IMG/VR virus record: IMGVR_UViG_3300042938_001749
Location: 1-27,897 of that record
From: a virus
Length of the DNA stretch: 27,897 nt
Strand: one strand, 5' to 3'
Shown: positions 1-27,897 of the stretch, one piece after another
How the letters are laid out: each line of letters begins with the position of its first letter
Position numbering within the stretch: the stretch's first letter is position 1
Translations under genes and position numbers: made by a program
The notes under the pieces: generated by a model
Told to the model about the DNA's origin: nothing
The model's input: only the letters and a program-made list of their open reading frames with translations
Database searches by the model: none

Positions 1-4
1 AAAT

Positions 5-211
5 ATGAACACAGTATCACTTATGATGGATTTTGAACAAGGTAGCTTATCTGAGTTTGATACTATTAAACTCTTTTCGTATCTAGTTAAAACCAAGATG
101 GCTTGGACGCTACAGGGTTTTTATGGAAGAACTGCACATAATCTTATTGAAAACGGCGTGTTAGATAAGAAAGGTAATATTTTGATCGATTTGGAAGGTA
201 TCGATGAATAA
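5..211 (+). CDS. Small phage protein with LQG-x-YGRTA motif
   Basis: A 68-residue protein. Its centre (about residues 34-50: Trp-Thr-Leu-Gln-Gly, then Tyr-Gly-Arg-Thr-Ala and Leu-Ile-Glu) matches a small protein family I recall from many unrelated phage genomes, in which an acidic N-terminal helix is followed by a 'aW-x-LQG-x-YGR-x-A-x-x-LI-x-x-G' core. No function is known to me. The ATG lies 4 bases from the window edge and the codon before it is open, so the true start could lie upstream or at Met7/Met8. The last 8 bases overlap the next gene, which suggests translational coupling. Confidence 0.7.
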   Translation: MNTVSLMMDFEQGSLSEFDTIKLFSYLVKTKMAWTLQGFYGRTAHNLIENGVLDKKGNILIDLEGIDE

Positions 212-377
212 TACACCACTTAAATTTGAAAGCCATAGCGAAACCATTAAATTCTTCTTCCTATCTAGTCAGGAAGATCTGATTAAAAAATGTAGAGAAG
301 ATATGGAAAACGAAGATAGGGAGTTTCTATGGTCTGAAGAACAGTCTGGAATTACAAAACTTGTTTTTCGAAAATAG
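204..377 (+). CDS. Small hypothetical protein, 57 aa
   Basis: An ATG inside the end of the preceding gene opens a 57-codon frame ending in TAG at 375-377. The product is charged (many Glu, Lys, Asp) with a Lys-Phe-Phe-Phe-Leu patch near residue 18 and no recognisable domain. The overlap arrangement (ATG 8 bases before the end of the upstream frame) recurs at 9064 and 24154 in this window, which supports a real coupled gene. It ends just before the promoter at 391-419, so it is probably the last gene of the unit entering the window. Function unknown. Confidence 0.6.
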   Translation: MNNTPLKFESHSETIKFFFLSSQEDLIKKCREDMENEDREFLWSEEQSGITKLVFRK

Positions 378-390
378 ATGAAAATAATTC

Positions 391-419
391 TTGACGTAAT
401 TTAATTTATCGATTAATAT
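391..419 (+). promoter_or_regulatory. Sigma70-like promoter upstream of the 450 gene
   Basis: TTGACG at 391-396, a 17-bp spacer and TAATAT at 414-419. The predicted start is near 426. An AGGAGA ribosome binding site at 438-443 follows, 6 bases before the ATG at 450. This is one of the two best -35/-10 pairs in the window. Confidence 0.7.
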
Positions 420-449
420 TAGGTAACAAAACAACTTAGGAGATACAAA

Positions 450-701
450 ATGAGAAATACTGAACAATACAGCACAATTAAACGCTTAGACTCTTACTTC
501 GTTGACTGTGCTAAAATGGGTCAAGGTATTTCCTCTAAAGAATCTGCTGAAATGCGTATAGCGGTAGAGGAACTAATTAGAATGAATGGTGTTGGAGTTG
601 TTTTAGATCTTAAAGATGAGCTTTACAGTGACACTTCCCAGCGTAATCTTAGAAGAGCACTTGATAACGTACACCCTAATTTTAGCAAACTGTTCGCTTA
701 A
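450..701 (+). CDS. Hypothetical protein, 83 aa
   Basis: An 83-residue soluble protein with no family that I recognise. Sequence character suggests mostly helices (residues 25-45 and 60-75). The start is well supported by an AGGAGA Shine-Dalgarno six bases upstream, and the gene is first behind the sigma70-like promoter at 391-419. It shares its leader motif (AGGAGATACAAAATGA) with the gene at 1174. By position and promoter type it is likely an early or host-takeover accessory gene; that is inference only. Confidence 0.65.
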   Translation: MRNTEQYSTIKRLDSYFVDCAKMGQGISSKESAEMRIAVEELIRMNGVGVVLDLKDELYSDTSQRNLRRALDNVHPNFSKLFA

Positions 702-727
702 TATAAACTTAATAGGAGATTGAAAAT

Positions 728-1093
728 ATGGAACTTAAAAATTTATTCTTGGTAGCTGGTAATGATAAAGTAGTTTTTGTAGCTAGTCAGAGCACTATCG
801 ACTACTATGCAAGATACAGAACTAAACTAGAAATAGTAGAAGAGTTAGGTGCGATCTGGGCTAAAAATGCAGTCGTAGAGCCTACTGAGTCTGGATCTGG
901 TCGTTGTTGGAATTGGCAAAACTATAGAATTACCACCGATGAACGTTTAGACGCTAGGGATATGGAGATTCTTAGAGAGCAATATCCTTTCTTACAAGGA
1001 CAAGATACGGCTAAAGTCGATTTAAATTCTTTCCAAGAAGTTGATGGAAAGTTTGTTTATAAAGCCCATTCTGAATGTGATTCGGGTGATTAA
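728..1093 (+). CDS. Hypothetical protein, 121 aa
   Basis: A 121-residue acidic protein preceded by TAGGAGATTGAAAAT, a good ribosome binding site. No domain is recognised. The N-terminal third looks like beta strands (Leu-Phe-Leu-Val-Ala, then Val-Val-Phe-Val-Ala) followed by a helix, and the middle holds a Cys-Trp-Asn-Trp segment near residue 60. It lies 26 bases after the preceding gene, so probably shares its promoter. It ends 18 bases before the -35 of the next promoter; no terminator is visible between them, so read-through into the 1174 gene is expected. Confidence 0.65.
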   Translation: MELKNLFLVAGNDKVVFVASQSTIDYYARYRTKLEIVEELGAIWAKNAVVEPTESGSGRCWNWQNYRITTDERLDARDMEILREQYPFLQGQDTAKVDLNSFQEVDGKFVYKAHSECDSGD

Positions 1094-1111
1094 AATAAAT
1101 GAAAATAAATG

Positions 1112-1139
1112 TTGTAAAAAACTGTATCTCCTGTATAAT
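1112..1139 (+). promoter_or_regulatory. Sigma70-like promoter upstream of the 1174 gene
   Basis: TTGTAA at 1112-1117, a 16-bp spacer and a perfect TATAAT at 1134-1139. The predicted transcription start is near 1146, which falls inside the loop of the inverted repeat described separately, so the two kinds of transcript would differ in whether they carry its upstream arm. Confidence 0.65.
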
Positions 1140-1171
1140 GAGTAAATAAGAAAAACTTTTAAGGAGATACA
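1123..1171 (+). promoter_or_regulatory. Inverted repeat that can mask the RBS of the 1174 gene
   Basis: TGTATCTCCT at 1123-1132 is the exact reverse complement of AGGAGATACA at 1162-1171, which contains the Shine-Dalgarno of the 1174 gene. The loop is 29 nt. A transcript reading through from upstream would contain both arms and could bury the ribosome binding site in a 10-bp stem. A transcript from the local promoter starts around 1146 and would lack the upstream arm. T4 uses a similar device on some genes transcribed both early and late. Confidence 0.55.
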
Positions 1172-1173
1172 AA

Positions 1174-1425
1174 ATGAATAAAGCAAAAATCGGTGATAGA
1201 ATCAAGTCTATGAACGTTGTAGGTCTTCCAGATAGAGGTCATTTTATTGGAATGGTAACTAAGATTGAGTGGGACAATGACTATCAAGTTGATTATGTTT
1301 ACTATACTGCAATTGTTGAAAGTAGAGATGGTATAGATAAGAATGTTTTTAAAGAAATGAGAACGATGCAGAACGGAACAAAGACTTTATTTGGCGATTT
1401 AACTAATAATATCGAAATACTTTAA
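1174..1425 (+). CDS. Hypothetical protein, 83 aa
   Basis: An 83-residue protein, beta-rich by eye: residues 5-12, 24-32 and 38-48 look like strands of a small barrel, with the pattern 'GDRIKS ... GxVTKIEW ... VYYTAIVES' that is common in small SH3- or Tudor-like folds. That resemblance is weak and no function is assigned. The start is fixed by AAGGAGA at 1161-1167. Expression is probably controlled by the local promoter plus the RBS-masking hairpin upstream. It is followed 9 bases later by another gene with its own Shine-Dalgarno. Confidence 0.65.
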   Translation: MNKAKIGDRIKSMNVVGLPDRGHFIGMVTKIEWDNDYQVDYVYYTAIVESRDGIDKNVFKEMRTMQNGTKTLFGDLTNNIEIL

Positions 1426-1434
1426 GGAGAATTT

Positions 1435-1788
1435 ATGTCATTAGGAGAAAACATGGACCAGATGGAAACAGTTGTTGAAAATTTAGCCGAAGCTAATAGG
1501 AAATTTCTTGAAGAACAAAAACAAAACGTCATTACTCTTTCTTTACAGAAAGAGAAGCTTCGTAAAGAGATGGAAGAGCTTAATAAAAATCTAGAAGAAT
1601 CTCTTAAAAATCTAGGTCTTGGATATATTTTTCAAGCAGAAGACGGAACTGTTTTTCGAGTATCTAAACCTGCTGGAACGTTTATTTCTTTTCGCGACAT
1701 CGACTACGACCGTACACGTCGAGAAGGTGAAAAGTCAGGCAGTATGTCCCTTACAGATGCTCGTGCAGCAGGGTTTGAGGTTAAATAA
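1435..1788 (+). CDS. Coiled-coil hypothetical protein, 117 aa
   Basis: The first half (about residues 8-60) is a long charged helix with heptad-like Leu/Val spacing and many Glu and Lys, a likely coiled coil. The second half (about 65-117) is a small, probably beta-rich domain containing Tyr-Ile-Phe-Gln-Ala and Phe-Arg-Val-Ser. The start follows AAGGAGA with a 6-base gap; a second ATG at Met7 lacks that spacing. The last A of its TAA is the first base of the next gene's ATG, so the two are probably translated together. No family recognised. Confidence 0.65.
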   Translation: MSLGENMDQMETVVENLAEANRKFLEEQKQNVITLSLQKEKLRKEMEELNKNLEESLKNLGLGYIFQAEDGTVFRVSKPAGTFISFRDIDYDRTRREGEKSGSMSLTDARAAGFEVK

Positions 1789-2195
1789 TGGAAAATAATT
1801 ATTACAAACTTCTTAATTTTGTAACAAAACTTTCTCAGCCACAACTCAAGGATGAGGCTTTGGTAACTCATAGTAATTTTACTGAAAATAGAGGTAATAG
1901 TGCGATTGATATTTTCGAAGACGGGATAGATAATGCAGAATCTATTATTGCTATCGAAGCTAGAAAATTATTAACGACTCTTTCGATGTCTGAGGCTTTA
2001 GATATTACTCAGATTGTCAAGGAATCTCAGAAAATTATCTTAGATGAAGAACAGATTATTCGTAAAGCTTTTACAGCCACTGGTGGACATGCAGGTAGGA
2101 TGAGTAAGATGATTGGAATGCCGCTGAGAACTGTATATAACAATTTGAAAAAATATGATCTAGATAGAAGGGTGTACAGTTTTAAAGAAGCTTAG
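1788..2195 (+). CDS. Protein with C-terminal Fis-type helix-turn-helix
   Basis: A 135-residue protein. The C-terminal 45 residues (from about Glu83) follow the Fis/NtrC-C-terminal HTH pattern: an amphipathic helix 'IIRKAF', a 'TGGHAGRMSKMIGM' segment in place of the usual 'tgGN-x-x-x-AA-x-x-LGI', then 'RTVYNNLKKYDL' matching 'r-TLY-x-KLKKyGl'. The family binds DNA as a dimer. The N-terminal 80 residues are unrecognised and contain a Leu/Thr-rich helix near 62-80. The small size and lack of an AAA+ domain suggest a stand-alone DNA-binding regulator. It begins on the stop codon of the coiled-coil gene and ends 4 bases inside the convergent Nudix gene. Confidence 0.7.
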   Translation: MENNYYKLLNFVTKLSQPQLKDEALVTHSNFTENRGNSAIDIFEDGIDNAESIIAIEARKLLTTLSMSEALDITQIVKESQKIILDEEQIIRKAFTATGGHAGRMSKMIGMPLRTVYNNLKKYDLDRRVYSFKEA

Positions 2196-2584
2196 GATTT
2201 AGCCCAATACTCTAATCCCCAATTGTCATCGATAGGAACATGAAGTTCATCTATGATGGAGTTGGGGTCTAGATACGCCCAAATATCACACTCTTCGTCT
2301 GGATCTCCAGAAGAGTCTATTTTTTGATCTGGATCTACTTTAACGTCGAATATATAAACCATCACTTTCTTTTCTGGCTTATATCCAACTCGAACTAGTT
2401 TAATATCAGTACCGTCTAATCCAGTTTCTTCTTTAAGCTCTCTTAAACAAGCTACGTGTATGTCTTCGTTATTATTGGCGTGACCAGCCGGGTTTGTGTA
2501 TTTTCCAGAATCCTTTCGAATTCCAAACAATACGTTATCCTCTTTATCACGGATTATAGCTACAGCTACACGTTTAGTTTTCAT
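2192..2584 (-). CDS. Nudix hydrolase
   Basis: A 130-residue protein with a complete Nudix box at residues 34-56: Gly34, Glu40, Arg48-Glu49-Leu50, Glu52-Glu53, Gly55-Leu56, fitting GX5EX7REUXEEXGU. The box binds the divalent metal used to hydrolyse a nucleoside diphosphate linked to another group. The rest of the domain has the usual length and a beta-rich N-terminus. Substrate cannot be read from the sequence; phage members act on dNTPs, ADP-ribose, dinucleoside polyphosphates or capped RNA. Its ATG shares one base with the stop of the prohead protease gene upstream on the minus strand, so it is probably made from the protease mRNA, an unexpected pairing. Confidence 0.9.
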   Translation of the reverse strand: MKTKRVAVAIIRDKEDNVLFGIRKDSGKYTNPAGHANNNEDIHVACLRELKEETGLDGTDIKLVRVGYKPEKKVMVYIFDVKVDPDQKIDSSGDPDEECDIWAYLDPNSIIDELHVPIDDNWGLEYWAKS

Positions 2585-4233
2585 TATTTCTTTTTAGGCT
2601 TAGGATCTGAGTAGTAAGCTTTAACGTCTTCAGGCTTATGTTCTGGATTACTCTCAAGATGCTTCTCTTTAGCTTGTTTTAGTGTTTTAGACCAATTCGT
2701 AGACGCATGATATTTACCTTTATGGTGAATGTCGATTTTAGGATTCTTTTCGCTATATCCATGAGGATGCTCTGCTTTTCCCATTTCTTCTGATTTAGGA
2801 AGATCTGGATTAGGCATTTGTTTTAAGTTCTTTCTGTTAATAGCACTAAGTTTACCACCAGCTTCTTTACGCCAAGCTTCATTAGCAGGATGTTCTTTTC
2901 CAGAAGGTTTAGTATTATAGTGAGATGCACTATGAGAACGAACACCTTTGGTAGAGTCTTTAGGTTTACCAAAAACCTTATCGCCTTCGCCTTGTTTTCT
3001 AGGACGAACGTCTTTACCTTCATAGCTACCTTTAGGACTTCCTGCTGCAAACTTAACTCTAGAGTTCCTATCTTTTCTATCTGACTGTTTTTGCTCTATA
3101 GATTTACCTTCGTCTACACGAGCTTTCTGCAAGTCATTACCTTCTATATTGTCAGTAATTTTAACCATTTCCATTTCAGATTTCTTCATCTGAACATAGG
3201 CAAATGTTTTAGCAAAGGCAAGAACTTCTTCTTCAGTCATTTCAGGATATTGAGTAGTTACGAATCCGATCAATTCTTCTTTCTTCTCAAAATGTTCAAA
3301 AGCGTCGTCTGCCATTTTCTTAAGAATATCCTTTCTCATATTTTCCTTTTCTTCGCTAAGCATCAATCGACGCTTAATGTTTTGATTTGACATGTTTTTT
3401 AATATTTGCTGACGAACTGTATTTGTTTCGTTTTTCCAAGTCTCAGGGTCTTTATATATAGACGCCCCTGATTTTGGCTTTTTAGGAGAATAGGTAATTT
3501 GATCACCAACTTTAATTTTTTCAGGAGCTTTGGCAGATTCAAATGTTCTTTTTGGTTCGATAGGACTAGCTTCTTTATGTTGACCAGTAGCTGCATTTAT
3601 AGGCTTAAACGGCTTAATTTGCTTAGGTTTTGCTTTTATCGGTAGATATTCGCCTTTTTGAAGATCATGCTCCATTACTTCAGATTTCTTAAAAGCTGCA
3701 AGTAGTTGTTTTGCTGTGATTTCTATAGGTTTATCTTCTTCAAGGATTTCAGCAATACATGTCTTATTGCAGGGATATGCACTCCAAGCAATTTTTCTAG
3801 CAATACACTTAGTAATTCTATTTCCTTCCTTACCAAGTCTAGAACCTTCAATAGAAAAACCACCTACTTGTCTGGTGTTTTCCTTATTAAGCTCTTTATC
3901 AAATAACATCATAGCTACCGCATCTTTTGCACCACTATGCCCGAACTTATCAAAAAGTACAGCCTTTATATATAGATAAGGAGCTTCTACTTTATCCCAA
4001 TAGTATTTTTGACGTTCATTTTCACAATCTTCTTTTTTAAATATTTTATGGTAAGAAACTACTTTACCGATAAGTTGAGTAGTAGTTTTACTTTCGTGTT
4101 CCGTGTTCACCAGCCCGTCTACATCTAAGCTAGAAGTATCGATACCTTCTATAGATATAACCTCTCCAGAACTGTCTATTACTTCAGAAGCACCAATACC
4201 GTCTATTACTGTACCTAATTTTTCATTACTCAT
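2584..4233 (-). CDS. Prohead maturation serine protease with long C-terminal extension
   Basis: A 549-residue protein. Residues 1-165 resemble the phage prohead protease fold (S78 and XkdF-like S78_2 groups): an N-terminal 'DSSGEVIS', 'NTEHES' with candidate catalytic His46, 'IGKVV', and 'VGGFSIEG' with candidate catalytic Ser127. The third residue is not obvious. The remainder (about 170-549) is Lys/Glu-rich, low-complexity and probably partly disordered, with helical segments near 300-360. It carries three KSE tripeptides (183-185, 351-353, 480-482), also repeated in the scaffold-like protein at 4910. In this family the C-terminal part often serves as scaffold or delivery sequence and is trimmed; that role is inferred here. 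It lies on the strand opposite to the other head genes. XkdF-like is the best guess; the exact family is uncertain. Confidence 0.72.
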   Translation of the reverse strand: MSNEKLGTVIDGIGASEVIDSSGEVISIEGIDTSSLDVDGLVNTEHESKTTTQLIGKVVSYHKIFKKEDCENERQKYYWDKVEAPYLYIKAVLFDKFGHSGAKDAVAMMLFDKELNKENTRQVGGFSIEGSRLGKEGNRITKCIARKIAWSAYPCNKTCIAEILEEDKPIEITAKQLLAAFKKSEVMEHDLQKGEYLPIKAKPKQIKPFKPINAATGQHKEASPIEPKRTFESAKAPEKIKVGDQITYSPKKPKSGASIYKDPETWKNETNTVRQQILKNMSNQNIKRRLMLSEEKENMRKDILKKMADDAFEHFEKKEELIGFVTTQYPEMTEEEVLAFAKTFAYVQMKKSEMEMVKITDNIEGNDLQKARVDEGKSIEQKQSDRKDRNSRVKFAAGSPKGSYEGKDVRPRKQGEGDKVFGKPKDSTKGVRSHSASHYNTKPSGKEHPANEAWRKEAGGKLSAINRKNLKQMPNPDLPKSEEMGKAEHPHGYSEKNPKIDIHHKGKYHASTNWSKTLKQAKEKHLESNPEHKPEDVKAYYSDPKPKKK

Positions 4234-4241
4234 ATTTACCT

Positions 4242-4247
4242 ATTATA
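4242..4247 (-). promoter_or_regulatory. Minus-strand -10 element for the protease gene
   Basis: On the minus strand TATAAT occupies 4247-4242 and ends 9 bases before the first base of the ATG at 4233. The predicted RNA would have only about 2 leader bases. It is preceded by CGG rather than TGG, so it is not an extended -10 element; a poor TTAACT lies about 18 bp upstream. Only a weak AGG sits before the ATG. Confidence 0.5.
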
Positions 4248-4419
4248 CCGCAAAAAGACATTATTAGTTAAAGATTACAATTCCTTACGAAAAACTACAC
4301 CTCCCCATTGGGTAAACCTAAACTGTTGATATTGTTCGTTTTTATATAAAAAGAGTAAGTCTTTAATATTATTGTGAGAGTTTCTATCTCTCGTTAACCA
4401 ATTTTTCGGAGGAATGAAT

Positions 4420-4881
4420 ATGCAAAGTTTAGCAAAAGCACAAGCTACTATGCGCGATCTTAAAGAGCGTCTAGAAAAGCGTGTATCTGGTTCAGCATCA
4501 ATTGACACTGTAGAAGCTTCTCAAGATTCTAGTGGAAATCCTATGTTGTTTTGTTCTGATGGCGGAGTTAAGACTGCTGGTAATCCAGTAATCGCTCTTC
4601 GTATTAAGTCTCAAGACGCAGTTTCTAAAGATGTATTTGGTAACGCTCTTACAGCTTTCGGTCCACACACTATGGAAGTTGCTTATGAATTAGACGGTAC
4701 TGAAGGTGAGCCTTCTCGTCGTGATCTTTCTAAAGTTATGTTCGAAGTAGCTAAGCTTGGTTTTAAGACAGAAGTTAAAGAAATTGCTGACGCAACTGCT
4801 GTTTCTGCAACTTCTATGGACGCTGCATCTCCTGCTGATTCTCTTGAGTACGATACTCAATGGCCAGCTAAAGGTATTTAA
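4420..4881 (+). CDS. Probable head-region structural protein, 153 aa
   Basis: I place the start at the ATG at 4420, not the in-frame ATG at 4414, because GGAGG at 4408-4412 is 7 bases from 4420 but only 1 base from 4414. Residues 1-25 form a charged helix; the rest is Ser/Ala/Asp-rich and looks like beta strands (for example 'NPVIALRIKS' and 'MEVAYELDG'). No known family is recognised. The strong RBS, the codon choice shared with the major capsid gene (many CGT, GGT, GCT) and its position before scaffold and capsid suggest an abundant virion or head-assembly protein. The 186 bases between this gene and the divergent protease gene contain an AT-rich stretch and a small GAGAG/CTCTC hairpin (4376-4392) but no convincing plus-strand promoter. 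Confidence 0.65.
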   Translation: MQSLAKAQATMRDLKERLEKRVSGSASIDTVEASQDSSGNPMLFCSDGGVKTAGNPVIALRIKSQDAVSKDVFGNALTAFGPHTMEVAYELDGTEGEPSRRDLSKVMFEVAKLGFKTEVKEIADATAVSATSMDAASPADSLEYDTQWPAKGI

Positions 4882-4909
4882 TTTTTTAAACACTTAAACG
4901 GAGAAACTT

Positions 4910-5554
4910 ATGAGCAAGAAAACATACGACGAAAAGACATTGCTTGCTCTTATTTCTGAAGTAGAGACTCAATTTGCAGAACATCTGGCTAAGTCAGAAA
5001 CTGCTGTTGAACCTATTTCTAAAAAAGAGCCAATCGAAGCTCAAGCTATCGAAAAGTCAGAGCATGACTACGATGAAGAAGACCATAAAGAAATGGACAA
5101 AATGTATAAGTCCATGAATAAGTCTGAAGCTGAGATTCACTATAAATCTGTTAAAAAAGCCCTTTTTGGAGCTGAAGAGTCAACTGAAGTTAAGAAGTCT
5201 GAAGCTGTTGCTGAAGAAAGCTTCTTCAAATCAGAAGTTGAATCTCTTAAGAAGTCTAACGAAGATCTTAAAAAGGATTTACAGTCTGTAACTTCACTTC
5301 TTAAAAAAGCTTTTTCAAAGCCAGAAGTGAAAGGTGCGCCTGAACAAAAAGCTATTACTGAAATTCAATATCTTAAAAAATCGGAAGATGAAGTTAAGGT
5401 CGATGAAAAAGACGTAAGTAAACTTTCTAAATCAGAAATTAACAGTAAATTAACCGCCCAAATCAAAACAGGAAAATTGCAAAAGAACGATTCAGATGCA
5501 ATTAAAACTTATTTTGCTGAAGGTACAATTAATTCAATTAAACATCTACTATAG
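4910..5554 (+). CDS. Scaffold-like KSE-repeat protein
   Basis: A 214-residue, highly charged (Lys/Glu/Ser) protein predicted to be mainly helical, with a likely coiled coil around 100-135. It contains seven KSE tripeptides (28-30, 49-51, 71-73, 96-98, 107-109, 157-159, 174-176). Composition, size and the position immediately before the major capsid gene, 13 bases away, fit an internal scaffold or core protein. The same tripeptide occurs three times in the protease at 2584-4233, so KSE may be the cleavage signal; this is inference by analogy with T4, where the prohead protease cleaves after Glu in a short motif. CGGAG precedes the ATG. The C-terminus is a short hydrophobic helix that could contact the capsid protein. 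Confidence 0.6.
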   Translation: MSKKTYDEKTLLALISEVETQFAEHLAKSETAVEPISKKEPIEAQAIEKSEHDYDEEDHKEMDKMYKSMNKSEAEIHYKSVKKALFGAEESTEVKKSEAVAEESFFKSEVESLKKSNEDLKKDLQSVTSLLKKAFSKPEVKGAPEQKAITEIQYLKKSEDEVKVDEKDVSKLSKSEINSKLTAQIKTGKLQKNDSDAIKTYFAEGTINSIKHLL

Positions 5555-5566
5555 TAGGGGGATAAA

Positions 5567-6955
5567 ATGGTTGCCGAACAAATTAACGACCTAATGAAAG
5601 CCTTGGAAGCAGGCAATTACAACGCAGCTCCAAGCACTCTGAACCAAGGTTCAGCTCTTCAAATGGAAGATCTTTCTCCAATTATGGAGTTGGTCACTTT
5701 CGAAGACAAACACATTAAGCTTCAAAAGATGCTTTCTGTAAAAGACGCTAAAGGAACTCTAATCCAGTTCAACCGTCAGCTTGACTACGGTATCTTTGGT
5801 GGATCTGCCCAACACGAAGGCGGAATTGGTGAAGAAGATACTTCGAATTTTGTACGTGCAGTAGTACCTATGTGCTTCTACTCTACAACTCGTCGTGTTT
5901 CTGTAGCTGCTAATATTATCTCTGCTTTCGACGGTGTAAAAGCTGAAGATCGTGCTGCTAATGACGCTGCTATGAAATTGGCTGCTGATATTGAGTTTGA
6001 CTCATTTCGCGGTCTAGACGATTTCTCTAACGCTGGTGTATTTGACGGAAATCAGTTGGCTGTTGCCGCTCTTCCTAACATGCATGGTGCGTTTATGCAA
6101 ATTCGTCAATCTGACGCTTTGTCTAACACACAAGATCAAATGTTTGCTGAATACGGTTCAGATCAATCAGTTGTTCTTTCTGTAAACGGAACTCTTACTC
6201 AATCTATCATTGAAGACGGCGCTGTTCGTTCTTCTATGAACCAAGGTTCTGCTGATAAATTGATTCTTGATCCTATCTCTCTTGCTCAGTATAATAAAAT
6301 TGCTCACGCAAAAGAAAGAATTATGCTTGCTGGTTCTCCACAAGAAGCTTCAGGTGCAAACCTTCGCTCTCAGTGGACTAGTTCTGCAGTAATTTCTATG
6401 GAGCCTTCTAGATTCCTTTCTGGAAAAACTCGTCCAGCTCGTGCTCGTGCTGGTTCTCCTTCAGCTCCTTCAATTGCTTTAGCTTCTCCTGCCGATGCAG
6501 CTTCTAACTTAGACGCTGGTGCTTATTCTTATTTCGCTACTGCTTGTAACGAAAGAGGTGAGTCATTAGCTTCTTCAGCAGTTTCTGAATCTCCAGTTGC
6601 TGGTGATAAAGTTACTGTAACTATTACTCAAGTTCAAGCTGCTAAGTATTATAACGTTTACCGTTCTGAAGATGGTGGAAGCGCAGCTTCTGCTAAGTTC
6701 ATCGGTCGCGCTAAAGATTCTGGTGCTGGTACAACTGTATTTACAGATCTTGGTAACAGAGAGCCGGGTTCAGTTACAGGTGCATTAATCGAAGCTAGTA
6801 CAATGAGCCTTCATCAGCTTGCTGCTTATAGCCGATTGAAACTTGCTCTTTCTGACTTGTCAGTTCCTGAAGCTCATTACCGTTTCATTACTTTAGCTGT
6901 TAAACAGCCTCGTAAGAACGTGATCTTCGAGAACATTTCTGGTCAGCTTAAATAA
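5567..6955 (+). CDS. Major capsid protein (HK97 fold) with Ig/Fn3-like insertion
   Basis: A 462-residue protein that forms the head shell. Support is position after protease and scaffold, the strong AGGGGGA ribosome binding site, codon bias for high expression, the following strong terminator, and a sequence layout typical of HK97-fold capsid proteins: an N-terminal region ending near 'LSPIMELVTFED', then 'GTLIQFNRQLDYG' and a 'GEEDTSNFVRAVVPMCF' stretch like the E-loop/P-domain region. About residues 295-400 form an insertion resembling a fibronectin III or Ig-like domain: 'AYSYFATACNERGES', 'YYNVYRSEDGG', 'TTVFTDLGN'. Such domains usually project from the capsid surface. The frame returns to a capsid-like C-terminus ('RLKLALSDLSVPEAHYRFITL'). 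No KSE motif is present, so any N-terminal processing would use a different site. Confidence 0.8.
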   Translation: MVAEQINDLMKALEAGNYNAAPSTLNQGSALQMEDLSPIMELVTFEDKHIKLQKMLSVKDAKGTLIQFNRQLDYGIFGGSAQHEGGIGEEDTSNFVRAVVPMCFYSTTRRVSVAANIISAFDGVKAEDRAANDAAMKLAADIEFDSFRGLDDFSNAGVFDGNQLAVAALPNMHGAFMQIRQSDALSNTQDQMFAEYGSDQSVVLSVNGTLTQSIIEDGAVRSSMNQGSADKLILDPISLAQYNKIAHAKERIMLAGSPQEASGANLRSQWTSSAVISMEPSRFLSGKTRPARARAGSPSAPSIALASPADAASNLDAGAYSYFATACNERGESLASSAVSESPVAGDKVTVTITQVQAAKYYNVYRSEDGGSAASAKFIGRAKDSGAGTTVFTDLGNREPGSVTGALIEASTMSLHQLAAYSRLKLALSDLSVPEAHYRFITLAVKQPRKNVIFENISGQLK

Positions 6956-6982
6956 TTAGTTAAATAAGTATTTACTTTTATT

Positions 6983-7017
6983 AAAAAAACCACTACAATT
7001 AAGTAGTGGTTTTTTTT
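6983..7017. terminator. Intrinsic terminator after the capsid gene, probably bidirectional
   Basis: CCACTAC (6990-6996), a 6-base loop and GTAGTGG (7003-7009), followed by eight T (7010-7017) and preceded by seven A (6983-6989). The A and T runs extend the stem and allow termination from either side. It separates the abundant capsid message from the homing endonuclease gene. Confidence 0.9.
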
Positions 7018-7043
7018 ATTACATAATTTAATAGGTTGTTTTA

Positions 7044-8477
7044 GTGCAAGAAAAAGTTAAAAAAATAGACAGAAGTAGACCTTGTAGGATTTGCGGTGAA
7101 ATATTTACCCCGTTAAGTCAGGACGGGATATCTAAAAGTAAATATACGAGCTGTTCCGACAAATGTAGGAATATTTCCAGAAAAGACAAAAGAAGATCTG
7201 CTAAATATTCGGAATTCCAGTTAGAAAAAGTTAAAGAATTAAAGAAGAGACATTTTACAAATAAAGAAATAGTTAGAATAAGTCAGGTTAATCTTAATAC
7301 TGTAAAGAAAATTATATCGGAAAATAATCTTGAATTAGATAAGAAAATAGCTAATAAAAACGCATATAAAGGGAAGGTAGATAGCGATCCCGACTGTATG
7401 AAAAAAATGAGAGATGGAAGGGTATTTTGTAAAACAAATGTATTTAACAATAAAATCGATGAAATTAAAAATATTTTACAAAATCCAGATAATAAGTATA
7501 GCATACCCCATATATCTAAGAAAAATGGTTTAAACGAAGGTTCTGTAAGAAGAGGTCTTCATTTAAGAGGTTTAAGTGAATTGATTGGTAAACATTCTTC
7601 GTCTGGAGAGGATGGTATATATGATTTTATAAAAGAACTATTACCTGAAGTGGAGGTGGTAAGAAATACAAGATCTTTACTAGGAGGAAAAGAGATTGAT
7701 ATCTACATACCTTCTATGAAATTAGCTATAGAGTATTGTGGTTTATATTGGCATACGGAAGACAGTCCTCAACCAAGACTTAGAACTTACCATTACGATA
7801 AAATGAAAAAGTGCGAAAGTCTAGGTATTAGACTTATAACAATTTTCGAGGATGAGTGGACAGATAGAGAAAAACAAGTTAAAAATTTCCTTAAATCTGT
7901 TTTAAACGTTATAGATCGTAGAATTTACGCTAGAGATTGTCAGCTATCCGAAGTTGACAAAGAAACTGCTAAAATTTTTCTGGAAGATAATCATATTCAA
8001 GGCGATACTTCTTTTAAGGTAGCTTTTGGACTTTATTTTAAAGAACAATTAGTTGGATTAATTACAGCTAATAAACACCATAGACAAGGTCACGACACTG
8101 AAAGCGTATTAAACAGACTCGTTTTCTCTAGCGGAGTACAGATAGTTGGAGGAGCTTCTAAGTTGTTAAAATACTTATTGAATTATTCTAGAGACAACGG
8201 ATATCAAAAACTTATTTCTTGGTCGGATAGTCGTTGGAGTCAAGGTAATGTTTACGAAAAATTAGGTTTTAAATTAGAAGATGAGATAGATCCCGACTAT
8301 AGTTATTATGTAGGTGGAAATAAGAGAAAATCTAAACAATCCTGCCAAAAGAAAAACTTAATAGAATTAGGGGCTGTAGGAAATATAGATAATACCGAAA
8401 CCGAACTAGCTAAATCTTTAGGATATGGTAAAATCTATGACTGCGGTAAAAAACGTTGGACCCTCTCCTTAATCTAA
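7044..8477 (+). CDS. Vsr/EDxHD-like homing endonuclease with GNAT-like C-terminal domain
   Basis: A 477-residue free-standing endonuclease. Residues 14-41 form a zinc finger (Cys14, Cys17, Cys37, Cys41). Residues 60-190 contain helix-turn-helix-like repeats ('FTNKEIVRISQVNLNTVKKI', 'ISKKNGLNEGSVRRGL'), typical DNA-binding modules. Residues about 200-275 are a Vsr-like nuclease core: 'LGGKEIDIYIPS' with Glu217 and Asp219, 'LAIEYCGLYWHTED', 'KKCESLGIRLITIFEDEW', as in the EDxHD homing endonuclease family. The last 190 residues include an acetyltransferase-like domain ('YFKEQLVGLITANKH', 'SWSDSRWSQGNVYEKLGFK') often fused to this nuclease in phages. The start is GTG with a weak AGG upstream. Its AGA-rich codon use differs from the CGT-rich capsid gene, which fits a mobile gene inserted behind the capsid terminator. 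Confidence 0.85.
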   Translation: MQEKVKKIDRSRPCRICGEIFTPLSQDGISKSKYTSCSDKCRNISRKDKRRSAKYSEFQLEKVKELKKRHFTNKEIVRISQVNLNTVKKIISENNLELDKKIANKNAYKGKVDSDPDCMKKMRDGRVFCKTNVFNNKIDEIKNILQNPDNKYSIPHISKKNGLNEGSVRRGLHLRGLSELIGKHSSSGEDGIYDFIKELLPEVEVVRNTRSLLGGKEIDIYIPSMKLAIEYCGLYWHTEDSPQPRLRTYHYDKMKKCESLGIRLITIFEDEWTDREKQVKNFLKSVLNVIDRRIYARDCQLSEVDKETAKIFLEDNHIQGDTSFKVAFGLYFKEQLVGLITANKHHRQGHDTESVLNRLVFSSGVQIVGGASKLLKYLLNYSRDNGYQKLISWSDSRWSQGNVYEKLGFKLEDEIDPDYSYYVGGNKRKSKQSCQKKNLIELGAVGNIDNTETELAKSLGYGKIYDCGKKRWTLSLI

Positions 8478-8484
8478 AAAATCA

Positions 8485-8493
8485 TGGTATAAT
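8485..8493 (+). promoter_or_regulatory. Extended -10 promoter giving a leaderless mRNA for the 8499 gene
   Basis: TGG followed by a perfect TATAAT (8488-8493). The start codon begins 6 bases after the -10 element, where transcription is expected to begin. No -35 hexamer and no Shine-Dalgarno are visible. Confidence 0.7.
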
Positions 8494-8498
8494 ATTAC

Positions 8499-9071
8499 AT
8501 GACTAAAAGAACATGTGTATTTACTGGTTTAGAATCAAACGATAAAGACAGCGTAATACCACGTCACCTATCTAAAGACCCTCACAATTGGACTTCTACA
8601 GTCCCTACCACTACGTCATACAAAGAACAAAGAAAAGACCGTCTACCTACAGAGCTTGAAATTCAAGCTGCTGATGCGTTTTATCAAATCGAAACTTTAA
8701 AGACTAAATTAGAATTCTACGAAAATCGCCTAGCTCAAATACAGGACGAAATTAACAGTACGTTCGTACCTTTTCCTGTAGAAAAGCCTAAAAACGAAGG
8801 TAAACGTGCAGCTAAAAAGAAAGATAAAGAAATAGAAATAGCTGAAAAACAGAAAGATATCCAGAACATGGAATCTAAGTTTATAGAGGAAATGCGTAAA
8901 AAAGCTGGAGAATTAACAACTGCGGCGTATTTTGAGGAAGGTAGTTCTGGATTGGCGTTAACAAATAGTAAACCTGATTATATAGATTATAATGGTAAAA
9001 TGCCAGATATTAAAAAAATTACTGTAATTAGAAATCCAAAAAATAATATAAAAGGTCTCTGGGATGAGTAG
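8499..9071 (+). CDS. Coiled-coil hypothetical protein, 190 aa
   Basis: A 190-residue protein of unknown function. The N-terminus ('CVFTGLESNDKDSVIPRHL') faintly recalls zinc-binding HNH-like starts but lacks the second cysteine pair, so no nuclease is claimed. Residues 50-85 and 100-145 are strongly helical, Lys/Glu-rich and probably coiled coil. The last 40 residues look ordered with 'KKITVIRNPKNN'. The ATG is the only possible start for the long frame, and no Shine-Dalgarno precedes it; the upstream -10 element implies a leaderless message. It overlaps the next gene by 8 bases and heads a four-gene unit that contains an AAA+ ATPase. Confidence 0.65.
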   Translation: MTKRTCVFTGLESNDKDSVIPRHLSKDPHNWTSTVPTTTSYKEQRKDRLPTELEIQAADAFYQIETLKTKLEFYENRLAQIQDEINSTFVPFPVEKPKNEGKRAAKKKDKEIEIAEKQKDIQNMESKFIEEMRKKAGELTTAAYFEEGSSGLALTNSKPDYIDYNGKMPDIKKITVIRNPKNNIKGLWDE

Positions 9072-9348
9072 AAAATACCTACCTTCTAAAGAAGGAAGTT
9101 GGTTAGATAAAAGTAGTCATCCTCATAAGGAAGATGAATTTCCTATTTGTTATCATATAGACGCAATGAAGAGATGTATAGATTCCGATTCTAGTTGGGA
9201 TTTTGAAAGTGCGGAAGATGATGAAATTGGAAAAAATAAAGAAATTAACCAAATTCAAAATACTAGGCGCTGCACAGTATTAAAAAACAATAATGTCAAA
9301 AGTATTAAATCGCACAATAAACGTCAAAGAAATAGAGGTAAAAAATGA
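9064..9348 (+). CDS. Small basic-tailed hypothetical protein, 94 aa
   Basis: A 94-residue hydrophilic protein with scattered Cys and His ('PICYHIDAMKRCID', then 'RRCTV') and a very basic C-terminus ('KSHNKRQRNRGKK') that could bind nucleic acid. No family recognised. It overlaps the gene before it by 8 bases and the AAA+ gene after it by 4 (ATGA), so it is translationally coupled on both sides. The tight coupling suggests a partner of the ATPase, but the sequence does not show what it does. Confidence 0.6.
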   Translation: MSRKYLPSKEGSWLDKSSHPHKEDEFPICYHIDAMKRCIDSDSSWDFESAEDDEIGKNKEINQIQNTRRCTVLKNNNVKSIKSHNKRQRNRGKK

Positions 9349-10331
9349 GCGATTCTAAATTTGTCGTTAAAAAAGTTACCAGCATAGAGCATCTTGCTAA
9401 CGGACAGGAATTATACATACCTGAATCAGATATTACTTTTCAAACTAAAGATTATATCATCCAATTAGATCTACATGATGAGAAAAAAGAAAAAGAAAAA
9501 TATACTATTGAATCTGGCGTATTTATATTTGAAACTACAAACTCAGGTATGATCTTATCTCCTATCGAACTGAGAAGAAATAAAATGTTAGAAACTATAG
9601 GTGTAACCGACGATATTTTAAAAGAGGGTGATAAGTTTTTCAATAGACTTGATGTCTATGAAAGAAGATCTATAATACCTAAAAGAGCGATATTACTTAT
9701 GTCAGCCCCCGGCATTGGAAAGTCTGCTGCAATTAACCTAACATGTCATAAATATAGAGAGAAAGACAGTAAAACATGTATTATCGTATGGAATACATCT
9801 GGTATTAAATCTAAAGACGTTCTTGATTTTCTAATGTCTGATTCGGAGTTTAAAGACGTAACTAAACTAATATTAGTAATGGAAGATATCGGCGGCGGAT
9901 CTGTAGATGAATACGACGGTCCTAAAGGCGTAGACGCCAGTATGCTTAACCTACTAGATGGAGTAGGAAATCCTTTTCAAAATATTCCTACGTTTATTAT
10001 AGCTACAACAAACCATCCAGAACAAGTGGCTGAAGCATTGATTGATAGACCGGGTCGTTTTGACAAATGTCTTGAGCTTAAGTCACCTAATGAAGATGAA
10101 GCTATTAGACTTTATGAATTCTTTTTAGACGGTGTTCTTGACGAAGGCACTTTTGAAGCGGCTAAGATAGCTGCTAAAAATAAGTTTAGTATTGCTCATA
10201 TTAGTGAATCTATTACTAGAGCTGAATTGGACGATACTACAATATTAGAAGCAGTTAATTCACTAGTAGAACATAAAAAGAAATTTAAGAAGGCTTTTAG
10301 TAAAATCAAAGGGATGGGATTAAATGACTAA
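9345..10331 (+). CDS. AAA+ ATPase
   Basis: A 328-residue protein with a C-terminal AAA+ module after an N-terminal domain of about 100 residues. Walker A is 'APGIGKS' at 121-127 (Lys126), Walker B is 'LILVMEDIG' with Glu180-Asp181, and the second region of homology contains 'DRPGRFD' at 234-240 with candidate arginine fingers Arg235 and Arg238; 'FIIATTNHPE' before it is the sensor 1 segment. This pattern fits the classical AAA clade (FtsH, BCS1, proteasome-type), which act as hexamers to remodel or unfold proteins. No protease domain is attached. It sits directly upstream of a zinc-ribbon protein and the GroEL-like chaperonin, so a part in protein remodelling or head assembly is plausible but inferred. 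Confidence 0.85.
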   Translation: MSDSKFVVKKVTSIEHLANGQELYIPESDITFQTKDYIIQLDLHDEKKEKEKYTIESGVFIFETTNSGMILSPIELRRNKMLETIGVTDDILKEGDKFFNRLDVYERRSIIPKRAILLMSAPGIGKSAAINLTCHKYREKDSKTCIIVWNTSGIKSKDVLDFLMSDSEFKDVTKLILVMEDIGGGSVDEYDGPKGVDASMLNLLDGVGNPFQNIPTFIIATTNHPEQVAEALIDRPGRFDKCLELKSPNEDEAIRLYEFFLDGVLDEGTFEAAKIAAKNKFSIAHISESITRAELDDTTILEAVNSLVEHKKKFKKAFSKIKGMGLND

Positions 10332-10524
10332 GTTTAAATGCGATAAATGTGGCTGCAGTCCAGAATTTCTATGGATGTTCGGTGGATTCGGTCCTACAAA
10401 AGACGACGATAAAGAATACTGCGAAACTTGTTTCACTAGTCGATTAAAATTTTTTGGACTTCATGTACCAAAACCAGAATTAGAGCAAGAACCAGAAGAA
10501 AAAGAAAATAGTTTGAGCGCATAA
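10324..10524 (+). CDS. Small zinc-ribbon protein
   Basis: A 66-residue protein with two CxxC pairs (Cys6/Cys9 and Cys33/Cys36), the spacing of a treble-clef or zinc-ribbon knuckle, plus Cys11. The tail is Glu/Pro-rich and likely disordered. It begins 8 bases inside the AAA+ gene, so the two are co-translated and may be partners. Role unknown; adaptor or nucleic-acid binding are both possible. Confidence 0.65.
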   Translation: MTKFKCDKCGCSPEFLWMFGGFGPTKDDDKEYCETCFTSRLKFFGLHVPKPELEQEPEEKENSLSA

Positions 10525-10535
10525 TCACCTCTTTA

Positions 10536-10544
10536 TGGTATTAT
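10536..10544 (+). promoter_or_regulatory. Extended -10 promoter upstream of the chaperonin gene
   Basis: TGG followed by TATTAT (10539-10544), in a very AT-rich stretch. No clear -35 at the right distance (a TTGAGC at 10513 is 20 bp away). The leader would be about 25 nt and carries AAAGGA at 10566-10571, so unlike the leaderless genes this message has a ribosome binding site. Confidence 0.5.
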
Positions 10545-10575
10545 ATATTAATACAATATTATTGTAAAGGATAAA

Positions 10576-12342
10576 ATGGCACGTAAAGTTAAATCACAAG
10601 TTAAAATCTTCACCAGCGACCTTAACTTCTTAGAAAAAAAGATAGTTAAGACAATGGATAGGATATCTGGTATTGTAGGAGCTTCTTTAGGTCCAAACGG
10701 TCGAAATATCTTGATCGAAAGCGAACTACCTGAAATTCCTAATAAAAACACTAAAGACGGTGTTTCTATTTTTAGAGCTTTAGGTGCTAACGATCCATAT
10801 GAGCATATTATCATCGAACAAACTCGCGATGCTGCAATTAGAACTGTTAATGAAGCTGGAGACGGTACGACTACCGCTACTGTAATTTCAGCGGCTTTAA
10901 TTAAAAATCTTTTTAATTTTTGTGGTGACAACCGTAAATACTCTCCACAAAGAGTTACACGTATTATTAATAAGTTAGTGAAAGAGAAGATTATCCCTGA
11001 CCTGAATGATTCATCTATTCGGGTCAAAAATATTAAAGATAGACATCTACTTGAGAAAGTGGCTACTATTTCTGTAAACGGTGATACTGACATGGCTAAA
11101 TCAGTCATGGAAGCTTTTGAGCTTACGGGATTCTCTTCAGCTTCTCACGTTACTATTCAAGAACTATCTGGTCCGAGTGGAGCTTATGATGTTAAGCTTA
11201 TTGAAGGTTTTCCTATCAATAAAGGATATGAAGAATCTATCGGTAAGTTTCACCCTGCTTTTATTAATGATCAAGCCAATCAAAGATGTGAACTAGAAAA
11301 ACCTCTTTTTATTCTATTTGATGGGAATATTACAGACGTTCTCCAAATTGGAGATATTTTACAGTCTATCGGTGAAAGATACGTCTCAGGTGAGATGGAT
11401 TTTAAAAACGTTGTTATTTTAGCTCACTATTTTTCAGATCCAGTGTTAACTTGGCTTGCTTTTAACTTTCCAAATCCAAACACTATTAACGTAGTTCCAC
11501 TAGTAACTCCTATGGACGCTATCGCCAATGCTCAGCTTCACTTCCTTATTGACGTTTCAGCGTTTACGGGAGCTAAGATTTTCGATATGCACAATCCATT
11601 AACAGAAGCTACTCCAGATGATTTCGGAAAAGAAGTAGAAAAGATTTCTATTTATAGATATCGCACCACTATTGTTGGTAATCCTGATGAGTTAAACATA
11701 GAATCTAGAGCTGATGAAATTCGTAAGCAAATGGCTCAATCAGAATCTAAGCTAGAGAAGATGATTCTAGAAGAAAGAGTAGGTAAATTAACTAGCGGTA
11801 TTGCCCAGCTTCGTATTTACGGATCTTCTAACGGAGAGCTTAAAGAGAAAGCGGATAGAGCTGAAGACGCTGTTTGTGCTGTAAGGGCTGCGATTAATCA
11901 TGGTTGTTTGCCGGGTGGTTGCAGGGCACTTATTGATCAAGTAGTTAAACTCAATTCCGATCAAGATCCTATTATTCAAAAAGTAGTTATCCCATCTCTA
12001 ATGGCTCCATTCTTTAAATTGTTAGATAATGCTGGTTATAATGAAGAAGAAGTTCAAGAAATTCTAACGAAACTATTTAAAAATAAAGATCTAGTTTTTA
12101 ACGTAGCTACGGCTGAGTTTGGTAAGATTAAAGACATGGGCGTATACGACGCTACATTGGCTGTAACTCAAGCTCTTATTAACGCTTGCAGTATTGCTTC
12201 TGTAATGGGTACTCTAGGTGGTATTATTTGTACTCCACGAGACGAAGCTCTCGAAAGACAAGAGTTTTTAGACGCTCAGAATTTTGATAAGAGTTTAGAA
12301 AGTGCTGAATCATTTACTAATGAAGCGAATAACAGACCTTAA
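10576..12342 (+). CDS. GroEL-like group I chaperonin
   Basis: A 588-residue divergent chaperonin subunit, longer than host GroEL (about 548). The equatorial ATP site is intact: 'GASLGPNGRN' near 35, 'TKDGVS' with Asp61 (GroEL Asp52), 'AGDGTTTATV' with Asp96 (Asp87) and 'AEDAVCAVRAA' with Asp431 (Asp398). The apical part is recognisable ('PLFILFDGNITDVLQI', 'NVVILAHYF') but diverged. 'ERVGKLTSGIAQLRIYG' and 'GVYDATLAVTQALINA' are classic. The C-terminal Gly-Gly-Met tail is absent; it ends in Asn-Asn-Arg-Pro. Pseudomonas phages EL and OBP encode such chaperonins, and the EL protein works without GroES. Its place just before TerL suggests it folds virion proteins. A possible GroES-like partner lies at 22851-23147. 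Confidence 0.93.
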   Translation: MARKVKSQVKIFTSDLNFLEKKIVKTMDRISGIVGASLGPNGRNILIESELPEIPNKNTKDGVSIFRALGANDPYEHIIIEQTRDAAIRTVNEAGDGTTTATVISAALIKNLFNFCGDNRKYSPQRVTRIINKLVKEKIIPDLNDSSIRVKNIKDRHLLEKVATISVNGDTDMAKSVMEAFELTGFSSASHVTIQELSGPSGAYDVKLIEGFPINKGYEESIGKFHPAFINDQANQRCELEKPLFILFDGNITDVLQIGDILQSIGERYVSGEMDFKNVVILAHYFSDPVLTWLAFNFPNPNTINVVPLVTPMDAIANAQLHFLIDVSAFTGAKIFDMHNPLTEATPDDFGKEVEKISIYRYRTTIVGNPDELNIESRADEIRKQMAQSESKLEKMILEERVGKLTSGIAQLRIYGSSNGELKEKADRAEDAVCAVRAAINHGCLPGGCRALIDQVVKLNSDQDPIIQKVVIPSLMAPFFKLLDNAGYNEEEVQEILTKLFKNKDLVFNVATAEFGKIKDMGVYDATLAVTQALINACSIASVMGTLGGIICTPRDEALERQEFLDAQNFDKSLESAESFTNEANNRP

Positions 12343-12348
12343 GGTAAA

Positions 12349-14214
12349 ATGGAATCTAACGACGATTTGGAAGAATATAAGAGACAACTAATATTCCAGC
12401 CTCTTAACTCTAAAGAAGAGTTGAGGGACTGGATGTATCTCTATTTCGATCTATATTTTCCTATGGGAGTTGTTTTCGATACTTCTACTCACGGTCCTGT
12501 CGAAGCTATGTGGCGTATCTACGAACTATTTAAAACAAATCAGACAAAAGACGTTCCCCAAGTAGTAATGGTTGCTTCGCGAGATAGTTTTAAAACTCTA
12601 TCTGCAGCAGCTATTGAAGTGCTGTGTTTCGTACATTTCAGAATACCTATTGCACACGCTGCTGCAATTAAATTCCAAGCTGGAGCTTGCGTAAACTACG
12701 TTAACTCATTTTTTAGAAAAATACGTCCATATTTAGAGTTTCATGGTTGGACAAGAGTTTCAGACAATAAAACACTAATTGAGTGGAGAACTAAAGAAAA
12801 AGAAGATCTTTCTCTTACAGTTCTAACAGCTACACGAGCAGGGATGAACAGTCGTCACGTACCGTTTCTTATCTTGGATGAGTTGGATCTTATGGACCCG
12901 AATGCTTTTAAAGAAAGTCGAATGGTTCCTTCAGTATATAAAGAATTCTCTCCTTTAATTCTTATTCTAAGTACAAGAAAATTCGCCTCTGGACTTATGG
13001 AGTCTCAGATTCAACTCACGCCTAAAATTGGTGGAGAAGTATTTAAATGGAATATTATCGATGTTACAGAGAAAATTTCAGATGAAATAGCTAGAGTAAA
13101 CGAACCTAAAGTGACTAGATATATATCCGCTAAACTACCGCTTAAAAACCTATCTCCAGCACAGTTTAAACTATTACCAGACGAAGAGGCTAACAAATTC
13201 GAAAGAATAGAAGCATATGCAGGTATTGCTGAACATCAATTACTTCCTGTAATGAGAAATCTATTAGTAGACAGACCTAAAGACGATAAGGGTTTCTTAT
13301 ATAAACCGCTTACAGCTACTCACAACAACTTTAAAGTTACAGATATAGATATTGCCGATGCTCAACTACTTTGTAATAAACCGTCCAGCGCAGGATTGGT
13401 ATATGGTAGATTTGATACGAATTTAAATATTTTAACTCCAGAACAAGCTTTAGAGAGACTACTTGGACATAAGTCTCCAAATACTTCTATGGAGTTTTTA
13501 AAAGATAGTTTGATGAATCTAGGAGTTACTTTTATCGGTGGAGGAGATTGGGGTTTTACCGATTTCACATCATTAGTTATTCTAGCTATCTTACCTAATG
13601 GCGACGCTTGGATTGTCGATGGATTCTTAGAAAACCGTATTGAATTAGAAGATATTGTAAAAGCAGTTAAAGAAATGCAGGAGAAATGGGGAGTTTCTAG
13701 ATGGTATCTGGAACAAGCCTATCCTGCCTATTTAGTCACTTTACGTAAAGCTGGTATCAAATGCCCTGAATTCAAAAAAGTTGTAGAAGACGGTATCACG
13801 GCGCTGCAATCTAGAATTGTAGATGTTTCAAACATTAGGAAGTTTTTCGTTATTCAACAACCAGCTACGGAAAGAATTTCACAAGCTTTTAGAGAGTATA
13901 AATGGTCGATCGACGGTAAAGGTGACGTAATCGAAGGTAAGCCGTATCACGATAAAGACGGCGTATCGGATATTATGGATTCTATCAGATATCCTATGCA
14001 GAATCTTTTTAACAGAAACGGTCGAATTATGTTCAGTATAGATCATTCTGTAGATAAAGCTAAAACAGCTCCAAATCAGCCTCAAGATCTAGCTGTATTA
14101 GCAGGTAAAGCTAATCAAGAACTTATGAAAACTAAGATGAAAGAGCTGGTTCCTGACTACGAAAAAACGACACAAACTAAGGTAATTCCCCAAAAGAAGA
14201 TATTTTGGGGTTAA
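12349..14214 (+). CDS. terL: Terminase large subunit
   Basis: A 621-residue packaging motor. The ATPase has a deviant Walker A 'ASRDSFKT' at 76-83 (Lys82), in line with terminase P-loops, and Walker B 'FLILDELD' with Asp177-Glu178, followed by 'ILILSTRK', a coupling-motif-like segment. The nuclease domain begins at 'GGGDWGFTDF' with Asp400 as first metal ligand; 'DKDGVSDIMDSIRY' (Asp537, Asp541, Asp544) supplies the late acidic residues of the RNase H-like fold. It cuts concatemers and drives DNA into the prohead through the portal encoded at 15220. It starts 6 bases after the chaperonin gene with AAGG upstream. The small subunit is not adjacent; a candidate is at 24458. Confidence 0.9.
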   Translation: MESNDDLEEYKRQLIFQPLNSKEELRDWMYLYFDLYFPMGVVFDTSTHGPVEAMWRIYELFKTNQTKDVPQVVMVASRDSFKTLSAAAIEVLCFVHFRIPIAHAAAIKFQAGACVNYVNSFFRKIRPYLEFHGWTRVSDNKTLIEWRTKEKEDLSLTVLTATRAGMNSRHVPFLILDELDLMDPNAFKESRMVPSVYKEFSPLILILSTRKFASGLMESQIQLTPKIGGEVFKWNIIDVTEKISDEIARVNEPKVTRYISAKLPLKNLSPAQFKLLPDEEANKFERIEAYAGIAEHQLLPVMRNLLVDRPKDDKGFLYKPLTATHNNFKVTDIDIADAQLLCNKPSSAGLVYGRFDTNLNILTPEQALERLLGHKSPNTSMEFLKDSLMNLGVTFIGGGDWGFTDFTSLVILAILPNGDAWIVDGFLENRIELEDIVKAVKEMQEKWGVSRWYLEQAYPAYLVTLRKAGIKCPEFKKVVEDGITALQSRIVDVSNIRKFFVIQQPATERISQAFREYKWSIDGKGDVIEGKPYHDKDGVSDIMDSIRYPMQNLFNRNGRIMFSIDHSVDKAKTAPNQPQDLAVLAGKANQELMKTKMKELVPDYEKTTQTKVIPQKKIFWG

Positions 14215-14276
14215 AAACATTATTTTGTCGTAAAAAGCAATCTTTAATTAAGTGATTAATGAAAATCGGAGAAAAA

Positions 14277-15218
14277 ATGAGCAAATTAAACATCTTAACG
14301 TCGATAAACGGATATGAGGACGATAACGCCACTAATAACGCCTCTAGAAACAACTTCAAATGGACTACAGACCTTCAAGGTATTGAAATTAAAGAACCTA
14401 AGTCGGAAACAGTTAAACTAGCTCCAAATCAGCTTAAGTCATTGTTTTCTGGTATGGCTACAGTATCTGACGATAATACAACAACTTATGACATCACACT
14501 AAAACCTTCTACTTCAAATACATACATTATCCTTCATAATGCAGGTACAGCTCCTCAATTTAGAACTCCTAGATCTATCGCTTCAGGTGCTACTACTCAA
14601 GTCACCGTAACTAAAAATGGACCTCTCCTAATTTTTACTGCTACTGGCGGAACTATCTGGAACATGACTTCAGTTGTAGTCGGAGATGAAGTACGTATTG
14701 GAGGGGTTTTTAACCTTCAAAACCAAGGTAAGTTTAAAGTAATTTCTAAAACCTCTACATCTTTTACAGTAGAGTCTTCTGCTGGAGCCGCCGAAGGTCC
14801 AATCACACTAGGTCTTACTTTTAGTTCACAAGTTCAAATCTATAGCGCCGCTGGTGTACAGATTGGTGATAAGTTAGATATAACTGCAGCTTTCAGCTCT
14901 GCATCGTACGGTACGTATGAGATAACAGATGTTGCCTCTAATTATATTGAAATTTTCAGTTCTAAATCACTTCCTGAAGAGATAGGTATTCAGACCGAGC
15001 TTAATATTTATACTAATCAGAAGAAATTCGTTTATATAGAATCCGATAAGAAGTTAAATATTAAAATCAATGGTATAATCTCTAATACAGTAGAACCAAT
15101 ACAGTTTGGTACTAAACAAAAGCCGGGTATGTTCCTCAATACAGCTTCAATCTACAGTTTGGAAATTGAAAATAAATCCTTAGATACAGCTACTGTATTC
15201 TATGTGACTGCGGAGTAG
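14277..15218 (+). CDS. Beta-rich probable virion protein with two tandem domains
   Basis: The start is set at ATG 14277 because CGGAG at 14267-14271 is five bases upstream; an in-frame ATG at 14259 has no such site. The 313-residue product is Thr/Ser/Ala-rich and mostly beta. Two related segments are visible: one around residues 135-180 ('VGDEVRIGG', 'QGKFKVISKTSTSFTVESS') and one around 195-240 ('IGDKLDITA', 'YGTYEITDVASNYIEIFSS'), suggesting a duplicated domain. No known family recognised. It lies between TerL and portal, so a head, neck or capsid-decorating role is likely. An internal TGGTATAAT occurs at 15071-15079. Confidence 0.7.
   Translation: MSKLNILTSINGYEDDNATNNASRNNFKWTTDLQGIEIKEPKSETVKLAPNQLKSLFSGMATVSDDNTTTYDITLKPSTSNTYIILHNAGTAPQFRTPRSIASGATTQVTVTKNGPLLIFTATGGTIWNMTSVVVGDEVRIGGVFNLQNQGKFKVISKTSTSFTVESSAGAAEGPITLGLTFSSQVQIYSAAGVQIGDKLDITAAFSSASYGTYEITDVASNYIEIFSSKSLPEEIGIQTELNIYTNQKKFVYIESDKKLNIKINGIISNTVEPIQFGTKQKPGMFLNTASIYSLEIENKSLDTATVFYVTAE
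15071..15079 (+). promoter_or_regulatory. Possible internal extended -10 element upstream of portal
   Basis: TGGTATAAT lies inside the beta-rich structural gene, about 140 bp before the portal start. It is identical to the element upstream of several genes here. It may be a real internal promoter or chance, since the codons Asn-Gly-Ile-Ile produce it in frame. Confidence 0.3.
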
Positions 15219-15219
15219 T

Positions 15220-16983
15220 ATGTCAGATAAACCTAAAATTATATACGACTCGATTCAAGTTCTTCAAGAAAGCCAGAATGAGCAAGTAATTAAAAATGCA
15301 ACTGCTTTAAACGGCAGTATGTTGTCTAATCTGGTTAAGCAGGCTATCGGATCTGCGGATAAAAAAAGAGCTGTACCTAGACTTGCTTTTACTGAACAAC
15401 CGAATCAAATGGACACCTATGCTGGTGTTTTTAAGATTAAACGCGGATTATTACCAAACTCGGTAATTAAGCAAATCAGAACTCAAAACTTCCTTATTGC
15501 AGGTATTTTAAGAACTCGTGGAAACATGATGTCAATGTTTGGTCGAGCACGAGCTGACCGTTTTGATATTGGTATTGAGATCGATATTAAGCCTGAGTTT
15601 AAAGAACATATCGAACCTGAACAAATGGTTATTATTCAAGAACGGATAAACACTGTATCTAAACTATTAATCAATTGCGGAAGTAACGAAGGTCTTAAAG
15701 ATAGTCAAAAAATGACACTATCTCAATTCTTAGACGTACAAACTAGAAACGCTATTTCTTTTGCATATTTTACAACTGAAGTAATTAGAGACACCGATAA
15801 GAATTTTCACCGATTCCGTCCAGTAGACGCAGGTACTATTTATAAAACAGTTAGAAAAGGCGATGCAGCTCAAGGTATTAGAAATCAGTCAATCAAAGCT
15901 CTTGAAAATCTTGCTGGTGAAAAACTAGATATTAAAAGAGTAGAGAAAGATGAATATTCTTATATTCAAGTTGTAGAAGGTATTCCTAGACAGGCTTTTA
16001 CTGAAGAAGAGATGATCTTTCATAATATCATTGAACCTACCGATATTGAGCACAATGGATATCCAGTTACTATCTTAGATACAATCATCAACGCTGTAAC
16101 TACCCATACGTCTATTGAGCTTTATAATAAACTTTACTTTGCAAATGGTAAAGCAGCTCGTGGTATGTTGGTTATTAAATCTGATGAAATTGACCAGTCT
16201 ACAATCGAAGATATTAAACAGCAGTTTAATGCGTCTATCAATAACGTAACAAACTCTTTTAGAACTCCTATTTTCGGAGTAAGTAAAGCCGATGATGTAA
16301 ATTGGGTAAGCACTCAGCCAAATAAGAAAGACGGTGAGTTTCAGTATTTAAGTGATTTTACGTCTCGTAACATTCTTATGGCTTTTAACATCTCTGCAGA
16401 CGAACTTCCTTCTTATGGTTATTTAGCTCGTGCGACAAACTCTCAAACATTGAGCGAATCGAACAATGAATTTAAACTAACTGCAGCTCGTGATTCTGGT
16501 ATTAGACCGTTGATTCTTAAGTTTGAAGATTTTATCAATCAAAGACTAATGCCTTTGATAGATCCAGAACTAGCTCAAATTGCCTATGTCGCCTTAGCTG
16601 GATTCGACGCTGAAACAAGACAACAAGAATCAGCACGTTTAATGCAAGATCAACCTATTCACTACAACTACGACCAGTTAATGGAAGAAGTTGATAAACC
16701 TGTATTAGGAGCACATCTAGCAGGAACCATTCCGTTTAATGAAATATTCAACACTAAGCTAGACGCCTATGTTGATATGAACGTAATTTCTAGAGAATTG
16801 TTAAACTCTCCAGCAGCTCACGTAGATCCTATGTTAAGATTCAGAAGAGATCAATTCTGGGCAAGTAATATTCAAACTCTGATGCAAATTAATCCTGCAG
16901 CTTGCAGAGCTTATTTTTCATCTAGACCTGACTCTATGGTTATTTTAAAAATGTTATTAACAGACTACTTAGAAGAAGATTAA
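15220..16983 (+). CDS. Portal protein
   Basis: A 587-residue protein assigned as portal from order (TerL, structural, portal, minor head) and sequence character: an N-terminal region with 'GVFKIKRGLLPNSVIKQI', the 'LIAGILRTRGNMMSMFGRA' stem-side segment, 'DAGTIYKTVRK', 'EEEMIFHNIIEP' typical of the portal wing ('ev-x-H-x-r'), 'LYFANGKAARGMLVIKSD' matching 'f-x-nG-x-x-x-G-x-l', and 'LMAFNISADELPSYGYLARATNSQTLSESNNEF' region matching the conserved '-i-p-p-x-l-g' element. Twelve copies form the ring through which DNA passes and to which TerL docks. GGAG precedes the ATG, one base after the previous stop. Confidence 0.85.
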   Translation: MSDKPKIIYDSIQVLQESQNEQVIKNATALNGSMLSNLVKQAIGSADKKRAVPRLAFTEQPNQMDTYAGVFKIKRGLLPNSVIKQIRTQNFLIAGILRTRGNMMSMFGRARADRFDIGIEIDIKPEFKEHIEPEQMVIIQERINTVSKLLINCGSNEGLKDSQKMTLSQFLDVQTRNAISFAYFTTEVIRDTDKNFHRFRPVDAGTIYKTVRKGDAAQGIRNQSIKALENLAGEKLDIKRVEKDEYSYIQVVEGIPRQAFTEEEMIFHNIIEPTDIEHNGYPVTILDTIINAVTTHTSIELYNKLYFANGKAARGMLVIKSDEIDQSTIEDIKQQFNASINNVTNSFRTPIFGVSKADDVNWVSTQPNKKDGEFQYLSDFTSRNILMAFNISADELPSYGYLARATNSQTLSESNNEFKLTAARDSGIRPLILKFEDFINQRLMPLIDPELAQIAYVALAGFDAETRQQESARLMQDQPIHYNYDQLMEEVDKPVLGAHLAGTIPFNEIFNTKLDAYVDMNVISRELLNSPAAHVDPMLRFRRDQFWASNIQTLMQINPAACRAYFSSRPDSMVILKMLLTDYLEED

Positions 16984-16993
16984 TAGGAGATAT

Positions 16994-17575
16994 ATGTCAA
17001 ACGTTGACTACAAGACCAAATACAAAGAAATGAAAGCTAAGATGTTGGAGTCGGTTGACGTATCGTACCGACTAGGTTATGAGCAAGGATTTAAAGAAGC
17101 TACTCAAGAAGCTCAAATGGCTCAAATGCAACAACAACAGCAAGAAGCTGCAGCTATGCAACAGGCTGCTATGGGACAAGATCCTAACGCTCAGCAAGAC
17201 CCTAATGCTATGGGTGCAGAAGGTGGAATGCCACCAGAGGCTGGCGGAGAGCCTATGGGTGGACAAATGCCTCCAGAAGATATGGGACAAGAAGGTGAGC
17301 CAGAACAAGGTGGAGAGCTTGATCAGTACCTAGCTGAACTTGAGAATATGGTTTCGAAAGGTGAAAAACCTTCTGTCATCGATCTTAGAAACAAGGTTAC
17401 TGAAATCGCTACTCTTCGTAAATCTCAGAAAGAAAGAATGAAGTCCAATCGTCAACAGGTAGTTTCAGCTCAAAAATCTATCGTAGATAACCTAATTAAA
17501 AAATGGGGATCTAAGACTGAAGAAACCTCTGAAGATATTGAAAAACTCATTAGAGAAAAAGGTATCGATTTCTAA
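16994..17575 (+). CDS. Q/M/G/P-rich low-complexity protein next to portal
   Basis: A 193-residue protein. Residues 1-35 are helical, 36-110 are a low-complexity stretch of Gln, Met, Ala, Pro and Gly with imperfect short repeats ('QDPNAQQDPNAMG', 'MPPEAGGEPMGGQMPPEDMG'), and 111-193 are again helical and charged. It is probably flexible. Lying between portal and the MuF-like gene, it may be a portal- or head-associated internal protein. AGGAGA is placed 6 bases before the ATG. It overlaps the next ATG by one base. No family recognised. Confidence 0.7.
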   Translation: MSNVDYKTKYKEMKAKMLESVDVSYRLGYEQGFKEATQEAQMAQMQQQQQEAAAMQQAAMGQDPNAQQDPNAMGAEGGMPPEAGGEPMGGQMPPEDMGQEGEPEQGGELDQYLAELENMVSKGEKPSVIDLRNKVTEIATLRKSQKERMKSNRQQVVSAQKSIVDNLIKKWGSKTEETSEDIEKLIREKGIDF

Positions 17576-18381
17576 TGAAAGGTCTCTCTTTAAGAATTAT
17601 TGAGGAAATAGAGAAAACCATCGGAACGCAATTCGATGAGTTTGCTCTTAGATTCTTAGGTATTATACCTAAGCTTAGTAGATCTAAAAAGATAGTTTTC
17701 TCTTCAGCTAGAACTAGTTTAACATCTCTTTTTCTTCAAGCTCTTGGCGATAGAAAACCAGATAAGAAAGAAGAGGAAGTTCTTAAGATATTGGTTAAAA
17801 CATCTAACTCGTATTTAGACGCTCTTAAACATAAAACTCAAGCGAACATATCTCAAAAAGTTGTAGCCTATAGTCAAGATCGAACTAATAAGAAAAAATC
17901 AATCAGTTTTAAGACAATTGGAAATATTGTTCAGCAAGAAATGGACAAGTCTACCAATCATCTAAAAATGATTGTAAACGCTGAAACTAACAAATGTATT
18001 AACACAGGTACTGCTTTACAAATTGATAAAGTAGCTGCAAGTAATGGAGATGACGATCCGACTGTTTTCTTTATAATAGTTTCCGATGATAGAACTGGAC
18101 CCTACGAATACATCTTACATACGCTACCTGACAGAGTAACTCCTCGTCTTTGGAAGCTATCTGAAATTCAAACAGGCTACTATAAGAATGGTGATCAATA
18201 TCCATCCATATCTGGACTACACGTTAACTGCCGTTGTAAACTCACATACTTAGCTAAAGGTATGGGTTTTAATAAAGAAGGTAAGACAGGGTGGAAAGGC
18301 ATGGGCTATGATGAGCTTAAAGTTCAACGCGAACAATACGGACTTCCAGACGTTCCTCAAAAAATAAGTAGAAAAAAATAA
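17575..18381 (+). CDS. MuF-like minor head protein (SPP1 gp7 family)
   Basis: A 268-residue protein. The C-terminal part holds the MuF/gp7 signature: 'DDRTGPYEYILHTLPDRVTPRLW' followed by 'YPSISGLHVNCRCKLTYL' with His216, Cys219 and Cys221, the family's 'HPNCRC' motif. The N-terminal 150 residues are helical and basic. Family members bind portal and are carried in the head in low copy number, with some ejected with DNA. The portal-to-minor-head order agrees. It starts on the last base of the preceding stop. No toxin domain is fused. Confidence 0.82.
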   Translation: MKGLSLRIIEEIEKTIGTQFDEFALRFLGIIPKLSRSKKIVFSSARTSLTSLFLQALGDRKPDKKEEEVLKILVKTSNSYLDALKHKTQANISQKVVAYSQDRTNKKKSISFKTIGNIVQQEMDKSTNHLKMIVNAETNKCINTGTALQIDKVAASNGDDDPTVFFIIVSDDRTGPYEYILHTLPDRVTPRLWKLSEIQTGYYKNGDQYPSISGLHVNCRCKLTYLAKGMGFNKEGKTGWKGMGYDELKVQREQYGLPDVPQKISRKK

Positions 18382-18387
18382 GTTTAG

Positions 18388-18396
18388 TGGTATAAT
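18388..18396 (+). promoter_or_regulatory. Extended -10 promoter for the tRNA-like gene
   Basis: TGG plus a perfect TATAAT (18391-18396), 18 bases before the first base of the tRNA-like gene. No good -35 element is visible. Confidence 0.55.
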
Positions 18397-18414
18397 GTAC
18401 TTACTAGTTTCTAT

Positions 18415-18515
18415 GGCGTAGTAGCTCAGTGGTCTAGAGTCCAGACGTGATCAAGTCTCCGTAACACTACGGAACTCAGAGCAGAGGTGACATTGGTTCG
18501 AATCCAATCTACGCC
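18415..18515 (+). tRNA. tRNA-like gene with abnormal central region; anticodon unclear
   Basis: The 7-bp acceptor stem is perfect (GGCGTAG at 18415-18421 with CTACGCC at 18509-18515). The D arm is canonical (GCTC 18424-18427, GAGT 18437-18440, loop with GG). The T arm is canonical (ATTGG/CCAAT around TTCGAAT, 18492-18508). Between D and T arms lie 51 bases, about 13 more than in tRNA-Ser or tRNA-Leu. The only anticodon-like stem is AGAC/GTCT with an 8-base loop GTGATCAA (18443-18458), in which U33 and A37 could flank GAUC. Next comes a hairpin CCGTA-ACAC-TACGG (18459-18472). No CCA end is encoded. It could be a 4-base decoder, a processed precursor, a degenerate tRNA or a tRNA mimic. Confidence 0.65.
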
Positions 18516-18527
18516 CTATTTTTTCTC

Positions 18528-18555
18528 TTGCAATTTGTATTATTTCTGATATAAT
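18528..18555 (+). promoter_or_regulatory. Promoter giving a leaderless mRNA for the 18562 helicase
   Basis: TTGCAA at 18528-18533, a 16-bp spacer ending in TGA, and TATAAT at 18550-18555. The ATG begins exactly 7 bases after the -10 element, the expected +1. There is no Shine-Dalgarno. Confidence 0.75.
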
Positions 18556-18561
18556 CCCTTC

Positions 18562-19587
18562 ATGGTTGACTACTCGTATCAAAACACCGCCGCCGATAAA
18601 ATCCTAGAGATGGCTCTATCTGAGCGCTATATTGCTACAATCTTAGCCGCAGCCCCAAGTTCGGGTAAGTCAACCATAATTATAAACATTCTTAATAAAC
18701 TCTTCTCTATTGATCCTAATTATAGAGCTGTAATCTTTACCCACAATCTAAATAATCTTAAAGACCAAATGCTTGAAGGATTTTCTGAAGGTTATGTAAA
18801 TCCAAACTTTACATATGGATCTATCGGCGAAAACGTACAAGTTCAAGTCGGAGTTGTAGCTTCAGGCTCTAAAGTGTTTGGAAGCGTCGATGTCGTAGTT
18901 TTTGACGAAGCTCATCAATACTACTTAGAGAATATGGCTGAATCTGTACTCTCTACACTTAAACCTAAATACGTAATTGGAATGACAGGTACGCCTAGTT
19001 ATTTCAACAGCTTCAATTCATCTAACGTACATAAAAAATTCGGTGTACATTATATATCAGCAGAAGAACTGGTAGATCTTGGTGTTTTCAGCACTGTTTT
19101 GGTAGACGTAGTTAATGGTGACGACTTAGAGTCTAGACTTAACAATTCACTTAAAAAAGCTGTTTCTCACGGAATGGACCTTTCTAAAATAATTGTAGCA
19201 GCTAAAGATCAGATGGAAGCTAACATGATCGGCTATTTACTTAGCAAGCAAGGTCGTAAGGTGGCTGTTTCTACATCGTCTGTAGACCCTAAAAATGAAC
19301 GTCTTGGTGGTTACAAACAAGGTCGCTACGATACTCTAGTTATCGTTCTTAAAGGTGTGTTGGGCTTCTCAGACGTTAACACGACTGGTATGATCGACCT
19401 TAGAACTTCTTCGGATATCGACTGCAGGAGTCAGATCTTTGCTCGCGTACTAAGAAAACATCCTAAAGATATTAAGAAATTCTATATTTCAGCAGTAGTT
19501 AAGAAGAACCACAATAAAGAAGTTAGAATGCTACAATCGGTAATTGGACTTATGCAGCGTAAAAACTTTATCAGTTATATAAAATAA
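18562..19587 (+). CDS. SF2 helicase (DEAH-box)
   Basis: A 341-residue superfamily 2 helicase, compact for the group. Walker A 'APSSGKST' is at 31-38 (Lys36), DEAH at 115-118, motif III 'MTGTPS' at 141-146 and a motif VI-like 'SQIFARVLRKHP' near 290-300 with Arg295 and Arg298 as candidate arginine fingers. The first motif lies only 30 residues from the N-terminus, so there is almost no accessory domain. It should use ATP to move on or remodel nucleic acid; whether it acts in replication, recombination or RNA metabolism cannot be told. The leader is predicted absent (see the promoter at 18528-18555). A second SF2 helicase follows at 20310. Confidence 0.88.
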   Translation: MVDYSYQNTAADKILEMALSERYIATILAAAPSSGKSTIIINILNKLFSIDPNYRAVIFTHNLNNLKDQMLEGFSEGYVNPNFTYGSIGENVQVQVGVVASGSKVFGSVDVVVFDEAHQYYLENMAESVLSTLKPKYVIGMTGTPSYFNSFNSSNVHKKFGVHYISAEELVDLGVFSTVLVDVVNGDDLESRLNNSLKKAVSHGMDLSKIIVAAKDQMEANMIGYLLSKQGRKVAVSTSSVDPKNERLGGYKQGRYDTLVIVLKGVLGFSDVNTTGMIDLRTSSDIDCRSQIFARVLRKHPKDIKKFYISAVVKKNHNKEVRMLQSVIGLMQRKNFISYIK

Positions 19588-19589
19588 TC

Positions 19590-19618
19590 TTGCTTTAAGT
19601 TAAAACATCGTGTATTAT
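19590..19618 (+). promoter_or_regulatory. Sigma70-like promoter upstream of the 19636 gene
   Basis: TTGCTT at 19590-19595, a 17-bp spacer and TATTAT at 19613-19618. The leader would be about 11 nt and contains AAGAGG before the ATG. Confidence 0.5.
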
Positions 19619-19635
19619 CTTTAAAAGAGGTAATT

Positions 19636-19851
19636 ATGAAAAACCATTACGAAACATTGTGGGACTTATTTGACGATCTTGCTGAATTCTACAGTAGCAG
19701 TCAAGTAGAAATTCCTATGATCACTGGTGGGATTTCTCGTGAGCAAACGATGAAGTATACTTTTAATATCTCCCACAAGACAAAGAAACTACACGTCCAG
19801 ATCTACAGAATGTCGTCTGGACGTTATGAATATAACGGATATGTGCTTTAA
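19636..19851 (+). CDS. Hypothetical protein, 71 aa
   Basis: A 71-residue protein with no recognised domain. An N-terminal helix (residues 3-20, Leu/Phe/Asp-rich) is followed by probable beta strands ('MKYTFNISHKTKKLHVQIYRMSSGRYEYNGYVL'). An AAGAGG site precedes the ATG. Its stop overlaps the end of the convergent M15 peptidase gene by 4 bases, so the two mRNAs overlap tail to tail. Confidence 0.6.
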   Translation: MKNHYETLWDLFDDLAEFYSSSQVEIPMITGGISREQTMKYTFNISHKTKKLHVQIYRMSSGRYEYNGYVL

Positions 19852-20264
19852 GGCATGAACCAAATGGTTTTACCATTAGTCCAAGATCCGTAAGGAACAA
19901 TTTGAAAATGACACCATCCAATAGTTTTACTATCGTCTTCAAGCCAAAGACCGACTTCTAATAGGAACTTCTCGTTCTTTCTACACCAAACATCTAATTC
20001 ACCGTTTGGATCTGCAATATCAATAGCTTGTCCAAATAAGTGTTTACTTTTCATTGGAATCAGTTTCTTATCTGTAATTCCCTTTCTAGCATAAATTGCC
20101 AAATGCTCTACCATTGAGCGATATACAGAAGTTGGAGTCATTGACTTACCGTATTTCTCTCTTACTTTATTAATCCTTTCTAATACTATCGCTAAGTTAG
20201 CTGCGTGATCTTTAGGTAGATCTTCTAACTTCTTACCCATTAATATTTCTTTCATTGTCAACAT
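19848..20264 (-). CDS. M15-family peptidoglycan peptidase (endolysin-like)
   Basis: A 138-residue zinc peptidase domain. 'SVYRS' near 46-50 and 'SKHLFGQAID' at 73-82 give the M15 motif SxHxxGxAxD with zinc ligands His75 and Asp82; 'GWCHFQ' at 116-121 supplies the third ligand, His119. Family members cut peptide bonds in cell-wall stem peptides or cross-bridges. There is no signal peptide or binding domain, so it would need a holin or release during lysis, or could be packed in the virion. An AGAGG site precedes ATG on the minus strand. It is the only minus-strand gene in the right-hand half of the window. Confidence 0.85.
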   Translation of the reverse strand: MLTMKEILMGKKLEDLPKDHAANLAIVLERINKVREKYGKSMTPTSVYRSMVEHLAIYARKGITDKKLIPMKSKHLFGQAIDIADPNGELDVWCRKNEKFLLEVGLWLEDDSKTIGWCHFQIVPYGSWTNGKTIWFMP

Positions 20265-20295
20265 AGTTACCTCTTTACCATAAAGATTGTTTTTG

Positions 20296-20304
20296 TGGTA
20301 GAAT
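20296..20304 (+). promoter_or_regulatory. Extended -10 promoter giving a leaderless mRNA for the 20310 helicase
   Basis: TGG followed by TAGAAT (20299-20304), one mismatch to consensus. The ATG begins 6 bases later. A weak TTTACC lies 18 bp upstream (20275-20280). No Shine-Dalgarno is present. Confidence 0.6.
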
Positions 20305-20309
20305 AACCT

Positions 20310-21797
20310 ATGATATTTAAAATAGTTACACCAATTAAAGCATATATTATCGGAGCTACTCCAGAAGAGCTAGTTAAGATTAGACAGCAAACTCACTATG
20401 TCAGTGATTCAGTTGTTTACAATATCAATAAGATAAAAAATAACCGTTGGTGGAAGAGAAGTAATCCAGATACTTGGCAAGAGGCTTTAGATAATTTAGC
20501 TGGTCAAAAAGATAAATACCTACTTTTTAAGGATGTTGGTGGTTATTTTATCAGACCGGGGTATATAAGCTATCTAATTGGATTTACGTACACAGTAGAA
20601 AACTGTGTAAAATACCCCACATTAAAATCCCTAAAGTGGGAAAAAACACCCACGTTCGAACCATATGACTATCAAAACGATAGTAATGACCTATTACTTA
20701 AAATTAAACATGGTTGCGTCAGCCTACCTACAGGATCTGGGAAGTCTTATCTCCTAGAGCTTATAGCTAAAAATTCAGGACTTGATATCTCTGTCATCAC
20801 TCCTAGCGCTTCTATTTTTAACCAATTATTAGAGGAATTTACTTTACTTTTTGGTAAAGCTAGGGTAGGTGGTTTTGGCGACGGCAAGAAAGATATCACT
20901 AAGAAGATAAGTATTTGCATTAACAAGTCTTTAGCTAACCTTAAAGAAGGAACTAAAGAATATGACTTTTTCGCTAAAAAGCAAATGATATGTGTAGATG
21001 AATCTCATACCTTTGCTGCTGAAACATTGGAAGAAGTGTGTCACGGTGTATTTTCAGAAGTTCCATATAGACTATTCTTTTCCGCCACTCAAACTCGTGG
21101 TGACGGATCTGAGAAGCTCCTATATTCAATTATTGGACCGTGTGTTTATGAAATGAGTATAGAAGAAGCTATTAAGAAAGGATATCTATGCCCTCTTAAA
21201 TTCACTGTTTTAAAAACAACTTCCCCTTCTCCTTTAGTTATTAGAGATGCTATGGATAACAAGCGCGAGCATTTTCTACGTAACAAGAATATAGCGGAGC
21301 TGGTAGCTAAAATAGCTAATGCTAAATGGAGATCTTTACAAGAATCGACTTTAATCCTTGTAGAGGAACTTTCTCAAATAAGTATGGTAATGAAATTATT
21401 AGAAGTTCCCTATGGATACGTTCATGCTGCGTCTAAGAAAGAAGCTGCGGAAGTTGGCTTGGTAGCTGTTAAATCAGCCGAACAGATAGAGAAATTTAAT
21501 AAAGGTGAAATTAAAGTATTAATAGGAACTAAAGCTATCGCAACTGGAACTAACATGTTCCCTACACATAATACTATAAACTTCTCAGGCGGAAATTCAG
21601 AAATAGTCACTAAACAAGGTACTATGGGTAGATCGACACGCAAGCTTGAAAATAGTAAATATAAAGAATATCATAAACCCAAACCTTATAGTATGATTTA
21701 CGATTTTGACGTCAGAGGTAATAAGTTATTAGAAACTCAGCTTAGGAATAGAATAAAATTCTATGAAGAATCGGGCGAACTAGTTAAAATTGTTTAA
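20310..21797 (+). CDS. SF2 helicase, UvsW/XPB-like
   Basis: A 495-residue superfamily 2 helicase. An N-terminal domain of about 115 residues precedes 'PYDYQNDS' (a Q-motif-like element) and the motor: Walker A 'LPTGSGKS' at 139-146 (Lys145), 'DESH' at 230-233, motif III 'FSATQTRGDGS', and motif VI 'KQGTMGRSTRK' with Arg441 and Arg444. Layout and the 'SAT-x-x-R' element resemble T4 UvsW and related XPB/RecG-like enzymes, which unwind branched DNA and R-loops and help switch from origin-dependent to recombination-dependent replication. The presence of gp46/gp47-like genes nearby agrees with that. The UvsW assignment is inference from layout. Confidence 0.87.
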   Translation: MIFKIVTPIKAYIIGATPEELVKIRQQTHYVSDSVVYNINKIKNNRWWKRSNPDTWQEALDNLAGQKDKYLLFKDVGGYFIRPGYISYLIGFTYTVENCVKYPTLKSLKWEKTPTFEPYDYQNDSNDLLLKIKHGCVSLPTGSGKSYLLELIAKNSGLDISVITPSASIFNQLLEEFTLLFGKARVGGFGDGKKDITKKISICINKSLANLKEGTKEYDFFAKKQMICVDESHTFAAETLEEVCHGVFSEVPYRLFFSATQTRGDGSEKLLYSIIGPCVYEMSIEEAIKKGYLCPLKFTVLKTTSPSPLVIRDAMDNKREHFLRNKNIAELVAKIANAKWRSLQESTLILVEELSQISMVMKLLEVPYGYVHAASKKEAAEVGLVAVKSAEQIEKFNKGEIKVLIGTKAIATGTNMFPTHNTINFSGGNSEIVTKQGTMGRSTRKLENSKYKEYHKPKPYSMIYDFDVRGNKLLETQLRNRIKFYEESGELVKIV

Positions 21798-21802
21798 AAA
21801 CA

Positions 21803-21811
21803 TGGTATAAT
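21803..21811 (+). promoter_or_regulatory. Extended -10 promoter giving a leaderless mRNA for the sigma-like gene
   Basis: TGG followed by a perfect TATAAT (21806-21811), with the ATG 6 bases downstream. No -35 and no Shine-Dalgarno. The context is nearly identical to that upstream of the 8499 gene (CATGGTATAATAT). Confidence 0.7.
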
Positions 21812-21816
21812 ATAGA

Positions 21817-22854
21817 ATGGCTTTCAAAAGAATAGAAATAGATAGACATTTCCAGAATCTGGCTAGGCAGATTAAAGACGTTATTGAAGATAACGAAGGT
21901 AGTATTGATGACCAAAAAGAACACGTCGAGCGGTTGATGCAATTAGAGCTTACTTTTAGAGAAGATATCAAACGTTATTCTAAAGGTACAGAAGCTTACG
22001 TTAAATTTATTAAATATATTACTATCGAAGTAGGTAATATGTTAACTGCTAAATCCTATTTTAGAGAAATAGCAGCAGATTACACTAAAATATCTGAGAA
22101 GATGAAAAACGACGACGCTAAGGGTTTGATGATTTTCCATCCAAACTATAGTATGATACAGTTTATAGTTGAAAATTGGGGTGGTCCACTACCTAAGAAA
22201 GTTCAGTCTACATACAATAAATTCCTAGAATGTAGACGAGAACTTATAGAGAATAACCTACCACTTGCTATTAACAGAGCAATGATTTTTTACAGAAAAA
22301 CTCCTAAAAACCATCTTACCTTATTGGACTTCATCGGTATTTGTACTTGCGGATTAGCTGTTGGAATAGATAAATACGTAGGTCAATATACGCCCGTGTG
22401 GAGATCTGTCTGCATAGGTAGAATGGTCGGTTTTATGATAGAGGAATATTCTAAAACATTTATTAAGATGTATCCGAGCGATCAAAAAATTCTATACCGC
22501 ACAAAAGCTCTTAAATATAAACTCCAGATAGAAGATACTAAACTACTTACAAAAGTTGTGAATGATAGTTTCTACGAAGATCAGAAACTAGGTAAGCCAT
22601 GTCCTCACCTTCCTATTGCCGAAGAAGTAATAAGAGGTTTATTAAATTCCTCTGGATATATCTCTGCAGATAGCGTTTCTCCCGATTCAGAAGATGAGGA
22701 AGGCGTTTCGGTCTATGACTATGCTTTTAACGAAGAAGATAACGTCGAAGAAAAAGTTGAATATAGAGATTCGGTAAGAAAAATCTCTTCAATGGGAATG
22801 TATTTAACTATAATGGAAAGAAAAGTAATTAGATTAAAGGGAGTAATGATATGA
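21817..22854 (+). CDS. Divergent sigma70-family-like factor lacking most of region 4
   Basis: A 345-residue protein. Residues about 141-220 fit sigma region 2: 'ENNLPLAINRAMIFY' for the 'NLRLV-x-x-A-x-x-Y' helix, 'LLDFIGICTCGLAVGIDKY' for 'LDLIQEGNIGLMKAVDKF', and 'WRSVCIGRMVGFMIEEYSKT' for the 'WWIRQAITRAI' helix, ending before 'MYP', where region 2 normally meets 'RIPVH'. The last 20 residues ('MYLTIMERKVIRLKGVMI') look like the first helix of region 4 and then stop, so the -35-reading HTH is missing. T4 gp55 is also a reduced sigma without normal region 4. It is likely a phage late or middle sigma factor. It overlaps the GroES-like gene by 4 bases (ATGA). Function inferred from pattern only. 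Confidence 0.68.
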   Translation: MAFKRIEIDRHFQNLARQIKDVIEDNEGSIDDQKEHVERLMQLELTFREDIKRYSKGTEAYVKFIKYITIEVGNMLTAKSYFREIAADYTKISEKMKNDDAKGLMIFHPNYSMIQFIVENWGGPLPKKVQSTYNKFLECRRELIENNLPLAINRAMIFYRKTPKNHLTLLDFIGICTCGLAVGIDKYVGQYTPVWRSVCIGRMVGFMIEEYSKTFIKMYPSDQKILYRTKALKYKLQIEDTKLLTKVVNDSFYEDQKLGKPCPHLPIAEEVIRGLLNSSGYISADSVSPDSEDEEGVSVYDYAFNEEDNVEEKVEYRDSVRKISSMGMYLTIMERKVIRLKGVMI

Positions 22855-23147
22855 AGTCGGTTAATAGAAAAATAGTATGTGAACCTTATGTTTCTAAAGG
22901 GGCTGCTGCTTCTGAGATTAAGAAGGGTATGGCGTTTGTTAAACAAAAAAGTGCCGTGGTTGGATTAAAAGTCTTGATGGATGCTCAAATAGATGATAAG
23001 ATAAACATTAAGAAGGGCGAGTCTATCTATATTTTAGAGGAAGTCCTTCATAATCAAACATCGTATCAAAAACCGCTAACCTCAGACGCTCTTAAAGATC
23101 CGTTTGTTTTAGTTGATTTTGGTCACGTAGTTTTTGTTGGAGAATAG
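22851..23147 (+). CDS. Possible GroES-like co-chaperonin, 98 aa
   Basis: A 98-residue protein, the same length as GroES (97). Its layout can be matched to GroES: 'NRKIVCEPYVS' for the first strand, a 16-20 residue Gly/Ala/Lys-rich segment (15-32, containing 'KKGMAFV') in the mobile-loop position, 'SAVVGLKVLMDAQ' for 'STRGEVLAVG', 'INIKKGESIYIL' for 'VKVGDIVIF', and 'PFVLVDFGHVVFVGE' for 'EEVLIMSESDILAIVEA'. Identity is very low, so another small beta-barrel is possible. The phage encodes a GroEL, which raises the prior. It overlaps the sigma-like gene by 4 bases and the next ATG follows its stop directly. Confidence 0.45.
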   Translation: MKSVNRKIVCEPYVSKGAAASEIKKGMAFVKQKSAVVGLKVLMDAQIDDKINIKKGESIYILEEVLHNQTSYQKPLTSDALKDPFVLVDFGHVVFVGE

Positions 23148-24161
23148 ATGAAAATTCTTAGGCTTGGAGATCCCCACTGTACTGTTTCAAATATGGAAGA
23201 GTCCAACAGGCTTATGGATTTTGTCTGCAGAACTGCGTTTGAAAAACAGGTAGACCGAGTAGAAATCTTAGGAGATTTATTTGACACCCATGGTGTAATT
23301 AGAGCTGAAGTACTTGCTTTCTGGACTAAGTGGTTTGGAGTGTTATGTGGTCTTGGAAGTGACGAATCTGTTCAAACTGTAGTTCTAGTAGGGAATCATG
23401 ACCAGAAAGGAAATAAAGAATCTGAAGGTGAAATTCACGCTCTAGTTCCTTTTCGTAATTTTCATGAACACTTGAAGATTGTTGAAAATCCAAGTCTAAT
23501 TCCAAGTAGTAAACGTGGAGAATCTGGATATATAGCTTATATTCCACATATCTCAGGTGCTGAAAATTTCCTCAAAGCCGCTAATAATGTTAAAATGTGT
23601 GATATTAAAAATACAGCCACACATGTAGTTTGTCACCAAACATTCCTCGGAGCTACGTATGAGAACGGTATTTTTGCCGAAGACGGCATTGACGTTAATC
23701 TAGTTCCTTTTGATCATATTATCTCAGGTCATATTCACAAGAGCCAGACGATCGGCAAGTGTTTCTACCCCGGTACAGCTCGTTACATGAAATCTACCGA
23801 CGCCAATCAAAAGAAGGGTTTCTACATCTTCGAAAATGAAAAACCAATTGAATTTGTTTCTACTGAAGACGTAGTGATCCCTATGTATACTCTTACGCTG
23901 AACGAGCCTGATGAAGTTCCAGTACTGGACCCTAGAGCTAAAACCGTACTTGAGCTACACGGATCTTCTCAATGGATATCTAAGATTAAGAAACAGTATA
24001 AAACTAAAGCTTCTATCCGTAGTTTTCCAACCGATAGAAAAGCCTCTAAAGTAGATTCGTCTAAACTTGAATCAATCGAAGATTACGCAAATACTTTCAC
24101 CTTTAACGTTTCTGTTTCTAAATCCGACGTAGTAGATTACATGAGAGGTCTAAATGGATAA
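23148..24161 (+). CDS. Mre11/SbcD-like recombination nuclease (T4 gp47-like)
   Basis: A 337-residue metallophosphoesterase with all the family motifs in order: 'GDPHC' (Asp8, His10), 'LGDLFD' (Asp43), 'VGNHD' (Asn83, His84), 'CHQTF' (His163) and 'SGHIHKSQ' (His195, His197), which bind two Mn ions. With its Rad50/SbcC partner it processes DNA ends for recombination-dependent replication. The C-terminal 100 residues are the usual cap and partner-binding region. The partner gene begins at 26764, 2.6 kb downstream, separated by five genes. GGAG precedes the ATG, which directly follows the previous stop. Confidence 0.93.
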   Translation: MKILRLGDPHCTVSNMEESNRLMDFVCRTAFEKQVDRVEILGDLFDTHGVIRAEVLAFWTKWFGVLCGLGSDESVQTVVLVGNHDQKGNKESEGEIHALVPFRNFHEHLKIVENPSLIPSSKRGESGYIAYIPHISGAENFLKAANNVKMCDIKNTATHVVCHQTFLGATYENGIFAEDGIDVNLVPFDHIISGHIHKSQTIGKCFYPGTARYMKSTDANQKKGFYIFENEKPIEFVSTEDVVIPMYTLTLNEPDEVPVLDPRAKTVLELHGSSQWISKIKKQYKTKASIRSFPTDRKASKVDSSKLESIEDYANTFTFNVSVSKSDVVDYMRGLNG

Positions 24162-24486
24162 TAGCGAAACACTACTAGACGATCATAGGAAAATGTTAAC
24201 AGTTAGTAAACACCTATCGGATTTCCAATTACAAAACCTTAAAAAATGGGCTTTTATCGCTTTCGACAATGTAGATAATAGCTTGGTTGATTATAGTTTT
24301 ATAGACAGTGAAGATCAATTCTACGCTGGTAGAGTAATCTTCAAGATTAAGCTTGAAGAAGATATAAGTACAGAGGAAAAGTTTAAAAGAAGTACTTTTT
24401 TAGCCGACTGGACTAGGGTGCTTTTTTGGACAGACACTAAAATAGAGGTATTTGTCAATGACAAAAGAATTATCAACGATATCTAG
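24154..24486 (+). CDS. Hypothetical protein, 110 aa
   Basis: A 110-residue acidic protein with no recognised domain. A helical N-terminus (Leu/Lys-rich, residues 12-32) is followed by alternating strands ('FIAFDNVDNSLVDY', 'RVIFKIKLEED') and a hydrophobic 'FLADWTRVLFWTDTKIEVFV' stretch that is too broken by charge to be a clear membrane segment. It starts 8 bases inside the nuclease gene and ends 29 bases inside the next gene, so it is part of a tightly packed unit. Confidence 0.6.
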   Translation: MDNSETLLDDHRKMLTVSKHLSDFQLQNLKKWAFIAFDNVDNSLVDYSFIDSEDQFYAGRVIFKIKLEEDISTEEKFKRSTFLADWTRVLFWTDTKIEVFVNDKRIINDI

Positions 24487-25096
24487 AGATGACCTAAGCG
24501 TCGAAGAGACGGCTTCTCTGGCTAACTATATAGAAAATGGATGTCCCGGTCTCACCAAGATCGAGGACGCTCAGGTATTTAAATGGTTTGAACTGTACAT
24601 GGCAGGTAAGACATATAGTGAAATAGCTGTAATCACTAAGTCTAAGAAAGATTTAATAGTGTATATTTCTTACAAATCTAAATGGTTAGAGAAGAGAACT
24701 GAGTATTTCTCTTCCATAGCCCAAAGCATGACTACTAAGATAACGAACATTAGGACCGAAAGTATTAACACAGTAGCTACTATTGTTTCGTCAATGAACA
24801 AATATTTTGGTAAAAAATTCGACAGCTACCTATCGACCAATGACGATACTATTATCGAGAATATAGATTCTAAATTGTTGGAAAAATACTACAAGTCATT
24901 GGAAATATTAGAAAAAGTTATCAATCCAACTGCTAAAGATCCAGCTAAACCCTCTCCAGTTAATATTAACATTAGCTCAGGAGCTTCTTTTCAACAATCA
25001 TCTGACTCATCCCTTGATATATCCATGGATGAAAAACCTTCCGACTTGATGAAAAGACTAGTTCAAGATAAGAAAGATAAAGAGTTGAATAAATAA
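24458..25096 (+). CDS. HTH protein, possible terminase small subunit
   Basis: I set the start at ATG 24458 because AGAGG at 24444-24448 is 9 bases upstream; an in-frame TTG at 24452 is only 3 bases away. The 212-residue product has an N-terminal HTH-like segment (about residues 40-72: 'VFKWFELYMAGKTYSEIAVITKSKKDLIVYISYKSKWLEKR') resembling the DNA-binding domain of phage small terminases, a central helical region (80-150) that could form the oligomer, and a flexible C-terminus starting with 'AKPSPVNINISSG'. That order (HTH, helical oligomerisation, tail) is the TerS layout. It is far from TerL (12349) and no TerS motif is definitive, so another DNA-binding role is possible. Confidence 0.45.
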   Translation: MTKELSTISRDDLSVEETASLANYIENGCPGLTKIEDAQVFKWFELYMAGKTYSEIAVITKSKKDLIVYISYKSKWLEKRTEYFSSIAQSMTTKITNIRTESINTVATIVSSMNKYFGKKFDSYLSTNDDTIIENIDSKLLEKYYKSLEILEKVINPTAKDPAKPSPVNINISSGASFQQSSDSSLDISMDEKPSDLMKRLVQDKKDKELNK

Positions 25097-25113
25097 CTAA
25101 CTAATGATATAAT
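25085..25113 (+). promoter_or_regulatory. Promoter giving a leaderless mRNA for the 25120 gene
   Basis: TTGAAT at 25085-25090, a 17-bp spacer ending in TGA, and TATAAT at 25108-25113. The ATG at 25120 starts 7 bases after the -10. No Shine-Dalgarno. The -35 lies inside the end of the preceding gene. Confidence 0.7.
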
Positions 25114-25119
25114 ATATGT

Positions 25120-25470
25120 ATGAAAGTAGTGTTGTGTATTTTCTTATTAATATTATCTAGTACAGCCTTAGCCGATGCTGTTTCTGATGCTGCAATTAGA
25201 CACGGTCAAAAAGCTCTATTTTCATACCCTGTAGCTAATAGATTCCGTAAAGATACTGAAAAGTATCTTTTTTCATTTCTACCTATAGAGAAGAATAAAG
25301 CTATTGTGTTTGGCGGAATAGGTATGGCGTTAGTTACTGGAAATGTATCAACTAGAAACTTCAAAAATCTAAGGGTTAATATGTTAGGGTGGAACGTAGC
25401 TCCTGAAATAAATTTCAACACAAGAAATGGACAAATGTTTGCTTTAGTAGGAATAAGTAAAGATTTTTAG
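25120..25470 (+). CDS. Small exported protein with Sec signal peptide
   Basis: A 116-residue protein with a clear N-terminal signal: a short basic start (MKVV), a hydrophobic core 'LCIFLLILSST' and an Ala-Leu-Ala cleavage site after residue 18. There is no lipobox. The mature part (about 98 residues) is mildly basic and contains a Gly/Ala/Val-rich stretch ('AIVFGGIGMALVTGN', residues 62-76) that could sit in a membrane. No family recognised. The next gene also encodes a signal-peptide protein, so both may act together at the host envelope; that is inference. The message is predicted leaderless. Confidence 0.65.
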   Translation: MKVVLCIFLLILSSTALADAVSDAAIRHGQKALFSYPVANRFRKDTEKYLFSFLPIEKNKAIVFGGIGMALVTGNVSTRNFKNLRVNMLGWNVAPEINFNTRNGQMFALVGISKDF

Positions 25471-25477
25471 TTTTTTG

Positions 25478-25486
25478 TGGTATAAT
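25478..25486 (+). promoter_or_regulatory. Extended -10 promoter upstream of the ClpP-like gene
   Basis: TGG followed by TATAAT (25481-25486), with no clear -35. The start is predicted near 25493, in a small inverted repeat TAGGT-N6-ACCTA (25491-25506). AAGGA precedes the ATG at 25527, so this message carries a ribosome binding site, unlike the neighbouring 25120 gene. Confidence 0.6.
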
Positions 25487-25526
25487 AAATTAGGTTATAG
25501 TACCTATATACAAAAAAAGGATTTAG

Positions 25527-26504
25527 ATGAAAAAGATTCTAATCTTGCTTATGATGCTGATCATGTCATTTTCCGCATTTGCAAGTAAAGTAACAAATGA
25601 CAAAGTAAAAACAGAACCTTCAGGCACTGAGATTATCTTAACAGAAGATAATACAGTTAGTTTGCGAACTGATTTTAATGGTGATTCTGTCGGTAAGCTA
25701 ATGAAAGATATTACGGAAATGGATTCCAAACTTCCTAGTAAATATCCTATCTATTTGTTTTTGTACACACCGGGTGGTAGTATTCAAGCTGGTCTGGAAT
25801 TTTACGAGTTTGTTAAAGGTTTAAACAGACCTATTCATACTATTACTTTATTCGCAGCTTCAATGGGTTTTCAGACTGTTCAACAGCTCGGTAAACGATA
25901 CATCCTTAAAAATGGTGTACTCATGAGTCACCAAGCCGCTACTGGTGGTTTATCTGGAGACTTCTCTAGGATTCAAACTAGATTCGGACTATGGGTCCGT
26001 CGAGTAGAGGAACTAGATAAAGACGCCGTTGCTAGAACTAATGGTAAACACACTTTAAAAAGCTACCAAGATCTGTACCAGAACGAACTTTGGATGACAG
26101 GAGATGAAGCTGTTAAAGAAGGTTTTGCAGACGAAGTAGTGTCGGTTAAGTGTGATAATTCACTATCTGAAAAAACAGAAGACGTTGAATTTTCTGGAAT
26201 GTTTTCATCGGTGATCATGTCTTTCTCTAAATGTCCTGTTAAAACAGCTCCAATTTCAGCTTCAGCGTCAGTAGATACTAATGTCGGCAAAATGAGTCTA
26301 TCGGCTTTTGTAGCTAGAAATCCACAGTTTAAAACCTGTTCAGATCAAAAAGCTGAGAACTCATATTACTCAGGCACTCCAGTAAACGATGTTATATGTG
26401 CTAACGATCCTACTTTAAATATGGAAATAATTAAAGAAAAGATTTCTAAGCAATTAGATAGTTTTAAGGGTGACATTAAGAATAGAATAATGTACTATCA
26501 ATAA
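25527..26504 (+). CDS. Exported ClpP-like serine protease
   Basis: A 325-residue protein. Residues 1-19 form a Sec signal peptide (two Lys, hydrophobic core, Ala-Phe-Ala before Ser20). Residues about 30-205 match the ClpP/crotonase fold: 'TPGGSIQAG' at 81-89 forms the oxyanion region, 'FAASMGF' holds the nucleophile Ser112 and 'LMSHQAA' the His135. The usual acid at the position of ClpP Asp171 ('D-R-F-L-S-A-x-EA') aligns with Glu187 in 'ELWMTGDEAVKEGFADEV', so the triad may be Ser-His-Glu or a dyad. The last 120 residues are unrecognised and contain several Cys. The signal peptide argues against a head maturation protease and for action in the periplasm or envelope. Confidence 0.82.
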   Translation: MKKILILLMMLIMSFSAFASKVTNDKVKTEPSGTEIILTEDNTVSLRTDFNGDSVGKLMKDITEMDSKLPSKYPIYLFLYTPGGSIQAGLEFYEFVKGLNRPIHTITLFAASMGFQTVQQLGKRYILKNGVLMSHQAATGGLSGDFSRIQTRFGLWVRRVEELDKDAVARTNGKHTLKSYQDLYQNELWMTGDEAVKEGFADEVVSVKCDNSLSEKTEDVEFSGMFSSVIMSFSKCPVKTAPISASASVDTNVGKMSLSAFVARNPQFKTCSDQKAENSYYSGTPVNDVICANDPTLNMEIIKEKISKQLDSFKGDIKNRIMYYQ

Positions 26505-26515
26505 AAGGTGGTTTT

Positions 26516-26764
26516 ATGTTAATTACGTTCGAATGCAATAATCAAGAGTGTAAGAACGCAATTACAAAATCATTTAAAAAAGCGGTAGAAATACCGCCTT
26601 TTTTAGACTGCGGAGCGTGTGGTTCTGGAAAACTAGAAAGAATACTAGGCGCTCCAATGTCTAAATCAACACAGTTTATTGATAATGGAATGTACGAAAG
26701 AGCAGTAGAAGTTAACAGTGAAGTAGTTCAGAAAGAATATGATAGAATCAAAAAGGAAACTTAG
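26516..26764 (+). CDS. FmdB-like zinc-ribbon protein
   Basis: An 82-residue protein with CxxxxC (Cys7, Cys12) and CxxC (Cys32, Cys35) and the flow 'F-x-C ... KSFKKAVEIPPFLDC-x-x-CGSGKLERILGAP', which resembles FmdB-type putative regulatory zinc ribbons common in phages; their role is not settled. AAGGTGG lies upstream of the ATG. Its stop shares a base with the GTG of the Rad50-like gene (TAGTG), so the two are coupled. A terminator-like hairpin (26576-26604) lies within its coding region. Confidence 0.72.
   Translation: MLITFECNNQECKNAITKSFKKAVEIPPFLDCGACGSGKLERILGAPMSKSTQFIDNGMYERAVEVNSEVVQKEYDRIKKET
26576..26604 (+). terminator. Terminator-like hairpin inside the zinc-ribbon gene
   Basis: GCGGTA (26582-26587), a GAAA tetraloop and TACCGC (26592-26597), preceded by an A run (26576-26581) and followed by C and six T (26599-26604). 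It has the shape of an intrinsic terminator, yet lies within a coding frame 160 bp upstream of the Rad50-like gene. It may attenuate downstream expression or pause polymerase; translation would normally melt it. Confidence 0.55.
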
Positions 26765-27897
26765 TGATAAAGCTTATTTCTCTCTCTTTCAGCGGAATTG
26801 GCAGGTTTGTTGAAAAGCAAACTATTGATTTTTCAACTAAAGAAAAGATTCTACAAATAGACGGAAGGAATGAAAATACTGGAGGAAGCTCAGGATCTGG
26901 TAAATCTACCATATTCCACGCTCTAGACTATCTACTAGGTATTAACGATATTCCAGCCACTACTCTACAATCAAGACTTACTAAATCTACAATCTCAGTA
27001 GATGGTGAATTTGAAATAGATGGAAAGAAAGTAAAACTTTCTAGATCTAAAAAAGATGGACTTTCTATCGAAGTTGATGGTGAGATCACTTCAGGCAATG
27101 TTAAAGCCGCCGACGAACAATTAGAAAACCTCATAGGGATACCTAGAAAAATATTCAAAAAAATGGTCCACAAGAAGCAGAAAGAAGGTGGATTCTTTCT
27201 TAATTTAACAGCTAAAGAATCCTACGACTTTCTCATGAAAGCTTTAGGTTTGGAAAGCTTGACAAATAAGATCGCATTGATCGATCTGGATATTAAAAAT
27301 AATAAAGAAAAACTAAGCGTAAATGAGAAATATTTAGCTGTTTTAGAGTCTGGTCTAGAGTCTAGTAGGAAAGATGTAGAATCGTTTGCTCTTCCTGAAA
27401 GTATTTCTCCTCTTTTTTTAGAGGAAATACAATCTAGACTAGAAGCTGCCGATGCTAAGATAGCATTCTCGCAAAAAGAAATGATTAGTGGTTTAATGGA
27501 GATTGATTTAGAATCTCCAACTAGACCGTCTATAGATACGACAGATCTTACTAAACTTGTATCTAAATTGGAACAGGATAAATCAACACTAGAGCATGAG
27601 AGAAATACTCTCACTATCTCGTTAGAATCTAATAAAAACTCACTTAAACATATCGCTAAACAAACAGAGGCAGAAGTAGGGAGAATTCCTTATTTAAGAA
27701 ATCAAATTAGTAAACTAGCTTCCGAAATTAAATCAAATATGGAGCAAAAAGCCCATATAGAAAAATCCCAATGTCCTACATGTATGCAATCTTGGGTTGG
27801 AAATTCAGCTCAAGATAAGGTCAATACTATAAATTCCACTATAGAAAAGCTTAAAAAAGAAGCTCAAGAAATAGTCGATCTTATACAGAAAGAACCA
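26764..27897 (+). CDS. Rad50/SbcC-like recombination ATPase (T4 gp46-like), 5' part
   Basis: The frame starts at GTG 26764 with AAGGA about 7 bases upstream and stays open for 378 codons to the window edge, so the gene is incomplete. Walker A is 'GSSGSGKST' (residues 41-49, Lys47), following 'DFSTKEKILQIDGRNENTGG', the usual SMC/Rad50 N-terminal layout. From about residue 165 the sequence is a long coiled coil, ending here in a zinc hook 'CPTC' (Cys337, Cys340) where two molecules join. It works with the Mre11-like nuclease at 23148. Signature motif and Walker B must lie beyond the window. The hook comes unusually early (residue 337), so the coiled-coil arm is short, as in phage gp46 proteins. 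Confidence 0.92.
   Translation, partial: MIKLISLSFSGIGRFVEKQTIDFSTKEKILQIDGRNENTGGSSGSGKSTIFHALDYLLGINDIPATTLQSRLTKSTISVDGEFEIDGKKVKLSRSKKDGLSIEVDGEITSGNVKAADEQLENLIGIPRKIFKKMVHKKQKEGGFFLNLTAKESYDFLMKALGLESLTNKIALIDLDIKNNKEKLSVNEKYLAVLESGLESSRKDVESFALPESISPLFLEEIQSRLEAADAKIAFSQKEMISGLMEIDLESPTRPSIDTTDLTKLVSKLEQDKSTLEHERNTLTISLESNKNSLKHIAKQTEAEVGRIPYLRNQISKLASEIKSNMEQKAHIEKSQCPTCMQSWVGNSAQDKVNTINSTIEKLKKEAQEIVDLIQKEP

Follow-up and report, generated by a model that had tools for sequence, protein, structure and literature searches.

Five genes in a 27.9-kb phage fragment (27,897 nt; the whole stretch of DNA analysed, called the window below) carry an extended -10 promoter element (class A) so close to their ATG that transcription would begin on the start codon, and leaderless mRNAs are very likely made from them. 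The best explanation of our results as a whole, which we hold at a probability of roughly 0.8, is that ATG-abutting promoters give rise to leaderless mRNAs and that a phage sigma factor drives a switch to a second promoter class (class B, motif AATCTTWA).

The preliminary description of this DNA had listed five genes with an extended -10 close to the ATG and no Shine-Dalgarno (SD) site, and both observations hold: 5-6 bases separate element and ATG (Table 1; we call the number of bases between element end and start codon the gap), and an SD is absent before all five starts (8499, 18562, 20310, 21817, and 25120), with AGGAG-, GGAG- or GAGGT-type SD sites present before many other genes of the window. 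It had also found three of the five to be without a convincing -35. We found none upstream of gene 8499, and those at 20310 and 21817 are weaker than the fair ones at 18562 and 25120; these -35 calls carry little weight, since a scan of the whole window for -35/-10 pairs was no better than shuffles (29 found vs 26.0). The element as such is of ordinary frequency in the window (47 matches to TGNTATAAT with at most 1 mismatch vs 50.5 in shuffles), and we therefore dropped motif density as an argument. What is unusual is the spacing to the ATG, with TGNTATAATN{5,8}ATG matching 4 times in the forward direction of the window but not once in reverse or in the backward control. The product of gene 8499 had no match in PHROG and none above cut-off in Pfam, and that of gene 25120 matched no family in either, its start codon being supported by an N-terminus that looks, by eye, like a signal peptide. 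Gene 4233 on the minus strand is a possible but weak candidate for a sixth, near-leaderless start.

Table 1. Promoter-like elements of the window and the genes that they precede.
Feature	Position	Strand	Remarks
Class A extended -10 TGGTATAAT	8485-8493	+	gap 5 to ATG 8499
Gene, 190 aa, family 64, predicted leaderless	8499-9071	+	no assigned function
-35 TTGCAA, 16-base spacer, TGATATAAT	18528-18555	+	gap 6 to ATG 18562
Class A element TGATATAAT	18547-18555	+	upstream of 18562
Gene for ResIII/DNA-helicase-like protein, 341 aa, predicted leaderless	18562-19587	+	PHROG/Pfam
Class A TGGTAGAAT, inside TTTTTGTGGTAGAAT	20296-20304	+	gap 5 to ATG 20310
Gene for another helicase, 495 aa, predicted leaderless	20310-21797	+	PHROG/Pfam
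Class A element TGGTATAAT	21803-21811	+	gap 5 to ATG 21817
Gene for putative phage sigma-70-family factor, 345 aa, predicted leaderless	21817-22854	+	ends within region 4.1
Class A TGATATAAT	25105-25113	+	gap 6 to ATG 25120; -35 TTGAAT, 17-base spacer
Gene for 116-aa protein, predicted leaderless	25120-25470	+	translation
Class A TGGTATTAT	10536-10544	+	before SD-led GroEL-like gene 10576; normal leader
Class A TGGTATAAT	18388-18396	+	before tRNA-like gene 18415-18516
Class A TGGTATAAT	25478-25486	+	before SD-led Clp-protease-like gene 25527
CGGTATAAT	4242-4250	-	gap 8 to ATG 4233, prohead-protease homolog
Class B AATCTTTA	14239-14246	+	before gene in 14259 frame
Class B AATCTTTA	20281-20288	-	before SD-led endolysin-like gene 20264(-)
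Class B AATCTTTA	4269-4276	-	upstream of prohead-protease homolog 4233(-)

Since the window is only a fragment of a phage, we tested the spacing in related phages, 14 sequences being counted, and took gene starts from a simple purpose-made gene caller. The claim that the spacing goes beyond chance was borne out by this gap count: TGnTAWWAT peaks at gaps 5-6 with 32 starts from 14 families vs 1.1 families expected per gap pair, where 14 is the number of distinct families across both gaps (18 if a family is counted once per gap) and the families and genomes counted are not phylogenetically independent. No such peak exists for TATAAT without the TG (2 vs 2.6 expected), so that the peak depends on the TGn which, directly before a TATAAT-like hexamer, marks sigma-70 extended -10 elements and lets them do without a -35. 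A de novo word search gave overlapping words that join up as TTGTGGTATAAT. In both the window and its relatives, the -10 is placed such that the predicted transcription start falls on the start codon. None of the 32 starts at gaps 5-6 has an SD, vs 47 of the 63 starts that the element precedes at a distance of 14-40 bases; overall, more than half of first ATGs have one (703/1218). The start codon of leaderless mRNAs is almost always ATG, as known from work on E. coli, and the gap 5-6 TGnTAWWAT starts comprised 32 of 1748 ATG, 0 of 316 GTG, and 0 of 466 TTG codons tested; the TATATA variant added one GTG case (G004) and one start that is either TTG at gap 4 or ATG at gap 7 (G040). In 22 further records, 11 of 23 class A sites lie at gaps 5-6, a figure that is not independent because those sigma upstream regions had been read earlier and the records had been pre-scanned with the class A pattern. 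An AT-rich genome will offer TATAAT-like words near ATGs, and the lack of an excess of the element in the window would fit such a chance origin, but the fixed spacing, the dependence on TG, the missing SDs, and the conservation at orthologs let us virtually dismiss it.

The same counts speak to the nature of the promoter. The preliminary description had proposed that a separate class of promoters couples transcription with leaderless translation, and this idea was not supported: the same element serves SD-led genes (the 47 of 63 above) as well as a tRNA-like gene, the family of gene 18562 has -35s, and the unrelated motif AATCTTWA also has leaderless instances. Leaderlessness is a matter of promoter placement and not of a special promoter type. 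All three additional elements that had been described as having normal leaders (at 10536, 18388, and 25478) exist; two of them precede SD-led genes and one precedes the tRNA-like gene. The element could in principle act in translation initiation, as an S1-type signal or by keeping the start region unstructured, and not be a promoter at all. That it also precedes a tRNA-like gene and, at distances of 14-40 bases, genes with an SD makes this very improbable, and the TG dependence and the -35s of the 18562 family fit promoters.

Conservation was followed gene by gene by asking for TGnTA at gap 4-7 before the start of each family member. The arrangement is present in 12 of the 14 members of the helicase family of gene 20310 and likewise in 12 of the 14 members of the sigma family of gene 21817, the window included in both cases. 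We kept the exceptions in the denominators, i.e., a helicase gene truncated by the contig end (G022) and one without the element (G006), as well as a sigma gene without usual start codon (G005) and one with an SD leader (G040); the G040 helicase was counted through its TTG at gap 4 or ATG at gap 7. All 5 members each of family 67 and of family 64, the latter including gene 8499 of the window, pass the same test. In the helicase family of gene 18562, 5 of 7 members pass at gap 6, and TATACT or TATAGT takes the place of the element at this gap in the remaining two; a TTGNNN-type -35 was seen by eye in 7/7 phages, and two of the seven are a full TTGACA with a 17-base spacer.

SD-less starts could also be explained by long read-through mRNAs on which translation is coupled to that of the preceding gene, with the -10 elements incidental or serving as minor internal promoters. 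Read-through is possible in the window, where only 19-23 bases separate upstream stop and start at 8477/8499, 21797/21817, and 25096/25120. However, a divergent gene precedes 20310, and in two relatives intrinsic terminators end 7-9 bases upstream of the family 64 element, which makes a read-through leader unlikely there. Coupling without an SD also needs no extended -10 at a fixed distance, whereas we see a constant gap of 5-6 that depends on TG, and we consider this explanation improbable compared to promoters that abut the ATG.

The wider sigma family gave a similar picture (38 of 39 loci retained, 35 of them distinct; L056 was excluded for want of a start), with class A in leaderless placement in 18/35 distinct upstream sequences vs a mean of 1.0 and a maximum of 5 in 2000 shuffles; one of these calls is weak (L070, TGATAAGTT). 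For 15 of the 18 starts, no other ATG, GTG, or TTG lies upstream in frame or within the next 10 codons. Against the leaderless reading, a further 9/35 upstream sequences have TGnTATA farther upstream instead, 6 of them with an SD, and 8/35 have no TGnTATA nearby. The sigma proteins of the relatives are 37-55 percent identical to that of the window. The closest phage with a name, Mx1, also counts against it: TGnTATAAT is absent from Mx1 and AATCTTTA occurs there once, the Mx1 helicase gene has an SD, and the start of the Mx1 sigma gene, preceded by AGGA, lies within the end of the helicase gene. A search of named phages at the DNA level gave no match, and GroEL was dropped as a guide to relatives after matching 249 phage records. 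Element position, spacing peak, lack of SD sites, ATG use, and ortholog conservation, chiefly at the two helicases and the sigma gene, can be read off directly, and together they support the leaderless mRNAs that the preliminary description had predicted.

Gene 21817 appears to encode a sigma-70-family factor with homology from region 2 onward, as judged from matches that are each weak alone. A PDB sequence search returned sigma factors in 55 of 56 matches (best E 5e-4), some with alignments from region 2 to 4.1, and 49 of 50 among the matches listed in a fold search bear sigma- or RNA-polymerase-complex titles. A PHROG sigma family was matched by 16 of the 36 members when E values of up to 0.1 were admitted. 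Pfam gave no sigma match over the 36 sigma relatives, which counts against this identity, and the match of the Mx1 homolog is below cut-off. The structure model used was built from a 36-sequence alignment (mean pLDDT 78.7); a poor first model from 5 sequences (mean pLDDT 44) was discarded. The sigma profile match stops at around residue 340 of a 390-residue SigA, and the product does not contain the complete region 4.2 by which a primary sigma factor reads the -35. Ending within region 4, the phage factor should therefore not read a -35.

The motif AATCTTWA was found upstream of structural genes and has a leaderless peak of its own at gap 4 (8 starts from 5 families vs 0.3 expected). In the 22 further records mentioned above, which are a clean hold-out for this motif only, 29/93 matches lie at gap 4; the 11/93 at gap 0 are too high a figure, since the final A of the motif can be shared with the ATG. 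An ORF of at least 60 aa opened at 16/28 held-out gap-4 sites (28 of the 29, L153 being unreadable) vs 6/31 controls, which comprised every site at gaps 2, 3, 5, 6, and 7. Class B spacing is not strict, however: the prohead-protease, terminase, and endonuclease families also have members at gaps 3, 6, 5, and 7. Class A precedes replication or regulatory genes and class B virion genes (Fisher p 3.8e-8), a comparison that covers the classed part only (34 of 128 genes for class A, 15 of 108 for class B), takes virion labels from Mx1 names only, with the classing done by hand, and leaves aside every unnamed gene as well as those named only by number (6 A, 19 B). In the window, the class A element of 20310(+) and the class B site of gene 20264(-) stand back to back; the latter gene matches an endolysin PHROG at E 6e-7, with its Pfam match to VanY/M15 below cut-off. 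Of the 11 sequences that have the 14259-frame gene, window included, 10 show the motif before it; the true start of this gene is probably the SD-led ATG 14277. We rejected the idea that AATCTTTA is merely class A context read in reverse, since it occurs by itself upstream of many structural genes, and treated it as a separate class. A search of the available literature with the AATCTTTA form found no report of the motif as a phage promoter.

We propose that in this large tailed phage pre-late promoters, either extended -10 elements resembling TTGTGGTATAAT or -35/-10 pairs, abut the start codons, so that transcription would begin on the first base of the ATG or at most one or two bases away from it. 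The resulting leaderless mRNAs would be read by a start-codon-dependent route, either by 70S ribosomes or with the help of initiation factor 2. Class A would be read by a host sigma-70-type holoenzyme, and the sigma factor translated from a leaderless mRNA would then turn on the AATCTTWA class before structural genes and an endolysin-like gene, some of which may be leaderless too, with the ATG beginning on the fifth base past the motif. The factor encoded by gene 21817 is a plausible reader of AATCTTWA. The roles could instead be exchanged, with class A read by an autoregulated phage sigma and AATCTTWA by another factor, e.g., a phage activator that works with host sigma. The sigma gene is itself class A, more distant relatives drift to TGTGATATATA without the T at -7, and extended -10 elements are what a sigma lacking region 4.2 would favour; against this, TGTGGTATAAT is a full sigma-70 extended -10, one leaderless family has -35s of which two are perfect, and GroEL and the helicases, probably needed before the switch, are class A while virion genes are class B. 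We therefore regard this exchange as unlikely, though the most serious of the alternatives, and prefer a host-type reader for class A. For the full two-step programme, i.e., host-type extended -10 followed by AATCTTWA and phage sigma, both with a conserved subset of ATG starts that includes the switch gene, running throughout a family of large phages, we see about even odds.

Late sigma factors of the T4 gp55 type work with a partner, gp33. According to the portions available of the sources cited here, gp55 is a divergent sigma-70-family protein without domain 4 that serves an 8-bp, -35-less late promoter (PMC2988020); its candidate counterpart here has an incomplete region 4 and a putative 8-bp target, but that motif is AATCTTWA and the 345-aa protein matches up to region 4.1. 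The same portion of PMC2988020 is silent on leaderless late genes. Most middle and late mRNAs of Thermus phage phiYS40 are leaderless and favoured by raised IF2 and lowered IF3 of the host (PMC3594737). Leaderless phage mRNAs are likewise what we predict, here from sequence alone, yet the host phylum of phiYS40 is rich in leaderless genes (PMC3160421), whereas chosen orthologous genes are leaderless here while over half of starts have an SD. Thermus phage P23-45 also has extended -10 middle and late promoters that do not need a -35, but its gp39 displaces region 4 of the host sigma (PMC7403470), whereas here a phage sigma ends within region 4. Bacterial leaderless genes have a TANNNT -10 core around 12 bases before the start codon, which carries a TG in low-GC Lactococcus, and occur in 8/33 genomes of delta-Proteobacteria at 15.8 percent of genes on average (PMC3160421); those are cellular genomes, unlike the phage followed here gene by gene across diverged relatives.

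Leaderless mRNAs are usually seen as a relic or as typical of particular bacterial phyla. In these phages, a small and constant set of genes, that of the phage sigma included, appears to keep its transcription start on the ATG across diverged relatives. Why a gene is leaderless thus becomes testable, the candidate reasons being timing, an ability to withstand the loss of initiation factors, or escape from control through a leader. From the gap peaks one can also tell where transcription from the new candidate late-promoter motif AATCTTWA is expected to start, and start sites and temporal classes of uncultured phages would be predictable from sequence alone. If the two-step programme is true, selective leaderless translation would be part of the infection timetable.

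Upstream of five genes in the window (8499, 18562, 20310, 21817, and 25120), the preliminary description had reported an extended -10 element of the TGnTATAAT type placed close to the ATG together with a missing Shine-Dalgarno (SD) site, and inspection of the sequence bore out the elements with their spacings and found no SD before any of these starts. This element, which we call class A, is not more frequent in the window than expected by chance; its unusual feature is its distance to the ATG, expressed here as the gap between motif end and start codon. Among exact TGnTATAAT matches followed by an ATG that opens an ORF of at least 60 aa in the window and five relatives, 13 lie at gaps 5–6 and 1 at gaps 0–4 and 7–13 together, with a spread of cases from 14 upward. 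The further claim that such recurrent spacing is unlikely by chance was upheld in a wider test using a simple gene caller on 14 sequences (the window and its relatives), where TGnTAWWAT stands at gaps 5–6 before 32 ATG starts of 14 distinct families compared to 1.1 expected per gap pair, and where TATAAT without the TG occurs twice at these gaps with 2.6 expected. This placement was found at ATG codons (32/1748) and at neither GTG (0/316) nor TTG (0/466), and none of the 32 starts has an SD, compared to 47/63 class A starts at gaps 14–40 and 703/1218 first ATGs overall. The valley at gaps 7–13 is what would be expected if the promoter gave either no leader or one with enough room for an SD. 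In 22 further records, 11 of 23 TGTGnTATA matches fall at gaps 5–6, a count that is not independent of earlier work because the sigma factor upstream regions had already been seen and the records had been scanned with a similar pattern. At one related locus (G003:C1:28788, in L035), an ATG lies 4 bases past a class A element, but translation probably begins at another ATG, 11 bases further on and preceded by an SD; a 5'-terminal AUG would then precede a led gene there.

The spacing recurs at orthologous genes. TGnTA at a gap of 4–7 is found in 12 of 14 sequences, window counted, for both the second helicase (20310) and the putative sigma factor (21817), in 5/5 for family 64 (that of 8499) as well as for family 67 (absent from the window), and in 5/7 for the helicase-like 18562 family, whose remaining two members have TATACT or TATAGT at gap 6. 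The -10 hexamers vary among orthologs (TATAAT, TATTAT, TAATAT, TATATA, and TATATG) and the flanking bases differ, while the spacing stays constant. The wider sigma factor family provides 35 distinct upstream sequences, and by the spacing test 18 of them count as leaderless (mean 1.0 and maximum 5 in 2000 shuffles); of the others, 9 carry TGnTATA further upstream (6 with an SD) and 8 none. The leaderless sigma starts are well fixed: 15 of the 18 loci offer no alternative ATG, GTG, or TTG, either ahead of the start within the open frame or over the 10 codons that follow it, and the conserved block of the protein starts around nine residues in. One sigma gene (L056/G005, near 50,276) has no ATG, GTG, or TTG before the conserved start block, and an ATA following AGGAG there is possibly a non-standard start. 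In two relatives, the mRNA of the 8499 ortholog most likely starts at the class A element because an intrinsic terminator ends just 7–9 bases ahead of it. In the window, a homing-endonuclease-like gene (7044–8477) separates the major head protein gene from 8499 and lies directly ahead of the putative leaderless promoter.

The idea that class A forms a dedicated promoter class did not hold, since the same element stands in the window ahead of SD-led genes for GroEL-like and Clp-protease-like proteins and ahead of a tRNA-like gene on which ARAGORN made no call (see table). Two adjoining genes (25120–25470 and 25527–26504, the latter with a Clp-protease domain) have signal-peptide-like starts by eye. 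In the 18562 family, relatives G006 and G019 have TTGACA with a 17-base spacer as the -35 element, and the window, G001, and G020 have TTGCAA or TTGCTA. For G004 and G005, automated scoring picked different words that matched at just 3 and 4 of the 6 positions, and the TTG of these two was recognised by eye. Because this family carries -35 elements, the sequences point to a host sigma-70-type holoenzyme as the reader of class A.

When words were counted de novo in the intergenic DNA of close relatives, two leading motifs emerged, words assembled as TTGTGGTATAAT, which are class A, and AATCTTTA, here class B (AATCTTWA). The distance of class B to the ATG is bimodal, with 8 starts at a gap of exactly 4, three strays at 7–10, and the rest at 12 or more; counted by distinct families, gap 4 has 5 compared to 0.31 expected, and an SD is found at 0/8 starts at gap 4 and at 60/81 at gaps 14–40. 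In 22 held-out records, AATCTTWA with an ATG within 12 bases occurs 93 times (31 in the reversed control), with 29/93 at gap 4. Among the gap-4 sites read, 16/28 open an ORF of at least 60 aa, for example that of a terminase or of a prohead-protease homolog, and at gaps 2, 3, 5, 6, and 7 pooled 6/31 do so, among them a prohead protease (gap 3), a terminase (gap 6), and endonuclease-like genes (gaps 5 and 7). The gap of 4 is therefore preferred but not absolute, because like families also sit at other gaps. When genes were sorted by the names of their counterparts in Myxococcus phage Mx1, class A stood ahead of genes such as those for the sigma factor, GroEL, and helicases, and class B ahead of genes such as those for prohead protease and baseplate. 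The ratio of virion to non-virion genes was 2:32 for class A and 13:2 for class B (Fisher p 3.8e-8), in a sorting by hand that classed 34/128 class A and 15/108 class B genes and counted related phages more than once. At 16 of the 273 AATCTTTA sites in the 14 sequences, a reversed class A core lies no more than 30 bases upstream, with 1.0 expected, an arrangement that sets the two elements back to back where genes diverge. In the window and many relatives, AATCTTWA is a second promoter-like motif ahead of structural genes and an endolysin-like gene.

Class B matches and other features in the window
Feature	Position	Strand	Remark
Class B AATCTTWA	4269–4276	-	motif match
Class B AATCTTWA	14239–14246	+	motif match
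tRNA-like gene	18415–18516		Rfam 41.6 bits; 47-base centre vs 18 model positions expected
Back-to-back class A/B pair	20264–20310		between endolysin-like 20264(-) and helicase 20310(+)
Class B AATCTTWA	20281–20288	-	motif match

The window protein of 21817 alone has no sigma match in Pfam or PHROGs. Its homolog in Mx1 (29 percent identity) is annotated as a putative sigma factor and scores 19.5 bits with Pfam region 2, below the cut-off of 24. Pfam sigma models match 0/36 sigma relatives, and a PHROG sigma family matches 16/36 at E up to 0.1. With an E limit of 1, a profile of the 36 relatives found 56 PDB sequences, of which 55 are sigma factors (best E 5e-4). An AlphaFold2 model built with the 36 sequences (mean pLDDT 78.7) gave 249 fold matches, 8 of them at E up to 0.001, with modest TM scores of 0.19–0.43; among the 50 of 249 matches listed, 49 are sigma or RNA-polymerase-complex entries by title, and the title of 9a7s is ambiguous. 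The alignments cover region 2 and some reach region 4.1, where the phage proteins stop. A sigma factor that lacks region 4.2 would not be expected to read a -35 element.

Besides terminase, portal, and major head proteins, the window, a 27,897-base IMG/VR virus record, encodes a GroEL-like chaperonin along with two helicase-like proteins. A DNA-level search against named phages found no match to it. By protein, the nearest named phage is Mx1, with 30 percent identity for terminase, 45 percent for portal, and 42 percent for the GroEL-like protein. Mx1 contains TGnTATAAT 0 times and AATCTTTA once. Its own repeated intergenic words (L043–L046) are AGATCAAC, in 12 segments with 0.5 expected, and TAGATCAA, in 10 with 0.4 expected. 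Uncultured relatives were collected with terminase, portal, and 21817 protein queries, and four sigma relatives are in bacterial genome bins (L138–L140 and L137), where three contigs share a Deltaproteobacteria bin and the fourth belongs to a Saprospiraceae bin, perhaps as phage contigs binned together with a host. They give only a hint of a deltaproteobacterial-type host because stray phage contigs can end up in bins.

From the observed positions, spacings, SD status, conservation, and partial gene sorting, we infer a programme of 5' ends, ribosome route, polymerase form per promoter class, and timing. Early in infection, host RNA polymerase would read class A promoters, and at a small set of genes, among them those for the sigma factor and two helicases, transcription would start on the ATG to give leaderless mRNAs. 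The new sigma factor may then send polymerase to AATCTTWA ahead of virion genes and the endolysin-like gene.

The leaderless principle is already known from other phages: leaders are missing from most middle and late mRNAs of phiYS40 (PMC3594737), middle and late promoters of P23-45 are of the extended -10 type (PMC7403470), the leaderless state is described as frequent among phage transcripts in the AR9 paper (PMC5312081), and T4 late transcription uses a sigma factor without domain 4 at an 8-bp promoter lacking a -35 element (PMC2988020). The phage 7-11 paper (PMC8948821) does not use the word leaderless. Within the literature searched, what seems new is the gene-specific conservation of leaderless starts across one phage family, an AATCTTWA class that would have leaderless starts of its own, and a possible link of both to a sigma factor whose sequence stops inside region 4.

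What the first reader, a model, noticed from the sequence alone, without database searches (positions are those of the whole stretch)
18415..18515. tRNA gene with perfect ends and an abnormal 51-base centre
Acceptor, D and T arms are near textbook but the middle is too long even for a type II tRNA. The only anticodon-like stem has 8 loop bases, GTGATCAA, where U33 and A37 could flank a 4-base anticodon GAUC. An extra 5-bp hairpin and the pairing of 18437-18440 with 18474-18477 suggest a rearranged or inserted segment. Options are a frameshift-decoding tRNA, a tRNA mimic or a dying tRNA. It has its own extended -10 promoter.
Basis: seen in the sequence. Interest (0 to 1): 0.62.

Follow-up and report, generated by a model that had tools for sequence, protein, structure and literature searches.

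The report
Phage tRNA gene with abnormal middle
An uncultivated bacterial virus carries a transfer-RNA gene whose outer arms are flawless but whose middle is about twice the normal length; it belongs to a phage-specific trend of oddly built tRNA genes, some of which look as if they carry tiny introns.

Summary
Window 18415-18516 (+) has a perfect tRNA shell: 7-bp acceptor stem, D and T arms, and all 17 invariant positions checked. It surrounds a 51-nt centre where a class I tRNA has about 23. Rfam scores it as tRNA (41.6 bits; cut-off 29), ARAGORN misses it, and no standard anticodon arm is resolved. The hairpin AGAC-GUGAUCAA-GUCU sits in exact anticodon-arm register (chance 0.003). The body is most like tRNA-Ile(GAU), with one extra loop base. 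The rest is an enlarged variable region with one 5-bp hairpin; the centre as a whole folds no better than shuffles.

Comparison changes the picture. The same pattern gave no genuine hit in 398 proteobacterial genomes. Many become perfect tRNAs if one short insert is removed. One phage-only subfamily (21 genes) shares a covarying hairpin and a CNGCAA motif, like small introns. The window gene is not in that subfamily.

Best reading: an Ile(GAU)-derived, tRNA-shelled phage RNA, probably an anti-defence tRNA variant. Rivals: a dying, an interrupted or a frameshift tRNA.

The parts
18369..18396 (+). Promoter-like site TAGAAA-16-TATAAT with an extended -10 (TGG before TATAAT at 18391-18396)
   Evidence: 10 of 12 consensus matches, TG before the second hexamer; 3 such sites in the region against 0.7 expected in shuffles. 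Overlaps the end of the upstream ORF.
18415..18516 (+). tRNA-like gene, including discriminator base C73 at 18516; no encoded CCA
   Evidence: Rfam RF00005 41.6 bits; invariant positions
18415..18421 (+). Acceptor stem, 5' strand GGCGTAG
   Evidence: 7/7 pairs with 18509-18515
18424..18440 (+). D arm GCTC-AGTGGTCTA-GAGT with G18 G19
   Evidence: 4 pairs, one of them G.U
18442..18458 (+). Anticodon-arm position: C27 plus hairpin AGAC-GUGAUCAA-GUCU (8-nt loop, U33, GAU then an extra C); 27-43 is a C.C mismatch
   Evidence: In register, P = 0.003; GAU aligned with tRNA-Ile(GAU)
18459..18472 (+). Second hairpin CCGTA-ACAC-TACGG, start of the enlarged variable region
   Evidence: Pair probabilities 0.88-0.99 for the five pairs
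18473..18491 (+). Rest of the variable region AACTCAGAGCAGAGGTGAC, ending in C48
   Evidence: Sequence; no significant structure
18492..18508 (+). T arm ATTGG-TTCGAAT-CCAAT
   Evidence: 5/5 pairs, canonical loop
18509..18515 (+). Acceptor stem, 3' strand CTACGCC
18519..18524 (+). T run behind the gene, possible transcript end
   Evidence: Sequence; not scored as a terminator by the scan

Best explanation
This is a phage tRNA variant descended from a tRNA-Ile(GAU)-like gene. The parts read by RNase P, the CCA-adding enzyme and the tRNA-folding contacts (acceptor stem, D arm, T arm) are intact. The anticodon loop has gained a base and the variable region has grown from about 5 to about 32 nt. 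It is probably transcribed from its own promoter, trimmed like a tRNA, and kept as a stable RNA. The most likely use is anti-defence: a tRNA-shaped RNA whose altered anticodon and variable loops either resist host tRNA-cutting nucleases or occupy them as a decoy, rather than supplying codons. Shown: the shell, the in-register hairpin, the Ile(GAU) likeness and the phage-specific trend. Inferred: transcription, maturation and the anti-defence role.
For: Flawless shell while the decoding part is abnormal. In-register hairpin, P = 0.003, and best mean similarity to Ile-GAU among 611 tRNAs. Own promoter-like site. Long-centred tRNA genes recur in phages (about 85 in one truncated scan) with no genuine hit in 398 bacterial genomes. 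Jumbo-phage genes L243 and L263 show the same plan (4-bp stem with compensatory changes, 8-nt loop, long extra arm) with a conserved GGUGCACC. Published work seen as abstracts: phage tRNAs evade tRNA-targeting defences (PMC10264068, PMC11555353), and Septu cuts a tRNA variable loop (PMC13096335).
Against: No expression data. No diverged relative with a conserved centre; the only homologous copy is identical. The centre folds no better than shuffles. C73 and the extra loop base are unlike a chargeable tRNA-Ile (general knowledge of Ile identity). No defence system or nuclease target is linked to this phage.
Confidence: 0.36

Rival explanations
1. Dying tRNA: a tRNA-Ile(GAU) gene recently hit by an insertion in the anticodon/variable region and on its way out.
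For: The syntenic slot is empty or holds other genes in most relatives, so the gene is dispensable. No constraint on the centre is visible. Discriminator C73 and lack of CCA. L005 has another abnormal tRNA in the same slot.
Against: Shell flawless at every pair and invariant base tested. Identical copy in another metagenome, although the flanks are identical too. The same kind of gene recurs in many unrelated phages with intact shells. No normal orthologue found at the site.
Confidence: 0.25
2. Interrupted tRNA: a 27-nt insert (18459-18485, hairpin plus AACUCAGAGCAGA) sits in the 3' strand of the anticodon stem and is removed after transcription, leaving CAGAC-GUGAUCAA-GUCUG with variable loop GUGAC.
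For: Excision gives five Watson-Crick pairs, U33 and a 5-nt variable loop; chance about 1%. Many other long-centred phage tRNAs become canonical by removing one insert (46 of 141 against 1.75 expected), and a phage-only insert family with covarying structure exists. Introns in phage tRNAs are reported for Lak phages.
Against: The loop is still 8 nt after excision; with a 7-nt loop there is no solution. Most of the 1% reflects hp1, which the best explanation shares; excision adds only the 27-43 pair. CNGCAA is absent and the insert site differs from that family.
Confidence: 0.16
3. Frameshift-decoding tRNA: the extra base 3' of the anticodon lets it read GAUC or GAUU as four bases and shift the ribosome +1.
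For: 8-nt loop with U33 and an extra base 3' of GAU, as in laboratory +1 suppressors (general knowledge).
Against: No convincing target: among + strand genes only two have a GAUY in an open +1 overlap. One, at the portal stop (16978), only arises because GAT is followed by a T-starting stop, and the gene spacing differs in relatives. The enlarged variable region is not explained.
Confidence: 0.08
4. Class II-like decoding tRNA: an Ile-type tRNA that works as it stands, with a long variable arm.
For: Other phage tRNAs of class I isotypes carry long variable arms with canonical anticodon arms, such as L162, L223 and L224 (UAU) and L131 (GUU).
Against: Loop of 8, C27.C43 mismatch, discriminator C73, and a 19-nt tail beyond the hairpin.
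Confidence: 0.09

Closest known systems
tRNA-Ile(GAU)
   Same: D arm, T arm, hairpin register and GAU position
   Different: One extra loop base, variable region of about 32 nt instead of 5, C73, not detected by ARAGORN
Introns in Lak megaphage tRNAs (Devoto et al. 2019, PMC6784885)
   Same: Phage tRNA genes longer than normal because of a central insert
   Different: Here excision does not give a canonical arm; the Lak intron sequences are in a supplement I could not read
Phage tRNA genes annotated Undet, Pseudo or Leu-joined (Synechococcus phage B23, Aeromonas phages Ahp1 and PX29)
   Same: tRNA shell with a long centre
   Different: B23 and Ahp1 carry a 38-40 nt CNGCAA insert in the 5' strand of the anticodon stem; the window does not
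Allo-tRNAs and irregular tRNAs (Mukai et al. 2017, via PMC7609411)
   Same: Environmental tRNA-like genes with extra stems that were not usable in E. coli translation
   Different: Allo-tRNAs have 8/4 or 9/3 acceptor/T domains; this gene is 7/5
Phage T4 species 1 RNA (rnaC)
   Same: Phage stable RNA longer than a tRNA, with a tRNA-type T arm (CCGGG-TTCGAAT-CCCGG)
   Different: 139 nt; no class I D arm and no clean 7-bp acceptor seen here

Membership tests
Canonical tRNA (RF00005) | Acceptor, D and T arms with invariant bases, score above the family cut-off | tested here: met
   41.6 bits against 29; 17 of 17 positions
Canonical tRNA (RF00005) | 5-bp anticodon stem with 7-nt loop and U33 | tested here: not met
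   4 Watson-Crick pairs, 8-nt loop, U33 present
Class II tRNA | Standard anticodon arm followed by one variable arm of about 10-24 nt | tested here: not met
   8-nt loop; variable region about 32-33 nt with a 19-nt tail
Phage CNGCAA interrupted tRNA family (defined here) | Insert in the 5' strand of the anticodon stem whose removal gives a canonical arm | tested here: not met
   No solution with a 7-nt loop
Phage CNGCAA interrupted tRNA family (defined here) | Hairpin followed by CNGCAA | tested here: not met
   Hairpin present but the motif is absent (best 6-mer GAGCAG, two mismatches; sequence)
Lak phage tRNA introns | Same intron sequence or position | not testable with these tools
   Intron sequences are in supplements that could not be opened
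+1 frameshift suppressor tRNA | Extra base in the anticodon loop | tested here: met
   GUGAUCAA, 8 nt
+1 frameshift suppressor tRNA | Cognate shift site in a phage gene | tested here: inconclusive
   Two weak candidates at gene ends, none conserved
Allo-tRNA | 8/4 or 9/3 acceptor/T domain | tested here: not met
   7/5; U8 and U65 cannot pair
tRNA pseudogene | Decayed shell, or a normal orthologue at the site | tested here: not met
   Shell flawless; no normal orthologue in the syntenic slot

The most novel reading that the evidence does not exclude
The gene is one of a broad, phage-specific class of interrupted or expanded tRNA genes, some of which carry a previously uncharacterised family of ~40-nt introns removed by an unknown route. 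Bacteriophages would then have a tRNA splicing or tRNA remodelling system absent from their hosts.
Probability: 0.22. Interest if true: 0.85.

Novelty: new variant of a known kind. Interest (0 to 1): 0.5.

Why it matters
Annotation programs skip these genes or call them 'Undet' or 'Pseudo', yet phages keep the tRNA shell intact while varying the centre, and the bacterial genomes tested do not show them. That makes two questions directly testable: do phages use tRNA-shaped RNAs for something other than decoding (for example against tRNA-cutting defences), and do they splice short introns from tRNAs in bacteria, where no splicing pathway for such small introns is known to me. Isolates carrying such genes exist (Synechococcus phage B23, Aeromonas phages PX29 and Ahp1), so the test needs only RNA from infected cultures.

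Tried and rejected
The alternative rod fold pairing the D arm with the 3' part of the centre is the minimum-energy structure, but it is no better than shuffled centres, so it was not used. A His reading (GUG anticodon with C73) fails by inspection: no G-1, C at 33, no pairing stem. A search with the excised form returned only generic tRNA matches in phages. The Bacillus phage G hit is protein-coding in the record. The single genome hit for the intron pattern has no tRNA shell. The jumbo GGUGCACC form has no match among isolates. Pair-by-pair structure tests on the window gene were impossible because the only close relative is identical there. The MIR6154 match at 2210-2274 is far below threshold and was ignored. 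A covariance model of the CNGCAA family was not built, because it would match the window's tRNA shell in any case and so decide nothing.

Full report
WHAT IS THERE. The window is an IMG/VR phage contig with TerL, portal, major capsid, two helicases and a GroEL-like gene. Its TerL is closest to Myxococcus phage Mx1 (30% identity). Between an ORF of unknown function (17575-18381) and a helicase (18562-19587) lies the gene at 18415-18516. Rfam calls it a tRNA at 41.6 bits against a cut-off of 29; ARAGORN does not. All arms except the anticodon arm are intact, and all 17 invariant positions checked are right. The gene has a promoter-like site with an extended -10 and a T run behind it; the terminator scan did not score the T run.

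THE CENTRE. Fifty-one nucleotides separate the D stem and the T stem. The first hairpin starts exactly where an anticodon arm should. It has four Watson-Crick pairs, an 8-nt loop and U33; shuffled centres do this in 0.3% of cases. Compared with 611 tRNAs from the fetched loci, the 5' half and the whole gene both score highest on average with Ile-GAU. By best single match the 5' half is closer to one Met-CAT tRNA, so the isotype call rests on the averages. A Burkholderia tRNA-Ile(GAU) lines up GAU with GAU and leaves one extra C; that search used the form with the 27 nt removed. The second hairpin and 19 further bases make an enlarged variable region. As a whole the centre folds no better than shuffles, so I claim no structure beyond the two hairpins.

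RELATIVES AT THE SITE. A 97.4% identical contig from another metagenome has the same gene base for base, but about 1.3 kb around it is identical too. Diverged relatives keep the gene order, but their slot is empty or holds other genes. L005 has a tRNA-Gly(UCC)-like gene there with abnormal D and T loops that Rfam does not recognise. So no normal orthologue shows this copy to be a broken one, and no diverged copy supports conservation.

THE WIDER PATTERN. It gave about 85 genes with 6-7 acceptor pairs and 4-5 T-stem pairs. A few of these are tandem or overlapping tRNAs rather than single long genes. The same pattern in 398 Pseudomonadota genomes gave one match, which on inspection has no tRNA arms. 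Removing a single insert restores a perfect canonical arm in 46 of 141 long-centred genes, against 1.75 expected by shuffling. Nineteen of those 46 are simply long variable arms; the others place the insert in the 5' strand of the anticodon stem or in the loop.

THE CNGCAA FAMILY. A dedicated scan gave 21 genes with full shells and inserts of 38-55 nt. After excision the anticodon stem is restored, U33 is present in 20 of 21 and a purine at 37 in 21 of 21, with 13 different anticodons. The scan pattern itself fixed part of the stem (AACG and GCCGT) and the GCAA of the motif, but not the loop or the hairpin. The insert holds a 7-bp hairpin in which all seven pairs show compensatory changes: 94% of cells paired, with 0 of 500 shuffles reaching the observed covariation score. 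It is followed by CNGCAA. Genes found without this pattern (L149, L194, L199, L210) carry the same hairpin-AGCAA/TGCAA layout with other stems. A search of 84,980 genomes with a tighter pattern gave one hit without a tRNA shell. Isolates carry the same genes: Synechococcus phage B23 ('tRNA-Undet'), Aeromonas phage Ahp1 ('tRNA-Pseudo') and an apparent relative in PX29 (tRNA-Leu, joined); an Enterococcus phage EfV12-phi1 stretch is unannotated. Introns in phage tRNAs were reported in Lak megaphages and called enigmatic. I found no description of this hairpin-CNGCAA family in the open-access papers searched, but paywalled literature and supplements were not available.

IS THE WINDOW GENE A MEMBER? 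No, not of that family: the motif is absent and the only possible cut is in the other strand. Excising 27 nt (18459-18485) gives five Watson-Crick pairs but still an 8-nt loop. The gain over a plain long variable region is one base pair, so I do not press it. Its nearest architectural parallels are the jumbo-phage genes L243 and L263, with a 4-bp stem carrying paired changes, an 8-nt loop CCGAAAGA and a long arm with GGUGCACC; those lack U33, which the window has.

HOW IT MOST LIKELY WORKS. The intact shell suggests selection on tRNA-body recognition rather than on decoding. Phages are known to use tRNAs against tRNA-targeting defences (PMC10264068, PMC11555353), and Septu cuts a tRNA variable loop (PMC13096335); these were seen as abstracts only. 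I therefore favour an anti-defence tRNA variant, decoy or cleavage-resistant, with modest confidence. Decay is the main rival, followed by an interrupted tRNA. The frameshift reading has an 8-nt loop in its favour but no conserved target. Ile codons are common in the window (ATT 264, ATC 121, ATA 111 of 6638), but without a known host codon compensation could not be tested.

Noticed in passing
L164:5452-5564, L137:10274-10386 and 10535-10648, L126:884-998, L278-L350 set; isolates L269 and L271: Phage tRNA genes with a 38-55 nt insert in the 5' strand of the anticodon stem: covarying 7-bp hairpin then CNGCAA. Removal gives perfect tRNAs of 13 anticodons; none found in 84,980 bacterial and archaeal genomes. 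They look like a family of tiny introns.
   Followed up: partly
L149, L194, L199, L210: Same hairpin-AGCAA/TGCAA insert with other anticodon-stem sequences, several copies per phage, cut after position 27-28.
   Followed up: partly
L133:2796, L171:5860, L190; L150, L169, L201: Two more recurrent central inserts in phage tRNAs: a 14-15 nt GCATTTGCGATT type in the anticodon loop, and a CCCGGG-CCCGYAAGGG type.
   Followed up: no
L243, L263, L265 (records G024, G022, G021): Conserved tRNA-like genes in large phages with a non-standard anticodon loop and a long arm containing GGUGCACC; no match among isolate phages.
   Followed up: partly
L005:11384-11459: tRNA-Gly(UCC)-like gene in the same intergenic slot as the window gene, with good acceptor, anticodon arm and CCA, but a D loop without GG and no normal T arm; Rfam does not see it.
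   Followed up: partly
L272 (Enterococcus phage EfV12-phi1), L270 (Aeromonas phage PX29): Unannotated or mis-annotated long-centred tRNA genes in cultured phages.
   Followed up: partly
window 18528-18562: The helicase gene has its -10 box 6 nt before the ATG, suggesting a leaderless mRNA; the same spacing is seen in relatives L005, L013, L017 and L018.
   Followed up: no
window 10576-12342: Cpn60/GroEL-like chaperonin gene in the phage, next to an AAA ATPase gene at 9345-10331.
   Followed up: no
window 7044-8477: ORF just downstream of the capsid gene with weak Mom/GNAT similarity in its C-terminal part; possibly an inserted selfish or modification gene.
   Followed up: no
L118:9321-9415: Another long tRNA-like centre contains CTGACGAG, reminiscent of a hammerhead core, in a strongly folded centre (z about -4); may be coincidence.
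   Followed up: no
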